A stretch of 64,000 nt of DNA from Puniceicoccaceae bacterium (GTDB taxonomy: Bacteria > Verrucomicrobiota > Verrucomicrobiia > Opitutales > JAFGAQ01). The stretch spans positions 1 to 64,000 of the forward strand of contig JANQOQ010000004.1 of NCBI GenBank assembly GCA_028285755.1, read 5' to 3'. Position numbers and translations under genes: made by a program. The notes beneath the pieces are model-generated. The model searched no databases. It was not told the origin of the DNA and worked only from the letters and a program-made list of their open reading frames with translations. Shown here one piece after another: positions 1 to 64,000 of the stretch; position 1 is the first letter of the stretch, and each line of letters opens with the position of its first letter.

Positions 1-918
1 GGGAATTCTGACACTTTCGAAACCTGTGGTAGGTTCTGAATTCTGAATATTAGTATACAATTCTAATATCAGTTCGTCGAATCGCTCACGATCAACAAAA
101 CGCTCAATGGACCAGGCGGTCATCAATACTGTATTACTAAGTTTATGTTCCTTTGAGCTTAAAGGCGCACATCCGCCAAAAAGATTCGCAAGTATCTCGA
201 TTACAAGCATAATCGCATAGCCTTTATGAGCTCCAAATGGCAGCATTACCCCACCCTCGTAATAATCATCCGGGCGGATAGAAGGATTTCCGGCTGCATC
301 CAGCAGACAACCGGCAGGAATTGCTGCGCCTGTCTTTTTGGCGAGCAGCATCTTTCCTGTGGCAATAGCCGCAGTGGCAAAATCCACAATAATGTCCGCA
401 GGATCTCCCGGAGTTGGAATGCCCCAGCAAATCGGGTTAGTCCCAAACATACGTTGTTTACCCCCGTAAGGGGTCACTTGCCCCCCGGTATCACCACCAC
501 CCGCCATTATCATGGATATCAGGCCATCTTTTGCCAGTTGCTCCGCATATTCGCCCAATCGGCCTACGTGATTCACGTCTCTGAGAGCTACTGAGGCAAC
601 GCCCGTTTCTTTTGTTAGGGCACTTATGACTTCCACTCCCTTGTAGGCCGTTATTTGGCCAAATCCGTAGCCACCCGTAATGATCGCAGTGGAAATCCCG
701 GTGTGCTCCACTTTTGGTAATACTGCAGGAAATAGCCTGCCTGCGCGGATTTTTTCTACATAACGACTCACCTGCAATATTCCATGGGAGTCCATCCCCT
801 GCAGGTTAGCCTCTACAAGCGAAGCGGCCACCTGAGAAGCTATCTTCTCGGGAGCCTCAAATCTTACAAAAATTTCGGTCGCGATCTCCTCGAGCTGACT
901 ATGACTCACATATAGCAT
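1..918 (-). CDS. Ldh family oxidoreductase (malate/L-lactate/sulfolactate dehydrogenase type), 3' end cut by window
   Basis: Reading the minus strand from the ATG at 918 gives 306 open codons to the window edge, so the C-terminus is missing. The N-terminus (MLYVSHSQLEEIATEIF), the segment NLQGMDSHGILQVSRYV and the later DVNHVGRLGEYAEQLA are typical of the malate/L-lactate dehydrogenase 2 family, NAD(P)-dependent 2-hydroxyacid dehydrogenases unrelated to classical LDH. The conserved histidines in DSHG and NHVG fit this family. Its ATG lies two bases after the stop of the Gfo/Idh/MocA gene, so it is probably translationally coupled and the last visible gene of the glycan operon. It likely oxidises a hydroxy acid released in sugar catabolism; the substrate is unknown. 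Confidence 0.85.
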   Translation of the reverse strand, partial: MLYVSHSQLEEIATEIFVRFEAPEKIASQVAASLVEANLQGMDSHGILQVSRYVEKIRAGRLFPAVLPKVEHTGISTAIITGGYGFGQITAYKGVEVISALTKETGVASVALRDVNHVGRLGEYAEQLAKDGLISMIMAGGGDTGGQVTPYGGKQRMFGTNPICWGIPTPGDPADIIVDFATAAIATGKMLLAKKTGAAIPAGCLLDAAGNPSIRPDDYYEGGVMLPFGAHKGYAIMLVIEILANLFGGCAPLSSKEHKLSNTVLMTAWSIERFVDRERFDELILELYTNIQNSEPTTGFESVRIP

Positions 919-920
919 AA

Positions 921-1973
921 TTATGTATAGGCCTTGTTATCAATTAAGACGGTATTACCTCTAGTGTTTGATTCCATAATCGCGCGTATGACTCTTAACG
1001 CGGTTATTCCCTCAGCACCTCCGACTTCGGGTTGCCCTCCCTTACGTATACACTTTGCAAAGTCCTCCAATTCCTCCCGCAAAGCAGTGCTATGCGGCAT
1101 GGGGCCATGAATCTCCAACTGACGCAGGACAGGTGGATTCTTCTTCGCCTCAACCGTATCCACGACCTCCTGAAACCAAAGCTCCTGACCCGCGCGCCTG
1201 AAATGCAGAACGCCCGCTGATCCGTAGATGGAGAGTTCGCTCACGTAGGCAGAGATCTGATGCGTCACCAGAGAGCCAATAGCACCGTTTTTAAAATAGA
1301 GATTCGCACAAGCTGCACTCGGTAAGTCGGTGGGCGACATACGATCCGTGATCAGCCCACTCACTTGTCTGACAGGACCTACCAGATACTGCATTAAATC
1401 TACGTAATGGATCGCCAGGTTATCCAATGGCCCACCGGGTATTTTTTCAGGGTCGAGCTCCCAATCTCCCGCACTATATTGAGGTAGCAAATTTGCACCT
1501 AACGCAGCTCTGAATAAAATAATCTCACCCAATTCACCATTGTGGATCATGGCTTTACTCATACGTGCGGCACCCGTTCGCCTGAGCTGTTGGCCTACTC
1601 CCAATACTAAATTATGCTCCTGACTATACTGATGCATTTCCACAGCTTCCTCAACCGTGTTGGCCATGGGTTTTTCGACAAACACATGCTTACCTGCCCG
1701 CATTGCAGCCATTGCCTGGCTGTGGTGAAGAAAATGAGGTGTAGGCAATAAAACTGCCTCTATGGAACTCTCGGACAACATACCTTCATAAGAAGCGTAA
1801 ACATCTCCACCGTATTTATTGGCAAATGTAGATGCTTTTTGAGGATCGCGGCTGAAGACCCCAGCCAATTTCAAGGCTTCTGAATCGGAAACAGACTCTA
1901 TCAAATTGGCAGCCCATTTTCCGGGGGACACAATTCCAAATCTTACGGGCGCTGTCAGAGCTTTCTTTATCAT
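921..1973 (-). CDS. Gfo/Idh/MocA family oxidoreductase
   Basis: 350 aa, no signal peptide, so cytoplasmic. The N-terminal Rossmann fold begins with VRFGIVSPGKWAANLIESV; the family motif EKP is at about residues 100-102 (HVFVEKPMAN). The C-terminal substrate domain carries GGPLDNLAIHYVDLMQYLVG, equivalent to the usual GGxxxDxxxHxxD with the catalytic histidine. Members are NAD(P)-dependent sugar or sugar-acid oxidoreductases. It sits 13 bp after the sialidase-like gene and 2 bp before the Ldh-family gene. A family member hydrates 2,7-anhydro-Neu5Ac in some sialic-acid loci; that role is possible here because a sialate lyase is nearby, but the sequence alone does not show it. Confidence 0.88.
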   Translation of the reverse strand: MIKKALTAPVRFGIVSPGKWAANLIESVSDSEALKLAGVFSRDPQKASTFANKYGGDVYASYEGMLSESSIEAVLLPTPHFLHHSQAMAAMRAGKHVFVEKPMANTVEEAVEMHQYSQEHNLVLGVGQQLRRTGAARMSKAMIHNGELGEIILFRAALGANLLPQYSAGDWELDPEKIPGGPLDNLAIHYVDLMQYLVGPVRQVSGLITDRMSPTDLPSAACANLYFKNGAIGSLVTHQISAYVSELSIYGSAGVLHFRRAGQELWFQEVVDTVEAKKNPPVLRQLEIHGPMPHSTALREELEDFAKCIRKGGQPEVGGAEGITALRVIRAIMESNTRGNTVLIDNKAYT

Positions 1974-1986
1974 CCTGTCAAGATTG

Positions 1987-3132
1987 TTAAATCATTGCCA
2001 ACAGTTCTTTTACCTGAACCCGGCACAGCATGAGATCGGAACGCTTGCGATCTTTAGTGACCCGACGATAGTGGATAAGCACCTGATCCTGATGAAACAA
2101 CAGCCCCGGATACTCCCACCAATAATCAGGATCAGAATCTAGGGTTAAAGGTAATTGCCAACGGTTACCACCATCCTCACTCAACGCACATATTAACGGA
2201 CAGCGATACCCACGAGACCAGGGAATTGCCGGATTAAAATCAGGATTCCATATCAGCAGTAAAAAATCTGAAAGGGGTAAGCGCGTCAAATAACTGGGGG
2301 CCGCCGGTGCAACCACTCCTGACGGGCGCGGCATTTGCCAGGTTTTGCCCTGATCATGGGATTCTGTAAGAAAGCCCTGCCCCAAATAAGTGCGCATGAT
2401 CATCAGTAAGGAACCGTCCGAACGCTCCACTAGGCAGCCTTCCTCAAACCGACCCTTGCGCGGTTCAATCAGTTGATTGGAGTAATGCCAGTTCTCACCC
2501 TGATCATCAGAATAAGCAGTGTATACCGCCATTTCCTGGTCCTTTCCGGGTTTGAGAATCGTATGGCAGGGCGCAATGATACGCCCGCCGCTTAAAATCC
2601 TCAAGCGGTCACTGGGTCCAGTATGGTAACCCTCGTCAGGAGTGATTTGCACAGGATCTGTCCAGGTTTTTCCAGCGTCGGCTGATAGGCGCATTCTGCG
2701 CTCAGCACGCCCGATTTTACCAGCGTATATCCCTCCACTACGCCAGCTGTATATGAGCATTATCCGGGTATCAGGCAGTAAAACGGCCTCCGGACATATA
2801 CAGTTGATCTGAGCATCGCGATCATCCACTGCTACCCACGGATCAGACCAGGTATGCCCTCCGTCGTAGGAGCGCATCGCGCAGATGCGGGCATAACCGT
2901 CATCCGTATAAGCTGCCTTTCTTAAAGAGCTGGCAGGCGGGCGTTTATCCGCATCCATCAATTCAATATCCAGAAACTGTGACCAAAAAAGAAGTAGCGA
3001 GCCATCCACAAGACGGATCATGCTCGCCTCACTGTGCTTGGGGCTAAGGTCCGTCGCTTCAATTAGCACCTCTCCTCTACTTATCGGATTTACTTCCAAA
3101 GAGCCGTAGCCTGTCGGGTCTGCTGCATTCAT
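1987..3132 (-). CDS. Sialidase-like six-bladed propeller (BNR/Asp-box), no signal peptide
   Basis: 381 aa from the ATG at 3132, which overlaps the TGA of the upstream sulfatase (ATGA); a longer frame reaching 3159 would run into that gene. Five Asp-box repeats are visible (SYDGGHTWSDP, SADAGKTWTDP, SDDQGENWHY, SHDQGKTWQMP, SEDGGNRWQLP), giving the BNR_2/sialidase fold. The classical GH33 FRIP arginine motif is not evident; the corresponding strand reads HSEASMIRLVDGSLLLFW. No export signal is seen, in contrast to the two other propellers of this locus, so it may act on an imported oligosaccharide. Exo-sialidase activity is a family-level guess; another exo-glycosidase or lyase activity is equally possible. 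Confidence 0.75.
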   Translation of the reverse strand: MNAADPTGYGSLEVNPISRGEVLIEATDLSPKHSEASMIRLVDGSLLLFWSQFLDIELMDADKRPPASSLRKAAYTDDGYARICAMRSYDGGHTWSDPWVAVDDRDAQINCICPEAVLLPDTRIMLIYSWRSGGIYAGKIGRAERRMRLSADAGKTWTDPVQITPDEGYHTGPSDRLRILSGGRIIAPCHTILKPGKDQEMAVYTAYSDDQGENWHYSNQLIEPRKGRFEEGCLVERSDGSLLMIMRTYLGQGFLTESHDQGKTWQMPRPSGVVAPAAPSYLTRLPLSDFLLLIWNPDFNPAIPWSRGYRCPLICALSEDGGNRWQLPLTLDSDPDYWWEYPGLLFHQDQVLIHYRRVTKDRKRSDLMLCRVQVKELLAMI

Positions 3133-4664
3133 AACCCAGCGGGCAGCGCCCCTTTCCAACCTTCAGTCAATTGCAGCATTAACCTACTTAGCGTTTCCCG
3201 GTATTCCGGTTCGCGCGCCACATTGAGGTTTTCCTCAGGATCCTTTTTCAGATCGTAAAGTTCAATACCCGCCACGTGTCCGGGTTCGCTAACCGAATCC
3301 CAGCGAGTCAGACGATAGCGTTCGGTAACCATCGTATACCCCATAACATCCCAGGCACGTCGCTCCAGCTCATCCAGATTCAGGCTGCGCGGATATTGGC
3401 TAAAAGCTGCGCGCTTCCAAGGTCTGCCAGGGTTTTTAAGCAACGGGAGCAGACTCAATCCTTCAAGCTCGTGCGCAGGCTCCAAACCCAGATAATCCGC
3501 AAGGGTCGGGTAAATATCCACCAGCTCTACCAGAGCGCTTGTCCTAGCCGGCTTAAAATCAACTCCCGGCATACGTATGATAAACGGTACACGAATATCC
3601 AGATTCACATTCGTCGATTTACCCCAGGCATCATGCTCACCGAGTTTGAAACCATGATCGCTCCACACGATAATAATCGTGTTCTCCAGTCCATTGGATG
3701 CTTCAATAGCGTCCAGCACCCGGCCTATTTGAGCATCCACATAACTAATGCAAGCATAGTAAGCACGCCTGAACTGATAGGCCAACTCATGAGGGACTGT
3801 CCCCTCCGGCGTGCCATCATAATTGCGAAACTCTGAGCTTCTGCCGAGTGCATACCAAGGCGCTTTAAGCGGATGGTAATCATTCTCCAAAGACGGCAGC
3901 TTACTTTCATCGTACAGGTCAAAATACTTCTTGGGGGCATTAAAAGGCAAATGTGGCTTGGTAAACCCCAGGGCCAGCATAAACGGCTTTCCGGTTGCGT
4001 GCAGCTTTTGCCAGGCCTCAATCCCTGCAGTTGCCAAGCGTCCGTCGAAATAGGCCTCATCATCTACTTCGGGCGCTTCATACACAGGCCCGCGCGCTGC
4101 ACGCTCAAAGGTAATACCGGTAAGGCCTGCAGCAACCGCCGCATCATACTCAGCCTGCACGGACGCAATCGTAACAGGATCCGCATACTTCCGGGCTGCC
4201 CCGCATAATCCCCCTTGCAACGGATCGGCCTCTACAGGGTCCGCCCAGCCTGGCTCTGTCCAGGAAACAGGATCGTAGGGTGCACACATTTTGCCCAGGC
4301 TCTGCGTTAAATACCCTTTTTTTTGAAGCAATTGAGGAAAGGTCTCTATCGCGGGATTTATTTGGCGGAAATCATCTCGCAAATGAATTACCCGATTCGT
4401 ATCCGGGCGCTGTCCGGTAAATAAGCTGGCCCTTGAAGGAGTACATACCGCCTGCTGGCAGTAAGCACGCTCAAATACCACGCTGGTTTCAGCCAATCGA
4501 TCCAAGTTGGGGCTATGAATATAATCACTTCCGTAACAACCCAGTTCTACACGTAAATCATCTATGGAAATAAACAGAATATTGGGCGGCTTTTCACTCC
4601 ACAACCATGTCTGTAGAAAGCAGAAAACAATAAATACTGATTTTTTCATAATCCAATCATTCAC
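3129..4664 (-). CDS. Secreted S1 sulfatase, iduronate-2-sulfatase-like
   Basis: 511 aa. The start may be residue 1 or Met6 (MKKSVFIVFCFLQTWLW), the latter heading a clean signal peptide. NILFISIDDLRVELGCYG supplies the metal-binding Asp pair, and VCTPSRASLFTG holds the C-x-P-S-R sulfatase motif, Cys74 being the residue converted to formylglycine. QQAVCTPSR and RPDTNRV resemble iduronate-2-sulfatase/S1_7 enzymes. WSDHGFKLGEHDAWGK gives the C-terminal metal and substrate residues. It acts outside the cytoplasm removing sulfate esters from the target glycan. It overlaps the next gene by 4 bp and starts 7 bp after the FN3-sialidase-like gene. The maturation enzyme (anSME or FGE) is not in this window. 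Confidence 0.9.
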   Translation of the reverse strand: MNDWIMKKSVFIVFCFLQTWLWSEKPPNILFISIDDLRVELGCYGSDYIHSPNLDRLAETSVVFERAYCQQAVCTPSRASLFTGQRPDTNRVIHLRDDFRQINPAIETFPQLLQKKGYLTQSLGKMCAPYDPVSWTEPGWADPVEADPLQGGLCGAARKYADPVTIASVQAEYDAAVAAGLTGITFERAARGPVYEAPEVDDEAYFDGRLATAGIEAWQKLHATGKPFMLALGFTKPHLPFNAPKKYFDLYDESKLPSLENDYHPLKAPWYALGRSSEFRNYDGTPEGTVPHELAYQFRRAYYACISYVDAQIGRVLDAIEASNGLENTIIIVWSDHGFKLGEHDAWGKSTNVNLDIRVPFIIRMPGVDFKPARTSALVELVDIYPTLADYLGLEPAHELEGLSLLPLLKNPGRPWKRAAFSQYPRSLNLDELERRAWDVMGYTMVTERYRLTRWDSVSEPGHVAGIELYDLKKDPEENLNVAREPEYRETLSRLMLQLTEGWKGALPAGL

Positions 4665-4671
4665 CCGAGGT

Positions 4672-6084
4672 TTACTCCAAAAACCAGCTGACCGGCAGTT
4701 TCAGGTAGGCGAGATTGAGTTTGCCCCACTTTCCCTCAGGCGTTAGTTCCACAGCTGCATAACTGATATGAGCCGTATCCGCTTCGATCAGCATATTGGG
4801 ATACTGATACCACCAATTGGTGCTGTGATGCTCTATCTCTTTATAATTCTGCCAACTGCGCCCTCCGTCTCTACTGATTTGCGAACCCAGAACAAAACGA
4901 TCCCCAAAAACAGTGGTGGGATGATCTGTAAAAATCCTCGAATTATTAAGATAAACAATCGTACCCGAATCCGGTAACTTCTTAAGATAAGGAGGGGCTA
5001 ACGGGTTGCGAATGCCCATCTGCTCAGCTTTTGACCAGGTGCGACCATAGTCATAGGAGCGGCTACCATAAAGCCATCCAGTAGCGGTACGGCCCACAAC
5101 GAGAAGCTCACCATCTTCAAGTTCCACCAGGGACGCCTCCCAAAAACCCAACTCGCCTTTGTCCGTCAGACTCTGCGGAACATCCAGGGGCATTTGACTC
5201 CAATTGCTCCAGGTATGACCGTCGTCGAACGAGCCATAAACCTCAGTCACCAGGTGTTTTTGAGCCGTTTTATCCGGATTATCAATGACTGAATGCACCA
5301 GGATTATCAAATCACCATTACTGAGCTGGTAAAAACGGTCGTGTGAGCCGGTGGTGTAATCATAAGCATCGCCCGTGATCACCTGCTCATCACTCCAGGT
5401 CTCTCCCTCGTCTTGCGAAATACGTATTACCCTCTTGGAAAACCACTCCCCCGGAATTCTACGGGCGTAGGTAATTGCAATATTATCATTAGTCAATCGC
5501 ATCACGCTGGGCAGGAAAAGAGCCATACCAGGCTCGCTGAACACAACTTTGCGCGGTGCCCAAGTGTCCCCGGAATCCTTCGATATTTTGACGGATATCT
5601 GTGCCTCAGCCAAGTCACTGACAGTCACCATATCGCTGTAGTAGAGAGCGAGATCCCCGTTTTTCAGTCGAACAAAGGTGGACTCACTCTGTCTCGCCGA
5701 GCCTGATTCAATGATCGTTGCTCTTCGGTGGGTAAGCATACTAAAAGTTTTTGAAACGACTGCCTCAGATGCGGCAGCGTGCTCTCCGTATAAAGCGACC
5801 ACCCGGTGCGAATAAGAGGTAAACGGAATACATCCGGTGCTGCTAAAGGTGCGCACGTGCGAAGGCACTTCTCCGGCAATTATCCAGTCCGCACCTCGCC
5901 TTTTTCTTTCAATACGGAACCCGTCAACTGCTTCACCTAAATACTCCCAGGCCACCAGAAAGTGTGAGCCCGACTCCGGCACAACCATTACCCCGGTGGG
6001 AGCTTCCTGCCTGCCCATAACGGCACTCACGGTCACGTATAAAGCGATCCCAGAGTTTCTTATCCACTTAAACATCATAGTCAT
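4672..6084 (-). CDS. Secreted FN3 plus sialidase-like propeller protein
   Basis: 470 aa with a probable signal peptide (MTMMFKWIRNSGIALYVTVSAV). Residues about 27-110 form a fibronectin type III domain (APTGVMVVPESGSHFLVAW, then FRIERKRRGADW). The rest is a six-bladed propeller with five Asp boxes: SKDSGDTWAP, SQDEGETWSD, SFDDGHTWSN, SYDYGRTWSK and SRDGGRSWQN. As in its neighbour at 1987-3132, no obvious FRIP arginine motif is seen. The domain set suits an extracellular or periplasmic exo-glycosidase working with the adjacent sulfatases. It lies in the operon 27 bp after the SSS symporter. Exo-alpha-sialidase is the family label; substrate unproven. Confidence 0.8.
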   Translation of the reverse strand: MTMMFKWIRNSGIALYVTVSAVMGRQEAPTGVMVVPESGSHFLVAWEYLGEAVDGFRIERKRRGADWIIAGEVPSHVRTFSSTGCIPFTSYSHRVVALYGEHAAASEAVVSKTFSMLTHRRATIIESGSARQSESTFVRLKNGDLALYYSDMVTVSDLAEAQISVKISKDSGDTWAPRKVVFSEPGMALFLPSVMRLTNDNIAITYARRIPGEWFSKRVIRISQDEGETWSDEQVITGDAYDYTTGSHDRFYQLSNGDLIILVHSVIDNPDKTAQKHLVTEVYGSFDDGHTWSNWSQMPLDVPQSLTDKGELGFWEASLVELEDGELLVVGRTATGWLYGSRSYDYGRTWSKAEQMGIRNPLAPPYLKKLPDSGTIVYLNNSRIFTDHPTTVFGDRFVLGSQISRDGGRSWQNYKEIEHHSTNWWYQYPNMLIEADTAHISYAAVELTPEGKWGKLNLAYLKLPVSWFLE

Positions 6085-6110
6085 CTGTTACTCATTTTTT
6101 TAAAATACTA

Positions 6111-7646
6111 TTAAGTTTGCTTGCCTTTGAATTTGCCGGAGTAGCAAACGACAAAACTAACTACAGACCCGAAGACCATCCACCAGGGCCAGGCGATATC
6201 AAGCACTTCTCCAAAAATCAAAGGTGACCAGTATTTGACTAAAAACGGCTGCAGAGACAGCACTACCAAAGGCCCGGCAATCAGCGCAGCCAGTATCGAT
6301 TTTTGATTCCCCCGCTTTGTAAATATAGCAGTAACAAAAACTCCTAAAAGCCCTGAATAAGCAAAGCCCATCACTCCCAGCGCAAAATCCACCAGACGCT
6401 GCCCTCCGGCCTGTTGCATCAAGGCCGCAAGGATCGCAAACAAGGTAAGCACTGTGCCGGTAATTAAGACGGTAATGCGTGACTCCTTCAGCTCTTCTGC
6501 ATGGGCGGTTGTCTCCTTGTCTGCACCTTTTTTCCGCTTTTTCCAGGGCAGGTAAATATCCGATACAAAGCTGCTGGCCATCGCATTGGTAGACGAGTCA
6601 AAACTGCTCAGCGCCGCTGCGAACAACCCGGCAATCGTAATACCCACAAGCCCGGGCGGCAGATGATTAAACAAATAATGCGGAAATATCTTGCGGGTGT
6701 CTTCGATCGTTTCAGTCGGTCCGAAATCCCCCATAATATCTGGTCGCCCATAATAAATATAAAGTAACGCCCCGATAACGAGAAACAGCAGGACCACCGG
6801 TATCGAAAGGAACCGAGATGCCACCATCGAACCGATGGCTCGCCCGGTGGATTTACAAGTGAGCATGCGCTGGGCAAAATCATGATCCACCCCGTACTGA
6901 GCCAGGCTAAATATGCCAAACGCAAATAAAGCACTCCACAGCGAGTAAGGGTTAGATAGGGAGCTATCTGTCGAGACCAGGGTCAGCTTGCCCGCCTCGG
7001 ATAAAGTGCCCCACACCTCAGGGATCGACAGGGGGATCGCGTGCAGCAACAAACCGATTATAATCAGGCCTGCAGTGGCAACTATGACGATCTGCACACA
7101 ATCAATGAGGATGACCGCCTTAATACCTCCCAATGCGGTATAAACCGTCGATATCGCTCCAAGCACCGCTATGGCCGTAATCAGGAACGGCAACTGAATG
7201 GTGTTAAACAGCATGATCGAAACCGCAATTGCCGCAATAAACAGCCGGGCTCCCGCAGCCAGCAGCTGTCCCAGCAGAAAGACGATGCTGCTCATCAGCA
7301 CCACATCCTCGCCATAGCGTTTCTCAAGGAAACCGTAGACCGTAACCGTCTTTGCCCGATAAATCGCCGGTAAAATGATAAATGCGGCTGCGATACCGCC
7401 GATTGTACTGCCTAACGAGAGCATTAGGTAGGTAAAATCCTTCTCGTAGGTGATCTGCGGCAAACCGATAAAAGTTCCAGCGCTCAGCGACGTGGCCACG
7501 ATAGACATCGAGACCGCCCAAGTCGGCATATTACGCCCACCGAGAAAGTAGTCATTCACGCTGCTCTGCCGTTTTGAGATATAAATCCCAATAGCAATGA
7601 GGCCGGCAAAGTAAGCAGCCAGTATCATCCAGTCTATAATAGCCAT
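6111..7646 (-). CDS. Sodium:solute symporter (SSS family)
   Basis: 511 aa integral membrane protein with about 13 hydrophobic helices, starting MAIIDWMILAAYFAGLIAIG with the typical following segment SSVNDYFLGGRNMPTWAVSMSI. The SSS/SSF core is recognisable (TSLSAGTFIGLPQI, GGIKAVILIDCVQ, YGVDHDFAQRMLTCKS). The family couples Na+ to uptake of sugars, sialic acids, amino acids or carboxylates. Its place between a sulfatase and two sialidase-like genes, in a locus with a sialate-lyase-type enzyme, makes a sialic-acid importer of the SiaT type plausible; specificity cannot be read from the sequence. It is the only inner-membrane transporter in the first 17 kb. Confidence 0.92.
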   Translation of the reverse strand: MAIIDWMILAAYFAGLIAIGIYISKRQSSVNDYFLGGRNMPTWAVSMSIVATSLSAGTFIGLPQITYEKDFTYLMLSLGSTIGGIAAAFIILPAIYRAKTVTVYGFLEKRYGEDVVLMSSIVFLLGQLLAAGARLFIAAIAVSIMLFNTIQLPFLITAIAVLGAISTVYTALGGIKAVILIDCVQIVIVATAGLIIIGLLLHAIPLSIPEVWGTLSEAGKLTLVSTDSSLSNPYSLWSALFAFGIFSLAQYGVDHDFAQRMLTCKSTGRAIGSMVASRFLSIPVVLLFLVIGALLYIYYGRPDIMGDFGPTETIEDTRKIFPHYLFNHLPPGLVGITIAGLFAAALSSFDSSTNAMASSFVSDIYLPWKKRKKGADKETTAHAEELKESRITVLITGTVLTLFAILAALMQQAGGQRLVDFALGVMGFAYSGLLGVFVTAIFTKRGNQKSILAALIAGPLVVLSLQPFLVKYWSPLIFGEVLDIAWPWWMVFGSVVSFVVCYSGKFKGKQT

Positions 7647-7669
7647 AACAAAAAATTGATAGATTAGGT

Positions 7670-9214
7670 TTACTCCATACCCGAACCTCTCGGATATGGC
7701 TCTTCATGTTGGGGGATATAGAAAGAAAGAGCCTTGATAATGCCCTCATAATCTTCGTGCGCTGCCAGATTGCTCCACTCCCAGGGGTCTGCAATCATGT
7801 CATACAATTCCCCCGAACCATCCGGGTACCGTATGTAGCGAAACTGCTCATCCCGCACCGCATGATATCCGGGATAATAAGTCGTCACAACGGGTGCGCC
7901 CCGATTGGATGCCAGGCCCCGGATCAATGGGCTCAGATCGTAACCGTCGAGCGGATGTCCCGGTTTCTCCAAGCCACAAAGTGTTAGCAATGTCGGGTAT
8001 AGATCGAGCAAGCTAACAGGAGACGCTACGCGAATACCTTCATCGGTTTGCCCGGGTATGCGAATGATAAAGGGAATACGGGTCGCCCGCTCCCAAAGTG
8101 CAAATTTATGCCAGTGCTGCTTTTCTCCCAAATGGTAGCCGTGGTCACTGGCAATCACCACGATGGTATTATCCGCATACTCACTGACCTCAAGCGCATT
8201 CAACACCTGGCCCAGCATATCATCCGCATAAGCGGTTGCAGCGAGGTAGGCCCTGACCGCCTCTACATAAAGATTGTTTTCCACCAAATACGGTTGAGCC
8301 ATTCCTCCGTCCCCCACTCCGGGCACGATACTGTCGGGCAAATTTTCCAAATCGCTAAAATCCGAATGGGTCTCCCCCTGATATGCTGGAACCATATTAA
8401 ACCGTTGAGATAAGGCCAGCATACGCCCATACGCGGGCACATCCTCCAGATCCCCTTCCATAATACCCGCCGCCAATTGAATCGTTTCAGCCGGAAACCG
8501 ATTCCAATAGCGCTTTGCTGAATAAAACCTGGAGTGGGGGCGGTATATGCCAAGTGCCAAAAAAAACGGCTTTGCATGATCTTCGCTTAAGAACTCGATT
8601 GTACGCCGAGTGTTCGCCGTGTCCTGCTGCATCTTACCCGGGTCATCACGATCCCAATCATCCGGAAGATAGCCAAAATGCCTGGGAAATACGGGAAGCT
8701 CATACTTTTTCTCAGCGACTTCCGGCAAGATCGCCTCTGCCTCAGCATTCCATGAGACTACTCGCCCGGGTGTCCACTGATCCTCATAATACTCTTGGTG
8801 CAGGTGATGATAGATTTTCCCAAATCCACCGGCAATATAGCCCTGGTCCTGAAAATGTAGCGGTAAAGTGCGCACATTTGCGATCCAGTGATCCGCAATA
8901 ACGGGTATTTGCCTATTGTGGTAAATCCCCGAATTCGTGGGCCTCACGCCCGTCATTGCAGCAACTCGCGAGGGATTACAAATAGGAGCTGCACAATAAG
9001 CGTATTCAAATACCGCACTTTGCTCTGCCAGACGATTTAAGTGAGGAGTTGCGATACCCGGATCGCTCAGCACTTCCGTCCAGTCGTTCATGTCGTCAAA
9101 GAAGACAAACAGCACATTCAGAGGTGCAACTTCTGCTTTCGTAGGTAATCCTGACAGTAACCAACAGGCAAAAAAAGCTAATAAGCTGCATACATGGGGT
9201 AAGCGTGCCTTCAT
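7670..9214 (-). CDS. Secreted S1 sulfatase
   Basis: 514 aa with a signal peptide (MKARLPHVCSLLAFFACWLLSGLPTKA). NVLFVFFDDMNDW supplies the metal-binding Asp residues. ICNPSRVAAMTGVRP holds the C-x-P-S-R motif with Cys79 as the predicted formylglycine. The second signature region is FGKIYHH, and IVVIASDHGYHLGEKQHWHK supplies the late metal and substrate residues. The layout is that of S1_7-like sulfatases, related to but clearly different from the sulfatase at 3129-4664, so the two probably remove sulfate from different positions of one polymer. The ATG overlaps the TGA of the FAD oxidoreductase (ATGA). Confidence 0.9.
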   Translation of the reverse strand: MKARLPHVCSLLAFFACWLLSGLPTKAEVAPLNVLFVFFDDMNDWTEVLSDPGIATPHLNRLAEQSAVFEYAYCAAPICNPSRVAAMTGVRPTNSGIYHNRQIPVIADHWIANVRTLPLHFQDQGYIAGGFGKIYHHLHQEYYEDQWTPGRVVSWNAEAEAILPEVAEKKYELPVFPRHFGYLPDDWDRDDPGKMQQDTANTRRTIEFLSEDHAKPFFLALGIYRPHSRFYSAKRYWNRFPAETIQLAAGIMEGDLEDVPAYGRMLALSQRFNMVPAYQGETHSDFSDLENLPDSIVPGVGDGGMAQPYLVENNLYVEAVRAYLAATAYADDMLGQVLNALEVSEYADNTIVVIASDHGYHLGEKQHWHKFALWERATRIPFIIRIPGQTDEGIRVASPVSLLDLYPTLLTLCGLEKPGHPLDGYDLSPLIRGLASNRGAPVVTTYYPGYHAVRDEQFRYIRYPDGSGELYDMIADPWEWSNLAAHEDYEGIIKALSFYIPQHEEPYPRGSGME

Positions 9215-10689
9215 GATTTATTGACCCATGCACCTTGCGTAACGGGGTCCGCCTCACCCGTAGTACCTTCTTCCTCTGTGAGCGGCAGTTGCCCGTATTT
9301 TTCGATGGCCTCATAATCCGGCTCACCGATACTTTCACCAATTTCCGCGCCCTGTTCGATGAGCTTTGCCTGCAAATCCGGTATCGAAACATCGCGGACG
9401 GCTCCTCCCTTTTTTGCTGCCATTGCTGCCGCAAGACCGACTGCCTGTCCCTGCCCCATGCAGATGGGGATCACCCGGGTGGAACCGATCGCCTCATGGG
9501 TTGCGGATATGCACTTTCCGGCCATGAGAAAGTTCTCAGCGTCCCTGGACATCAGGCTGCGATACGGTATCGTGTATGCCTGCACATTGTAGGACTCTAC
9601 CCAACTACCGGAAGGCCGGTGAATATCGATGTGATAGCCGCCCATGCTCACGGCATCGTCAAATCGCGCTCCACTGATCACATCGTCCGCAGTCACAACA
9701 TAATCCCCCATGATACGACGACTCTCGCGCACACCCATGATCGGTGCGATTTCACGCAGTATCGCATTTTTAAAACCAGGTATCCAGCCCTGAAAAAGCT
9801 GAACGATGGGAGGTATCTGAGCATAGAGCCTGGAAAACGACTCCGACATGCTGTGGACGTCCGTCGGATCGAGCCCAAGCACGCGGGTCATTACGACGGT
9901 AAATTCATCTTCCACGTGTGTCTTCACGCCAACAATTCGAGACTGCGGAATATCCACCCCACCCTCACTCCTGGCGTGCTCAATCAACTCCGCAAACCCA
10001 CCAAAAACAAAAGCTGCCAGATCATCGAGATTGCGAGTAAACTGCTTGTGAATCTCCGGGTGACCTTTAAACCATTCGCGGTATTGAAGCGCAGGGTCCT
10101 TGCAGGCGCGGATCAATTCCGCACGATCGACTCCACCCAAAGTAAATACCAAAGTGGGTGCTTGTACGAGCCCATCTTTCGTCCGGCCTTTTTGCCACTC
10201 GAGCCCGGCATGAGCCGCCACATCCCCGTCACCGCTGGTATCGATAATCACCTGGGCATCAATGCGTAAGCGACCGGACTTCGTCTCTACCCACACGCCA
10301 GCCACTCTGTCTCCCTCCCGGATGCTATCCACAAAAAGCGCCTGCATCATGCAGGTAACCCCAGCCTCCTCAAGCTTACGCATGAGCAAAATCTTGTAGG
10401 CGTGGGTGTTCAGGCTGAATGCGGAGCCACACTTCGGGTCCAGCGAATAGGGAGCCGCCGCACCACTGACAATTAAATCTTCAGCAAACTCCCTGGCTAT
10501 CCCTTTGACTACCTGCCGGTAATCCCGGTCGTGGAAACCCAGCCAAGGCAATGTGGCGGATATGCCGCCCAAAAAACCGGAGCGTTCCAATAATACAACA
10601 CTTACTCCGTTCCTGGCTGCCGATAAGGCCGCAGTCACTCCTGCGGAACCCGCGCCGATTACCAATACATCTGTGGCGATTCTATTCAT
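9211..10689 (-). CDS. FAD-dependent oxidoreductase (FAD_oxidored family)
   Basis: 492 aa, cytoplasmic. The N-terminus has the dinucleotide fold DVLVIGAGSAGVTAALSAA, followed by VVLLERSGFLGGISATLPW. DTSGDGDVAAHAGLEW and the late segment MAGKCISATHEAIGSTRVIP are typical of the PF12831 family, common in Verrucomicrobiota and Planctomycetota polysaccharide loci, where the exact reaction is mostly unknown. It is the first gene after the TonB receptor and a hairpin at 10721-10745, and overlaps the following sulfatase by 4 bp. It probably oxidises or dehydrates an unusual sugar or sugar acid, but there is no direct evidence for the substrate. Confidence 0.85.
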   Translation of the reverse strand: MNRIATDVLVIGAGSAGVTAALSAARNGVSVVLLERSGFLGGISATLPWLGFHDRDYRQVVKGIAREFAEDLIVSGAAAPYSLDPKCGSAFSLNTHAYKILLMRKLEEAGVTCMMQALFVDSIREGDRVAGVWVETKSGRLRIDAQVIIDTSGDGDVAAHAGLEWQKGRTKDGLVQAPTLVFTLGGVDRAELIRACKDPALQYREWFKGHPEIHKQFTRNLDDLAAFVFGGFAELIEHARSEGGVDIPQSRIVGVKTHVEDEFTVVMTRVLGLDPTDVHSMSESFSRLYAQIPPIVQLFQGWIPGFKNAILREIAPIMGVRESRRIMGDYVVTADDVISGARFDDAVSMGGYHIDIHRPSGSWVESYNVQAYTIPYRSLMSRDAENFLMAGKCISATHEAIGSTRVIPICMGQGQAVGLAAAMAAKKGGAVRDVSIPDLQAKLIEQGAEIGESIGEPDYEAIEKYGQLPLTEEEGTTGEADPVTQGAWVNKS

Positions 10690-10720
10690 CTATTTTATTT
10701 GGATTCTCACTTTAAAAACA

Positions 10721-10745
10721 GGTGCTGCGGTTCTCCCGCAGCACC
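10721..10745 (-). terminator. Intercistronic hairpin after the TonB receptor gene
   Basis: A perfect 10-bp stem (GGTGCTGCGG / CCGCAGCACC) with a 5-base loop lies 63 bp after the receptor stop. On the minus strand it is followed by TGTTTTTAAAG. It should act as a Rho-independent terminator or partial attenuator, letting the outer-membrane receptor be made in excess of the downstream enzymes. Confidence 0.8.
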
Positions 10746-10807
10746 CAGATCATAGATAGAAATCAATATTACATATAACAAAGTTGACGTTTTTTAGCTA
10801 TTGTACT

Positions 10808-12967
10808 CTAGAATTCAGCAGTAAACTGGAACTTCACCCAGCGCTTATCACCTGGGACCGCAAAGCGGATTCCCCCATTAAAACCGAAGTATTCCTCATC
10901 GAACAGGTTGTCCACATCCAGGGAAAGCTTGTAGCGATCCCAGGCGTATTCGATGAGGAGGTTCGCGACATCATAGGAGGGACGCATTACCGGATTATCC
11001 CGAGCGTCCGAAAAGGGAGCCTCACCCACCTGTGCATATCCGAAAACGACAGCCAATCCTTCAAGCGCATCCGCGAAATCGTAGCGCGCCAAAGCATAGG
11101 CATTCGTTTCGGGCACACCACGCAGTTGGTTGCCGAGGCGATTCAGATTCGTGTCTTCACTCACAATCGCTTCCAAACTGCTATAACCTGCTATTAGGCT
11201 TAAACCTTCTGTAATCTGAAATCGGGTGTCGATTTCGATACCCTCTGAGCTCAACTCACCCGTTTGGATTTGGAACCCGGGATTGATCGGATCAGAGACC
11301 GTTAAATTTTGCTGCGCCAGATTAAAATAGGCAACCGAGACACTTGCACGGTCTTCCAGAAAATTAAACCGTATACCGATTTCCTCCTGCTCAGCTGTGG
11401 GCGGATCAAAGGGGGTGCCATCAAAAGATCCCGCACCGGAGGACGGCAGGAAGGATTCATTGATTGAGCCGTATAGGGTGATGTCGTCAGTAATACTGTA
11501 AACGATTCCTAAACGCGGTGACCACTGGGCCTCTTCCTGAGGAGGTAACGTTTCTTCGGTAATATTATTCGTGTTAATAATATCCAGGTGATCGTAGCGG
11601 ATACCGAGCACCAATGAAAGCCGGTCATCCAACATCTTAACAGTATCCTGAAAATAGATGCCATACTCCTTCTGCTCAATACGCTGATCACGAGAAGCTC
11701 CCAGTATCTCCTCGCCCAGAGACTTTCCATAAGTAGGATTAAAAAGGTCAAAGACTTCACGGGTGCCATCCTGATTCACGACACGGAAGCGGCGGTTTGC
11801 ACGGTCCTGTGTGAAATTTCGATGGCGGGCTCCAAACAATACTTCATGCCTCAACCCACCGGTCTCAATGATTCCTGTTAACTGAAACTCACTGTAAAAA
11901 TCATTTGTATCACGTGGGATAAACTGGGTGAAACGATCCCAAAGAAATGTGCCATCGTCCAATAATCTGGGTGCGGTAATAAAGGTTTCTCGACGGTCGG
12001 CATCTGAATCCAGATACGCATTAAACCAACGGATCACCCACTCACTCGTAAGAAAATGCTTAAAATCAAACGAAACAATGTTATTCATCACTTCCTTGCG
12101 ATCATCCGGCTCTCCGCGGAAAAAGCCATGAGGCAGATTCAGGAACCGTAAATTCGGGTTATTCAAATCATCCGAAGTGGCAAAGGGCTGTGCGAAATTC
12201 TGCAAACCATCGAAATCCTGATAATCCCATCTCACCAATAAATTAGTACCTTCCTGAAAAATGATGTCAGCTGCCAACCCAAGAACATATTTCTTATAAT
12301 CGGTGAAAGGCCTCCAACTCTCGGAATCCTCATAGGCAACCACCGCACGGTAATTCACATTCACACCATCACCGCTTTTCAGGGGGCCCGTCACATCACC
12401 CACCGCACGGTAGTAGGCATTTTCTCCGACTTCAAGCGTCACACTACCCGCGAAATCGCTAAGCGGTTGCTTGCGCTCCATGCTCACCAAACCGCCCGGC
12501 GGGGTTGATCCATAAAGCACTGCAGAGGCTCCTTTCACCACTTCCAAGCGGTCGATGTTTGCCAGATCCCAGCTTGCTTCCCTGCCGGGGCTGAAAATGA
12601 AGCTATCCAACATAACGGACGCACCAAAGCCGCGGATACGAATATTGGCGTCATCACGCTCATCCCGACCCGTCGCACTGGATACATAGCGTAGCGCATC
12701 CCCTACTTTCTCGGGACGAAGGTCCTCCAGAAACTTATTGGATAAAACAGTCATGGACTGCGCCATATTCTGCACAAGCGTATTGGTACGCGTACCGGAA
12801 AGTGAACGAGTTCCGATATATCCCTCATCCTCAGTCGTATCGACTACGAAAGGGTCAAGAACAAGTATGTCATCATCCTGAGCGTGCAAATAGGCTTGAG
12901 TGGTCCAACACACAAAAGCAGCCGCACTGCTGATTATTAACCTATTAAAGAAGTTTCGATTTTTCAT
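10808..12967 (-). CDS. TonB-dependent receptor, siderophore-receptor type architecture
   Basis: 719 aa outer-membrane receptor with signal peptide (MKNRNFFNRLIISSAAAFVC...). After DDDILVLDPFVVDTTEDEGY comes the plug domain: NMAQSMTVLSNKFLEDL, IRIRGFGASVMLDSF and RLEVVKGASAVLYGSTPPGG. The remainder is a 22-strand barrel ending in VKFQFTAEF with the expected C-terminal Phe. The architecture is that of TonB-dependent siderophore receptors, but in this context the cargo is more likely a glycan fragment. It leads the minus-strand operon down to position 1 and is divergent from the GntR gene, with 147 bp between the two starts. Confidence 0.88.
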   Translation of the reverse strand: MKNRNFFNRLIISSAAAFVCWTTQAYLHAQDDDILVLDPFVVDTTEDEGYIGTRSLSGTRTNTLVQNMAQSMTVLSNKFLEDLRPEKVGDALRYVSSATGRDERDDANIRIRGFGASVMLDSFIFSPGREASWDLANIDRLEVVKGASAVLYGSTPPGGLVSMERKQPLSDFAGSVTLEVGENAYYRAVGDVTGPLKSGDGVNVNYRAVVAYEDSESWRPFTDYKKYVLGLAADIIFQEGTNLLVRWDYQDFDGLQNFAQPFATSDDLNNPNLRFLNLPHGFFRGEPDDRKEVMNNIVSFDFKHFLTSEWVIRWFNAYLDSDADRRETFITAPRLLDDGTFLWDRFTQFIPRDTNDFYSEFQLTGIIETGGLRHEVLFGARHRNFTQDRANRRFRVVNQDGTREVFDLFNPTYGKSLGEEILGASRDQRIEQKEYGIYFQDTVKMLDDRLSLVLGIRYDHLDIINTNNITEETLPPQEEAQWSPRLGIVYSITDDITLYGSINESFLPSSGAGSFDGTPFDPPTAEQEEIGIRFNFLEDRASVSVAYFNLAQQNLTVSDPINPGFQIQTGELSSEGIEIDTRFQITEGLSLIAGYSSLEAIVSEDTNLNRLGNQLRGVPETNAYALARYDFADALEGLAVVFGYAQVGEAPFSDARDNPVMRPSYDVANLLIEYAWDRYKLSLDVDNLFDEEYFGFNGGIRFAVPGDKRWVKFQFTAEF

Positions 12968-13075
12968 TATTTTTAGGGTTCAATTAGTATGGGTGCATTG
13001 GATTGCAAGGGGCAGAATCCAACACTTTATGTCGCCAACAAATCCCGATACTTGTATGTTATCGAATAAATTGAG

Positions 13076-13090
13076 CTTGTTCCTTTCAGG
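13076..13090. promoter_or_regulatory. Candidate GntR operator in the divergent receptor/gntR promoter region
   Basis: The sequence CTTGTTCCTTTCAGG lies 25 bp before the gntR start and 109 bp before the receptor start. It matches 14 of 15 bases of the core of the palindrome at 15865-15891 (CTTATTCCTTTCAGG). Here the right half is poorly symmetric. A shared binding site of the adjacent GntR regulator is inferred. Confidence 0.5.
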
Positions 13091-13114
13091 TACTTCTTAT
13101 AGGATTTATAAGTT

Positions 13115-14176
13115 ATGCTAGAACGGACATCCCTACCAGAACAGGTGGTTAAAAACATTCGCGAAAATATTGAATCGGGGCGATTCTCGCAAACATTGCC
13201 TTCTGAGAGAGTATTATGCAGACAATTGCGGGTAAGCCGCAATACTTTAAGAAAAGCTCTCGCTATCTTAAGCAATGAAGGCGATATCGTAAGTAGACGG
13301 GGCGCTCCTACCCGGATCTTGCGCAACCCTCGCCGTACAGAACAGATTTCACAAAACTCGAAACTTGTCGTTATCGTATCGCCGACCCGGCTGGTCGATC
13401 AAAGACCTTACAATATACTCTGGATTGATGCGTTGAGATCGCTTCTACATGACGAAGGCTACACGATGCAAGTTTACAGCGATGAACGATTGCTCAGGAA
13501 ATTTTCCCCGAATGTCATTCACCAATTGATAGACGATTTGAAGCCTGCCTGCTGGGTGCTCATCGATTCGGGCCAAACCATGCAGAAAATATACCAGGAG
13601 CGCGAGCAACCTTGCATTATTTCAGGCTTAACTGCTGAAGGAATCGATATCCCCAACGTCGGTATCGACATTAAAGCCCTTGCCCACTACATATTCAGAG
13701 AGGCCGACCGAAAAGCCTGTAAAGCGCTCAATTTTTACATTACTCAAGGGGAATCCCCCGGAATTCAGGCACTGCAGGAAAGTATTCAAACACTCAGTAA
13801 GTCCAAAGCATTCAGCCACATTAAAATAGATTCAATCGTCCTGCACGTCAAAGACACTCAGGAGCTCTGCAGACACGTAAGCCACATTAAGAACAATGAG
13901 CAAAAGGTAGGACTATTCATACTCAATCCGATGCTCTGTATAACCGCGATATCCGAGGCGTTAAGAATAGGGCTGAATCCCCAAAATCTATTTATCGCAA
14001 CCAGCTATCTGGAAACGGTGATCGAATACGTAAAACCCAGACCGGCAAGTTTCCTGTTCGACCATCAACTCTTTGCCAGAAAATTGCATTCCAAAATCCG
14101 GAAAATTATTAATCATGAGACACCGGAGCCTGCATCTTCGATGATTATTCCCAAGTATAATCCTGGAGAATACTAA
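13115..14176 (+). CDS. GntR-family transcriptional regulator with LacI-like effector domain
   Basis: 353 aa. Residues about 5-75 form a GntR winged helix-turn-helix: EQVVKNIRENIESGRF, LPSERVLCRQLRVSRNTLRKAL and ILSNEGDIVSRRGAPTRI. From about residue 88 the protein changes to a periplasmic-binding-protein/LacI-type sensor domain (KLVVIVSPTRLVDQRPYN), an arrangement known for sugar-responsive GntR proteins of Verrucomicrobiota and Bacteroidota. It is divergent from the TonB receptor operon and convergent with the CBM-sialidase-like gene, so it most likely controls both sides of the locus. Two candidate binding sites are listed at 13076-13090 and 15865-15891. Confidence 0.9.
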   Translation: MLERTSLPEQVVKNIRENIESGRFSQTLPSERVLCRQLRVSRNTLRKALAILSNEGDIVSRRGAPTRILRNPRRTEQISQNSKLVVIVSPTRLVDQRPYNILWIDALRSLLHDEGYTMQVYSDERLLRKFSPNVIHQLIDDLKPACWVLIDSGQTMQKIYQEREQPCIISGLTAEGIDIPNVGIDIKALAHYIFREADRKACKALNFYITQGESPGIQALQESIQTLSKSKAFSHIKIDSIVLHVKDTQELCRHVSHIKNNEQKVGLFILNPMLCITAISEALRIGLNPQNLFIATSYLETVIEYVKPRPASFLFDHQLFARKLHSKIRKIINHETPEPASSMIIPKYNPGEY

Positions 14177-14186
14177 ATAAATTGGA

Positions 14187-14219
14187 GGGCTGCAACAGAG
14201 GAAACTCTATTGCAACCCC
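14187..14219. terminator. Imperfect hairpin between convergent genes
   Basis: GGGcTGCAAcAGAG and CTCTaTTGCAaCCCC can pair around a GAAA-type loop, between the convergent gntR and CBM-sialidase-like genes. It may end transcription in both directions. There is no strong T tract. Confidence 0.5.
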
Positions 14220-14244
14220 AAAGGAATTAGCTGAGTGAAGTGAA

Positions 14245-15738
14245 TTAATTCAACAACCAGTCCATATCAAAGCGTACTACACGCAGTTTGCCACCGTTGG
14301 CTGCACTGGTGTTGTTTTCCATATAAACAACTACGATCATCCCATTGGCTGTCACCGCAACTTCCGAATAGCGGGCATTCGGAGCACTCGCAGTAATATT
14401 TTTAATGTTTCCCCAGGTGGCTCCTTCGTCAGTGCTCCTGGCAATCTCCAGTTGATTACTGCTGGTAGTACGTGTCATCAGTAAAGTGTTATTGTCGTAG
14501 CGCACGAAACCAAAATTATTGTTCGCTCCGTAAGTAGTCGTCGTGGTACCATTGTCGGAATAGAAGTCCGATATACGTATCTTTTTGTATTTCCCCTGGC
14601 TGACGTTTTGGGTTCTGTAAGGAACCAAAGCAGTCTTCGACATGGCTCCACTGATAAAATACGGCTGACATTTGGTCTCCACATGACTCGTAAACTCGGG
14701 AGTCGCCGACCAGCTGACACCATCATTGTCGCTATAAAGCAGGCATTCCCTGCCCGGGATAATCCAGCGCCCATTGGTGTGCACGTAGCCTTGGCCTCCA
14801 TTGGTGGGTTTGCCATAGCTGGGATTGCCACTCACTGTAATATCAGTACCATTTCCACTGGGCCACGTGCTTCCGCCATTGGTGCTTATTTTAATATGTA
14901 CGTCCAACTGTGATTCATTCCAGTTTTGTGGTCCTATCGAATAAATACAGGCCACCTTGGAACCATCGCGGATCAACACAGGACCGTAGCCGCAATCACC
15001 GCTTGCCCCCCCGGAGTCGTAAATCGTTTTACCCTGATAAGTCCAGCTATCCCCTGCATTCGTGCTCCTCCAGGTAACGATATCGGCCGCCCCCTTTTCC
15101 CAGTGGCCACCCGAAACGGTCGTTGTGTAACGCCTCTGGGCTGCAATCAACAGATTTTCACCTCCCGTTGAAATGATGCAAGGCTCCATGTAGGCCTGAG
15201 TATTTCCAATGATACCTTCATCTATAAACACTCCCGTGCCTCCTCCAGAAGATTCAAATTTTATCCAGTCAACCGATATCTTATAGCCGCCGCTATTACC
15301 AGCTGCCTTAGTTTCAAATTGCAGTGTTTTGTTCCCGGTTGTGCCAAAAGTAAAACTACCCAGGTTCGCCACCTTGTATTCATTATTGCTGCCTGAAGAC
15401 TGATTGATTTGCCCGCCAATATTAAAACCGTTCACCGACAATTGCACCTGACCACGCACACTGTGGACCTTGTAACCATAGGAGATTGTGTAATCACCAG
15501 CCTGTACATTGTTAATGGTAATACTCAGGTAATCACCCACATTATTACCATTGAGCAGTACCCACTCGTCATTGCTCGCGGCGGTATCAGTTACAATTTG
15601 TGAGGAGGCGCCAGTTCCACTTGGCGATTGATTCTCAGCTTCATAAGTGACAGCGGGGGATATGTTATATAAGCCCATGCAAAGCAGGACGGCCGAAATG
15701 TATCTCGCAAGCAGACACAGGAGATTTTTAGTATTCAT
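14245..15738 (-). CDS. Secreted CBM6/35-like plus sialidase-like propeller protein
   Basis: 497 aa with signal peptide (LARYISAVLLCMGLYNISPA). Residues about 30-165 form a beta-sandwich carbohydrate-binding module of the CBM6/CBM35 type: TYEAENQSPSGTGAS, DEWVLLNGNNVGDYLSI, and KISVDWIKFE. The rest is a propeller with Asp boxes STNAGDSWTYQ, STNGGSTWP, SDNDGVSWSA and STDEGATWGN. Third sialidase-like gene of the locus, apparently in its own transcription unit, with a perfect palindrome 127 bp upstream. It lies between gntR and the sialate-lyase-like gene. An extracellular exo-glycosidase anchoring to the polymer is inferred. Confidence 0.82.
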   Translation of the reverse strand: MNTKNLLCLLARYISAVLLCMGLYNISPAVTYEAENQSPSGTGASSQIVTDTAASNDEWVLLNGNNVGDYLSITINNVQAGDYTISYGYKVHSVRGQVQLSVNGFNIGGQINQSSGSNNEYKVANLGSFTFGTTGNKTLQFETKAAGNSGGYKISVDWIKFESSGGGTGVFIDEGIIGNTQAYMEPCIISTGGENLLIAAQRRYTTTVSGGHWEKGAADIVTWRSTNAGDSWTYQGKTIYDSGGASGDCGYGPVLIRDGSKVACIYSIGPQNWNESQLDVHIKISTNGGSTWPSGNGTDITVSGNPSYGKPTNGGQGYVHTNGRWIIPGRECLLYSDNDGVSWSATPEFTSHVETKCQPYFISGAMSKTALVPYRTQNVSQGKYKKIRISDFYSDNGTTTTTYGANNNFGFVRYDNNTLLMTRTTSSNQLEIARSTDEGATWGNIKNITASAPNARYSEVAVTANGMIVVVYMENNTSAANGGKLRVVRFDMDWLLN

Positions 15739-15864
15739 TGATTTTTATTTTTGGGTTATGAGAGTTTTGATTCGCTCGATTGCATCAGTTTTTCTGATAA
15801 AGTGCATAAGCGAAATCGTTAGTTAACCCTGAAATCAAAATCTCTCTTATCCCTCAAAAACAAA

Positions 15865-15891
15865 GAACTTATTCCTTTCAGGAATAAGTTC
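15865..15891. promoter_or_regulatory. Perfect 27-bp palindrome: candidate GntR operator or terminator
   Basis: GAACTTATTCCT and AGGAATAAGTTC are exact reverse complements around TTC. The site lies 127 bp upstream of the CBM-sialidase-like start and 38 bp after the nanA-like stop. Its core recurs at 13076-13090 beside gntR, which favours an operator. On the minus strand it is followed by TTTGTTTTTG, so it could also terminate nanA-like transcription. Confidence 0.6.
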
Positions 15892-15928
15892 TACAGGAAA
15901 AGCCAACTCTCCGGGAAAATTTAGCAAA

Positions 15929-16846
15929 CTACTCTGCTCGTACCAAATATTCCCAGATTCCAGTCTTTTTTACCTCTTTTATCATAGACTCAGCGTCCAT
16001 CGGAGTCAGCCCTTTTAATGGCCAGCGGCAAGACCCCATCGGCAAATCAAGCTCAGTCATGATCGCTTTTTCAGAAGGAATCACCCCATATTTGATTAGG
16101 ACATCGATCATATTAACTGCTATGGAGTGCAGGCGGAAAGCCTCTACTGCCTCCCCCGCAAGTTGTGCCGCAATCACTTTTTGATAAAGCGGCAGCGCAA
16201 AGCTGTAAGTACTGCCGATGCCTCCCTGAATAGGGTAGTTCAAAGCCGGCAAAAGCAATTCATCAAAGCCATAGTAAGCGACCAACTCATTACCGAATAT
16301 CTGGCAGATTCTGCCCAAGTCCATAAAATCACTGTGGGTATATTTAACTCCCTTCAACGTAGGAATCTTTATCTTACCCAACTTGAGTATTTCGGATGCA
16401 TTGCACGCGGCATTTGAAAGACTCGGAATATGGTAGTAAAAATAGTCGGTATTAGGCGCAACGCTTGCGGACTCCGCACAAAATGCCACAAAGTCCTGCG
16501 TGTCAGCGATTTTATAATAAATGGGACCTATCGTCGAGACAGCATCCACACCGATTGCTTCAGCATGCTTACCGAGTTCGTGAATTCTAGGCACTGCCGT
16601 ATCACTGATATTTACAAATAGTTTAAGCTTATTGGCAGTTACGCCTCTCCATACATCAGCCAAGTCCAGGCGTTCTTTCACGCTAAGGGAAAGCCCCTCA
16701 CCTGTAGTTCCATTAATAAAAACGCCAGTCGCCCCCAATTGACAAAGGTAATTCGCATAGGGAGCAACCCTCTCCAAATGAACGCTGCCATCCAGATTTA
16801 AAGGAGTAAGCGGAGCTACTATAAACTCTTCGAATGTATGCTGCAT
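15929..16846 (-). CDS. nanA: N-acetylneuraminate lyase-like aldolase (DapA/NanA superfamily)
   Basis: 305 aa, usual length for the family, cytoplasmic TIM barrel. Residues 46-51 read GTTGEG, the pyruvate carboxylate-binding loop; Tyr138 (FYYHIPS) and Lys168 (LKGVKYTH) are the catalytic Tyr and Schiff-base Lys. YGFDE (Asp195, Glu196) and GSTYS (Ser212) match, with constant offset, the sialic-acid side-chain-binding Asp191, Glu192 and Ser208 of E. coli NanA. Much of the sequence (IPTLKGVKYTHSDFMDLGR) resembles animal-type NPL. It should cleave Neu5Ac to N-acetylmannosamine and pyruvate. NanE, NanK and NagA/B are not in the window. A different 2-keto-3-deoxy acid aldolase role cannot be excluded. 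Confidence 0.82.
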   Translation of the reverse strand: MQHTFEEFIVAPLTPLNLDGSVHLERVAPYANYLCQLGATGVFINGTTGEGLSLSVKERLDLADVWRGVTANKLKLFVNISDTAVPRIHELGKHAEAIGVDAVSTIGPIYYKIADTQDFVAFCAESASVAPNTDYFYYHIPSLSNAACNASEILKLGKIKIPTLKGVKYTHSDFMDLGRICQIFGNELVAYYGFDELLLPALNYPIQGGIGSTYSFALPLYQKVIAAQLAGEAVEAFRLHSIAVNMIDVLIKYGVIPSEKAIMTELDLPMGSCRWPLKGLTPMDAESMIKEVKKTGIWEYLVRAE

Positions 16847-17310
16847 CCAAGAAGCCCCCTATATTATCAACTTCCTCGCAATTAAAAATAACTTATACTT
16901 TTAAATGACCAGTTTGATAGAGATTCAAATGGCTCAGATTTTGTCTTAGGGGTTTCAGCTAACTAACTGCTAAGGTACCTGGCTCGAATATGCTCAATGA
17001 AGTAACACTTATTGCCTCTTTTTGTCTTAGAAAAAGCGTTCATTTAGCTAGTGACGCTTACGGAATTTAGACTATGGCTTGATCGTCGGTGGTGAGTGCC
17101 GCTGGGATCGAACCAGAAGAACCGACGATTTAAGGTTTTCATTATTAATATCTTACAGAATTGATTTATGTAAAGAGTGAAGTGTAGTCTTATTCTTATG
17201 ACCTACTCCTTAAGCTACTATCTGGCCAGATTCTATAAAAGAAAATGCAAAACAAATAATTCGACTAATTTTAGACAGATTCATATTATTGAATAGGATG
17301 AAGTAATATT
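16847..17310. other. Intergenic spacer between the glycan and amino-acid loci
   Basis: No protein-coding gene is supported in these 464 bases. The stretch is AT-rich and holds one structured element, the tRNA-3'-end-like hairpin at 17082-17129. Just before the next gene, AGGATGAAG precedes its ATG by several bases and could be the ribosome-binding site. Confidence 0.6.
17082..17129 (-). other. tRNA-3'-end-like sequence closed by a 9-bp inverted repeat
   Basis: On the minus strand, CTGGTTCGATCCCAG (a T-arm-like stem and loop) is followed by CGGCACTCACCA, as in the last third of a tRNA with an encoded CCA. No D-arm or anticodon arm precedes it, so it is a fragment or mimic. It is bracketed by ATCGTCGGT (17082-17090) and ACCGACGAT (17121-17129), perfect reverse complements. 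It may be a remnant attachment site or a small structured RNA. Confidence 0.45.
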
Positions 17311-18273
17311 ATGAATCCATCTACTGAAATCACCTATGTAAGCGAAGAAACAGTAGCCGAGTTGCTGACTTCAGCGGAAGTCCAAGCTGTCGTCGAAAAC
17401 ACTTTTATTTCAATGAGCGAGTCCAAGGCGCGCAATTTTCCAGTTGTGCGAGAACAACTCGGTTACAAAGACGCAATTTATGGATTCAAGTCCGGATTTG
17501 ATGCTGAGAATAATATCTTGGGAGTCAAAGCAGGTGGGTATTGGCCGCAAAACGGCTTAATTAATCTGCCCAATCACCAATCAACCGTACTTCTCTTTGA
17601 TCCTGATTCGGGACGTCTGAAGGCATTGGTGGCAGGTAATCGCTTAACTGCATTCCGAACTGCGGCTTCGTCTGCGATCTCAATCAAGTATTTGGCACGG
17701 CAGGATTCTACGAAGCTTGGAATCCTGGGTGCAGGTGGTCAGGCACCTTTCCAAGTGGAGGCCGCCTTGCGCCAACGAGATTTTAAGCAATTGCTCATTT
17801 CAGATCTGGATTCAGAAAGAGCTAATCAGCTATCAGCAACCTTTGAAAACTCGAATCTACGGGTTGATTGTGTTCCTGCGGAGCAAATGGTTCGGGATTC
17901 CGATGTAGTCATAACTATTACACCCTCTTTTAAGCCTATAGTGGAGTCTGAGTGGGTTTCGCCTGGTACCCACTTCGCATGCATGGGAGCAGACACCGAG
18001 GGTAAACAAGAAATTGAAACTGATATTGTGGTGAATGCCCAACTCTTTACGGATGAAATTGTACAGTCCATTAAAATTGGAGAGTTTCAGCACGCAAGCA
18101 ATGCAGGTAGCATTTCAACTGAGCAGATAACCCCTATCGGACGTGTAATTTCAAATGCGGATACAGGGAGAAAGTCTCCGGACGAGATTACCGTATTCGA
18201 TGGAACAGGCGTCGCCCTTCAGGATCTTGTGGCAGCCAAACTCGCATGGGATCGGTTCCTGGAAATCAGCTGA
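17311..18273 (+). CDS. Ornithine cyclodeaminase/mu-crystallin family imine reductase
   Basis: 320 aa, cytoplasmic. Begins with a family-like helix (TVAELLTSAEVQAVVENTF) and has GVKAGGYWPQNG, the strand LLFDPDSGRLKALVAGNRLTAFRTAASSA (arginine in the substrate site), and the NAD(P)-binding LGILGAGGQAPFQVEA. The late segment THFACMGADTEGKQEI is also typical. Members are ornithine cyclodeaminases, L-alanine dehydrogenases, ketimine reductases or the iminosuccinate reductase BhcD; reduction of an imino acid is the common theme. It faces the D-amino-acid oxidase gene with one base between stops. In this locus a role in turning imino acids from the oxidase or dehydratase into L-amino acids fits well. 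Confidence 0.88.
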   Translation: MNPSTEITYVSEETVAELLTSAEVQAVVENTFISMSESKARNFPVVREQLGYKDAIYGFKSGFDAENNILGVKAGGYWPQNGLINLPNHQSTVLLFDPDSGRLKALVAGNRLTAFRTAASSAISIKYLARQDSTKLGILGAGGQAPFQVEAALRQRDFKQLLISDLDSERANQLSATFENSNLRVDCVPAEQMVRDSDVVITITPSFKPIVESEWVSPGTHFACMGADTEGKQEIETDIVVNAQLFTDEIVQSIKIGEFQHASNAGSISTEQITPIGRVISNADTGRKSPDEITVFDGTGVALQDLVAAKLAWDRFLEIS

Positions 18274-18274
18274 C

Positions 18275-19255
18275 TCAGCCCTCCAGCCCTAAAGCACGCA
18301 CCGCAATTGCCGCAACCTCATCTGCGCAACCCCAGGCAACGGTATAGCCGCCACCCCCGTGACCGTAGTTGTGAATGATAGGCTTTTCGGGTGATGGAAG
18401 CTCAAGCTCCAGGCGGATTTCCGAGCGTCCGGGGCGCAGACCCACAGAGATACCCAACATTTGACTTCGCTTCACCTCGGGGAAGAGCTTTGCGCATTCT
18501 TTCAGAATCGTTTGGGTATCTTGGGTAGACGGTTCTCTACTCCAGTTCTTCTCCTGCGAAGTTCCCCCGAGTATAATATCCTCCGATCTTGGGAGAATGA
18601 GTGTCAGCCCACCTTGGTTCTGGTAAAGACGCCGTGACCCCTGGATATCGGTTTGCGCGGATACCCGCACGATTTGGCCCCGAATGGGATATACCAAAGG
18701 ATCCCGGGCAAAGCGGGACGCCCAGACACCCGTGCAGTTCACCACAAGATCAAACTCAGGGAACAATTCTTCAGGGCTCTCAACCTCCCGAATGTGAATC
18801 TCTACTCCGGCCTTCAAGAGCTGATCCCGGAGATAGGGCATGAATTTCGGCACATCGATTACGGGTATCATTACCGAAAATGCAGCTGCGCAAGCCATGC
18901 CGTACTCTGATGCATCAATGCGTTCCCATTCATCCACCAAGTCAAGCGCATACAAACTATCATCTACGTCCAAACAGAACCGAAGGTGCTTCTGGAAGAA
19001 AACTCCAGACCCTGCAATGTCCTGTAATCTTCGATATTCTTCAAATGAGATTTTAGCCCACCCAGAAACCCGGTGCTCGGGATATACTTTGTGGGGCCAC
19101 CAATACGCACCTGCTGAAAGAGAGTTCGTCTCATGGAATAGCTCCTTAGAAAACACGTGCACAGAGAATCCAAGTTGTCGGAGTCTTTGTGCCGATGTGA
19201 GACCGATAATCCCTTGGCCTACTACCGCAATCCGCATATTACTAGCATCTTGCAA
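18275..19255 (-). CDS. D-amino-acid oxidase (DAAO/DASPO family)
   Basis: 326 aa, close to the normal length of 330-370. MRIAVVGQGIIGLTSAQRL is the FAD-binding GxGxxG fold, and the true start may be Met7 of the longest frame. VVNCTGVWASRFARDPLVYP, IRGQIVRV, ILGGTSQEKNWS, VGLRPGRSEIRLE and IHNYGHGGGGYTVAWGCA are the full set of family signatures, the last one matching the D-amino-acid oxidase pattern. It converts D-amino acids to imino/keto acids with O2, giving H2O2. It is convergent with the imine reductase gene and downstream (minus strand) of the M14 peptidase, consistent with breakdown of D-residues released from peptides. Confidence 0.92.
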   Translation of the reverse strand: MQDASNMRIAVVGQGIIGLTSAQRLRQLGFSVHVFSKELFHETNSLSAGAYWWPHKVYPEHRVSGWAKISFEEYRRLQDIAGSGVFFQKHLRFCLDVDDSLYALDLVDEWERIDASEYGMACAAAFSVMIPVIDVPKFMPYLRDQLLKAGVEIHIREVESPEELFPEFDLVVNCTGVWASRFARDPLVYPIRGQIVRVSAQTDIQGSRRLYQNQGGLTLILPRSEDIILGGTSQEKNWSREPSTQDTQTILKECAKLFPEVKRSQMLGISVGLRPGRSEIRLELELPSPEKPIIHNYGHGGGGYTVAWGCADEVAAIAVRALGLEG

Positions 19256-19309
19256 AACTCAAATCCTCATTAAACCAGGGCTAATGTAGTAAACCCATTT
19301 TATTGTGTT

Positions 19310-21886
19310 TTACTGTGGATCAACGGGCGAACGCGGATCGTCAATTATTTCTGAGAAGAAAACTGCATTTGCTGTTAAGCGCTCCACCCCCCTTAGGTAA
19401 CCCCTGAAGTGCGGAAAATCCGACATCAGCACTACCCGGCCCTCTCCAAGACTGCGAACAAGCACACTCGCTGCGCTGGAAGCAAGTTCTTGGTTAACCT
19501 GCGATGCATAGCCACTTACCAGGGGACTCTCAACATAGGCAACTGGAGTTGAATAAGCTCGATCGGAAAGTTCCATAAACTTGTTCTCCGTGCGAAGCAT
19601 ATGAATTGTCGAATCCGCAAAGCCATACCCAATCGGGTGGCTCACGTCGACATCCGCTTCAAAAAATGATCCTCTAACAAGCTCGCGAGCCAGGTCGAGT
19701 TCTGATTGCTCGTACCGTCGTCTCATTCGCTCTTCAGGCTCATCTTCAGGTGCCGATACTTCACGAAATTCGACACCTAGTTCCTCTTGCTTTACGGCCC
19801 ACTCGATAGCTCCCGCGTAGGTGACAAGGTTTCCACCTGCTCGAACAAAATCGAGTATGCGCGTCTCCACAGATTCGCCTAGAAATTCCAGTTCCCGAGA
19901 GCCTTCCACCAGTAGAATGTGTGAATAGTCACTGAGATCCCTTACAGGCACTTCATAGTGCCGCATGTGAGTAATCGGGAGATTCAGTCGCTGGTCAAAG
20001 TAGTGCCATAGAGCACCTGCTAAATACTGATCAAAACCCGGACCGGTCAAAAGGAGCACCTTGGGCTGCTCAACTTTCTCAAAGGCATTACTGCCCAGGT
20101 CGATACCCGCAGGAGTGTAATAGGTTTGCACAGGCCACGAGCGCACGGATGCGACAGCGGCACGTAACGCGTCATTGTCGAGTTCCGAATCTCCAGGACG
20201 GACCCACAGTGTACCAGGCGGGAGTTCAATCAACCCGTCGCCGTCTTGAATGCTCAGACTCTTCGTTGCAACCCGTACATCGACTCCAGTTAAAAGCCAC
20301 TGTGCGAGATACTCAGTTGCTTTTAAGTCCCGCCAATCCACCAGATAGCCCAGTTCGGATGACTCCAATTTGGAGACTGATGCAGCTTCAGTAGCTTCGC
20401 CCCAGGCATCAGCTGAGATAGCAACCGGTTCAGTAGTGTATTCAAGATCATACGCTAGCGGGACATGCCACGTCGAAACGTCATAGAAAATGTCATCCTC
20501 AAACTCCGTGTGAATGTCCATCATAGCCCGAATAAATGGATACTGAGTCTGGAATGCGGGAACCGCAATGGAGCCAGCCGGAAAAAATCCTGCGTCAAAA
20601 TCCTGCTCTTCTTTTGTCCAGCCGTGCCGGATATCGTGAAGATCCAACCACGAAGCAAAGGCCTTTAAGCGATTCGTGTCCTCCTTTGCGTGAAACAGAA
20701 ATGTACCTCCTGAGGTCTCCCCGTCTTCGAGGGCTTTTTTCCAAAAATCCGCCTGATATTCCGCCAACGCATCAACCTCGTTCGCCATAGCTGAGACTGT
20801 TTCAATTGCTAAAATCAACTGATTTTTGATTGTTGTATGAAACTCGAGCAGACCATGTATACTTTCCTGATGAAATCCTCGCGAACTCGCCTGCTCAAAG
20901 AGGATACCAATGGTTCCCTGCACGTCTGGATAGGTAGAGCCTTTGCCGATATAGTAATCATCATAGCGTTCTTCCGAAAAATAGGGCTGTCCTATCTGAT
21001 CAAATGAATCGCGATAGTAATCTGCTAGCAACTGAGTCAGCTCCTGATTGCGTTCGGGAGTCCTGGGGTTTACACGCGTGGGAACCCCAGGCTGAAAAAA
21101 GTACGTAGAGTTCGTGGACATTTCATGGAAATCGAGAAGCACATTGGGCTTCCATGTATGAAAAACACCCAGCCTCGCCTGGCTAGACGGATGCACGGCC
21201 AGTAACCAATCACGGTTCAGGTCGAACCAGTAGTAGTTGGTTCTACCGGTGGCCATACCCTGCCGATGCTCGCTGTCGTTGGGATCGCTCGACGGATTCT
21301 TGCCCATCTGGCTATTGGTCCAGTGGGCAAAACGGTCAATCCCGTCAGGGTTCATTGCAGGATCGAGAATGACCAAAACCTTCTCAAGCCATTCCGCTAC
21401 TTCTTCTGACTCGGCTGAAACCAACGCGTGAGCAAAGAGGACCGACGCATTGACTGGGCTCGGTTCGTCCCCGTGGACTGATAACCCCACATAGAGCACC
21501 AATGGGCTGCCTTCAGGAAGCGCTCTGCCCTCACGGAATGCCTCCAAGCGCTGTTCCTGCAATTCAGCAAGATCCTCGAGTATCTCGGGTGCCCCAATCG
21601 CAAACAATTCAAGGGGGCGTCCACCATGGCTATGTCCTTTCACACCCAGCGAGACCATGCGATCTGACTGGGTATCCAGTGCACGCAGATAGCTGATAAC
21701 CTCGTGATGATAGAGGTGGCGTGATCCTATCTCAATTCCCAAATACTGCTCTGGAGTTTTGTAGGATTCCGACAAATCGCCGATGCCTGCATCGTAATAG
21801 CTCTGAGGCTTGGCAATAGCCGCTGTTGCTCCAAAAGAGAACAGCGCAATGAACAAGGGTGTATACTGCAGTAACCTAAATATCAT
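19310..21886 (-). CDS. Secreted M14-family zinc carboxypeptidase, large
   Basis: 858 aa with signal peptide (LLQYTPLFIALFSFGATAAIAKP). Residues about 50-370 form an M14 peptidase domain: GVKGHSHGGRPLELFAIG, the zinc ligands HGDE (His138, Glu141), NPDGIDRF, DLNRDWLL and the third zinc ligand in LLDFHEMSTNSTYF (His254). TIGILFEQASSRG probably holds the catalytic Glu. The C-terminal ~250 residues (VLLLTGPGFDQYLAGAL to the end) look like a class-I glutamine-amidotransferase-like fold often appended to such peptidases. It would trim peptides outside the cytoplasm for the locus. The gene has its own promoter region, divergent from the GGT gene. Confidence 0.9.
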   Translation of the reverse strand: MIFRLLQYTPLFIALFSFGATAAIAKPQSYYDAGIGDLSESYKTPEQYLGIEIGSRHLYHHEVISYLRALDTQSDRMVSLGVKGHSHGGRPLELFAIGAPEILEDLAELQEQRLEAFREGRALPEGSPLVLYVGLSVHGDEPSPVNASVLFAHALVSAESEEVAEWLEKVLVILDPAMNPDGIDRFAHWTNSQMGKNPSSDPNDSEHRQGMATGRTNYYWFDLNRDWLLAVHPSSQARLGVFHTWKPNVLLDFHEMSTNSTYFFQPGVPTRVNPRTPERNQELTQLLADYYRDSFDQIGQPYFSEERYDDYYIGKGSTYPDVQGTIGILFEQASSRGFHQESIHGLLEFHTTIKNQLILAIETVSAMANEVDALAEYQADFWKKALEDGETSGGTFLFHAKEDTNRLKAFASWLDLHDIRHGWTKEEQDFDAGFFPAGSIAVPAFQTQYPFIRAMMDIHTEFEDDIFYDVSTWHVPLAYDLEYTTEPVAISADAWGEATEAASVSKLESSELGYLVDWRDLKATEYLAQWLLTGVDVRVATKSLSIQDGDGLIELPPGTLWVRPGDSELDNDALRAAVASVRSWPVQTYYTPAGIDLGSNAFEKVEQPKVLLLTGPGFDQYLAGALWHYFDQRLNLPITHMRHYEVPVRDLSDYSHILLVEGSRELEFLGESVETRILDFVRAGGNLVTYAGAIEWAVKQEELGVEFREVSAPEDEPEERMRRRYEQSELDLARELVRGSFFEADVDVSHPIGYGFADSTIHMLRTENKFMELSDRAYSTPVAYVESPLVSGYASQVNQELASSAASVLVRSLGEGRVVLMSDFPHFRGYLRGVERLTANAVFFSEIIDDPRSPVDPQ

Positions 21887-22011
21887 TCCCCTATCTAAGT
21901 CCCTAAATTCATGATTTCAACGCAGGAAAGCGTTTATGGTACACATCATGCCGTCATTTATTGAACAAAAAAGACTTTCATGAAGATGTTGACCCGAGCT
22001 TAGCTCAGATC

Positions 22012-23658
22012 ATGATATTTATGATGGTTTTCCGATTCTTTCTGAGCATACTGTTAACCTTTGTTTCTCTAGAGCTGCTTTGGGCGGATCGTTGGAAAGA
22101 GGTTGAGGTTAAAACGAGCCGAAATGGGATCGTCGTTGCCGGACATCCTGAAGCCGCAACGCTCGGTGCTGAGATCCTCGAAAGAGGTGGAAACGCGATG
22201 GATGCCGCAGTTGTTGTATCACTCGCGCTCGGCATTGCAGAACCTTATGGCTCAGGCATCGGGGGAAAGCTGCTTTATCTCTACCAGCCAGCCAATAACT
22301 CGGAGCCCATTGTCATTGATGCGCTCGATGAGGCTCCGGAGAGCTGGAACCCTGAACAATACAGCAGATTGCCAAGAGACGAGCGTCTCTACAGCTGGCA
22401 TGCGGTCGCAATTCCGGGGCTGCTGGCAGGTCTGGATTACGGACACAACAAGTGGGGAACGCTGCCATGGAGAAACCTTGTAGAATCTGTGATACCACTC
22501 GCGGAGCAAGGAGCTGAGCTACTTCCCGGTAACCTCCGCCTCACGCAAGCCGCTGCCTATCGATTGAGCGACCCCGAGTTGATTACATGGCTTCTTCCGA
22601 AAAACCTCGAGGAAAAGGTGGGGAAACGCTCTCCCACACCCCTCATGGCAAACTTCCTCAAACAGTTAGCGGAAGAAGGAGTGGATTGGTTTTACGGCAG
22701 GGAAATGGCCGAAAGAGTCTCGCTTGCCTCCGGAGGCCTTATCAAAGCGTCCGACTGGAAATTCCAAGCACGAGAGTTTGCACCGCTTCACATGGATCTC
22801 TCGAACGGCATGCGCATATGGTTGACTCCCCCACCCGGCATGGGAGGTGCTTTAGTTGCAGCTATGCTCAAACTCAGCGAAGAGGAAGGCTGGAGCTTTG
22901 AAAGTGCTGTCGATCTCGACTCATACGGACGCAGCTACCGCTACCTTGACGACGGTCAGAGAGCCATCGCAGAGGATTCGCCAGAGGCGATTACCGCGGT
23001 CAGCACGTGGTTGGCTGAAATCAAAAACGATGCACCCCCTGTACCCTCTTTCAGACTGTCAGACCCGGAGATAGACTTCCCTTCTACTACCCACTTCGTC
23101 ATTGTTGACAGGCATGGAAACCTCATCAGTGCAACCCAGTCCCTAAGCCACCACTTCGGAGCCGGCGTTTCTATTCCCGGAACTCATGTGATCCTCAATA
23201 ACTCATTGAGCAACTTTTCACTGGCTGCGGCTGCGACCGCAAATACACCAGAGCCCGGGAAACGCCCCCGATCCACCATCGCGCCTCTTATCCTTTCAAG
23301 CTCGGAAGGCATACCCACCATGGCCATCGGTCTTCCTGGGGGTTCTCGTATCCCTTCCACCCTTGTCCAGATCCTCACCCGTTGGCTGAACGACGAGGAA
23401 CTCGACTATGCGATCTCAATGCCAAGATGGCACCCGGTTCGCCCTCGTCGAATCGATCAACCGCCAATGCGGTGGGACTACGAAGGGTCTCTCACTCCCG
23501 AAACCAAGCGCGAGTTGAAGGCAATGAACTGGGAGTTTCTGGATGACTCAAATCCGGAAGCATTCGGTGGTGTAACCGCCATATTGCGAGAATCAGATGA
23601 TCGCTGGACAGGTTATGCGGACTCGCGACGCACGAACTCAGTGGCTATCGTTCCCTAA
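22012..23658 (+). CDS. ggt: Gamma-glutamyltransferase family Ntn hydrolase
   Basis: About 548 aa from the ATG at 22012 (MIFMMVFRFFLSILLTF), which heads a signal peptide; a longer frame begins with TTG at 21961 but would bury the signal. GIVVAGHPEAATLGAEILE and GGNAMDAAVVVSLALGIAEP are classical GGT N-terminal signatures. STTHFVIVDRHGNLISATQS contains the Thr-Thr-His-Phe processing site whose second Thr is the expected nucleophile, and RPRSTIAPLIL follows. It should self-cleave and hydrolyse or transfer gamma-glutamyl groups in the periplasm. It is divergent from the M14 peptidase and followed 57 bp later by the D-threonine-aldolase-like gene. Confidence 0.9.
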   Translation: MIFMMVFRFFLSILLTFVSLELLWADRWKEVEVKTSRNGIVVAGHPEAATLGAEILERGGNAMDAAVVVSLALGIAEPYGSGIGGKLLYLYQPANNSEPIVIDALDEAPESWNPEQYSRLPRDERLYSWHAVAIPGLLAGLDYGHNKWGTLPWRNLVESVIPLAEQGAELLPGNLRLTQAAAYRLSDPELITWLLPKNLEEKVGKRSPTPLMANFLKQLAEEGVDWFYGREMAERVSLASGGLIKASDWKFQAREFAPLHMDLSNGMRIWLTPPPGMGGALVAAMLKLSEEEGWSFESAVDLDSYGRSYRYLDDGQRAIAEDSPEAITAVSTWLAEIKNDAPPVPSFRLSDPEIDFPSTTHFVIVDRHGNLISATQSLSHHFGAGVSIPGTHVILNNSLSNFSLAAAATANTPEPGKRPRSTIAPLILSSSEGIPTMAIGLPGGSRIPSTLVQILTRWLNDEELDYAISMPRWHPVRPRRIDQPPMRWDYEGSLTPETKRELKAMNWEFLDDSNPEAFGGVTAILRESDDRWTGYADSRRTNSVAIVP

Positions 23659-23715
23659 GATATTCCAGTATAAGTTTGCACACCTCCCAGACCGAATGAT
23701 TAAATTACTACAATA

Positions 23716-24861
23716 ATGCCTCAAGAACCAAAGAATCTTCAGGAAACCTTCACGCCTGCGCTTGTCTTGGACCGTACGAGAATGCGCCGAAATGTAAGCA
23801 AGATGAACGAATCGCTAGGCGATACGATGCTGAGGCCTCATCTGAAGACTTCTAAAAGTGTGGATGTTGCGCTTGAGACCACACGCGGACGAAAATCGGG
23901 CGTCACTGTTTCAACCCTGAAAGAGGCCGAATATTTTTATCAAAACGGGTTTTCGGATATCCTCTACGCAGTAGGCATGATTCCGGACAAGGTGGAGCGC
24001 GTAGTTCCGATGCTGCTGGCAGGTGCGGAGCTCACTTTTGTAGCCGACGACCTAATGAACGTCCGCGAACTCGGCAATGCAGCGAAATCGGCGGGCGTCG
24101 TCCTGAAGCTGATGATTGAAATTGACACCGATGGGCACCGTTCCGGTCTGCGCCCGGATGACGCTCGAGTAGCCGAGATGAGTCAGCTCATAAACGCTCA
24201 TCCCTCGCTTGAGTTCCGAGGGGTGATGACTCATGCAGGAGAGAGCTACGGTCTTCATGATCCTAAGGCTCTCGCTGAAATTGCTGAAGTCGAGCGAGCC
24301 GGGGCTGTTAAAGCTGCCAACAGCATCCGATCTGCAGGTGTGGCGTGCCCGGTGGTAAGCGGAGGCTCAACTCCCACCGCGCTATCCGCCTCTAGCCGTG
24401 AAGGACTCACTGAAGTGCGAGCCGGTGTTTTCGTTTTTCAGGATTTGGTACAGTCGAATATTGGAATCTGCTCAGTCGATGATATCGCGATCTCCGTATT
24501 AACAACAGTCATAGGACACCAGCGCGAGCGAAATTGGTTAATTACTGACGCGGGGGGGATGGCACTTTCGAAAGACCGGGGAACCGCATCGCAGAAAATC
24601 GATTATGGATACGGACTGGTCACACCGATTGAAGACTCAAAACCCATTCCAGGACTAAAGGTGACTGCCGCAAACCAGGAACATGGAATAATCAGTTCAG
24701 ACAATACAAGCATTCCGTGGGATCGTTTTCCCATCGGAACTCGTCTTCGGGTACTACCAAACCATGCCTGCATGACTGCAGCCGCTCATGATCATTACTG
24801 CGTCGTTGACTCAGGAAGCACAAAGATCCTCTCCGTGTGGGATCGCATCAACGGGTGGTGA
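23716..24861 (+). CDS. D-threonine aldolase/D-serine dehydratase-like PLP enzyme
   Basis: 381 aa fold-type III (alanine-racemase-like) PLP enzyme. The PLP lysine is in LRPHLKTSKSVDVA (about residue 44). EFRGVMTHAGESYG, SGGSTPTAL and, near the end, LPNHACMTAAAHDHYCVVD (divalent metal ligands His and Asp) are diagnostic for the D-threonine aldolase/DSD1 group. The same family contains BhcC, the beta-hydroxyaspartate aldolase that joins glycine and glyoxylate. It could cleave or dehydrate D-beta-hydroxy-amino acids, or take part in a beta-hydroxyaspartate pathway with the dehydratase at 31474 and the imine reductase at 17311. It follows GGT on the same strand. Confidence 0.88.
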   Translation: MPQEPKNLQETFTPALVLDRTRMRRNVSKMNESLGDTMLRPHLKTSKSVDVALETTRGRKSGVTVSTLKEAEYFYQNGFSDILYAVGMIPDKVERVVPMLLAGAELTFVADDLMNVRELGNAAKSAGVVLKLMIEIDTDGHRSGLRPDDARVAEMSQLINAHPSLEFRGVMTHAGESYGLHDPKALAEIAEVERAGAVKAANSIRSAGVACPVVSGGSTPTALSASSREGLTEVRAGVFVFQDLVQSNIGICSVDDIAISVLTTVIGHQRERNWLITDAGGMALSKDRGTASQKIDYGYGLVTPIEDSKPIPGLKVTAANQEHGIISSDNTSIPWDRFPIGTRLRVLPNHACMTAAAHDHYCVVDSGSTKILSVWDRINGW

Positions 24862-24945
24862 GATTTCGCTATGAATCTCTCCCTTAAAGTTCCACGAGAG
24901 CACCAAGCCCAGCTCAGGCCTGATGCCATCAATCCAACGAGAGAC

Positions 24946-26112
24946 CTAGAGTCCGTACTTTTTCAGCGGACCTGCATTGAGTTCGCCATATCCAAAGAGG
25001 TAATACATGCCAGCAGGAGATGCAAAAACGTCCCCTGAGCTATGCGCAACTCCCGGAAGAATCGCTATTGAGTGCAAATCGTAGATCTCCTCTCCAAAGA
25101 AGTAGCCGACGTAACGATAATAGTTGATACCCCTTTGGAGACGGGTCGGGCCTTGAATCATAGCACCGATTCTTCGATCGAGGCTACCATGATCCGGATC
25201 GTTATCGTCTTCACCAAGTAAATACACAACTCTGCGCTCAGGGTATTGCTTCATGACTTGATCGACCCCCGTATGCTGCCAGTACAAAGGTATTTCATCC
25301 AGACCATATTTATAGACATTATAGCCTGCATTGGCCTCTGAATCTTCCTCTGGAACAGCAAATGTTCCAGGCTCGCCGGGAACTGGCCTCGACTCGCAGA
25401 AGTAGACGTAAGATGACGGGTTAGCCACGATGTAGGTCATCACTATGCCAAATTGCTCTTTCAAGACAGGTTCGATTCGATTAGAGGCAGCATAACGGTT
25501 CATATATTGACCGCCCGCTGAATGACCGGCAAGCACCATGGATTCGAGGTTTGGGAAAAGCATTGCGCAACGCAAAAGGAGACGATCGAGCGCCTCGAAT
25601 GCAGCGAGGTGAGCCTTACTAGAACGTTCGGATTGATTAGAGGAGAGGCCCCCACCTCGCCATGCATCACCACTGAAATACAGAACATCCGGGTCAAGAT
25701 CCCAACGATCTACATCCTTAAACTCGAGAAACTGTGGGGCAATGACGACAGTGTAGCCTAAAACCCCTGCTTCAGCCGCCGAAGCCATCATACGCTCAAA
25801 GTATGGGCCAGCAGTACGACCTGCACCGTGCTGTGAAATCACAAGGTGCGTGACTGTCGGATCAGGAGTGGTCAGCGGGCGAGAGCTGAAGTATGGGAGC
25901 GACAATACTTCTCCATTTACATCAAAATACATGCGTTCGGGTGCAATTACTTCAACCGGAGGCCGTTGCGCCGAGAGCTGCACAGTAAGTAATAGAGTGC
26001 ATGATACTAGCAGACGCCGGATTACTTGCATCTGCGGCTGTAAATTATGGTTCGATAACTTATTCATAATAATAAAAAAACTAACGCCGCCTAGACTCCG
26101 GTAGTTTGGCAA
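24946..26112 (-). CDS. Secreted alpha/beta-hydrolase-fold protein
   Basis: 388 aa with a long N-terminus and signal-like segment (MQVIRRLLVSCTLLLTVQLSA). THLVISQHGAGRTAGPYFERM holds an oxyanion-type HG; SMVLAGHSAGGQYMNRYA holds the GHSAGG nucleophile elbow; LPGVAHSSGDVFASP near the end may carry the catalytic histidine. Together these suggest a serine hydrolase (esterase or peptidase-like). I do not recognise a more precise family. It sits after the isoaspartyl peptidase on the same strand with a 21-bp gap, so it belongs to the TonB receptor-led operon of the amino-acid/peptide locus. Confidence 0.8.
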   Translation of the reverse strand: MPNYRSLGGVSFFIIMNKLSNHNLQPQMQVIRRLLVSCTLLLTVQLSAQRPPVEVIAPERMYFDVNGEVLSLPYFSSRPLTTPDPTVTHLVISQHGAGRTAGPYFERMMASAAEAGVLGYTVVIAPQFLEFKDVDRWDLDPDVLYFSGDAWRGGGLSSNQSERSSKAHLAAFEALDRLLLRCAMLFPNLESMVLAGHSAGGQYMNRYAASNRIEPVLKEQFGIVMTYIVANPSSYVYFCESRPVPGEPGTFAVPEEDSEANAGYNVYKYGLDEIPLYWQHTGVDQVMKQYPERRVVYLLGEDDNDPDHGSLDRRIGAMIQGPTRLQRGINYYRYVGYFFGEEIYDLHSIAILPGVAHSSGDVFASPAGMYYLFGYGELNAGPLKKYGL

Positions 26113-26133
26113 GTCGTTGAGACACCCAGTTAA

Positions 26134-27171
26134 TCAATGGGACTCGCGATCGCCATAAATGAAAACCTGGGCTTCCGTATCGGACTTCACGAAGCCGCGA
26201 TACATGCCATCGCCGCTGTAGGACATGGCTACATTTCCTCCCGCATCGATCGCAATAGCACCCCCGCCGCCACCTTGAGCCACCAGACGACCCTTGATCA
26301 CATCGTCGAGAGCTTCCTGGACTTCCATGTCCGTCAGCTCCATGAGCATGGAAACCGTTTTAGCTGAACAAATCACCATGTGCACTTCGCCCAGTCCCGT
26401 GGTCGATATCCCGCAGGTTGCGTTATCCGCGTAGGTCGCCGCACCAATGATGGGTGAATCGCCCACGCGTCCGGGCATCTTCATTGTCCGACCACCCGTA
26501 GAAGTTCCAGCTGCAATATTGCCATGCACATCCAGGGCAACTGCACCCACGGTGCCGTAAAGATCATGATCGTTAGCATCCCCGGCTTCTGCTGAATGAT
26601 GGGATGTCAATCGCCCGCCATATTGAATGTCATTGCGAATACGTTCCTGGAGGCTATTCCAACGTCTCTCTGTCCAAAAATATTCGTCTGAGCGCAATTC
26701 CAGGCCTTCTCTTACCGCAAGTGCAAGGGCTCCATCAGCTGTCATGAGTACATGAGGGGTCTCCTCAAGAACTGCACGGGCGGCCAAAATGGGATTCTTC
26801 ACAAATTTTACTGCAGATACAGCACCTGCCTCGAGATCCTCGCCACGCATGATCGAAGCATCCAGCTCGTTTGTCCCCGCTTTAGTGAAGGCCGCACCCT
26901 TGCCAGCATTGAATAACGGAGAATCCTCGAGCACCAAGATGGCTGCCGTGATCGCATCGATCGCGGTTCCAGAATCAGCCAAAACTTCACGGCCTGCTTC
27001 AAGTGCTTCCTCTAGAGCAACTCGGTATTGCGCTCTTAATTCAGGGGTCATCTCATCCATCGAACGAACGCCAGAGCCGCCATGTATAACGAGCGCAAAG
27101 GGCTTTTCGGAGCCAAATACCGTAGAGTTCAGTAACACAAAAGCTGCAAATAATGTGATGATTCGGTTCAT
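26134..27171 (-). CDS. Isoaspartyl peptidase/type-2 L-asparaginase
   Basis: 345 aa from the ATG at 27171, which overlaps the TGA of the TPR gene (ATGA); a longer frame to 27198 overlaps more. A signal peptide is present (MNRIITLFAAFVLLNSTVFG), so it is exported. FALVIHGGSGVRS, DSPLFNAGKGAAFT and ELDASIMRG are family signatures. Autoproteolysis would occur before the Thr in HDLYGTVGAVALD, giving the N-terminal nucleophile, followed by GNIAAGTSTGG. It hydrolyses beta-aspartyl dipeptides and asparagine, releasing aspartate, which fits a pathway centred on aspartate or hydroxyaspartate. Confidence 0.93.
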   Translation of the reverse strand: MNRIITLFAAFVLLNSTVFGSEKPFALVIHGGSGVRSMDEMTPELRAQYRVALEEALEAGREVLADSGTAIDAITAAILVLEDSPLFNAGKGAAFTKAGTNELDASIMRGEDLEAGAVSAVKFVKNPILAARAVLEETPHVLMTADGALALAVREGLELRSDEYFWTERRWNSLQERIRNDIQYGGRLTSHHSAEAGDANDHDLYGTVGAVALDVHGNIAAGTSTGGRTMKMPGRVGDSPIIGAATYADNATCGISTTGLGEVHMVICSAKTVSMLMELTDMEVQEALDDVIKGRLVAQGGGGGAIAIDAGGNVAMSYSGDGMYRGFVKSDTEAQVFIYGDRESH

Positions 27172-28184
27172 AGTGATTGAGTTTGATTTAGCACCCAAGC
27201 CTTAACAAGCGCTGGGTAATGGTGGAAGTGAGACATCTTTTCGCTGACCCTGTCAGTCAACTCAGTTGAAATTAAATCAGTGAGGCGGTCTTGCACAAGT
27301 GGATCAGACCGAAAATATTCAACGGGAAAAAATCCACGCTTGACGGTCCCGTTCATAGCGTCTGCAGCTGCTTCTTGATCTTGCGCAAACGCATAAAGGT
27401 GAACCATCCTGTAGTAACGCTCTCCGTCCTGCAGTCCCTGGGCTTCAAAATCAGCGATCAAAGCATCCAAAGATTTTAAATCCCCTCGATATCCTGCCTC
27501 GTAGGCCATCGCAAAGCGGGCCCAGACGGTAGAAGGATTGAGTGCAGCAGAAGCTAGCCAGAACTGTTGTGCAGCAGCATACTCGCCTCGATAGAATGCA
27601 ATGAGTCCCGAGTAAAACAGATGCTTTTCTGTAATCGGAGCCGCTTCATTCCGAAGGGCGATATACATCACATTGTCCGATTCGGTTGCTGCCTGGTAAT
27701 CTCCGCTATAGATATGGTTTTTCGATATCTGGCTTAACGCTTGGGAACGGCGATAGTTTGAGTCATCAAGTTCAGCAAGATAGGTGTATAGCTCAACGGA
27801 AACAGTATGGTAACCCACATAGCGAAGCACGTAGGCTAATCCGGCAGCAGCCGAGATATTAAACCCTTCAAAACTCATGAGTTCAAAGTATGCTTTCGCC
27901 GCTTCCTCTGGCCTAGCTGTTTTAGAATCGAGCCGCGCAAGCAAAAACCGAGCCTCCAGATCGTCTGATTGCTTATCCAGTCTATTGTTAAGTAGTTTTC
28001 GAGCCTCTTCATAGGCACCGCTCACTGCGCCCAGGGAACTACCCTGCTCCATCAATTCCTTGATGAACGTGGGGGAGTATTCATCGGCGATACCAGAAAT
28101 AAACAAGCCAAAAGCCGCTCCAACTACCCAGCAAATCCGGGAGTTGAAGCGGCTCGGAATAAAATCAATGGAAGTGAGCCCCAT
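27168..28184 (-). CDS. Exported tetratricopeptide-repeat protein
   Basis: 338 aa with an N-terminal hydrophobic segment (ICWVVGAAFGLFISGIA) likely to be a signal peptide. The body is built of about six to eight TPR-like helix pairs, e.g. KQSDDLEARFLLARLDSKTA, PEEAAKAYFELMSFEGFN, YSGDYQAATESDNVMYIAL and YRGEYAAAQQFWLASAALN. No catalytic motif is seen. It lies 9 bp after the TonB receptor stop and overlaps the isoaspartyl peptidase gene. A periplasmic adaptor or binding role for the receptor system is possible but is only inferred from position. Confidence 0.75.
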   Translation of the reverse strand: MGLTSIDFIPSRFNSRICWVVGAAFGLFISGIADEYSPTFIKELMEQGSSLGAVSGAYEEARKLLNNRLDKQSDDLEARFLLARLDSKTARPEEAAKAYFELMSFEGFNISAAAGLAYVLRYVGYHTVSVELYTYLAELDDSNYRRSQALSQISKNHIYSGDYQAATESDNVMYIALRNEAAPITEKHLFYSGLIAFYRGEYAAAQQFWLASAALNPSTVWARFAMAYEAGYRGDLKSLDALIADFEAQGLQDGERYYRMVHLYAFAQDQEAAADAMNGTVKRGFFPVEYFRSDPLVQDRLTDLISTELTDRVSEKMSHFHHYPALVKAWVLNQTQSL

Positions 28185-28193
28185 TAATGAAAT

Positions 28194-31100
28194 CTAGAAG
28201 TCGTAGCGCACCTCTGCATAGAAATAGCGTCCACGATTGCTGTGGAGTGCAGACTCGTAGCCATAGGATTCATCCGGGTTGAGCGGCGGATCCTGGTTGA
28301 AGAGATTGCGAACCCCAAGAAGAAGACGTGTTCCATCAAATGGACCCTCGGAGAATCGATAGGAAACGGTTGAGTCCAAAGTCAGGTAAGGATCAACGAC
28401 CCACTCGTTAGACTCGCCGGAGGGATCGAGGTCGGCATCTGAATCCACATCATTATCAACCACCTTGCTGATGTAGCGAGCTGATAGCGATGCTCTCCAA
28501 TTATCTTTGCGCCAAGCAAGGGAAGTCCGGCCGCGAAAACGTGGCTGAGCCCGGTCCGCATCGCCAAGTATGGAATTGTTAACTGGTCCGCCATCCACTT
28601 CCTGCTCACGATAATGAGAGAGGAACGAAGCCGTTCCGCGTAGTGTAAACTGCCCGATATCCGTTTCAGAGAAGACATACTCCATGAAATAGTCGAATCC
28701 ACCTACTTCACGTATTGAACGATTTTCAAATGTGTTGAACACGAGATCGATCGCACCCACCGCAAATACTCCCTGGCTCTGTGCGAGATCAATATCAGCC
28801 TGCGTCAAAGGACGTCGGCGGACGAAATCAGCTATTTGAGGGGCGTCTCCAACGGATACGGATGGATCGAAACCCAACGTTTGACCGATCGCTGCTTCAC
28901 GCTCAAGGACATCCTCGGTATTATCGATTCGGATAATGTCGTTGATCTTGATGTTAAAGTAATCTATACCCAGTGTAAGGCCTTCAAATTCGGGAACTCG
29001 CCAGACTGCACCCAGCGTGTAAGTCTCAGACTCTTCGGGTCCCAGATCGTCACCCCCACCCCGTAGTTCAGATACGGGATCCGTACCGTCATTTTCGGGA
29101 TTGGAGGGGTCAAACTCAATGCGATAGGTATCCTCAATACCTTCATTTGAACGTTGTATGGGTTGCGTCAGAAGCGACAGATTCGGTGCGGTGAAACCCT
29201 GTGCAAAGCTTGCGCGAAAGAGGACATCCGGGCTCGGATACCAGGCAACGCCGATCTTCGGCTTAGTCACAGTGCCGAAATCATCATAATCCTCAAAACG
29301 GCCTGCGAGCTGAAGCTCTAACCGGTGAAGCAAGTGCTGGCGATTGGCCTCCCCAAATATAGGAATGAGTGCTTCTACAAACGCACCGTAAACGGTTCGG
29401 TCTGCCTCGGTATCAGGAGTCGGGCTCACGCCGATAACATCGGATTCTCCGTTCACTGAATCATCGAAGCGGATCGTGCCGTCAAGACGTGGATCACGGT
29501 CATCTTCGTAGCTTTCCTGCCTTACCTCAAAACCGAATGCCACACCAATGGGGTTTCCATTCCATTCAAAAATATCTGGTGAATTCGCTTTGAAATCGTA
29601 TTGGACTAAATCAGTCACACCCGTTCTTTCCACTGAGATAAATGCAGATTCGAAGTCAGCAGGATCGTTGACCCCAGGACCTCCAAAAAGATTCAGTGCG
29701 TTAGGGGTGGACCGACCCAAAACATCTTCAAACCCTGTCTTGGAGAGTCGCCCGGTTTCACTATCATTGGCCTCATTGCGATTGTAGCGAATACCCGTAT
29801 CCCAATACCAGCTATCGTTGAAAAAGCCAGCCAGGCCAGCGGTTGCTATGAGAGATTCGTTTTCTACAGTTACGAGTCTTTGGCCGAAATCTTCAGCGCG
29901 CCAATTACGAACCAGCAGCGGAATGCCTTCTTCTGGGAGTGGATCTCCACCTATGGTGATTCCATCCAGGCGATTGGGATTCGGAGAGCCGTCCGCGAAA
30001 GTCACAGGTCCAAACGGATTATAATAGTTTTGGGCAGGGATGGTTAAAGCCGCAGAACTACTGATGTTAGAGGGTGCACGCGCAAGGAATGTCTCTGAAT
30101 CGTAATACCCCAACTCCCCATATACGCGAAGCGTTTCGCTAAAATCATGATTAACCGTAGCGAAGAATGTGGAACGCTCCGCAGAAGAAGTCAAGGTCCG
30201 CAAAGGGACGGTATCGTAGCGCTCACTGCGAGGCAATGAGCCATCGTCGACTCCCAGACCTGTATTCAACACTGCACGGGTGCCTCCTGATCCCGGAGGC
30301 TCGATATGAAATTGACCGCGAGAATTAGAAAAAGTAGCTCCATCAATGCGAATGCGTGCTCCATCAACGGTTCCCAGGTTGGTATAGAAACTACTCGATG
30401 AAACGTTTTGGATAGACGTATCACCCTGGAACCACTCCGGGACGAGGGGTCGTTTGTCCCCTAAAGCTGCATAATCCCGATCTCCGGTCAGAATAGGGTC
30501 ACGCTCAAAGTAGCTAGCGAAAATCGTTACGTTGGTAGCTCCGTCATTGAAGTCAAAACCTCCTGTGTAGTCTATGAGATATTCGTCAAAGTCACCTTCT
30601 TCCGTAAATCCATATCGAGCGCGCAGACGTTGCCCGGTAAGATCTTGCTCAAGAATCGTATTCACCACACCCGCAGAAGCATCGGTTCCGTAAATGGCTG
30701 ATGCACCATCCCTGAGAACTTCGATACGATCAATCAATCCTGCGGGAACAATATTCGCGTTTACAAGAACGGATGGTGTAGAATCGATCGTCTGGTTAAG
30801 AGGGTGAGGCGCGAGTCGTCTGCCGTTGAGTAGCACTAGTGTATAAGCCGAACCCAGACTACGAAGATTAACAGACGTAACATCCCCGCGGGCATCATTG
30901 GGGCCATCTTCGGACTCGTTGAATTCTGCAGCCCCAGTGAAAACCAACTCACTAAAAATCTCACCTGAGGTCGAAAAACCGTCCTCTAAGATAGTATCCG
31001 TATCCACCTGTGTGATCGGAAGCGTCGTCTCAGTGTCAAATCGAGTAATCTGTGATCCTGTGATGAGGAATGGATCCAGCATTAGCACATTCTCGCCAGC

Positions 31101-31199
31101 CGATTCCTGGGCTGACGTAATCGATGCAGTGGCCAGGAGCCAAAAGACAGTTATAAATGCGAGAGTTCCCGTGAATATGGTTCGTTTCTTATATTTCAT
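28194..31199 (-). CDS. TonB-dependent receptor, large
   Basis: 1001 aa with signal peptide ending near TASITSAQE. ENVLMLDPFLITGSQITRFD is the N-terminal segment shared with other receptors here. The plug domain includes VTSVNLRSLGSAYTLVLLNG, RIEVLRDGASAIYGTDASAG and VVNTILEQDL; the barrel ends in RGRYFYAEVRYDF with terminal Phe. The LVLLNGRRLAP pattern is that of receptors for peptides, sugars or vitamins rather than classical siderophores. Leading a TPR, isoaspartyl-peptidase and hydrolase operon, it probably imports peptides or amino-acid conjugates. It is divergent from the dehydratase at 31474 across a 274-bp gap in which no obvious operator is seen. Confidence 0.9.
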   Translation of the reverse strand: MKYKKRTIFTGTLAFITVFWLLATASITSAQESAGENVLMLDPFLITGSQITRFDTETTLPITQVDTDTILEDGFSTSGEIFSELVFTGAAEFNESEDGPNDARGDVTSVNLRSLGSAYTLVLLNGRRLAPHPLNQTIDSTPSVLVNANIVPAGLIDRIEVLRDGASAIYGTDASAGVVNTILEQDLTGQRLRARYGFTEEGDFDEYLIDYTGGFDFNDGATNVTIFASYFERDPILTGDRDYAALGDKRPLVPEWFQGDTSIQNVSSSSFYTNLGTVDGARIRIDGATFSNSRGQFHIEPPGSGGTRAVLNTGLGVDDGSLPRSERYDTVPLRTLTSSAERSTFFATVNHDFSETLRVYGELGYYDSETFLARAPSNISSSAALTIPAQNYYNPFGPVTFADGSPNPNRLDGITIGGDPLPEEGIPLLVRNWRAEDFGQRLVTVENESLIATAGLAGFFNDSWYWDTGIRYNRNEANDSETGRLSKTGFEDVLGRSTPNALNLFGGPGVNDPADFESAFISVERTGVTDLVQYDFKANSPDIFEWNGNPIGVAFGFEVRQESYEDDRDPRLDGTIRFDDSVNGESDVIGVSPTPDTEADRTVYGAFVEALIPIFGEANRQHLLHRLELQLAGRFEDYDDFGTVTKPKIGVAWYPSPDVLFRASFAQGFTAPNLSLLTQPIQRSNEGIEDTYRIEFDPSNPENDGTDPVSELRGGGDDLGPEESETYTLGAVWRVPEFEGLTLGIDYFNIKINDIIRIDNTEDVLEREAAIGQTLGFDPSVSVGDAPQIADFVRRRPLTQADIDLAQSQGVFAVGAIDLVFNTFENRSIREVGGFDYFMEYVFSETDIGQFTLRGTASFLSHYREQEVDGGPVNNSILGDADRAQPRFRGRTSLAWRKDNWRASLSARYISKVVDNDVDSDADLDPSGESNEWVVDPYLTLDSTVSYRFSEGPFDGTRLLLGVRNLFNQDPPLNPDESYGYESALHSNRGRYFYAEVRYDF

Positions 31200-31473
31200 A
31201 GCTTACTTGTAAATTCGATAATACTGATAGCCAGAAAACTAGCAGTTTTAGAGGTAGAAATATGTATGCTAGATCAATGCCAACACAGAGATTGTAGTTA
31301 AAATCGTCACAAAGGATTAAAAGATAAAATAACCCCTAGAAGCTCCAGTTGGCTGAAAATGGAATGTCCGTTACAAACCCGATTCATTTATCAGTTCAGA
31401 AGTTCAATACTTTGCTGCGTTCTAATATTGCGCTAGTCATAATATTGAGTAAGCAATATACGCTCAATAATAC

Positions 31474-32451
31474 ATGCATGAGCTTACATACAATGACGTT
31501 CAGAATGCGGCGAATCGTATAGCAAATATCTGCTTAAAAACGCCCGTTAAACAAAACGATCAATTGGATTTACTGACCGGGGCTAAAATTTTTCTGAAAT
31601 GTGAAAATCTTCAGAAAAGCGGTTCATTTAAAATGCGAGGTGCAACCAATGCCATCAATAGCATGGCGCCCTCAGCTTTAAGATTAGGCGTAGTTGCCCA
31701 TTCCTCTGGCAATCATGCAAGTGCACTAGCTACGGCAGCAACGGCTAGAGGTATTAACTCTTTTTTAATTATACCCAAAGATGCACCCACTACTAAACTA
31801 AAGGCCACTGAAAGGGCGGGAGCCAACATTACCTTGTGTGAAAGATCACCCCAGTCTCGCATTGATACAATGAAAAGAATCCAGAGTGCGACCGGTTCCA
31901 CCGAGATTCATCCATTTGAGAATCCATACGTAGTAGCAGGACAAGGAACTGCTGCGCTGGAACTTCTAAATGCAGTGGATAATCTCGACTACATTTTGGC
32001 ACCTGTAGGTGGTGGAGGATTACTCGCGGGTACTATTACTGCAGCATCTATGCCGGGAGCAAAAACGAAAATAATAGGAGTCGAACCTACTAAAACGAGT
32101 ATTGCTAAGCAATCCGTTGAAACCAAGAAGAAATTCTCGCATACAAAGCCCGCTTCAATTGCGGATGCTTTGCTAACTGGCAGTCTCGGAAATCTAACGT
32201 TCCCGATCATATGCAATAGTGTGGATCAAATTCTTACGGTTTCAGAATCAGAAATATTGGATGCCGTTAGGCTTATAAAGGATAACATGAATATCATGGT
32301 AGAACCATCATCAGCTACCTGTTTGGCAGCTGTATTGAGTTATAAAACGCTTTTCTTGGGTAAAAAAGTTGGAATCATCCTATCCGGGGGTAATATATCC
32401 CATGATGAATATGAAAGCATCGCTATTAAACTTTCCACTCACATGATCTAA
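31474..32451 (+). CDS. Threonine/serine/beta-hydroxyaspartate dehydratase-like PLP enzyme
   Basis: 325 aa fold-type II PLP enzyme, the length of catabolic threonine dehydratase, serine racemase or BhcB, without a C-terminal ACT domain. The PLP lysine is Lys53 in KSGSFKMRGATNAI; VAHSSGNHASALATAA binds the ring; LAPVGGGGLLAGTI is the glycine loop for the phosphate; ILSGGNISHDEY closes the site. It would dehydrate a beta-hydroxy-amino acid to an imine/keto acid. In BhcB this gives iminosuccinate, the substrate of an ornithine-cyclodeaminase-family reductase like the one at 17311. It stands alone on the plus strand, followed by a transporter pseudogene. Confidence 0.88.
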   Translation: MHELTYNDVQNAANRIANICLKTPVKQNDQLDLLTGAKIFLKCENLQKSGSFKMRGATNAINSMAPSALRLGVVAHSSGNHASALATAATARGINSFLIIPKDAPTTKLKATERAGANITLCERSPQSRIDTMKRIQSATGSTEIHPFENPYVVAGQGTAALELLNAVDNLDYILAPVGGGGLLAGTITAASMPGAKTKIIGVEPTKTSIAKQSVETKKKFSHTKPASIADALLTGSLGNLTFPIICNSVDQILTVSESEILDAVRLIKDNMNIMVEPSSATCLAAVLSYKTLFLGKKVGIILSGGNISHDEYESIAIKLSTHMI

Positions 32452-32469
32452 TACCAGATTCAACGCAAA

Positions 32470-32883
32470 CATTCCAACCTATTTGTATGTCTTTCATTCA
32501 CACTGGGATTTATGTCTGCCATGGCCAAAACTTAGCCTTACTCCATAAGAATTATGTAAAGCTTGGCGCAACGATAAATGTGGGTGGCACCGCCATCATG
32601 CAGGGCATCGCTACTATATTCATATCCCAATATTATGGTATACATATCGGAATCGCCGGTTAATTTGACTATTATTCTAACCGCAACGCTTGCAAGTATT
32701 GGAACAGCGGGTATACCCTGTGCGGGGGATCATAATGCTTACGATCGTTTTGCAGCAAGCAGGGCTACCCATTGAAGGATTATCACTGATTATAGGCATC
32801 GCCCGTTTACTGGATATGCTTCGTAGCGCCATCAATGTCACTGGTGACGCCGCCGTGACGTGCCATTATAGCCAAGTCTGAAA
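32470..32883 (+). pseudogene. Degraded sodium:dicarboxylate/amino-acid symporter (DAACS, GltP/DctA type), C-terminal remnant
   Basis: Three reading frames together spell the conserved C-terminal half of the family. KLGATINVGGTAIMQGIA and FISQYYGIHIGIAG are in one frame, LTIILTATLASIGTAGIP in a second, and MLTIVLQQAGLPIEGLSLI with LLDMLRSAINVTGDAAVT in a third, which ends at a stop near 32881. At least two frameshifts break the gene and the N-terminal half is missing. The living ancestor would have imported glutamate, aspartate or C4-dicarboxylates, a fitting partner for the neighbouring dehydratase. It ends about 190 bp before the island attachment repeat. Confidence 0.85.
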
Positions 32884-33073
32884 AGGCGATGCATATGAAC
32901 ATCTACAAGGCCAAAAATACGACATAGTAAAAACCTAAAAATGGAGTATGCCTATTTCAGAAGACATACATTATGGTTAACTCATATTACTCATTGAGTA
33001 AATCACAAGTAATTGAAGCCCATAATTAAGATAACCTGCAACTAAAGAATTAAGTGAGGTTAACAATAATTCA

Positions 33074-33124
33074 TTGGTGGAGCCGAACGGGATCGAACCG
33101 TCGACCTCTTCAATGCCATTGAAG
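33074..33124 (-). repeat. Left attachment repeat: 51-bp copy of the 3' part of tRNA-Ala(GGC)
   Basis: These 51 bases are identical to 52075-52125, which lies within the intact tRNA-Ala gene, and cover the anticodon arm through the encoded CCA. The match stops at 33125. The gene is incomplete here, since the acceptor 5' strand and D-arm are absent. This is the classic footprint of site-specific integration into a tRNA 3' end. Confidence 0.93.
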
Positions 33125-33194
33125 GATGTATGTTTTCCATAGCATTCATAGTAAGTATCTTACGAATTATTGCAAATAAGTATTTCTGGAAAAA

Positions 33195-33215
33195 TAATAC
33201 TAAATAATACTTTTT
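33195..33215. repeat. Island-end repeat, left copy
   Basis: TAATACTAAATAATACTTTTT differs by one base from 51944-51964. The copies lie about 70 and 110 bp inside the two attachment repeats, in the same orientation. Arm-type integrase or excisionase binding sites are a possible explanation. Confidence 0.45.
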
Positions 33216-33340
33216 GAAACTAAAATCGCTACTGCAGCAGTATACATGGTCTCATAAAATCTTAATTAAGTTGGGATACTCTATACTAGAATCGAATTAA
33301 AATTCCCAATGCCATAAAGCTTTCCACATTTAAATCTTAC

Positions 33341-33377
33341 AAAAAAGTAAGGCGCGGGTAAAACGTTCCCCGCGCCT
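33341..33377 (-). terminator. Rho-independent terminator after the polysaccharide lyase gene
   Basis: A 9-bp GC-rich stem (AGGCGCGGG at 33350-33358 with CCCGCGCCT at 33369-33377) is followed on the minus strand by TACTTTTTTG. It lies 36 bp after the lyase stop. Confidence 0.85.
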
Positions 33378-33412
33378 TTGTTAGGTAATCAGAATAAATT
33401 GCTGTTTCGTAT

Positions 33413-34582
33413 CTAGTTACCGATACATTCGAACTCGATAATTTCTACTCTTCCAGTCCCCGGAGGAGTCAAGAAGAGCCTGATCTTCGAGGTCGTTCTA
33501 TCTGTAAAATTCACCTCATTCCAGCCTGCACTATTTGCATTTGTATAATTAAAGGCATCTGCCCAGGCACTGCCTGTCCAATATTGAATCTTCCACTGTC
33601 CAATATGCCAATTTCCCGCATTATCTTCATTAACACGCGCACTCTTGATAGTCTTGTTGGCTCCGAAATCGTATTCCAACCAGGCGGGATTAGCAGTAGA
33701 ATTCGCTGCCCCCGAACTTGTGGAACCATCATGAACCCGAGAGATGTTACTCCACCCACCGCTGTTCGCATTAAAATTACCTGCGTTAATTAGATTTACG
33801 TCACCTCCAACATTCTGACCCGGATCTACCTCACTAAAGCTGGATGATGCATCGCCCACACGGATCTCGTCAAAATAGATTGCTCTAGGGCTTGCATCAG
33901 GATCCGGTAATGTATCTTTCTGATACCAGTTTGTCATATAGATTCCTACATCCATTCTAAGGTTTTTAGTTTGACTATCGAAGTAGTTCTTTCCCGTTTG
34001 ATTAAGCTCCTTAGTGCCATTGACCCAGACTTCAGATTTTGCGCTGCTGTCATCATCAAAGTGGATTTTCATTACAACTTCATACCACTGTCCTTTCGCA
34101 AGATTCGTGATCAAATTCGTTTCTACTTTCGTTGCTGAGTTTACAGGACCAAATTGTCGGGTAAATGTTAGTTTTTGGTCGTTGATTTTTACCCAGATAT
34201 TTGGCTTAAAGCCTTCGCTACCTCCATAGTCTGCGATGGTCTGGAAAAGCCACATGGATTCGGGTAAAAAATCGTGGTTCAGAGGTATATAGAACGCAAA
34301 ACCAAACCACCGAGTCGACCCGTTTCCGCCAATATTACTCTTAGTCTTCATGGCATGATATCGGCCATTATAACTTCCGTTAAATGTACACTTGGTGAAC
34401 ATCGAAGTTGTTCCTGCATATTGCTGTGCTGTCGAAGTTGCTACCTGACAATTTGAATTGATATTGCTACCTGACCAGGCGGTGGTGTCGTTTCCGGGGT
34501 TGTAGAAGATAACTCCCGCGTGAGCAGAAGAAGCGGCAGTAAGCGCCGCTGACATGACTATTATTATTTTGAGTATTTTCAT
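33413..34582 (-). CDS. Secreted polysaccharide lyase-like (PF14099 fold) with C-terminal F5/8C (CBM32-like) domain
   Basis: 389 aa with signal peptide (MKILKIIIVMSAALTAASSAHAG). Residues about 24-250 form a concanavalin-like jelly roll with features of the heparin-lyase-I/Polysacc_lyase group: RWFGFAFYIPLNHDF, WLFQTIADYGGSEGFKPNIW, KGQWYEVVMKIHFDDD, SEVWVNGTKE, MDVGIYMTNW and FDEIRVGD. Residues about 265-389 form an F5/8 type C sandwich (WLEYDFGANKTIKSARVNE, WKIQYWTGSAWADAF, KIRLFLTPPGTGRVEIIEF). It would cut a uronate-containing polymer at or outside the cell surface. The family is inferred from pattern, not an alignment. A LacI-type operator lies 66 bp upstream. Confidence 0.75.
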   Translation of the reverse strand: MKILKIIIVMSAALTAASSAHAGVIFYNPGNDTTAWSGSNINSNCQVATSTAQQYAGTTSMFTKCTFNGSYNGRYHAMKTKSNIGGNGSTRWFGFAFYIPLNHDFLPESMWLFQTIADYGGSEGFKPNIWVKINDQKLTFTRQFGPVNSATKVETNLITNLAKGQWYEVVMKIHFDDDSSAKSEVWVNGTKELNQTGKNYFDSQTKNLRMDVGIYMTNWYQKDTLPDPDASPRAIYFDEIRVGDASSSFSEVDPGQNVGGDVNLINAGNFNANSGGWSNISRVHDGSTSSGAANSTANPAWLEYDFGANKTIKSARVNEDNAGNWHIGQWKIQYWTGSAWADAFNYTNANSAGWNEVNFTDRTTSKIRLFLTPPGTGRVEIIEFECIGN

Positions 34583-34647
34583 CCTTATTTGTAGAGTTTG
34601 TATATTCTATACAAATTTGAATACTACTTAAAACAACCTCTAGTTAT

Positions 34648-34660
34648 TGTTAGTGTAACG
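34648..34660. promoter_or_regulatory. LacI-type operator upstream of the polysaccharide lyase gene
   Basis: TGTTAGTGTAACG fits the palindrome TGTTAnnnTAACA with one terminal deviation. It lies 66 bp upstream of the lyase start. One of seven such sites in the island. Confidence 0.7.
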
Positions 34661-34789
34661 ATGAGCTAAAAATGGATAATACAGTAATGTAAGCTTTACC
34701 TATTTGACATCAGCAGCAGACGAAATATCCACTGCCTGTGTTTAGACGCCTCAATATATACCAACTTAATTGAGATTACTCTTTGTGGG

Positions 34790-36706
34790 TTATTGGTTTA
34801 TAGAGTAGTGATCTATAATACCTGCGGATTTCTTAATGGATTGGTTTTGAGCAGCTAGATCCAGCGTAATCTTATCTTGCCCGTCGTTTTGGGATACATT
34901 ATCAATATTTATAATAATATTATCTTGAGTGCGGGGCAGATCAATGCTCTCACGTTCCAGTTTCTTGATTTTATTTTTGCTGCCACCATGGATTTTATAG
35001 AGAATAGTATTTGGCCCGAAATTCTCTAACACATTGCTCTCCACAGATGTGTACTCGTTTGCCTCATCAAGGTATATGCCATTTACGTTGTCTTTCCAAG
35101 AAGGGGTCACGTATGCACTGGCACGAATGTTTTTGACCCAATTACTATTTACCAGTATACCATTTTCCGGTGAATCAGGCACCCCAATCACGTAAATTCC
35201 TCCACCATCCGATAACAGTCGCATGACGTCATGCACATAGTTGTTACGAATAACATTATTACGAATTCCCAGGTAATAATACTCGTGGTGATTTCCTATC
35301 TGCATACCACTGTAAGGACCCCAGTAGATCTCGTTATGCTCGACGAGCAGATCTTCTACGACACTGGCGACAATGCCCATGCCGCTTCGATAATCTTGCC
35401 CGAAGTTAAAAATCTCATTATTCGCGACAATGTTTTTTGTACATTTGTCCACAAATTCGGGATGCATTTTCCGGGCAGGGTCTATATGGATTGCATTGGC
35501 AGCAATAATATGAAATCTTGAATTAATAATTGCACTATTCTTCACTCCCATGACAAACGACAAACCGTTAGCACCCACTTTCCGAAACTCACAATTGTCT
35601 ATAGTGACCTTATCCGCATAACTAATTTCCATAGCCGCCGTAGGCATATCTGCCATAATTTCCGGATACCCCCTTGGCTGAGATGCTTGTGTAGCAACCA
35701 CGCCTTCTTCAGATGCCTGCGTCCAATTGGTATATTGAAAAGTTAGGCCTGAGAATGTTAAATTGCGAATAGGTTGCTGAGCTTTGCCTTTAAGGATAAC
35801 TAATTTCTCGAGTCTAGGATATATGACCTCCACTGATTCCATGTTCTCCCCCTCTTTTGGAAAGTAGTATAAGCGATTTTCCTCGGTATCCAGAAACCAC
35901 TCCCCTGGAGTGTCCAAGAATACCAGTGCATTTTCAAGATGGTAAGCACCTCCATCCGCTTTTCGGGAAGTTGCCTGATTAAAGTAACGATCCCGTTCAG
36001 GTTGCTGAACGGTAATAAATGCATAGCGATCATAGGGATCATCAACTATCATGGACTCAGTTCGCAAATAGCTGTGATACCATGCTCCTTGGACAACAAT
36101 CTCCATTCTTTCAAAGCCTTCCCATTCACGAATATTGTGTGCAGAAATTCTGAGCCGTTTGTTGTCAAAATCATGAATAACTTCCTGATAATAGGGGCCA
36201 AAATCGATGGTATTTTCCTGATCTGGTTCACGGCAACGCACTGCTTTGTTCCCATCAATGTAGAGCTGCCTGAAAAGAGCTCCTGATTCTACTGCTGCCT
36301 CCCAAATACCGTTACCGTCTTTATCCGACCAATGAGTAACCTTTTGTGAGCTCTGAATGACCGGTTTTTCATTTTCATAAGCTCTCCAGATTACCGTACG
36401 ATTAACACCACCACCATCCTCAGCAGTAAACACCAAGGGGGTTTCAAGATTGTAAATGCCGCCTCTGAGATTAATTATGATATCTCCATCGATTTCATTT
36501 AAATGTGCACGTATTTGCTTTTTTGCATATCCCAGACTGTTCCAGGCGCTGTCAGTGTCTTTACCGCTAGCGTTATCATCGCCGCTAATCGGATCAATAA
36601 AAAATTCAGCTGCGTTTAGAGCTCCGATTAAATAAAAAAAACCGACTATAAATACTAGACTTTTGGGGACCAATACCATGCGAGGTAAAAAAATCTTATC
36701 ACTCAT
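34790..36706 (-). CDS. Secreted right-handed parallel beta-helix protein (GH141-like)
   Basis: 638 aa; signal peptide probably from Met10 (MVLVPKSLVFIVGFFYLIGA). FFIDPISGDDNASGKDTDSAW, INLRGGIYNLETPLVF, GGGVNRTVIWRAYENEKPVI and LFRQLYIDGNKAVRCREPDQ match the N-terminal block of GH141 and related beta-helix enzymes. Then come repeated right-handed coils: VTIDNCEFRKVGANGLSF, NSAIINSRFHIIAANAIHID, NIVANNEIFNFGQDYRSGMG and NNVIRNNYVHDVMRLLSDGGG. GH141 members act on fucose- or xylose-containing glycans, but polysaccharide lyases share the fold. It is divergent from the GPH symporter, with two LacI-type sites between the genes. Confidence 0.75.
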   Translation of the reverse strand: MSDKIFLPRMVLVPKSLVFIVGFFYLIGALNAAEFFIDPISGDDNASGKDTDSAWNSLGYAKKQIRAHLNEIDGDIIINLRGGIYNLETPLVFTAEDGGGVNRTVIWRAYENEKPVIQSSQKVTHWSDKDGNGIWEAAVESGALFRQLYIDGNKAVRCREPDQENTIDFGPYYQEVIHDFDNKRLRISAHNIREWEGFERMEIVVQGAWYHSYLRTESMIVDDPYDRYAFITVQQPERDRYFNQATSRKADGGAYHLENALVFLDTPGEWFLDTEENRLYYFPKEGENMESVEVIYPRLEKLVILKGKAQQPIRNLTFSGLTFQYTNWTQASEEGVVATQASQPRGYPEIMADMPTAAMEISYADKVTIDNCEFRKVGANGLSFVMGVKNSAIINSRFHIIAANAIHIDPARKMHPEFVDKCTKNIVANNEIFNFGQDYRSGMGIVASVVEDLLVEHNEIYWGPYSGMQIGNHHEYYYLGIRNNVIRNNYVHDVMRLLSDGGGIYVIGVPDSPENGILVNSNWVKNIRASAYVTPSWKDNVNGIYLDEANEYTSVESNVLENFGPNTILYKIHGGSKNKIKKLERESIDLPRTQDNIIINIDNVSQNDGQDKITLDLAAQNQSIKKSAGIIDHYSINQ

Positions 36707-36752
36707 AAATTATACAATAATGAATTTTGCTGAAACTTAAATCCAGTGGTAG

Positions 36753-36765
36753 TGTTAGCGTAACA
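36753..36765. promoter_or_regulatory. LacI-type operator in the beta-helix/GPH divergent promoter, first copy
   Basis: TGTTAGCGTAACA, a perfect match to TGTTAnnnTAACA, 47 bp upstream of the beta-helix gene start. Confidence 0.8.
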
Positions 36766-36794
36766 GCAGATTATCACATATGTATTACCTGAAT

Positions 36795-36807
36795 TGTTAC
36801 GTTATCA
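36795..36807. promoter_or_regulatory. LacI-type operator in the beta-helix/GPH divergent promoter, second copy
   Basis: TGTTACGTTATCA differs by one base from the copy at 44461. It is 29 bp from the first copy and 72 bp upstream of the GPH symporter start. Two sites on nearly adjacent DNA faces could permit cooperative binding. Confidence 0.65.
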
Positions 36808-36879
36808 TGTTTAGCAGTTTTCAAAAACATCCGACTTATTTCTAGATTTGAAGTGACCAAAGAGTTTTAATCTTAAGCA

Positions 36880-38307
36880 TTGCATGTGAGCGCTGAAAAA
36901 CAGAGCAAAAACGATTCTCCAAAACCAAAGTTTTTGGAAAAAGCTGCATTTGGCATGGGCACCTTCAATGAGCAAGGCGCGATGATGGTTTTTACCAAGC
37001 TGACTATGCCGGTTTACAACATAATTTTGGGTGTTAACCCAGCCTTGGTAGGATTGGTCCTCACAATAATGCGATTATGGGATGCAGTTACAGATCCGTT
37101 AATGGGCAATATCTCTGATAACACCCGTACGCGATGGGGGCGGCGCAGGCCATATATGCTTATTGGAGGCGTCATATGCGGACTCACTTTTCCACTTATG
37201 TGGATTGCTCCATTGGGTTGGTCTGAAAATACCTATTTCCTTTTCTTTTTGTGCACGGGACTTCTGTTTTTAACGGCCAATACCATATTTAGCGTTCCGT
37301 ATCTCTCTGTAGGATTGGAAATGACGCCCGATTATCATGAAAAAACACGTGTCTGGGCTTATCGGGGTTTTCTAATTCCTGTTATCGTAGTAATTGTTGA
37401 TTCAGTTTTCTACTTTGTCCAATCCGATTTCTTTGCAAGCACTCAGCAGGGCTTGCAGTTTTTTGCCTTTGGTTTCGGAGGGTTGATCCTGATAACTTCA
37501 ATATTACCGGCGCTATTAGTTAAAGAACGGTTTCAAACAGAAAGGCGTAAGCAAAATCGTGTCGATTTGTTTAAAAGCTTGAAAGTGATGTTTCAATATA
37601 GGGCATTTGTTATAATAGTTACGGTGATGGTATTGTTTGGGATTGCGAACAATACTTTCAATGTCCTGAGCATTTATTTGAAGTCGTATTATGTTTTTGG
37701 AGGAGATATTAAAGCAGGAGCGAAACTCACAATATATGTAAGTGCCGCTTATCAGATCATTCACCTATTGTCCGTCCCCGGAGTTACTTATTTATCGTCA
37801 AAAGTTGGTAAACGTCACGCATTACAGGTTTGCATGATACTAGGATGTATTGGAGCCACCTCCAAATTTTTTGTTTATAACCCTGATTACCCATTCTTAA
37901 TCATTGCAGCAGTGTTTTTCCTGGCACCTGCGATGGCAGGTTTTAACGTGCTGTTGAGTTCCTTATTGTCGGACGTTTGCGATTATGATGAATATAAGAC
38001 AGGTTATCGCCGTGAGGGGATGTTTGCCTCAGCCAATTTATGGCTCTATAAATTATCGTTTTCACTATCCGGCATATTGTCCGGGTTATTGTTATATTTC
38101 GTAGGATTTGATGAGTCACTGGGAGGCAATCAGAGTGATAGCACATTGTTCCAAATGCGCTTTTGGTTTGCAGCAGGACCCGCAATAACTGCGCTGGCGA
38201 GTTTTTTCCTAATCAGGAGTTTTCCTATCTCAGAAAAGAAGGCGGGAGAGATTCGAGAACATCTGGAAAAGAAAAAAGCCGAAAAGGACTCTGACGAAAA
38301 CTCATAA
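36880..38307 (+). CDS. GPH-family (MelB-like) sugar:cation symporter
   Basis: 475 aa membrane protein with about 12 helices. GVNPALVGLVLTIMRLWDAVTDPLMGNISD is shortened here to its key part RLWDAVTDPLMGNISD, followed by NTRTRWGRRRPYML, the glycoside-pentoside-hexuronide signature, with repeated family features later (LLSDVCDYDEYKTGYRREGM). It imports sugars or uronides with Na+ or H+. No ATG suits the frame: TTG at 36880 or GTG at 36886 must be used. It should bring products of the outer enzymes into the cell, where non-exported enzymes of the island can act. It faces the beta-helix gene and its end is 26 bp from the Gfo/Idh/MocA stop. Confidence 0.92.
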   Translation: MHVSAEKQSKNDSPKPKFLEKAAFGMGTFNEQGAMMVFTKLTMPVYNIILGVNPALVGLVLTIMRLWDAVTDPLMGNISDNTRTRWGRRRPYMLIGGVICGLTFPLMWIAPLGWSENTYFLFFLCTGLLFLTANTIFSVPYLSVGLEMTPDYHEKTRVWAYRGFLIPVIVVIVDSVFYFVQSDFFASTQQGLQFFAFGFGGLILITSILPALLVKERFQTERRKQNRVDLFKSLKVMFQYRAFVIIVTVMVLFGIANNTFNVLSIYLKSYYVFGGDIKAGAKLTIYVSAAYQIIHLLSVPGVTYLSSKVGKRHALQVCMILGCIGATSKFFVYNPDYPFLIIAAVFFLAPAMAGFNVLLSSLLSDVCDYDEYKTGYRREGMFASANLWLYKLSFSLSGILSGLLLYFVGFDESLGGNQSDSTLFQMRFWFAAGPAITALASFFLIRSFPISEKKAGEIREHLEKKKAEKDSDENS

Positions 38308-38332
38308 GCTGAATAAAGAACAACTAAAAGCT

Positions 38333-39346
38333 TTAATAGAGTAGCGCTTCTAATCGCTGTAGTGTTTCTACGGTTTTAAATCCTTCTTCGATACCTACGC
38401 TGGGTTTTACCGTATTTTTTATGCAATTGGCAGCTTCGGTCAGTATATTTCCCATTTCACCCACATGGTGAGAATAGCGTCCAAATGGAAAGTAGTGATC
38501 GATTGATGATGCATATTCCCTGTCCAGATTTTCATGAACATCAAAAACTGCGTGGTATCTCATCTCAGGATAAGTGGCAACCGAGTAACCATTTTCCCCT
38601 CGCAAAACACACTCTACGATTGAGGGTTCAGGCACGCTGTAATATCCCTTAACCAGCCCAAGTTGGCCTGATTGATTGTTAAGATTTACGAGGTAGTTGT
38701 CCGGGTAAGCGTTGCCTGTATTTATTATCGAGCTGGACGCATGGGAAATCAATGATAGTTCCTTGACATCGCCTAAATACCACAAGGCGATATCCATTGG
38801 GTGAATTAACCAAATATACAAGGGTGAAAAGCGACCCCACTTATCTGCAAGGTGCAGCATACGCGATCGTTTATCGTCGTTGTAAGAGGCCTCCACAGAG
38901 ATGAATTTGCCCAATTTCCCCGCTTGAAAGTCTGCATACTGATCCATCAGCGACGGGATGAAGCGGCTGGTATGCGCTGCAAAGAATAATTGATCCGGAT
39001 ACTTTAAGCAGGTCTTCTGAATCTTTTCTGCATCTTCGATACTCGATGCGATGGGTTTGGTAAGAATCACGTGCTTGCCTGCTTCAAGAGATGCTACTGC
39101 GTGTTCTGCATGAAGGTGATCTGGCGTGAAGATTGCCACTACATCTACATCTGGATTGTTCAATACATCGTCAATACTAGTCACAAGATCCGCATTGAGT
39201 TTGTATGCTTCTTTTCTCTCTTCGAGCAACTGTGAATTCAAATCACAAAGAGTAGTAACATTCCATTGCTTTGAACGGTGGGCTGCATGCAATGCACTTA
39301 GCCCCTCCTGAAGCCCGATAATGGCCAGGTTAATCGATTCGTTCAT
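38333..39346 (-). CDS. Gfo/Idh/MocA family oxidoreductase
   Basis: 337 aa, cytoplasmic. INLAIIGLQEGLSALHAAH begins the Rossmann fold, FTPDHLHAEHAVASLEAGKHV continues it, and the usual EKP motif reads TKP (ILTKPIASS), a known variant that keeps the lysine. The C-terminal domain includes PLYIWLIHPMDIALWYLGD with the family histidine and Asp. It probably oxidises or reduces a sugar derived from the island's polysaccharide. It is the last gene of the operon 43227 to 38333 and follows the sulfatase after 3 bp. Only distantly similar to the homologue at 921-1973. Confidence 0.87.
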   Translation of the reverse strand: MNESINLAIIGLQEGLSALHAAHRSKQWNVTTLCDLNSQLLEERKEAYKLNADLVTSIDDVLNNPDVDVVAIFTPDHLHAEHAVASLEAGKHVILTKPIASSIEDAEKIQKTCLKYPDQLFFAAHTSRFIPSLMDQYADFQAGKLGKFISVEASYNDDKRSRMLHLADKWGRFSPLYIWLIHPMDIALWYLGDVKELSLISHASSSIINTGNAYPDNYLVNLNNQSGQLGLVKGYYSVPEPSIVECVLRGENGYSVATYPEMRYHAVFDVHENLDREYASSIDHYFPFGRYSHHVGEMGNILTEAANCIKNTVKPSVGIEEGFKTVETLQRLEALLY

Positions 39347-39349
39347 GAA

Positions 39350-41011
39350 CTAATTATCTATCCTCTCAATCGTTAATTTTCTAAAACCCATATCCTCATT
39401 ACCATACTTAAATAGCTCAGGGACTTTATTTTTCATGACAATATGCAGGTCATATTGTCCTTTTTCCATAAACACTCTATCTATAACGATAGCTGTTGCT
39501 TCGGTATCTTCTATTGCTGCGAGTGCTTCTCTTCCTTTATAAGAAATACCCAATTTACCGTTTTCTGGATATAAATAGGGCTGGAATTCCAAAAAACTGA
39601 AACGATAATACCCAGTTGATTCTACCTGGATAGGATAGCCGCGGGTTTCGTGAAGTTTGGTATGATACAAAGTAATCACTTCTTGTTTCTCGGAACCCAC
39701 AATCGTATAGGCAGGTTCAAAGGGGCGTTCGCTCGTAACGTCCGCAAACCATTCTAGATAATCCCTCTTAAGCTTTTCAGCGATTACCAGGCTTTGCCCG
39801 TATATATTTCGCAGTTCACCCGGATCATCCTTAAGATCATATAGAGTGCCTGACTGATGCAACTTATGCGACCCTGATATAACAGTACTATTTACAAATA
39901 CTTCAGGCTTAGCTCTTCCGCTTAGCTGAATATATAAGTTACGAGGTTCCAGTGCCGTTCTTGCCTTAAGGAGATTATACAAGCTGACACCGTCGACCTT
40001 TTGATACTGTGGTTTAGTAATGCCGCAAATCTCAAGTATAGTTGGAAAAATGTCGATATGAGCCGCGTTTTCAGCGATACTACCAACTGGGAAATTCCCA
40101 TATCGAATAAAACAGGGTGATTTTATACCACCCTGTAGTGTCGTGCCCTTTCTACCACGATATCCATAATTATAGCGCATATTGTCACCAGGGAGATGAG
40201 CACCATTATCAGATATGTATATTACAACGGTATTCTCACGTATGCCCGCGTCATCAATCGCGGCCAGAACTGCGCCCACCGCGATGTCCAACTCTTGCAC
40301 CATCGCATATATTTCCTTAACCTCCTGACTTAATTCCTGAAAGCGATGAAAAGGCTCCACACTACTGTCAGGTACTTGCTTTCGGAAGTGGGTGTGCGGC
40401 TGATAAAACGGGATATACGCAAAAAAGGAGTGATTACTATTTTTGTTGATAAATTCCACCGCTTTATCGGCTATGATATGAGGCAGAAACCCCTCGTATT
40501 TGGAAGTTTCGCCATTTTCGAGCATACTAGGATTCATTCTCTCAAGACCGTCCCAGGTAAAGCTATATTCAAAGCCCTGATCTTGTGCCCGGAATGGATA
40601 ATTTGTGCCCAAATGCCATTTACCGAAGTGGGCTGTTTTATAGCCATGGTTACTTAAGACTTCGGCAATCGTGATCTCGTCTGGGTGCATCATATCGCGG
40701 CCTTTCCAGGTATCCCATACGCCTGTACGTTGGTTATAGCGACCGGTTAACAGGCTCGCGCGAGTAGGTGAACACTTAGGGCTTACATAAAAATTTCGGA
40801 GCCGCGTACTCTCCTCAGCCAACCGGTCTAGATTTTGCGTATTTAAATATGGATTTCCATAATAACTAAAGTCTCCATACCCCTGGTCATCACTGACAAT
40901 CAGCACTATATTTGGTGACTTCCCGGGCGCACCAGACAATAAGCTAGCATGGCCACAAACTAAAAGCGCAAAAATCAGTAGTATCAATATGTGTGTATGC
41001 ATCATTTTCAT
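39350..41011 (-). CDS. Secreted S1 arylsulfatase
   Basis: 553 aa with signal peptide (MKMMHTHILILLIFALLVCGHASLLSG). NIVLIVSDDQGYGDFSYYG holds the metal-binding Asp pair; KCSPTRASLLTGRYNQRTGV holds C-x-P-T-R with Cys80 as predicted formylglycine (Thr replaces the more common Ser); HFGKWHLG is the second signature; VVIYISDNGAH the late metal site. About 120 extra C-terminal residues after the sulfatase fold (YRFSFLEFQPYLYP, KGQYDLHIVMKNK) form a beta-sandwich-like addition. It removes sulfate from the same polymer attacked by the lyase and beta-helix enzyme, and belongs to the operon starting at 43227. Confidence 0.92.
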   Translation of the reverse strand: MKMMHTHILILLIFALLVCGHASLLSGAPGKSPNIVLIVSDDQGYGDFSYYGNPYLNTQNLDRLAEESTRLRNFYVSPKCSPTRASLLTGRYNQRTGVWDTWKGRDMMHPDEITIAEVLSNHGYKTAHFGKWHLGTNYPFRAQDQGFEYSFTWDGLERMNPSMLENGETSKYEGFLPHIIADKAVEFINKNSNHSFFAYIPFYQPHTHFRKQVPDSSVEPFHRFQELSQEVKEIYAMVQELDIAVGAVLAAIDDAGIRENTVVIYISDNGAHLPGDNMRYNYGYRGRKGTTLQGGIKSPCFIRYGNFPVGSIAENAAHIDIFPTILEICGITKPQYQKVDGVSLYNLLKARTALEPRNLYIQLSGRAKPEVFVNSTVISGSHKLHQSGTLYDLKDDPGELRNIYGQSLVIAEKLKRDYLEWFADVTSERPFEPAYTIVGSEKQEVITLYHTKLHETRGYPIQVESTGYYRFSFLEFQPYLYPENGKLGISYKGREALAAIEDTEATAIVIDRVFMEKGQYDLHIVMKNKVPELFKYGNEDMGFRKLTIERIDN

Positions 41012-41031
41012 ATCATAAATAACAATCTAAA

Positions 41032-43227
41032 TTATTTAATCACTTCCAATAGCATTGCAGAGTTAGGTGAGAGCATTAATTGATTTCCTTTCAAGGCCCC
41101 TTCGGGTCCCCAGGCATGCTTAATGTTCTTCTCAATTTGCATATCGATAATATCCTCCCCTACATTAGCCAGTAAAGTATAGTGTTGGTCGAAGGCAGAC
41201 GTCACATTTATTTGACGCAAACCTCCACGGTTAGCACCTGCAATTCGCGTGCTTGAAAAATCTATAGTGTCTTTGGCGTTAATACCCGCCAGTACCGCAA
41301 AGCCGTTGTCATAAATAATCTCATCCTGTTGGACCCTATAACCTTCCAAATAACGAGGTGCCACAATTTCATTAGCGTATAAATTTCCACCTGCCGGACG
41401 GCTATCAATGTGCGGGTATGGCTTTATGCCAATTTGACGGTACCCAGGCTGTATCAGACTCAAAGGTTCATTTAGCCATGTCATGACCAGCGACAGCTTA
41501 TTATCCACATTTATCCAGTTATGGGGAATGGCTGTATAACCGCATTCCCTATTGTCCCCCCCAGGAACTATCTGTTGCCCCTGGGAATGATGAAAAATGC
41601 GTACGGAATCATTAAACACATCATTCGGTATTTGAAGAAAAACCCCTTTTACTGAAGCCAACATATCAGTAATCAATGATTTGCAGTATTGAATGACCAA
41701 CATCGTCTGCTGATCGGGGATCGCTGCAGCAACAGTAAACTGTTCAGCCATTTTAATCGGTTGTGTGATGCCTTCGCAGCAAAAAAAATCAGAGTAATGA
41801 TGACTGATACCCCAAGTTAAGAACCCTCCCGGGATTTCACGATGACCAAAGGACGATGGCAACTGGTAATTACGCGCTCCAGGTCCGATGATTTGACCCG
41901 AAAGGTTCTGATTCCACTCGGCCATATCGCTGGACTCAACAGGCACACATAACCCCTGCACCGGTTGGGCAGCCTTCCATGTCCAAGAAGCTAAGCGCCT
42001 GCTGTCCCGTACCAAGTGAGCGCCGTGCCATGAATCATGCCAATGAATCGGGTTTAGACTCTTTTGTGGGTTCAGTTTCTCAAACGTTTCCAAGTTTATT
42101 AACTGTTCTGCTGCAATACAAAGAGAGAGTGAATCTGCCCGATCGCTTTCGAGGCGAGAGTAGTATAACCATGAAGCTTTCTTTAACTCAGCTAACCTTC
42201 GACCAAAAAAACTCCCATCCCCACTGTATTCAGCTTCTTTCTCTATAACACATGTCCATTGTTGGTAGAAACGATAACAGTCAGCGTCCCCATTTGTATC
42301 CAACATCATCAGCCATACAATCGGGGCGAAATCCTGGCAGTAAGTATATCTCGGTCGGGTGTCCCCACCAGTTCTGGCCAAGCGGCCATCCGGAAAGGTT
42401 AGGTTTTTCAAAACCTCCCAAAGCTCGGTATAATGATGATAGAGTCCTTCAGGAGCTTTCCAACCCATTTGCTTGCAAGAAAAATGCAAAATTGCAATCT
42501 GAGACAGGCAAATATACATATAGCCCACGTTCAAATAATCGTGGTGATAAAGGGCCATGCTGTCATAAAAATGGCTACCTATATACCAATCCCTCATTCT
42601 TTTACCATGTATAACAACCTCATTTTCTGCATCCGCATCGATGGAAATGGAATTGAGTAAAAATGCATAGGCCTTTTGCACGAATTGCTCTGCCTGTTCG
42701 TAATCCGGATATATTTGGCTTACCCGGTAAAGCAGGCAACCGTTCCAAAGATTGGATTCAGGCCTATTCGGGTTAACCTTGTCCGCTTGTATCGGGTAAT
42801 GCTCTAAGAGCCAATCCGCTTCAGAAATAAGTACCCTGCGGAGCGAATTGCGATCATCATCGCTGAGATAGGGCTCAAGTGAGGGTATCGCATGCATCAT
42901 TCTCTCTATACCCAATACACTGATCCATGTGTTACCCCAATGATGACCGTCCATCATTCGCCGATTACCACTAAGGTGGGTATCCAGGCTATACCTCAAC
43001 ATCTTAACCGCTAGCTCCATCCAGGATTGTTTTTGCGTTTTATCAGCCATGATTGCAAAAGCTGCCAGTGCTTTTTGATTGGTTTGCACGCCCCACGCAT
43101 CCATGCCATTACCAAAATAAGCCAGTTCATTTCCATCGATGAAGTTAACTTTTTCACTGGCCCAGCCGCACCAGGATTCCAACAATTTTTTTTCCCTGGA
43201 GTTGAAGATATAATTTATTTTGGGCAT
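41032..43227 (-). CDS. Large (alpha/alpha)-toroid plus beta-sandwich protein, putative intracellular polysaccharide lyase or hydrolase
   Basis: 731 aa without a signal peptide (starts MPKINYIFNSREKKLLESW). The first ~380 residues are helix-rich with periodic aromatic motifs (NLWNGCLLYRVSQIYPDY, DGHHWGNTWISVLGIERM, YHHDYLNVGYMYICLSQIA, FPDGRLARTGGDTRPRYTY); the rest is beta-rich and ends in a small C-terminal domain (GNQLMLSPNSAMLLEVIK). The layout is that of heparinase II/III-like and alginate/oligouronide lyases. Asn, Tyr, His and Arg residues in the cited motifs are candidates for catalysis. I cannot assign a numbered PL or GH family. It is the first gene of the operon with the sulfatase and oxidoreductase and has a LacI-type site 63 bp upstream. 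Confidence 0.65.
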   Translation of the reverse strand: MPKINYIFNSREKKLLESWCGWASEKVNFIDGNELAYFGNGMDAWGVQTNQKALAAFAIMADKTQKQSWMELAVKMLRYSLDTHLSGNRRMMDGHHWGNTWISVLGIERMMHAIPSLEPYLSDDDRNSLRRVLISEADWLLEHYPIQADKVNPNRPESNLWNGCLLYRVSQIYPDYEQAEQFVQKAYAFLLNSISIDADAENEVVIHGKRMRDWYIGSHFYDSMALYHHDYLNVGYMYICLSQIAILHFSCKQMGWKAPEGLYHHYTELWEVLKNLTFPDGRLARTGGDTRPRYTYCQDFAPIVWLMMLDTNGDADCYRFYQQWTCVIEKEAEYSGDGSFFGRRLAELKKASWLYYSRLESDRADSLSLCIAAEQLINLETFEKLNPQKSLNPIHWHDSWHGAHLVRDSRRLASWTWKAAQPVQGLCVPVESSDMAEWNQNLSGQIIGPGARNYQLPSSFGHREIPGGFLTWGISHHYSDFFCCEGITQPIKMAEQFTVAAAIPDQQTMLVIQYCKSLITDMLASVKGVFLQIPNDVFNDSVRIFHHSQGQQIVPGGDNRECGYTAIPHNWINVDNKLSLVMTWLNEPLSLIQPGYRQIGIKPYPHIDSRPAGGNLYANEIVAPRYLEGYRVQQDEIIYDNGFAVLAGINAKDTIDFSSTRIAGANRGGLRQINVTSAFDQHYTLLANVGEDIIDMQIEKNIKHAWGPEGALKGNQLMLSPNSAMLLEVIK

Positions 43228-43289
43228 CGTAATGAAGTAGTCTGAGGTCTATTATCGATGCCTATCTATCTAGTTCTATCCTTATGCAA

Positions 43290-43302
43290 TGTTAGGGTAA
43301 CA
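43290..43302. promoter_or_regulatory. LacI-type operator upstream of the toroid-protein operon
   Basis: TGTTAGGGTAACA, a perfect TGTTAnnnTAACA palindrome, 63 bp upstream of the 731-residue protein gene that leads a three-gene operon. Confidence 0.8.
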
Positions 43303-43337
43303 TTCCTCTTAAACTAAAGCACTTAGACCACCCAAAT

Positions 43338-44414
43338 CTACTGAACTACCGCCACTCCGCTTTGATTTTTGTTGGGCAAAGATGTTCCATCTTCCCAAAC
43401 GCACTCGATTTGAGTGACATTGGCAATTTTAGGTAACCCAAAGATGTTATTGCGTAATTGCGTATCGATTAAGTCAATGGCTGCCGCTCCGACCTCCTCA
43501 CTGTGATGCTCAATACCCGCAATCTCAGGTGGGCTAATGGTTGTATTTAGAGAAATCAGACCGCAATCATTTTCAAGTGTCATTTCGCGTAAAGTGCTTC
43601 CCTCCTGCAGCTCTTCCGCACTTGTGATTATGACATCCGGCTTGAATTCATCATACCAGTGCCTGAGGTCTATGTAATGGTTATCGTTTACAACCGGTAT
43701 GGCATTTTTTGCATCCCATGTGGATTGATGGTAATGATAAGCTGCCAGATAACGATGTCTTACGCGTTCATCCAAACTCTTGGTATTGAAAAACCCTATT
43801 CTTTTATACCCGTATTCCAGCGATTTCTTAATCGCTAAGTCCATGGATTGAAATTGGTTACTGCAAGAACGGTGCATCTCCGGACTCGCAATCGAAAAAC
43901 CCATTGTGGCCCACGCAAATTGATCCCATAAAAACCCCTCCATGCTAATAACTGAATCATTAGGCGCGAGCAGCACTCCACGTATGCCTCGATTAATCAG
44001 GATTTCACTCAAGCGACGGGGAGTCATGCCATGTTGTTTCAACCAAAAAACATCCAGTTTGTAGCCGAATTGATTGGCTCGACTATGTGCTCCCTGAAAT
44101 AAGCGAACCGTTACTGGCACTTTCCAGCCATTCATCGTATCGTAATTAGTGATAAATGCAATTCGGGCGGTATCCTTATCACGTGAGTGCTGCCGCAGAT
44201 GATGCATCAGTCCCGATAAGAAAGGATCTGGTCGGTAATTAAGCTCAATCGCCGCTTTACGAATCTTTTCAGCTGTAGTCGCGCTTGTGCAGCTTTCATT
44301 TCGTAATACGCGGGATACGGTCATCACCGAATAACCGGTGGCCATTGCAATGTCACGCATGCTCGTGCGACTGAGATTGTTCTGGGGCATAACTAGGCTC
44401 GATAAAGCATACAA
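43338..44414 (-). CDS. LacI-family transcriptional regulator of the island
   Basis: 358 aa at most; the start may be Met9 (MPQNNLSRTSMRDIAMATGY), giving 350 aa. TSMRDIAMATGYSVMTVSRVL is the LacI helix-turn-helix, followed by the hinge YRPDPFLSGLMHHLRQH. The rest is a periplasmic-binding-protein-like sensor (RIAFITNYDTMNGW, RGIRGVLLAPND, YGYKRIGFFNTKSLDERV, DVIITSAEELQEG). It probably represses or activates the island genes in response to an oligosaccharide. A perfect palindrome at 44461-44473 just upstream suggests autoregulation, and six related sites precede other island genes. Confidence 0.93.
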   Translation of the reverse strand: MYALSSLVMPQNNLSRTSMRDIAMATGYSVMTVSRVLRNESCTSATTAEKIRKAAIELNYRPDPFLSGLMHHLRQHSRDKDTARIAFITNYDTMNGWKVPVTVRLFQGAHSRANQFGYKLDVFWLKQHGMTPRRLSEILINRGIRGVLLAPNDSVISMEGFLWDQFAWATMGFSIASPEMHRSCSNQFQSMDLAIKKSLEYGYKRIGFFNTKSLDERVRHRYLAAYHYHQSTWDAKNAIPVVNDNHYIDLRHWYDEFKPDVIITSAEELQEGSTLREMTLENDCGLISLNTTISPPEIAGIEHHSEEVGAAAIDLIDTQLRNNIFGLPKIANVTQIECVWEDGTSLPNKNQSGVAVVQ

Positions 44415-44460
44415 ATATTAAATAGAATATCCGAGTAGCGTCCACTCCAAAAACTCAAAA

Positions 44461-44473
44461 TGTTACGTTAACA
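44461..44473. promoter_or_regulatory. LacI-type operator upstream of lacI
   Basis: TGTTACGTTAACA lies 47 bp upstream of the longest lacI start (71 bp from Met9) and after the receptor gene stop. It points to autoregulation. Confidence 0.8.
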
Positions 44474-44517
44474 CAAATTCCAAAAGCTGCTCATTTCTTC
44501 TCGTTTACCTGCAAAAG

Positions 44518-44547
44518 AAAAAAGACCTCTGCAACAATACAGAGGCC
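44518..44547 (-). terminator. Rho-independent terminator after the island TonB receptor
   Basis: GACCTCTG and CAGAGGCC pair around an 8-base loop; on the minus strand the stem is followed by TTTTTTCTTTTG. It lies 27 bp after the receptor stop at 44574. Confidence 0.85.
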
Positions 44548-44573
44548 CCTTTAATGCTTTCTTACAATTAATT

Positions 44574-47500
44574 CTAGAAGGTGAAAGTATTTCTTATAAT
44601 GATGGATTTCTGGGGGGCTAGGCGGTAGTGAGCGATACTGCCATCTGGCTGTGCGCTAATGGGGATCACATCGTCACCACTATGATAGATATTGCGGAAA
44701 TTGACTTGTATTCTCCAGTCAACTTTATCGTCCATAATCATGCGTGAATAGCTAAGCCATAAATCACCATTGATTTGAGAGTCATCAAAGTATGGATTTT
44801 GCGTATCGAAAACAACACCCGTTACTTCATCCTCTTTGAGTGGGAAACCAATGGCTCCCTCATCCTGGTAGCGTAGGGCGCCACCAATCCCGAAACCACT
44901 GAACCTACCTTCAACAAAGGTGTAATTTGTGATGAGGTTTGCCCGCCATTCGCGCTGCTCCTCCACCACAGCTCCATTTTGATCCTGCAGTGCCTGGAAT
45001 GGGATGTATATACTTGTTGTATAACGTTGGTCTACCGTATTATCAAAATATGGATTTGAAGGATCATCCACACCGAGGGCAAACGTTTCGAGATCGTAAA
45101 AACCGGTTACCGGATCAGCGATGTTCGTAGTGTTTGTAATACCCGGAGTGAATTGTAGCAAGGAAGGCCCATTGGGTAATGCACGGTTGGCCTCCCATAC
45201 GGGGCGGCGGATGCTCAGGTATTCAGCTACACCCGGAGCATTGTTGCTGATCACGGTTTCCTGACGCGCAATATTCAGCAAAACTCTCCAGTTTGGCAAC
45301 GGATTGTAGATCAAGTCAATCTCGACACCCTCGGCAGTGGTGTCAGTTGTGTCTGCCAAGGTTGTAGGCACGGTTGTGTCCCAATTCGTATCCAAGGTCG
45401 GTGGAATTGCATTAAATTGATCAATTACCTCCTGAGGTGGGGTTCCCCAGCTGTCCGACACATTGGTGCCAGGTGCAAAATTACCATTACGGTCTGATTG
45501 CCAGTAGACGCTTGCGTCAAAGAAATCGATGCCGATAGCACTACTTAGCAGACCGGTAGCATCAGGAAGAGTCTGGTTAGTGAAATTGCTCTCGTACCAG
45601 TTGACGCGCATGTTGAACTTGTCATCAAAGAGACTAACGGTAAACCCATAGTCTTCTGTGGTCCCTTCTGGCGCGCTAATGGTTCGCCCAAAAGCATCTT
45701 CACGCAAGCCAACCGGGTTAAAGTTGCTGGATTTGTTATAATGTACGCTTAAGCCTGAATTAAAGGGCAACTGGATACTATCCGGCAGGTGACCAACTAC
45801 ACTATATGTGCGTGTTTCACCACTACCCTCCAATTGTGCGCTATCCGGCAACACCATTTGATTGATCAGACGGATTTGTTCATCATCTACGGGTGCAGAG
45901 GCATTTGAAAACTCAAACTCATCTCTCCGCCAGCCAAACAAGGTTACAATATGACCATCAAAGAAACTACTGTTTAAACTGACCGCATAAGAATCTACAA
46001 TATCCTCACTAAGACTGCCTGATGTAGCGACTTCTGAAACCGTCAACGTGCGATCCCGGAAACGCTGTACATCCTTATCCCACAGGACTGCATTGACTTG
46101 TTCACCCTGGCTGTAGCGTGGGTTTACGCTGAGCCTTGAAATGCTGACTTGATCCAATGTCGAAGCAGCAGGCCCCAGATAAATTGCACGCGATGCTGAA
46201 CGATTGGCATCTCCATCTGGACGACGGCTCGTACTATTCTGCGCACCATTCGCAAGGAAGCGGTCAACATCGCCACCAAAGTAGTGCTGTCTGAACCCAT
46301 TTTGCACTTCATCTCTTTCCTGCTTATTAGCAAATGCGGTAATCGTGTGATCACCCAGTATGCTCCCCCACTTGGAATCTAACATCTCTTCGAAATCGAA
46401 GGTGTAGAAAGCAGTCGCTCTGATTGCGAAACGCTCAATCTCCCTGGTCGATCTTTCAGATCCCGGAGTCAGATAAACAGGACGCAAGATATTGGGGTTA
46501 CTGATCCAGGTGCCGTCGTCCAGGGCAATAGGATAGCTAACATTCGGATCTACCTGGATGGCATGGTAGATAGACTGGTGCAACTGACCATTCACATTTT
46601 CAGTTTCCCAATTCTGGAAATCAATGCCCACTTCCACACCAAAGTTCCCATCATCGTTCAAATACTCCAGGGTGGCATTATAGGTGTGAAAATCTGCAAA
46701 TTGCCGAGCCGCATCACCCGAAAGCAGGTTATTTTCCCAATCAAAGAGTGAAAAATCGGATAGACTGTAAAAGCGCTCCTGGGTTGCAACACTGGCAGGT
46801 CGATAGCGACGTTCATTCAGCGTACTGGTCCAACGAATAGTACTGCGAAAAATATTTGCCTCATTCCTGTCTATATTATTTGCGACAAAAGTGCCAATCA
46901 TTGCTCCGCGATTATTCAGTCCTGGAGCTACCTGACCATTATTATCTGTGAAATTGACCACCTGACGATTGTGCCTGGGTGAGGGGAAGTTGACCGCACG
47001 CACCAGATCATCCGTCACTGGCTGAGCACCCGGTATCGGCAGCGTATAAGTCACTGAATAGCGCGGTAAAGTGCCTGCGGGTCTTGGAAAGTCAGGCGGA
47101 AAGTTACCCGTCCAGTTGGGCACCGGCATAGTCCCTAAACCTCCCTGAGATGCGCCGATACGATACCACTGCGAAAAATTGTCCAGTGGAGCCACCGGAT
47201 TCGGTCGGTTGGCGTCTATGGAGCCAAACTCGGTATTGGCTCGGAGTGTGAGATTCTTACTAATCTTATAAGTGGCAGTCAGATAAAGCCGCTGATCCTC
47301 TTCAAAAGCAGGCTCTTGCTGAAACTTTTCATCCTCCCATAAACCGGCTACCCGAATGCCCAGCTTATCTTCAACGATCTCTTTGTCGACATCCAGAGTT
47401 ACCCGAAAACTACCGTGATCATCAAAACGGACAGATACTTCGTTCCGGTTGCTGAAAAGTGCAGTCAATGTAGTATTATTCACAATGCCTGCAGGACTGC

Positions 47501-48086
47501 CTAAACCGAATAACAGTGAATTCGCACCGCGAACTATATCCAGACGCTCCGTATTATAGTCGTCAAAAGGAATCTCGGTTAGGTAAAAATTGCGTGTGAC
47601 ATCAGCTGCAGCCAAACCGCGGACGCGTGTCTGCCCGGTAAAGTTCAGCACATTACTGGCACCTGAAGAAGACGGTGCCCCTAAAAAACCGAAACCTTGC
47701 TGTAAGGTGGTAGACGAGAAGTTACCAAACACACCTGCCGACTCAGTGTTCCCTGTGTAGATAAACAGCTCATCCAGATTAGTTGCCGCAGTGTCCTCCA
47801 TGAACTCCTCGGTAACTACTGTAATAGAAGCACCTACATCTCTTAGTTCGGTATTGAGGCGCGTGCCTGCCAGTGTGGAGTTGGCCTGGTATCCGATATC
47901 TTCACCCGTCTCGATGACAAAGGGGGACATAAGAAATATGTTATCATCTTCACCTTGGTCGTCCTGGCCAAAAGCTACATGAAAACCTAAAAACAGAGTA
48001 GTGCCAGCAAAGAAATTGAGGCTGGACTGCCTAAGCAAATGGTAGCATTTGCGCTTCAGATTCATATAAACAGATCTGCAATTCAT
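44574..48086 (-). CDS. TonB-dependent receptor of the island, very large
   Basis: 1170 aa, near the top of the normal size range. Signal peptide probably from Met8 (MNLKRKCYHLLRQSSLNFFAGTTL, cleavage near AFGQD). The N-terminal segment DDNIFLMSPFVIETGEDIGY resembles that of the receptor at 10808-12967. The plug domain includes LRDVGASITVVTEEFMEDT, QTRVRGLAAADVTRNFYL and RLDIVRGANSLLFGLGSPAG. The barrel ends in KSIIIRNTFTF with terminal Phe. It is expected to import the oligosaccharides made by the secreted enzymes of the island. It is divergent from the LamG/DUF1961 gene with two LacI-type sites in between. Confidence 0.9.
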   Translation of the reverse strand: MNCRSVYMNLKRKCYHLLRQSSLNFFAGTTLFLGFHVAFGQDDQGEDDNIFLMSPFVIETGEDIGYQANSTLAGTRLNTELRDVGASITVVTEEFMEDTAATNLDELFIYTGNTESAGVFGNFSSTTLQQGFGFLGAPSSSGASNVLNFTGQTRVRGLAAADVTRNFYLTEIPFDDYNTERLDIVRGANSLLFGLGSPAGIVNNTTLTALFSNRNEVSVRFDDHGSFRVTLDVDKEIVEDKLGIRVAGLWEDEKFQQEPAFEEDQRLYLTATYKISKNLTLRANTEFGSIDANRPNPVAPLDNFSQWYRIGASQGGLGTMPVPNWTGNFPPDFPRPAGTLPRYSVTYTLPIPGAQPVTDDLVRAVNFPSPRHNRQVVNFTDNNGQVAPGLNNRGAMIGTFVANNIDRNEANIFRSTIRWTSTLNERRYRPASVATQERFYSLSDFSLFDWENNLLSGDAARQFADFHTYNATLEYLNDDGNFGVEVGIDFQNWETENVNGQLHQSIYHAIQVDPNVSYPIALDDGTWISNPNILRPVYLTPGSERSTREIERFAIRATAFYTFDFEEMLDSKWGSILGDHTITAFANKQERDEVQNGFRQHYFGGDVDRFLANGAQNSTSRRPDGDANRSASRAIYLGPAASTLDQVSISRLSVNPRYSQGEQVNAVLWDKDVQRFRDRTLTVSEVATSGSLSEDIVDSYAVSLNSSFFDGHIVTLFGWRRDEFEFSNASAPVDDEQIRLINQMVLPDSAQLEGSGETRTYSVVGHLPDSIQLPFNSGLSVHYNKSSNFNPVGLREDAFGRTISAPEGTTEDYGFTVSLFDDKFNMRVNWYESNFTNQTLPDATGLLSSAIGIDFFDASVYWQSDRNGNFAPGTNVSDSWGTPPQEVIDQFNAIPPTLDTNWDTTVPTTLADTTDTTAEGVEIDLIYNPLPNWRVLLNIARQETVISNNAPGVAEYLSIRRPVWEANRALPNGPSLLQFTPGITNTTNIADPVTGFYDLETFALGVDDPSNPYFDNTVDQRYTTSIYIPFQALQDQNGAVVEEQREWRANLITNYTFVEGRFSGFGIGGALRYQDEGAIGFPLKEDEVTGVVFDTQNPYFDDSQINGDLWLSYSRMIMDDKVDWRIQVNFRNIYHSGDDVIPISAQPDGSIAHYRLAPQKSIIIRNTFTF

Positions 48087-48240
48087 TTTTATAAGTAATT
48101 AGAGTTATGACAAAAACTATATTCGCACAATCTTGCGGTAATTGAATACACTACGGGGCATGCAAACATTGGTATGTCTATAATTTTGGGTTCATGGTGG
48201 AGCTAATCCTAGGGATGGGAATCTTACAACGCGAACACCA

Positions 48241-48253
48241 TGTTAACGTATCA
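48241..48253. promoter_or_regulatory. LacI-type operator in the receptor/DUF1961 divergent promoter, first copy
   Basis: TGTTAACGTATCA; its reverse complement TGATACGTTAACA differs by one base from the lacI-proximal site. It lies 155 bp upstream of the receptor start. The 330-bp spacer 48087-48417 holds this and the next site and no gene. Confidence 0.6.
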
Positions 48254-48325
48254 AAAATTCAGATAGTCTGACTAAATTTTAAACAACAAATTGCTGGTAC
48301 AATTTCATTTAGCTCCAAGAAGGAA

Positions 48326-48338
48326 TGTTACACTAACA
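48326..48338. promoter_or_regulatory. LacI-type operator in the receptor/DUF1961 divergent promoter, second copy
   Basis: TGTTACACTAACA, a match to TGTTAnnnTAACA, 79 bp upstream of the DUF1961 gene. Confidence 0.75.
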
Positions 48339-48417
48339 AGCGGTGGTTCTTGGATCAGATATAATACTAAAGTAGCTAAATTGCAGAGGTAATTACTACC
48401 CAAAAGTATATCATGTA

Positions 48418-49872
48418 ATGAGCAATAAACATTCAGCTAAGAAGACTTACTTTTCTTCAAAAGACGATTTTCATGATGGAGAAATCCAAGGGTGCTTTCG
48501 TAAAATTAGTGTGGCTGGCGGAGTTGGCTTGGTCGCTGGCTCCATGCAGGCGAAGCTAGAACTCGGTCACGTGCAACTGTACGCTTCCAAAGGATCGCTC
48601 GTTTTCTGGCTACTGCCTCTGGAAACTCTTGCCACTGCAGCCCAACGTCCCGACTACGCGGATCATCTCCCAAATCCATCTGCCTATATCTTATTAAGCG
48701 ACACTCAAAATCGTGAGCACTTGGCAAACGGTCGCTTTAAACTCGTATGGGATTCTGACTGGTATCCGCAAATGTATTTTAGAATGGATCGGGGACTGGG
48801 TCATCTACCTGTGGGTGAACAATGGACGACAGGCGTCGCACTGACTAACCATTTTACCTTAGAAGAACATAAGTGGTATTGTTTTGCGGCAGTATGGGAT
48901 AGAGACGCAGGATATTATGCCCTCTATGCAAATGGGATGAAAATTGCTCAAAATAATGCCTTCCCCGACCCTTCAGGCGCATTAAGAGCCCCCGGAGAAC
49001 AAATCGATACATTATACGCCGGGCATACTTGCTTTGCGATGGGAGACTTCCTTTGCTACGAGGAGGCTTTGAGTGTGGAAGTCTTACGCGAAGTATTTGC
49101 TTTAACGAAAAATGACAGAGTGATAGCTCCCACCCACTTATTCGAGAAGACGCCCTTTCAGTTTTTCCCCGATGACCAATGGCAGCAAAAATGGTCAATC
49201 GCACTGAACCAGGATAAAGATTTGGACAACTTTTACATACAGGGGAATACCCAGGCCCCATCAATAACGCCAGAAGGCCTTTTGATCGAAACACCCGTCA
49301 TCGACCAACCGATGCGCTACTACGAAGAGGATGACCTTAACCAGCTTTACCTCTGGAGTAGAGAACCTTTTGAGGGAGATATCTACGTAAAATTTGAATT
49401 TATGCCGCTACAACGCGGTGGTTTAAGCCTAATTTGTCTGCAGGCAAGCGGCATGCAGCGTGAGGATTTCATGCAGGAGTATCCGCTACGTACAACAGGT
49501 AGTATGCGCATGATTCACCTGGAAGATGTCCGTAGTTATCATTGGGAATTTTATCGCGAAATGAATGATTGTAGGAATGACGGCGCATCTCATGGTCTGT
49601 TCAAGAACCCATGGCTTTGCCCACTTGCTTTCGTCTGCGAAGAGGAACTCTATTCACTAAATACATGGCATGTTTTGGAATTTTTACAGCAGGGGCCGGA
49701 ACTAAGCGGAGCAGTAGATGGCAAACAAATATTTAATGTCCTGGATTCGGCTACCACGAACAATGGTCCGATTCTGAACTTTGGTCGCTTTGCATTACGC
49801 TGTATGATTCGCAGCAAACTGTTGTATCGCAATCTGGAAATATGGAACCGACCCAACTTTTCCGAGCTTTGA
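48418..49872 (+). CDS. Cytoplasmic two-domain protein: LamG-like jelly roll plus DUF1961-like domain
   Basis: 484 aa without signal peptide (MSNKHSAKKTYFSSKDDFHD). Residues about 20-235 look like a concanavalin/LamG sandwich (GSLVFWLLPLETLATAA, HKWYCFAAVWDRDAGYYALY, NGMKIAQNN, GDFLCYEEALSVEVL). Residues about 250-480 resemble DUF1961: YHWEFYREMNDCRNDGASHG, NTWHVLEFLQQGPELSGAVDG, NNGPILNFGRFALRCMI, YRNLEIWNRP. The biochemical role of DUF1961 is not known to me; it recurs in polysaccharide loci and a jelly-roll fold could be a lyase or hydrolase. It forms a two-gene unit with the BNR_4 gene 19 bp downstream and is under two LacI-type sites. Confidence 0.7.
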   Translation: MSNKHSAKKTYFSSKDDFHDGEIQGCFRKISVAGGVGLVAGSMQAKLELGHVQLYASKGSLVFWLLPLETLATAAQRPDYADHLPNPSAYILLSDTQNREHLANGRFKLVWDSDWYPQMYFRMDRGLGHLPVGEQWTTGVALTNHFTLEEHKWYCFAAVWDRDAGYYALYANGMKIAQNNAFPDPSGALRAPGEQIDTLYAGHTCFAMGDFLCYEEALSVEVLREVFALTKNDRVIAPTHLFEKTPFQFFPDDQWQQKWSIALNQDKDLDNFYIQGNTQAPSITPEGLLIETPVIDQPMRYYEEDDLNQLYLWSREPFEGDIYVKFEFMPLQRGGLSLICLQASGMQREDFMQEYPLRTTGSMRMIHLEDVRSYHWEFYREMNDCRNDGASHGLFKNPWLCPLAFVCEEELYSLNTWHVLEFLQQGPELSGAVDGKQIFNVLDSATTNNGPILNFGRFALRCMIRSKLLYRNLEIWNRPNFSEL

Positions 49873-49891
49873 ACTATAAATAGATAGCAAG

Positions 49892-51139
49892 ATGCAAAAT
49901 ACAGGATTAGAGGGATACCGCCGACTGCTTATAGCGGATTGTGGTTGCGATCGTGCAACCGCATACACCATGAATAATAAGTTAGTCAGGAAAGGTGATC
50001 TGCTTTTTTGCACCTGGTTGGACAACAATTTTATTTCCCACATCACAGTAGTCGATACCCGTAAGTTGAGTATCATTGTAGATAAGCCTATTGCTCAAGG
50101 GCTTGATAACCATTGTGGAACTACTCTGGAAATCGATACACAAGGCAGTATCCACGCGATTACAGGAGGCCATCACAGCCCGATGCAGTACTCTGTATGG
50201 CGCATGGAGAATACGTCATTAGTATGTATGGATCATCAGTTTTTATGGCACGGTACTTATCCTTCCATGATATGCAGTTCTGATGGAAAACTACATCTCG
50301 CATACAGACTCGAAGCAGATCACTGGGAAATACGCCTAGGCTCGAAGAAGCCTCAAGGCGATTGGCATTCAAGGGGTGCGGTAATCCGTTCTTCAATATC
50401 CGGCTACCAATTCTTTACAAATACCATTGCACAATGCCCGACCAAGCCAGGCGATCTATACCTAGGCTTCGCTTACTATCTTAAAGGTCGAGCTAAGCAC
50501 AGGAAATATTTACCCGCTTTGCTAGAAATTCACGAAAATGATGAATATATTACACTAGAAACGGATACCCTGAAGGCGCTATCAACTCCATTTTGCTTTG
50601 CCGAACTTGATGAAGGTAATTTTAAAGAAAAAGGACCCGCGCATATATCATACCGCCAACATATACTGTCAAATCTTAGTATAAACAAAACCGGTCAGGT
50701 AGCCGTTGTGATTCATGACACCAGTCGCGGCTCTGCAATGATCGGTATAAGACATTCAAATAAAACCATAAATTGGATATCATTGAATTTGAAGAAACTT
50801 TGTGAGCTTGAAGATTCCATAATAGGGCCATCGTCCGCCCTCCACCTCGCTGATACTGGCCAAATGACCATCTGCATCCAGATACATCCGACCAGCGAAG
50901 TACCAATAATGGGAAACCCAAACTCACAGTTACTGATTTTGGTTTTGGATGCTTCAGGCAACCCGATAAGCCACGAATTTATGACTGCCGAAAAGCCAAA
51001 TATCGCTTGGTTACCTTCGATTGAAAGACACCATTTCTCACAAAATCCCGCAATCCTCTACACCGAAGGCATCAACCTGGGAGGATTTGATAATAATATA
51101 AATCGTACAATTACTAATCACGTTTGGTTGTATTTATAA
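49892..51139 (+). CDS. BNR_4-type seven-bladed propeller, putative intracellular lyase or glycosidase
   Basis: 415 aa without signal peptide. KGDLLFCTWLDNNFISHITVVD, GLDNHCGTTLEIDTQGSIHA, GGHHSPMQYSVWR, GTYPSMICSSDGKLHLAYR and NTIAQCPTKPGDLYLGFAYY are blade motifs of the BNR_4 group (PF15892). That group includes PL24/PL25-type ulvan lyases and related proteins, in which the paired histidines of a GGHHS-like loop are near the active site. It is the second gene of the unit led by the DUF1961 gene. A cytoplasmic enzyme finishing imported oligosaccharides is likely. The substrate, possibly a sulfated uronate-containing polymer such as ulvan, is inference. Confidence 0.72.
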   Translation: MQNTGLEGYRRLLIADCGCDRATAYTMNNKLVRKGDLLFCTWLDNNFISHITVVDTRKLSIIVDKPIAQGLDNHCGTTLEIDTQGSIHAITGGHHSPMQYSVWRMENTSLVCMDHQFLWHGTYPSMICSSDGKLHLAYRLEADHWEIRLGSKKPQGDWHSRGAVIRSSISGYQFFTNTIAQCPTKPGDLYLGFAYYLKGRAKHRKYLPALLEIHENDEYITLETDTLKALSTPFCFAELDEGNFKEKGPAHISYRQHILSNLSINKTGQVAVVIHDTSRGSAMIGIRHSNKTINWISLNLKKLCELEDSIIGPSSALHLADTGQMTICIQIHPTSEVPIMGNPNSQLLILVLDASGNPISHEFMTAEKPNIAWLPSIERHHFSQNPAILYTEGINLGGFDNNINRTITNHVWLYL

Positions 51140-51510
51140 ATTCATGTAGTTTCTGTAAATACATACAACTTCAACATCTGTAATCCTGCCTTTTTTTTAT
51201 CTCGATTATCATATCATATTTTTATGCACCTATCGCTTAGAGCGTGTTGCATTTGAGCTGCTGGGATCAAACCATTTTACCATAAAGCGTCTACTTGCTT
51301 CTCATAGAAGCTAACAATTGCAATATACAGAGACTGTTTGCTCTATTTTATTATCACATATAGCATTCGATGAAGCCGCGAGATGACACTTTTTGTCCCG
51401 TGCAAATCGTAAGTCGTTGATCATCAGGCACCGCTATTTGAACCCGACTACCTAGGGATATCACATACCAGGCAGTATTTGTTTCTGTGTAGGTTGCCGA
51501 TTAGTATCCT
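51140..51510. other. Non-coding stretch near the right end of the island
   Basis: No gene is supported. A fragment at about 51255-51280 (GCTGCTGGGATCAAACCA) resembles, with a few changes, the T-arm part of the tRNA-like hairpin at 17101. Otherwise the stretch is AT-rich and shows no clear terminator for the BNR_4 gene. Confidence 0.5.
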
Positions 51511-51936
51511 TTAATCGAGCCGCATTTGCTTCATTTTCTTTTTTCTCAATCGCATCATCAACTCTTCTCGATTCGACTGGAACTCGGAAATCAAGTGGTA
51601 ATACTTGCCATTGAAATCGTCTACAAGTTGCTCGAATGATTTCACGCTTTCTTCGGATTCGCTGAATTGCTGCATCATTTTCTCTAAAGAATCCAAGGAT
51701 TGTTTCACATCGAGATCTAATTGTTTGAACTGTTTTTCCGAGTTTTCCAAAAAAACTTGAAATCGAGTATCTCGATGATCTTCGTTCTGTGTGATTTGAG
51801 ATAGCTGATTCACTAGCCGACAAATTCTGGTTGCCATTTTTGCTTTCGTCCCGGTTTGGGTGTTTTCGGAGTCAGTATTTTGGAGACCTTCATAACGAGT
51901 CCCCCCTTCGCCCGGTATTCGTACAATAATGTACAA
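51511..51936 (-). CDS. Small hypothetical coiled-coil protein near the attachment site
   Basis: 141 codons at most; Met34 (MATRICRLVNQLSQITQ, start at 51837) is an alternative giving 108 aa. The second half is acidic and helical with heptad-like leucines (QFKQLDLDVKQSLDSLEKMM, SVKSFEQLVDDFNGKYYHL) and ends in a basic patch (MRLRKKKMKQMRLD), as in a coiled coil. A different frame has the good ribosome-binding site AAGGGGGG before an ATG at about 51894 and reads MKVSKILTPKTPKPGRKQKW, then stops after 26 codons. A frameshift near 51815 may therefore have split one gene. I recognise no family. It lies about 140 bp inside the island's right end. Confidence 0.4.
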   Translation of the reverse strand: MYIIVRIPGEGGTRYEGLQNTDSENTQTGTKAKMATRICRLVNQLSQITQNEDHRDTRFQVFLENSEKQFKQLDLDVKQSLDSLEKMMQQFSESEESVKSFEQLVDDFNGKYYHLISEFQSNREELMMRLRKKKMKQMRLD

Positions 51937-51943
51937 TAAAAAG

Positions 51944-51964
51944 TAATACTAGATAATACTTTTT
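51944..51964. repeat. Island-end repeat, right copy
   Basis: TAATACTAGATAATACTTTTT, one mismatch to 33195-33215 and in the same orientation, just inside the right attachment repeat. Confidence 0.45.
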
Positions 51965-52074
51965 TCGGGTAATTCTGTCCCAATGAAATGAGATTGAATC
52001 TCGAAAATAAAAATTCTCGCTTCGCTCGGATTTTGGTAAGTCACACGCTATAAGTGACTTGTGCTGGTTAGCGG

Positions 52075-52125
52075 TTGGTGGAGCCGAACGGGATCGAACC
52101 GTCGACCTCTTCAATGCCATTGAAG
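52075..52125 (-). repeat. Right attachment repeat within tRNA-Ala(GGC)
   Basis: These 51 bases match 33074-33124 exactly and form the 3' part of the intact tRNA gene, from the anticodon stem to the encoded CCA plus one base. Confidence 0.93.
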
Positions 52126-52151
52126 CGCTCTTCCAACTGAGCTACGGCCCC
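52076..52151 (-). tRNA. tRNA-Ala (anticodon GGC)
   Basis: A 76-base gene on the minus strand. The acceptor strands GGGGCCG and CGGCTCC pair with one G-T. The D-arm GTAGCTCAGTTGGAAGAGC is typical. The anticodon arm is CTTCA-ATGGCAT-TGAAG, with anticodon GGC. The T-arm is GACGG-TTCGATC-CCGTT. Discriminator A and an encoded CCA follow. It is the integration site of the island and remains intact because the island restored its 3' end. Confidence 0.97.
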
Positions 52152-52164
52152 TTCTTAAAATACC

Positions 52165-52196
52165 AAAAGCGCATGATTAGGCATTCATGCGCTTTT
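52165..52196 (-). terminator. Terminator after the Tat-exported isomerase-like gene
   Basis: AAAAGCGCATGA and TCATGCGCTTTT form a perfect 12-bp stem with an 8-base loop, and the flanking A and T tracts make it bidirectional. It lies between the isomerase stop and the tRNA-Ala gene. Confidence 0.85.
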
Positions 52197-52219
52197 GTAA
52201 ATCTTTCTTTTTATACTAA

Positions 52220-53179
52220 TTAAACCTCGAAGGCATCTACCTCGCGGTAGGCCTCGATCAGGCGCATTTCGCCGGCTTTACCGGGCTGAGAGATGCCATG
52301 CTCCATGCCCATTATTCCGCGGTAGCCTTTATCATAGATGTGCTTAAAAACATTCTTGTAGTTGATCTCACCGGTGGTCGGCTCTCTGCGACCAGGAACA
52401 TCACCGATCTGGAAATAGACCGTCTCATCCCAGGCGCGATCAATGTTATTGATCAGGTTACCCTCAGTGATCTGTTGATGATAAAGGTCGTTCAGGATTT
52501 TGCAGGAGGGACTGCCGACTGCCTTGCAAACGGCATACGCCTGAGGAATGCGCTTTAGAAACAGCCCGGGGTGATTCATATGGTTGAGTGGCTCCAGAAC
52601 CATCACGATGCCATGGGGCTCGAGCATTTCTGCCATATACTTTAGATTGTCCACAACATTCTGAAACTGATACTCGGGCTCCAGACTGGGGTCTTCACAG
52701 CCGGGAACAACGGTCACCCACTTGGCGTTAACGCGTTTGGCACACTCAATAGTCTTCTCCATCTCAGCCTTGAGTATCTCGCGTAGGGCCTTAGGATCAC
52801 GATCGCGCTTATCGCGATCCAGGCGATTCCCGGAAAGCGTTGGATGGCGAAAATCTTTATAGGCTACAAAAACACCCATGGTCATCCCCAGGTCTTCGAG
52901 TTTTTTGCCAATCCTTTTTTGAAGATCTACCTCGCGCCCCATCATTCCGTTATCTTCAATACCACGGAAGCCGTGATCATACATAAATTGGATCGCATCC
53001 AGCTGGTCTTCGCCAACATGTTGACGAAAATGACGATAGTTGGGCGCATACAGATGATTAAAGGTATCTCCCTTCGCTTTCTTTTTGTGGGCATCCGCAT
53101 TTGCAGTCATGGTTGAACCCAGTAAGGCGCCTGCCGAAAGAGTGGTGATTGTCGATTGGGCAAATTGTCTTCTATTCAC
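52220..53179 (-). CDS. Tat-exported sugar phosphate isomerase/epimerase-like TIM barrel
   Basis: 319 aa. MNRRQFAQSTITTLSAGALLG has the twin-arginine motif and hydrophobic stretch of a Tat signal, as is common for such proteins in Planctomycetota and Verrucomicrobiota. The mature domain is an AP-endonuclease-2/xylose-isomerase-like barrel: MYDHGFRGIEDNGMMGRE, AKWVTVVPGCEDPS, MVLEPLNHMNHPG (metal-binding Glu), CKILNDLYHQQI, VYFQIGDVPGRREP (His/Asp region) and GYRGIMGMEHG. It resembles hydroxypyruvate-isomerase-like proteins. The exported location is odd for an isomerase and suggests a different substrate. It stands alone, outside the island and next to the tRNA. Confidence 0.85.
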   Translation of the reverse strand: MNRRQFAQSTITTLSAGALLGSTMTANADAHKKKAKGDTFNHLYAPNYRHFRQHVGEDQLDAIQFMYDHGFRGIEDNGMMGREVDLQKRIGKKLEDLGMTMGVFVAYKDFRHPTLSGNRLDRDKRDRDPKALREILKAEMEKTIECAKRVNAKWVTVVPGCEDPSLEPEYQFQNVVDNLKYMAEMLEPHGIVMVLEPLNHMNHPGLFLKRIPQAYAVCKAVGSPSCKILNDLYHQQITEGNLINNIDRAWDETVYFQIGDVPGRREPTTGEINYKNVFKHIYDKGYRGIMGMEHGISQPGKAGEMRLIEAYREVDAFEV

Positions 53180-53381
53180 AATAACAGAATTTATAGGTTA
53201 ATATGTAAGGTAAAATTAGCTCTTTCGTGTATTAAAGAGTTAATTATAAAGCAAGTGATTCTTTAGGATTAACGAATTCAGAAACAAATCAAGATAATCA
53301 GTAACTTTATAGAGACTAATAATCCATCCAGGCTTCATAATCAAGGTAGCCAACAACTTAGAAATCTTAAATACTATCAGA

Positions 53382-54668
53382 ATGCAAAGAATCGCAATTA
53401 TAGGCAGTGGTATCGCAGGAATGGCCTGTGCATGGTATTTGAGAGATTATTATGATGTTACATTGATTGAACAAAATAACTACATTGGCGGCCATACCAA
53501 TACCCAACTGGTGAATGAAAGCGGGCGTCAAATCCCGATTGATACCGGATTCATGGTTTACAACCAGAATACTTATCCCAATCTCCTAAATCTATTTGCT
53601 GAGCTTGGGGTTGATAGTGTTGAAACTGATATGTCTTTTGGGGTAAATAACTTACAAAACGGCCTCAACTACAGCAGCTCAGGTATTAGCGGACTATTTG
53701 CCAAGCGCAGCAATCTGGTAAACCCTTCGCACTGGGCATTGATCTCCGGTATTTTAAAGTTTTTCAAAGCAGCAAACCGATTTTTGGATGAGTATCCCGA
53801 TTCAGGCATAACGGTTACCGAGTTTTTCAAATACGAGCGCCTCAGCATGCGAGTAGCTAATACCTTTCTGTTGCCAATGGCGTCAGCAATCTGGTCGACT
53901 CATAATACAGGCATTGGCGATTATCCTGCGCTAGCGCTGTTTCGTTTCATGAGAAATCATGGCCTACTGGGTGCTAATAAACAATTCAAGTGGCGCACTC
54001 TTCAGGGGGGCAGTATGCAATACCGGGATCGCTTGATCGCCAGATTACCAAACAAGCCGATTCACTCATCAGAAATAAAGAATGTAATCCAGGTGGGTGA
54101 TCAGGTAGAGATATCTGGGAAAAACCTGGAAAGCCGCTTGTTTGACTATGTGGTTATCGCCGCGCACGCGGACCAAGCGCTTTCGATGTTAACCTACCCC
54201 ACCAATGGGCAGGCAAATTTGTTACAGCAATTCCAATATACTGAAAACCATACAGTGCTTCACTCGGACACTTCCGTAATGCCTCAGAACCTCAGGGCAT
54301 GGGCCAGCTGGAATTACCGTATTGAGCCTATTAGTAATTCGGGCACGATCGACGCGTCCACCCACTATTGGATGAATAACCTGCAACCCCTGGACACAAC
54401 TAAGCCCTACTTTGTATCGGTTGATTACTCGGGTGATATTGATCCCACAAAAGTCCACTGGAGCACTACTTATCATCATCCCTTTTACAATCAGGAAGCC
54501 ATTAAAGCGCAAAAACATCTCCCCAGGTTGAATGAAGAAGGCCCCATCTACTTTTGTGGCAGTTATTTCAAGAACGGCTTTCATGAAGATGCACTGGTTT
54601 CAGCGCTAAATGTTGTTAAGAAACTTAAGGAAAGGAAGGGGGTAACGCATGAAATCCTGCCTGTATAG
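53382..54668 (+). CDS. FAD-dependent amine-oxidase-like oxidoreductase of a lipid operon
   Basis: 428 aa. MQRIAIIGSGIAGMACAWYL and VTLIEQNNYIGGHTNT are the FAD-binding fold of the flavin amine oxidase/desaturase superfamily; IPIDTGFMVYNQNTYPNL and GPIYFCGSYFKNGFHEDAL are typical of the group found next to DUF1365 and cyclopropane-fatty-acid synthase genes. It probably oxidises or reduces membrane fatty acyl chains altered by the downstream methyltransferases, but this is inferred from context. First gene of an eight-gene operon; overlaps the DUF1365 gene by 20 bp. The upstream 200 bp are AT-rich with no operator recognised. Confidence 0.85.
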   Translation: MQRIAIIGSGIAGMACAWYLRDYYDVTLIEQNNYIGGHTNTQLVNESGRQIPIDTGFMVYNQNTYPNLLNLFAELGVDSVETDMSFGVNNLQNGLNYSSSGISGLFAKRSNLVNPSHWALISGILKFFKAANRFLDEYPDSGITVTEFFKYERLSMRVANTFLLPMASAIWSTHNTGIGDYPALALFRFMRNHGLLGANKQFKWRTLQGGSMQYRDRLIARLPNKPIHSSEIKNVIQVGDQVEISGKNLESRLFDYVVIAAHADQALSMLTYPTNGQANLLQQFQYTENHTVLHSDTSVMPQNLRAWASWNYRIEPISNSGTIDASTHYWMNNLQPLDTTKPYFVSVDYSGDIDPTKVHWSTTYHHPFYNQEAIKAQKHLPRLNEEGPIYFCGSYFKNGFHEDALVSALNVVKKLKERKGVTHEILPV

Positions 54669-55455
54669 CTGCGAGATATACCATAAGCGAACCCGCCCTA
54701 AATCGCACGCTTTCAAATACAAGCTTTTCACTTTCTGCGTGGATCTCGATGAATTGGAACAACTTGATAAAGTGGCACTCATTGGCATAAACCGAAGCAG
54801 CATATACTCCCTGAGAAGTAGCGACCATTATCATCAGGACGCTAAGCAAACAGATATTAAAACGAATATCCTGCAATACATACGCGAACAGGGAAATAAT
54901 GCGCCGATTGGGCAAATCAAATTAATAACTCACCTACGCACATTTGGTTATCAGTTTAACCCGGTCTCATTTTATTTTGCTTACAGTCCCAGCGGTAAGA
55001 TTAATTGCGCGGTAGCCGAAGTTGCGAACACCTACAACGAGCAGAAAATGTATTATTTGCCGCACTCAAGGCTCAAAAACAACCATTTCCGGGATACTCA
55101 AATCAAGCAATTTTACATATCGCCTTTCAGTGATTTGGAGACATCGCTGATATTCGACCTGTGCCACCCCGGTGAAGACCTCAGCGTCCATATCAATGAA
55201 TCCGACAGTGAGGGTGTTTACTTCTACAGTGGAATGACTGGTAAGCGCGTAGAGCTGACCAGCGAAAGTCTGATTTTGAACACGCTACGCTTTCCCTGGG
55301 TTACGGCTCAGGTAATCTTATCTATTCATTGGCAAGCCCTTAAGCTCTTTTTAAAGAAGGTGCCGGTTCGCAGGAAATCCGATAATCCTGAGCTACAGAC
55401 CAACACCCGCACTTACTTGAATTCAAAAAAGAAAACCGCAAAAAAAATTGTTTAG
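54649..55455 (+). CDS. DUF1365 family protein
   Basis: 268 aa. CEIYHKRTRPKSHAFKYKLF, TFCVDLDELEQL, LITHLRTFGYQFNPVSFYFAY, AVAEVANTYNEQKMYYLP and FYISPFSDLETSLIFDL are the usual conserved blocks of DUF1365. No clear catalytic motif is known to me. Family members almost always lie between an FAD oxidoreductase and a CFA-synthase gene, as here, and take part in fatty-acid modification or its stress response. Its start lies inside the end of the previous gene. Confidence 0.88.
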   Translation: MKSCLYSCEIYHKRTRPKSHAFKYKLFTFCVDLDELEQLDKVALIGINRSSIYSLRSSDHYHQDAKQTDIKTNILQYIREQGNNAPIGQIKLITHLRTFGYQFNPVSFYFAYSPSGKINCAVAEVANTYNEQKMYYLPHSRLKNNHFRDTQIKQFYISPFSDLETSLIFDLCHPGEDLSVHINESDSEGVYFYSGMTGKRVELTSESLILNTLRFPWVTAQVILSIHWQALKLFLKKVPVRRKSDNPELQTNTRTYLNSKKKTAKKIV

Positions 55456-55459
55456 TTCT

Positions 55460-56737
55460 ATGAGTCAGTCCTTCGAAAAACTATTTGTAGAAATTTTGTC
55501 ACGCTTCGATAAGGGACAATTAACCCTAAAGCTGCCATCGGGAACAGAGCATTTCTTCGGGGACGCCCAAAGTGATCAAAAAGCGCACATACAGGTCAAT
55601 GATGAGTTGTTCTTCAAGCGCGTTATCATTGGCAGTGATATCGGGATGGGTGAAAGTTATATGGAAAATCTGTGGAGCACTGATGATCTGACAGCCGTGC
55701 TTAAAGTCTTTATTCTCAATCGCCCTCACATCCAAAAAATAAGTAAAAATCCATTCATCATTGGACGTATTATTTTCTACTTATTGGGCGAACGCATTCA
55801 GCATAAAGGCCGCAGCAACAGCAAAGACCAAAGTCGCAAGAACATACACGCCCACTATGACCTGGGTAATGAGTTTTATCGGGAATTCCTCGATCCGGGC
55901 ATGACCTACTCTGCCGCTTACTTCGAGCACCCCAACCAAGATCTGGAGAGTGCTCAAAATGAAAAATACGATCGATTATGCCGTAAACTAAACCTTAAAC
56001 CCGGGCTCCATTTACTTGAGATTGGATCCGGTTGGGGCGGGTTTGCCATACATGCCGCTTCAAATTACGGTTGTCGGGTAACCACAGTCACGATTTCGGA
56101 GCGCCAATACACCTACGCTAAGAATCGCATTAAGCAGGCAGGACTAGAGGACCTCATTGAAATCCGCATACAAGACTATCGCGATATACGTGGACAGTTT
56201 GACCGTATTGCATCGATTGAAATGCTTGAGGCTGTGGGGCACGAGCATCTGGATAGTTATTTTGGCCAATGCAGCAACCTGCTGAAGCCCGACGGTATTC
56301 TGGGCATTCAGGTCATACTATCCCCGGATTCCCGCTATCAATATTATCGAAAGCGCGTCGATTTTATCCGCAAGCATATCTTCCCGGGTGGCCACCTGCC
56401 CTCGTTCCAAAGCATACACAATACGGTTAAGCAGCATAGTGATTGGGATATTCAGCATGTTGACACTTTCGGAGCCCATTATGCGGAAACTCTGAGACGA
56501 TGGCAAAGGACCTTCAATGACACTAAAAAACAACGCCGCAACCTGGGGTTTGATGATGTATTTGATCGCAAATGGAACTTTTACTTCTCCTTTTGCGAAG
56601 CGGGGTTCGACATGCGCCTTATTCAGGTGGCTCAGTTAATCTACAGCTCACCCCAGAACACGAACTACCAATTCGAAAGCGATTGGAAGGTCTACAACCG
56701 GGAAAACAAAAACTCAGCTCAATATAAATCGCTATGA
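55460..56737 (+). CDS. cfa: Cyclopropane-fatty-acid synthase family methyltransferase (first copy)
   Basis: 425 aa from the ATG at 55460 (MSQSFEKLFVEIL); a TTG-started frame reaches 55448. The helical N-terminal lipid-binding region includes IGMGESYMENLWSTDDLTAV. HAHYDLGNEFYREFLDPGMTYS is the family lead-in and LLEIGSGWGGFAIHAASNYG the SAM site. IASIEMLEAVGHEHLDSYF keeps the active-site Glu and DTFGAHYAETLRRW the Tyr. The bicarbonate-site Cys of E. coli Cfa (YSC) is replaced by Ala (YSAAYFE). It transfers a methylene or methyl group to unsaturated acyl chains. It overlaps the next gene by 4 bp. Confidence 0.9.
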   Translation: MSQSFEKLFVEILSRFDKGQLTLKLPSGTEHFFGDAQSDQKAHIQVNDELFFKRVIIGSDIGMGESYMENLWSTDDLTAVLKVFILNRPHIQKISKNPFIIGRIIFYLLGERIQHKGRSNSKDQSRKNIHAHYDLGNEFYREFLDPGMTYSAAYFEHPNQDLESAQNEKYDRLCRKLNLKPGLHLLEIGSGWGGFAIHAASNYGCRVTTVTISERQYTYAKNRIKQAGLEDLIEIRIQDYRDIRGQFDRIASIEMLEAVGHEHLDSYFGQCSNLLKPDGILGIQVILSPDSRYQYYRKRVDFIRKHIFPGGHLPSFQSIHNTVKQHSDWDIQHVDTFGAHYAETLRRWQRTFNDTKKQRRNLGFDDVFDRKWNFYFSFCEAGFDMRLIQVAQLIYSSPQNTNYQFESDWKVYNRENKNSAQYKSL

Positions 56738-57519
56738 GCTTTTTGGAACTGGCAGTTATCGGCCTGATTGCGGCGATCGTTATCATGACGATCACCTATT
56801 TCTTGTGCCTGGCCATCGATAATGCAGGATGGGTGGATGTTGTATGGGCTTTCAGCATAGGGGGGTTGTCCTTATTCTACTTTATCATAGATGGTTCAAA
56901 TGGATATAGCTGGTTGCCATTGGCTATAATACTTGCCTGGTCGATTCGCCTGGGAAGTCACCTCTTTGTGCGCATCGCAACTGAACCCGAAGATGGGCGC
57001 TATAAAGCAATTGAGCAAAAATGGGGAGGACGCAAATCACCCATGTTCTTTGGCTTCTTCATGATCCAGGCAGCTGCAGCATTCGTATTTTCACTCCCGG
57101 TATTACTGGCTATGCGTAATGCGAGTTCAGTCATCGGTTTAATTGAAATCCTGGCAATCGTTGTGGCAATGGCTTCGATTATTGGAGAAAGCATTGCTGA
57201 CCATCAGTTGAAATCTTTCAAAAAATTTCCTAACAACCACAGTGAGGTTTGCAAAGAAGGCCTTTGGAGATACTCACGCCATCCTAATTATTTCTTTGAG
57301 TGGACTTATTGGATTAGCTACGCCGTCATTCTGGCAGGCACTGATGCCTTCTATCTCTCCCTTTTATTTCCCGCAATCATGCTATTTCTCGTATTGAAGG
57401 TAACTGGAATACCGCCGACCGAGGCACAGGCCATCCGTAAACGGGGAGATCTTTACCGCCAATATCAAAATGAAACCAGTGCATTTTTCCCCTGGTTTCC
57501 CAACACAAACAACAAGTAA
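56734..57519 (+). CDS. DUF1295 integral membrane protein (steroid 5-alpha-reductase-like)
   Basis: 261 aa with about six to seven membrane helices (IGLIAAIVIMTITYFLCLAI, VVWAFSIGGLSLFYFI, PLAIILAWSIRLGSHLF and others). CKEGLWRYSRHPNYFFEWTYW contains the RHPNY(F/L)-E motif of the 3-oxo-5-alpha-steroid 4-dehydrogenase C-terminal family; TGIPPTEAQAIRKRG is a DUF1295 signature. It could reduce a double bond of a modified lipid with NAD(P)H, in line with its position between two CFA-type methyltransferases. It starts within the stop of the preceding gene. Confidence 0.88.
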   Translation: MSFLELAVIGLIAAIVIMTITYFLCLAIDNAGWVDVVWAFSIGGLSLFYFIIDGSNGYSWLPLAIILAWSIRLGSHLFVRIATEPEDGRYKAIEQKWGGRKSPMFFGFFMIQAAAAFVFSLPVLLAMRNASSVIGLIEILAIVVAMASIIGESIADHQLKSFKKFPNNHSEVCKEGLWRYSRHPNYFFEWTYWISYAVILAGTDAFYLSLLFPAIMLFLVLKVTGIPPTEAQAIRKRGDLYRQYQNETSAFFPWFPNTNNK

Positions 57520-57524
57520 TATTT

Positions 57525-58538
57525 ATGAACGCAGTAACCTTAGTAGAAAATGGATTCATACCGACCTGGCTTGTAAGAGTGGGCATACGGAACAAGCTTA
57601 AACGTAAGCTCGAGCTCGAATCCAACAAGGCCAACAAAAATGAATTTGTGGAGATGCTTAAAAAGAGCCCCATCGCAATCGCCACTGATGACGCAAATGA
57701 CCAACACTATCAAGTGCCTACAGAATTTTACACCCGTATTCTGGGAGCCCGCATGAAGTATAGTGCCTGCTATTGGCCCGAGGGTGTTGGCAATCTGGAT
57801 GAGGCAGAGGAAGCCTCACTGATGCTGGTCTCAGAACGTGCAGAACTCAAGGATGGCATGGATATATTGGAGCTGGGTTGTGGCTGGGGTTCATTCTCAC
57901 TCTGGGCAGCAGAGCATTATCCGAAATCCAGCATACTGGCAGTATCGAATTCAAAGACTCAGGCTGATTATATCCGTGCACGTGCCGAAGAGCGAGAGCT
58001 TAACAATATCGAAGTGATCACTGAAAACATGGTCAACTTTGATGCTCCCTCACAGTTTGACCGGATCGTCTCCATTGAGATGTTTGAGCACATGCGTAAT
58101 TATGAACAACTGTTTGCACGGGTATCGAGCTGGCTTAAAAATGACGGCAAGTTATTCGTACATGTTTTCAGCCATAAAGAGTATGCATACACCTATGATG
58201 ACTCAGACAAGTCGGACTGGATGTCCAACTACTTCTTCACCGGAGGGGTAATGCCCTCGCACGATCTATTCTCGCACTTCAGTAATGATTTGAAGATCGA
58301 GGACAACTGGCAGCTCAATGGAGTGCACTATACAAAGACTTTGGAGGCGTGGCTAAAGAACCTTGACTCCCGCTATAATGATATCCTTCCTATCTTTCGG
58401 AAACACTACGGTAAGCGGGATACGCAGAAGTGGATACACCGGTGGCGTATATTTATTTTAGCATGTTCTGAATTATTTGGTTATCAGAAGGGTAGCGAAT
58501 GGGGAGTCTCCCACTATCGCTTCACAAAAAACGTTTAG
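57525..58538 (+). CDS. CFA/coclaurine-N-methyltransferase-like SAM methyltransferase (second copy)
   Basis: 337 aa. DDANDQHYQVPTEFYTRILG and MKYSACYWPEGVGNLDEAEE precede the SAM-binding MDILELGCGWGSFSLWAAEH. IVSIEMFEHMRNYEQLF keeps the family Glu. The segment SNYFFTGGVMPSHDLF and NGVHYTKTLEAWLKNLD resemble plant coclaurine N-methyltransferases and the related bacterial clade rather than true Cfa. A second methylation of an acyl chain is the likely role. It follows DUF1295 by 5 bp and precedes the desaturase by 7 bp. Confidence 0.88.
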   Translation: MNAVTLVENGFIPTWLVRVGIRNKLKRKLELESNKANKNEFVEMLKKSPIAIATDDANDQHYQVPTEFYTRILGARMKYSACYWPEGVGNLDEAEEASLMLVSERAELKDGMDILELGCGWGSFSLWAAEHYPKSSILAVSNSKTQADYIRARAEERELNNIEVITENMVNFDAPSQFDRIVSIEMFEHMRNYEQLFARVSSWLKNDGKLFVHVFSHKEYAYTYDDSDKSDWMSNYFFTGGVMPSHDLFSHFSNDLKIEDNWQLNGVHYTKTLEAWLKNLDSRYNDILPIFRKHYGKRDTQKWIHRWRIFILACSELFGYQKGSEWGVSHYRFTKNV

Positions 58539-58545
58539 TTAGATT

Positions 58546-59292
58546 ATGACAGTTATTATAGTATTTTTTGTTCTGCACTGGTATTCCAGCGCGTTTGCAC
58601 AAAGCTTTTTCTTACATCGCTATACATCGCACCGCATGTTTACGATGAATAAATTTTGGGAGCGATTCTTTTATCTGTTTACTTTCATTGCGCAGGGTTC
58701 CTCTTTTCTGCACCCCAAATCCTACGCTTTATTGCATTTGCAGCATCACACCCACAGCGATACGGAAGAAGATCCGCACTCGCCTCACTTCTTTCAGGAT
58801 GTACTTCAGATGATGCTAAACACCAAGCGCATCTACGAAGAATATCGACTGGGTAAACGCAAGGGCCCCAATAAGTTTGCAGATGCAATCCCCACTTGGG
58901 ATTTGGTAGATCGTATCGGTAACAGCATGATCACGCGATTGGGTTTCGTAGCCATTTACGTAGCTATCTACGTGATCTATGCTCCTTCTATTTGGTGGTT
59001 CCTACTATTGCCCATCCATGCAATTATTGGCCCCCTTCATGGAGCTTTCATCAACTGGTGTGGCCACAAATACGGATATCAAAACTTCGATAACAAAGAC
59101 CACTCCAAAAACACCTTCGCAATTGATCTTTTTTTCGTGGGTGAGTGCTTTCAGAACAATCACCATAAATATCCGCGAAGAGCAAATTTTGCAGTAAAGT
59201 GGTTTGAATATGACATAATATATCCTATAATCAAGTTGCTCCATTGGACGCGTGTCATACGCCTACTCGATCCAAAACCGGCAGCTGCTTAA
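58546..59292 (+). CDS. Membrane fatty-acid desaturase
   Basis: 248 aa, at the short end for the family, with two hydrophobic membrane-spanning pairs. The three His boxes are present: HRYTSH (residues about 24-29), HLQHHTHSD and NNHHKYP. HGAFINWCGHKYGYQNF is also typical of acyl desaturases with a di-iron site. It adds a double bond to an acyl chain, making the substrate for the CFA-type methyltransferases or further oxidising their products. Sixth gene of the operon. Confidence 0.9.
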   Translation: MTVIIVFFVLHWYSSAFAQSFFLHRYTSHRMFTMNKFWERFFYLFTFIAQGSSFLHPKSYALLHLQHHTHSDTEEDPHSPHFFQDVLQMMLNTKRIYEEYRLGKRKGPNKFADAIPTWDLVDRIGNSMITRLGFVAIYVAIYVIYAPSIWWFLLLPIHAIIGPLHGAFINWCGHKYGYQNFDNKDHSKNTFAIDLFFVGECFQNNHHKYPRRANFAVKWFEYDIIYPIIKLLHWTRVIRLLDPKPAAA

Positions 59293-59305
59293 AATTCTAA
59301 CCACT

Positions 59306-59836
59306 ATGAAAACACTTACACTTGCAATAACACTACTACTCACAAGCATCATGTTCTCTCAGGCAGACGAATTAAATGTTGGCGATACTGTTCCGGCAGT
59401 CACCGTCCTCAATCAAAATAACGAAAAGGTGGACATGGGCACTAAACTCGCAGATGGCATCACCATGGTCTTCTTTTATCCAATGGCCGACACACCCGGA
59501 TGCACGAAGCAGGCATGCAGCATGCGCGATTCTTTCGAAGAACTCCAGGCACAAGGAGTTAAAGTGTTTGGCGTCAGCTACGATTCAGCGGAAGCCCAGG
59601 CAAAATTTAAAGACAAGTATAGCCTGCCCTATGACCTCATAGCGGACACCGAAAAGAAGCTGTCCAAAGCGTTTGGCAATGATCGGGCCATGCGTGCACC
59701 CAGGCAGGCTTACATTGTGGAAGATGGTGTTGTCATCTGGAGAGATTTGAAAGCCTCGACATCCAGTCAGGCGGCAGACGTTAAGCAAGCATTGACAGAC
59801 CTTGGCAAAATGAAATTTGCCTCGTTGTCTTCATAA
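59306..59836 (+). CDS. Exported peroxiredoxin (BCP/AhpC-TSA type)
   Basis: 176 aa from the ATG at 59306, which heads a signal peptide (MKTLTLAITLLLTSIMFSQA); a longer frame begins within the desaturase gene. FFYPMADTPGCTKQACSMRD holds the peroxidatic Cys66 and a second Cys71 in the BCP-like spacing. It reduces hydroperoxides, presumably lipid peroxides, in the periplasm. Its presence supports a link between this lipid operon and oxidative stress. The chalcone-isomerase-like gene starts one base after its stop. Confidence 0.92.
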   Translation: MKTLTLAITLLLTSIMFSQADELNVGDTVPAVTVLNQNNEKVDMGTKLADGITMVFFYPMADTPGCTKQACSMRDSFEELQAQGVKVFGVSYDSAEAQAKFKDKYSLPYDLIADTEKKLSKAFGNDRAMRAPRQAYIVEDGVVIWRDLKASTSSQAADVKQALTDLGKMKFASLSS

Positions 59837-60346
59837 ATGAGATTACTCCTCACCTGCTTTTGTGCGCTTGCGTTATCAGTAACATACGCAAGCGCATACG
59901 ACCTAAACTTACCGTTTAAGGGGAAGTCAAAGGTCAAAGTCGCATGGTTTTTGCATATCTGCGACATCTCCCTCTATTGCCTACCCGAGACGGATATTAC
60001 GGATGTTTTAGAGGCCACCCCCAAAAGGCTTGAGATCGAGTATGCACGCTCAATCTCCGCTGAATCTCTCATAAAACAGGGCAATAGTGCCCTCGAAGAC
60101 ACATTCGATGAAGCTACCATTGCTCAATTTGCCGAGCCGCTCGATCAAATTAATGCAGCTTACGTGGATGTAAGGGACGGTGATATCTATGCACTCGAAT
60201 ATATTCCAGGCAAGGGGCTATCGTTATACCTGAATGAAAAGAAGAAGCTCGAAATCGAAGGCGATGAATTCGCCGCTTTTTATCTGAGTATCTGGTTAGG
60301 CGACGAAGGTAAAGCAAAGGAAATCAAGGAAGATATCTTCGATTAA
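59837..60346 (+). CDS. Exported chalcone-isomerase-like protein
   Basis: 169 aa with signal peptide (MRLLLTCFCALALSVTYASA). VKVAWFLHICDISLYCLPE, TPKRLEIEYARSISAESLIK and YVDVRDGDIYALEYIPGKGL, ending in DEFAAFYLSIWLGDE, match bacterial chalcone-isomerase-like (PF16036) proteins. The fold binds fatty acids in the plant relatives, so a periplasmic lipid-handling role fits. Such genes often accompany CFA/DUF1365 operons. Last gene of the operon; its stop overlaps the stop of the convergent transporter gene. Confidence 0.82.
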   Translation: MRLLLTCFCALALSVTYASAYDLNLPFKGKSKVKVAWFLHICDISLYCLPETDITDVLEATPKRLEIEYARSISAESLIKQGNSALEDTFDEATIAQFAEPLDQINAAYVDVRDGDIYALEYIPGKGLSLYLNEKKKLEIEGDEFAAFYLSIWLGDEGKAKEIKEDIFD

Positions 60347-61719
60347 TTCCTAAATAGTTCATTCCGCTTTATTAGAATCCGCTTCACCTGCTCATGCTTC
60401 GCACGAGTTATCCTAACGGTAGCAAATGCCAAACCACTGAGTATAAAGAGCGAGCCCACACCCACCCCAAAAACGATCGCTATGCGCCGACTGGCCTCAA
60501 GAGTTTGAACCTCCAAGTCTGCATTGTAACCAGTCCAATCCAACATATATCCAAAAAGTCCTATCCCAATCGCACGTGCTACCTTTGCTGAAAGTTTCCA
60601 AACCCCAAAAAACGCCCCGTCTCTGCGCTGTTTTGAGAAAACCTCATCATGGTCAATGGCATCTAGAACCAACGATTCAATAAGCAGAATAGATCCTACT
60701 GCAACCCCTCCAAATATCGCCATAAAAATAGGGCCTGCAACTCCACCCACAGGAAATAGTGGATAAAGTATACTACCACCTATTCCCAGAAAAAGAATAC
60801 CTATCATTGCAGGCACTTTCTTCCAGTAGCGCTTCCCTAGCCAGAGCCAGAAAGGAATAGACCCTATGATACAAAGTATAAAAAGACCTAAAATAATACC
60901 CACTTGAGTCTGTTCATCGAGTAGCAATCGGTCTTTGTAATAAAACAATGCAAAACTGGAGTTCAGTGCTCTGGCAGCACCGGCCAACGCAAAGGCAACT
61001 AAGAGTGCAAAAAAGAACCTATTGGTAACAACAGAGCAAAAATTGGAGATTATCTGACCAACAGTTATCCGTTGCTTATTTGAATCAGATTGAGTCGGCT
61101 TATTCTCGAATTTTCTTATACTTAGATAACAAATTATTGAGGTAGTGATCAATATCACACCTATTATCATAGCGGCTGTAGCACGACCTTCCGTAATCGT
61201 TCCTTCTGCAATAAGCAGATTCGGCAAACCTATGCCTAAAAGCAGACCTAGATTAGAAAAGAGAAGCCGCCACCCAATAAGGTTATTTCGCTGTGAGGTA
61301 GTTTCTGTCAAATCACCCACACACGCAATATGGGGAACTGCAACTATAGTCATACCAGTGTTTACAAGCATATAACAGAGCGTAAACCAAATAAGGAGAT
61401 AATGCTGATTATCCAATTGCATTGGATTAAACAACGCCTGCAAAAAAATCGCCATTACAATACCTCCAGCAAGAATGAAACCTCGGCGCTGCCCAAACCT
61501 TAGCTTTACCCGGTCGGAAATAGAACCCATTAACGGATCAGTGAACGCATCCCATAGCACGGCTATCATTGCACCATTTGCAACTAGCTTAGGATCTAGT
61601 CCAAATCCACGGATATAATACTCCAACAAATAAACCTGTAATAGCAGCTCAACGGCTGTCACACCGGTTTCTACCGAAGCATATCCACCCTTCCGCAAGG
61701 CATTAAATTTCTTATACAT
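60343..61719 (-). CDS. MFS/GPH-type sugar:cation symporter
   Basis: 458 aa with about 12 membrane helices. NGAMIAVLWDAFTDPLMGSISDR is the family motif in the first half (key part LWDAFTDPLMGSISD), followed by RFGQRRGFILAGG. LVLDAIDHDEVFSKQRRDG is the counterpart in the second half. It belongs to the GPH group like the protein at 36880 but shares little sequence outside motifs. It follows the receptor at 61821 on the same strand and likely imports the sugar delivered by that receptor, being unrelated to the convergent lipid operon. Confidence 0.9.
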   Translation of the reverse strand: MYKKFNALRKGGYASVETGVTAVELLLQVYLLEYYIRGFGLDPKLVANGAMIAVLWDAFTDPLMGSISDRVKLRFGQRRGFILAGGIVMAIFLQALFNPMQLDNQHYLLIWFTLCYMLVNTGMTIVAVPHIACVGDLTETTSQRNNLIGWRLLFSNLGLLLGIGLPNLLIAEGTITEGRATAAMIIGVILITTSIICYLSIRKFENKPTQSDSNKQRITVGQIISNFCSVVTNRFFFALLVAFALAGAARALNSSFALFYYKDRLLLDEQTQVGIILGLFILCIIGSIPFWLWLGKRYWKKVPAMIGILFLGIGGSILYPLFPVGGVAGPIFMAIFGGVAVGSILLIESLVLDAIDHDEVFSKQRRDGAFFGVWKLSAKVARAIGIGLFGYMLDWTGYNADLEVQTLEASRRIAIVFGVGVGSLFILSGLAFATVRITRAKHEQVKRILIKRNELFRN

Positions 61720-61768
61720 AGAGGCTTTGGGTAATCTAGCAAAATTACCTTTGGATTAAACAATAAAA

Positions 61769-61794
61769 AAGGCCGATCCTTACAGATCGGCCTT
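61769..61794 (-). terminator. Rho-independent terminator after the right-end TonB receptor
   Basis: AAGGCCGATC and GATCGGCCTT pair perfectly around a 6-base loop; on the minus strand TTTTTTATTG follows. It separates the receptor from the GPH symporter gene. Confidence 0.88.
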
Positions 61795-61820
61795 AAAACG
61801 ATTTAAACTAACTTAAGATA

Positions 61821-64000
61821 TCAGAAATTAAACACAGCTGTAAACTCAATACGGACCGGCTCACGTGCAACGACTGAACCGTTACCGTATCCTGCATTAG
61901 GTACGTCCCAGTTTTCCTCGTCGGTAACGTTGAATACCGTCGCCTTGAATTCCCACTGTTCATACTCGTAGAAAACCGTAAGATCGAGCTCATATTGCCA
62001 AGGGATTTCTACAGTATTGGCAGGGATTGAAAAGCCGGGAGTATTTCCGGTAGGATCGAATACGAATATGTCAAACCCTTCGTAGCCGGTATTCATAGGC
62101 CCGGTGACAACCACATTCGCACGCACACCCAGATCCTCAGTGATGTTGTAGCTCACGAGAGACACAAACTGATGCTCTGGATTGCCCGGATATTTAAACT
62201 CGTCATCAGGATTCGGGGCACTGGGGAATGTAGGTGTAATATACAGACCACCGGTTTCATTTGCACGATCCGCAGTATAACCCGTTGCAAAGAAACCAAG
62301 CGTTCGCACTGCATCGATAAATGAGTAACCAAATGTTGCATAAAGCTTGGGGCTTGGCTGATAATTTAGCTCAAACTCAAATGCATTCAGTTGCACGACA
62401 TCACGAGTTCCGTTTTGGTTTCTCTCAACGAATTCACGATCTACAATCGCCGTACCGATAAAGAGCTTATTCTCAACCAGCTGAAACTTCGCGCCTACCT
62501 CATGCAGCAGGCTTTCCTGAGGTTCTGCAAAATTGGCAACGTCGAAACGTCCTCCTGTGTCAGCGGGGGTCGATTGGCTGTAACCATAAGTGTAATAAAG
62601 ATTCATGTAGTCAGTCGCCTTGTAGGTAATGCTACCGCTGTAGTTCTCAAGCAGTACAGTGTCCTGCAACTTGAAGCCCTGCTCGTTGGCATCATCAAAA
62701 TCACCGTCTTCATTGAAGTCGAAACGACCGGTTGCCCCTACAATCGGGTGAACTTCTTCTGCATCCACAACGTCAAAACCGGCTCCAAGATCAATAATGA
62801 AGTTCTCAATCGCTTTGACGCTGAATTGAACAAAGGGGCCAAAGATAGTTCCTGTAGAATGCCCACCGGTTCCTCCATAATACCAGCGATCCAAAATACC
62901 ATGAGGCTCTTCATCCGGAACGTAAGGGTCACCATTATTGACAAACCCAAGATCAGGGACGCGGCGATTATTACCCTCAATTGGGCGCGTCAAATCCCAG
63001 AAGTTTACAGGCTCATTGAAGAAGTGATTTACAGACCACACATCCTCATAGCGGTAGCGCAGACCTGCACTCACGTCGTAATCTTCCTTCTCAACCACGA
63101 TCATTGCACGTGTGTCAAAGCTCCAGTTATCACGTAGAAGCTCAGAATAATGATAAGAGCTGAAAGTGCTACGATCGATCCATTGGAAATAGGAATTGGT
63201 TTCGATGTAAACGTCATCACTCAAGGTGAAAGTCTGGATAGCTTGCGCCCAAAAGTTTCTACCGTATGAATCATCACCCGGAGCCAAAAGGCGTATGCTA
63301 CGATCTAATTCTACAGGATTATCCAGATCGAGAGGGACGATGGTTGCAAAACCCGCACCTCCAAATACAGAAGCCATGTCAACGCCGGGAACTGCTCCTG
63401 GTATAAACACGCCAACTCCATCTCCCAACCGTGAGATGTAGTCGAAGTATTCCGCATCGGTCCCAATGTTGGGAATGTAAAGACCATCATCGATCAACTG
63501 CTGAGTAGGGCGATTCATTCCCCAGTTTTCTGTGTAGTCAGCCACGAAGAATTCTGCAGCGACAAAGAGTTCATAGCGGTCGCTGGGGCGATAGGTCATC
63601 GCACCATAAATAGCCTGAGTCTTCTTTTTGCCAAATTGATAATATCCTTCTGTGTCCTCACCGGAATAGGAAACGCGATATGCCAGCGTGTCACTGATCG
63701 GCGCACTGTAATCCACCTGCCAGAATCGAGTATCGTAAGAACCAATGGTTGCCGATATAACACCGCGCGCCTGGTCGAAGTAAGGACGCTTTGTGATCAA
63801 GTCTGCGAAACCACCAAGATAATTAGAAGTGCCAAAAATCGGACCTGCAGGGCCCTTAACAATGTTTACTGACTCAACCGCGTTAAAGTTGATGGGCAAT
63901 CCGTTACCATTACTGGTTAAGCCTTTACGGATGCCGTTTACGAAAAGGTCTGCCTCCTGACCACGGAGATTCGGTGTAGTCGGTGCGCCAAAGTTACTTG
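61821..64000 (-). CDS. TonB-dependent receptor, N-terminus beyond the right window edge
   Basis: At least 726 codons; the frame stays open to base 64000, so no start is seen. The first residues in the window (SNFGAPTTPNLRGQEADLFV) are in the plug domain, followed by NAVESVNIVKGPAGPIFG and FADLITKRPYFDQ. The barrel contains DVVQLNAFEFELNYQPSPKL and YATFGYSFIDAVRTLGFFAT and ends in VRIEFTAVFNF with terminal Phe. The layout resembles the 719-residue receptor at 10808. It likely imports a glycan product with the GPH symporter downstream. Confidence 0.9.
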   Translation of the reverse strand, partial: SNFGAPTTPNLRGQEADLFVNGIRKGLTSNGNGLPINFNAVESVNIVKGPAGPIFGTSNYLGGFADLITKRPYFDQARGVISATIGSYDTRFWQVDYSAPISDTLAYRVSYSGEDTEGYYQFGKKKTQAIYGAMTYRPSDRYELFVAAEFFVADYTENWGMNRPTQQLIDDGLYIPNIGTDAEYFDYISRLGDGVGVFIPGAVPGVDMASVFGGAGFATIVPLDLDNPVELDRSIRLLAPGDDSYGRNFWAQAIQTFTLSDDVYIETNSYFQWIDRSTFSSYHYSELLRDNWSFDTRAMIVVEKEDYDVSAGLRYRYEDVWSVNHFFNEPVNFWDLTRPIEGNNRRVPDLGFVNNGDPYVPDEEPHGILDRWYYGGTGGHSTGTIFGPFVQFSVKAIENFIIDLGAGFDVVDAEEVHPIVGATGRFDFNEDGDFDDANEQGFKLQDTVLLENYSGSITYKATDYMNLYYTYGYSQSTPADTGGRFDVANFAEPQESLLHEVGAKFQLVENKLFIGTAIVDREFVERNQNGTRDVVQLNAFEFELNYQPSPKLYATFGYSFIDAVRTLGFFATGYTADRANETGGLYITPTFPSAPNPDDEFKYPGNPEHQFVSLVSYNITEDLGVRANVVVTGPMNTGYEGFDIFVFDPTGNTPGFSIPANTVEIPWQYELDLTVFYEYEQWEFKATVFNVTDEENWDVPNAGYGNGSVVAREPVRIEFTAVFNF

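Follow-up and report, generated by a model that had tools for sequence, protein, structure and literature searches.

An integrase-less polysaccharide-utilisation island between tRNA-Ala(GGC) and a copy of its 3' half in a Puniceicoccaceae bacterium

Genes and features of the locus

The window analysed here comprises the first 64,000 nucleotides of contig JANQOQ010000004.1 of a Puniceicoccaceae bacterium (assembly GCA_028285755.1; Verrucomicrobiota, Opitutales). The genome amounts to 4.25 Mb in 15 contigs, and the contig that carries the island measures 388 kb. Ten large open reading frames (ORFs) occupy positions 33413-51139, between an intact tRNA gene and a second copy of its 3' half:

32560-32930 (limits approximate), + strand: frameshifted remnant of an SDF (sodium:dicarboxylate symporter) gene, just outside the far att copy
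33074-33124, - strand: far-end att core of 51 bp, a displaced 3' half of tRNA-Ala, exact repeat
33190-33215, + strand: 26-bp candidate arm-type integrase site of the far end, AAAAATAATACTAAATAATACTTTTT, 24/26 identical to 51939-51964
33413-34582, - strand: secreted polysaccharide lyase (PF14099) with F5/8-type carbohydrate-binding domain; closest solved relative glucuronan lyase A (PL20)
34790-36706, - strand: GH141-type beta-helix glycoside hydrolase, relative of BT_1002
36880-38307, + strand: GPH-family sugar:cation symporter (MFS_2)
38333-39346, - strand: Gfo/Idh/MocA oxidoreductase
39350-41011, - strand: S1 sulfatase (active-site motif CSPTR); carrageenan sulfatases are its nearest solved relatives
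41032-43227, - strand: 731-aa protein with a predicted (alpha/alpha)-toroid plus beta-sandwich polysaccharide-lyase fold, without Pfam or PDB sequence match
43338-44414, - strand: LacI-family regulator
44574-48086, - strand: TonB-dependent receptor with plug domain, 1170 aa
48418-49872, + strand: DUF1961/YesU-like protein
49892-51139, + strand: BNR_4-like protein (weak match)
51514-51837, - strand: 108-aa orphan ORF of uncertain coding status, between cargo and tRNA
51939-51964, + strand: 26-bp candidate arm-type integrase site of the tRNA end, AAAAGTAATACTAGATAATACTTTTT, 24/26 identical to 33190-33215
52075-52125, - strand: 51-bp att core inside the intact tRNA (from the anticodon stem to one base past CCA), exact repeat
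52076-52151, - strand: intact tRNA-Ala(GGC), the integration target (ARAGORN); its 3' half serves as the att copy on the island side

The ten large genes are all consistent with a single glycan system. Receptor/transporter, CAZymes, sulfatase and regulator are co-located, as in polysaccharide-utilisation loci (PULs) in the wider sense, and they are clustered in Pelagicoccus too (see below). A TonB-dependent receptor is present, and no SusD family match was found in the island, which thus lacks the SusC/SusD pair of the Bacteroidota type. Because two lyase-type enzymes are encoded together with a sulfatase, the substrate, as judged from gene content, is probably a sulfated uronic-acid polymer. 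The first-pass annotation had credited the locus with its own receptor, symporter, sulfatase, degrading enzymes and regulator, an inventory that is broadly borne out (TonB, GPH, S1, PL20-like, GH141 and LacI). It had also called the system self-regulated: a LacI-type gene does lie inside, but no repeated LacI operator was found in the island, and self-regulation may at most be surmised from the gene.

The 731-aa protein was modelled with a pLDDT of 88.9 as an (alpha/alpha) toroid followed by beta sandwiches. Foldseek matched the model best with alginate and chondroitin lyases (E values of 2e-11 and higher), and in VIA-align hyaluronate, chondroitin and xanthan lyases cover most of the chain (Z about 20, 570-583 residues aligned, rmsd near 4.7). 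In view of the model fold and these matches, the protein is probably a lyase. Of 373 Opitutales genomes, 10 have its gene, and all four from the same family lack it. More widely, the protein family is represented at at least 80 loci, in Paenibacillus, Spirochaetota, Planctomycetota, Verrucomicrobiota, Clostridia, Armatimonadota and others, and on the strength of the predicted fold it is a candidate for an unnamed polysaccharide-lyase family.

From the last cargo gene to the tRNA it is 0.9 kb, a stretch with a single ORF, that of 108 aa, which has no relatives among the 373 genomes. It was considered as an excisionase or an integrase remnant and set aside, since apart from weak, coiled-coil-like phage matches no relatives were found.

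The tRNA target and the ends of the island

ARAGORN calls a single tRNA in the 64-kb window, tRNA-Ala(GGC), and none at 33074-33124. The two 51-bp copies are exact, have the same orientation and lie 19,001 bp apart, which confirms the repeat reported in the first-pass annotation. Each consists of the 50-bp 3' half of the tRNA, from the first base of the anticodon stem onward, plus one base past CCA. Since the repeat thus spans the anticodon stem to beyond CCA, the left copy is a displaced tRNA 3' half, and a chance origin of the exact 51-bp match is out of the question. As is characteristic of a tRNA integration site, the tRNA is intact, its 3' end being restored by the element-borne core. A whole-genome BLAST search recovered one complete tRNA-Ala(GGC), one 51-bp fragment and two weaker partial copies, on contigs C2 and C15. 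When the last 25 nt of the tRNA were compared with 373 Opitutales genomes, two copies less than 900 kb apart on one contig were found in this genome only; the same search with 23 nt added one genome, G041, with three copies.

Comparison of the inner ends revealed a 26-bp repeat, one copy inside each end and in the same orientation, composed of two tandem 10-mers ending in TAATACT. Across the whole genome the motif occurs without mismatch at these two places only. Its ungapped match score of 20 compares with at most 14 in 10,000 random 150-bp pairs; among AT-rich random pairs 1 in 10,000 scored above 20, at 101, a value suggestive of either a true repeat or loci that overlap. In the attP of lambda-type integrases, arm-type sites flank the core. 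In a circular form of the island both motif copies would likewise flank the core, and their position makes them candidate arm-type sites. The motif therefore supports site-specific integration independently of the 51-bp repeat, and it may help to identify the recombinase of the island.

Beyond the ends, the surroundings of the tRNA vary. The tRNA-Ala neighbourhoods of G002, G003 and G004 have no genes in common with the window flanks, and the family members examined show no synteny here, their tRNA-Ala lying in other surroundings. This flank comparison, aimed at an empty site, covered 87 relatives and used the tRNA-proximal flank gene, the tRNA and, within the family, the left flank gene; with the flanks differing in this way, it yielded neither a readable empty site nor a second occupied one. 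A degenerate att-like tRNA-Ala fragment lies at the very start of contig C15 (C15:168-197), and it has bases just beyond the core in common with the far att copy of the window. The SDF pseudogene by the far copy and this att-like remnant hint at older events.

Absence of mobility genes

A Pfam survey of all large ORFs detected no integrase, relaxase, coupling protein, type IV secretion system (T4SS) or transfer domain in the island. A genome search with PF00589 gave no match within 33 kb-52 kb, all 13 integrase-family matches of the genome lie on other contigs, and tblastn with 14 integrases, distant tRNA-site ones included, found no relative or remnant in the island; a very divergent recombinase could escape such searches, as Pfam missed the one in G033. 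No integrase-bearing relative of this island was found. An integrase of its own, which marks an autonomous island (MGI, IME or ICE) or a tycheposon, is thus lacking, and the assignment that matches is that of a CIME-like element, not of a self-moving cassette: attL and attR are retained (51-bp repeat and inner motifs), and genes for recombination and for conjugation or mobilisation are absent. The integrase may have been lost, or it may never have been carried. The first-pass annotation had envisaged a PUL cassette delivered to a tRNA site; site-specific insertion and coherent PUL cargo uphold this picture, but without integrase, relaxase or transfer gene the cassette does not move by itself.

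Related cargo and composition

The nearest homologue of the 731-aa protein is encoded by Pelagicoccus sp. IP29b_bin.57 (JANQRJ010000034.1), a metagenome-assembled genome (MAG) of another family. A stretch of about 31 kb there encodes homologues of eight or nine of the island proteins, with identities of 63% for the polysaccharide lyase, 60% for Gfo/Idh, 56% for DUF1961, 53% for the 731-aa protein, 42% for the sulfatase, 37% for LacI, 36% for GPH and 26% for GH141. The flanks and the gene order differ from those of the island. On the 43-kb Pelagicoccus contig no tRNA and no visible att site were found; the PUL is therefore not tied to tRNA sites. A scan of the genome contigs with the TonB receptor returned no relatives, and a search for the PUL on plasmids gave weak partial archaeal matches only.

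The island has a G+C content of 43.4%, and both its G+C and its tetranucleotide content are ordinary for this genome. A foreign origin was looked for by composition with a negative result, as the island is not distinct from the genome. Such a composition is in keeping with a donor from this same order, or with an insertion that is old.

Parallel islands at tRNA genes

Two further tRNA genes of this genome, tRNA-Leu(GAG) on C2 and tRNA-Leu(CAG) on C3, each have an integrase gene within 100 bp after them; both integrases are 428 aa long, and they are 70% identical to each other. The last 23 nt of tRNA-Leu(GAG) recur 59.5 kb away and the last 20 nt of tRNA-Leu(CAG) 26 kb away. Just before the far copies the two islands have 118 bp in common (88% identity), and they are therefore sister elements with different cargo:

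C2:997031-1056633: 59.5-kb tRNA-Leu(GAG) island; besides an integrase of its own it carries TonB receptors, GH2, three sulfatases and a DUF1080 protein
C3:163551-189600: 26-kb tRNA-Leu(CAG) island with the sister integrase; far-end sequence as in the tRNA-Leu(GAG) island

Two more integrase loci deserve mention. At C2:225879-227130 a 348-aa integrase lies beside an isolated tRNA-Ala(GGC)-like 3' half with the 13-bp repeat GATAAGTGCGCAC on both sides, an attP-like arrangement away from any tRNA. At C15:926578-927910 an integrase ORF reaches the edge of tRNA-Val(GAC); no far copy of this tRNA was found in the 76 kb examined.

The closest parallel at tRNA-Ala comes from G041 (Verrucomicrobiia 5_bin.45, Opitutales), where the gene of a divergent tyrosine recombinase comes after tRNA-Ala(GGC). 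Copies of the 24-nt tRNA 3' end lie in the same orientation at contig positions 124587, 139715 and 167798, and each is preceded by 65-93 bp of related sequence, 84-89% alike. As the far ends are conserved, the three units form one tandem array:

C54:90836-167823: three islands in tandem at tRNA-Ala(GGC), with a single integrase

The first, tRNA-proximal island contains the sole integrase of the array and a TraG/TraD-like gene. The second carries sugar-acid-type genes and the third is PUL-like (GPH symporter, GH43, GH2, sulfatases and Gfo/Idh), both without an integrase. The tRNA-Ala flanks of G041 are not shared by its congeners. In G033 a tRNA-Ala fragment lies beside an integrase relative. 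In G021 (C51:38268-39878) a partial tRNA-Ala copy (91% over 45 bp) and the intact tRNA-Ala lie 1.5 kb apart, separated by a single 395-aa ORF.

Origin of the island

Very probably, the segment 33125-52074 together with one att core constitutes a CIME-like PUL that was inserted at tRNA-Ala(GGC) by site-specific recombination and that is missing its integrase. The insertion by site-specific recombination is well supported, and the event itself would have left the ends described above. A circular molecule bearing the tRNA-Ala(GGC) 3' half between arm-type sites (attP) would have recombined with the resident tRNA gene (attB); the crossover would have restored the intact tRNA at 52076-52151 and left the 3'-half copy at 33074. 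Since genes for integrase, relaxase and transfer are all missing from the present island, any further movement would depend on an integrase in trans or on accretion with a second element at this tRNA.

The integrase might never have been on board. A non-autonomous passenger, whose att sites are recognised by a helper integrase in trans in a satellite-like manner, would account for two ends that look intact though no integrase remnant is left, and the two integrase-less islands of G041 do share their far ends with the integrase-bearing one. This genome also offers the C2 integrase beside its tRNA-Ala(GGC)-like 3' half with a 13-bp repeat on either side. Those repeats differ from the island motif, however, and the C2 core is only 84% identical, so that this integrase is an unlikely and by no means obvious helper; as no helper with the motif of the island was found in this genome, we regard the passenger scenario as unlikely. 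Somewhat less likely still is descent by deletion from a larger tandem array at tRNA-Ala, in which the fragment at 33074 would have closed an older element and the integrase-bearing neighbour at the tRNA would have been lost. The G041 array, with the integrase in its tRNA-proximal unit, illustrates such a starting point, and the decayed symporter gene that borders the far att copy on its outer side as well as the further att-like remnant at the start of C15 would suit this history, but the 26-bp motif pairs both present ends as those of one element.

The same motifs, lying just inside both att copies, weigh against the two explanations that do without a site-specific insertion of the PUL. That the PUL is ancestral or arrived by ordinary homologous recombination, and the tRNA fragment 19 kb off is an unrelated older scar, would agree with a composition that is not foreign and with a related Pelagicoccus PUL outside a tRNA site; yet the 731-aa marker gene is absent from four of four same-family genomes and a single system only lies between the att copies, which renders this account improbable. 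A misjoin of contigs at the repeated 51 bp is scarcely credible: exact repeats are the classical places for such artefacts, but 51 bp are short compared with most read lengths, the contig extends over 388 kb in a 15-contig assembly, and the inner motifs would not result from a misjoin.

Implications for the spread of PULs

Marine Verrucomicrobiota are rich in sulfatase and CAZyme loci, whose movement between lineages is poorly documented. The CIME-like PUL described here is delimited as a unit and keeps both scars of recombination; cargo akin to its own occurs in another family, and it has parallels at tRNA-Leu and tRNA-Ala. Because similar blocks are found at tRNA genes in this genome and in a relative, sets of sugar-eating genes in marine Opitutales appear to travel through tRNA sites, and by analogy the parallel islands suggest a common route for PULs in this order. 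The spread among marine Verrucomicrobiota that the first-pass annotation had proposed thus gains indirect support, from the Pelagicoccus PUL, the scattered occurrence of the 731-aa gene and the PUL-like tRNA islands. Quite tentatively, one may go further and picture Opitutales PULs as integrase-less cassettes with conserved ends that stack at tRNA genes and are moved by neighbouring or co-resident integrases, a satellite-like form of PUL swapping. The delimited unit and its parallels turn the general notion that PULs spread by horizontal gene transfer into a testable statement on named sites and integrases. Island finders that rely on an integrase would miss loci of this type.

Comparison with known systems

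In the open-access literature searched we found no paper joining tRNA genomic islands of Verrucomicrobiota with integrase and sulfatase, and none linking PULs, tRNA sites and tyrosine recombinase together. Several described systems nevertheless share part of this arrangement. Tycheposons are tRNA-targeted cargo islands of Prochlorococcus that carry a tyrosine recombinase. The island is like them in its tRNA target, its flexible metabolic cargo and the lack of conjugation genes, but it does not possess such a recombinase. The term tycheposon has also been applied to Methylophilaceae (PMC10872708).

Whole glycan-utilisation loci carried by integrated elements are known from gut Bacteroides, where PULs reside on integrative conjugative elements, such as the porphyran PUL cited in PMC5849685, and 47 SusC/D PULs have been assigned to gut mobile elements (PMC6907783). 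The gut Bacteroides elements are described with integrase or conjugation genes of their own, whereas the island has neither these nor SusD and resides in Opitutales. Within the same phylum, marine Verrucomicrobiota isolates are mentioned in PMC8857213 as harbouring fucoidan genes on megaplasmids; here, too, glycan genes are located on a horizontally acquired replicon or element, a plasmid in their case and an integration at a tRNA gene in ours.

The closest counterparts are the CIMEs of streptococci, for which accretion at a shared 3' target has been described (PMC5704250, PMC7563491), and in CIME arrays the integrase-less units are furthest from the target gene (PMC7563491). The array of G041 matches this description, as both are tandem and in both the integrase-bearing element adjoins the target gene. 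The island itself resembles streptococcal CIMEs in being flanked on either side by att sites, in lacking genes for integrase and transfer and in its adaptive cargo, a likeness read here from sequence; it differs in phylum, in its PUL cargo and in being a solo copy in the window. The CIME-like kind of island is thus already known, and the PUL cargo at an Opitutales tRNA-Ala is a new member of it.
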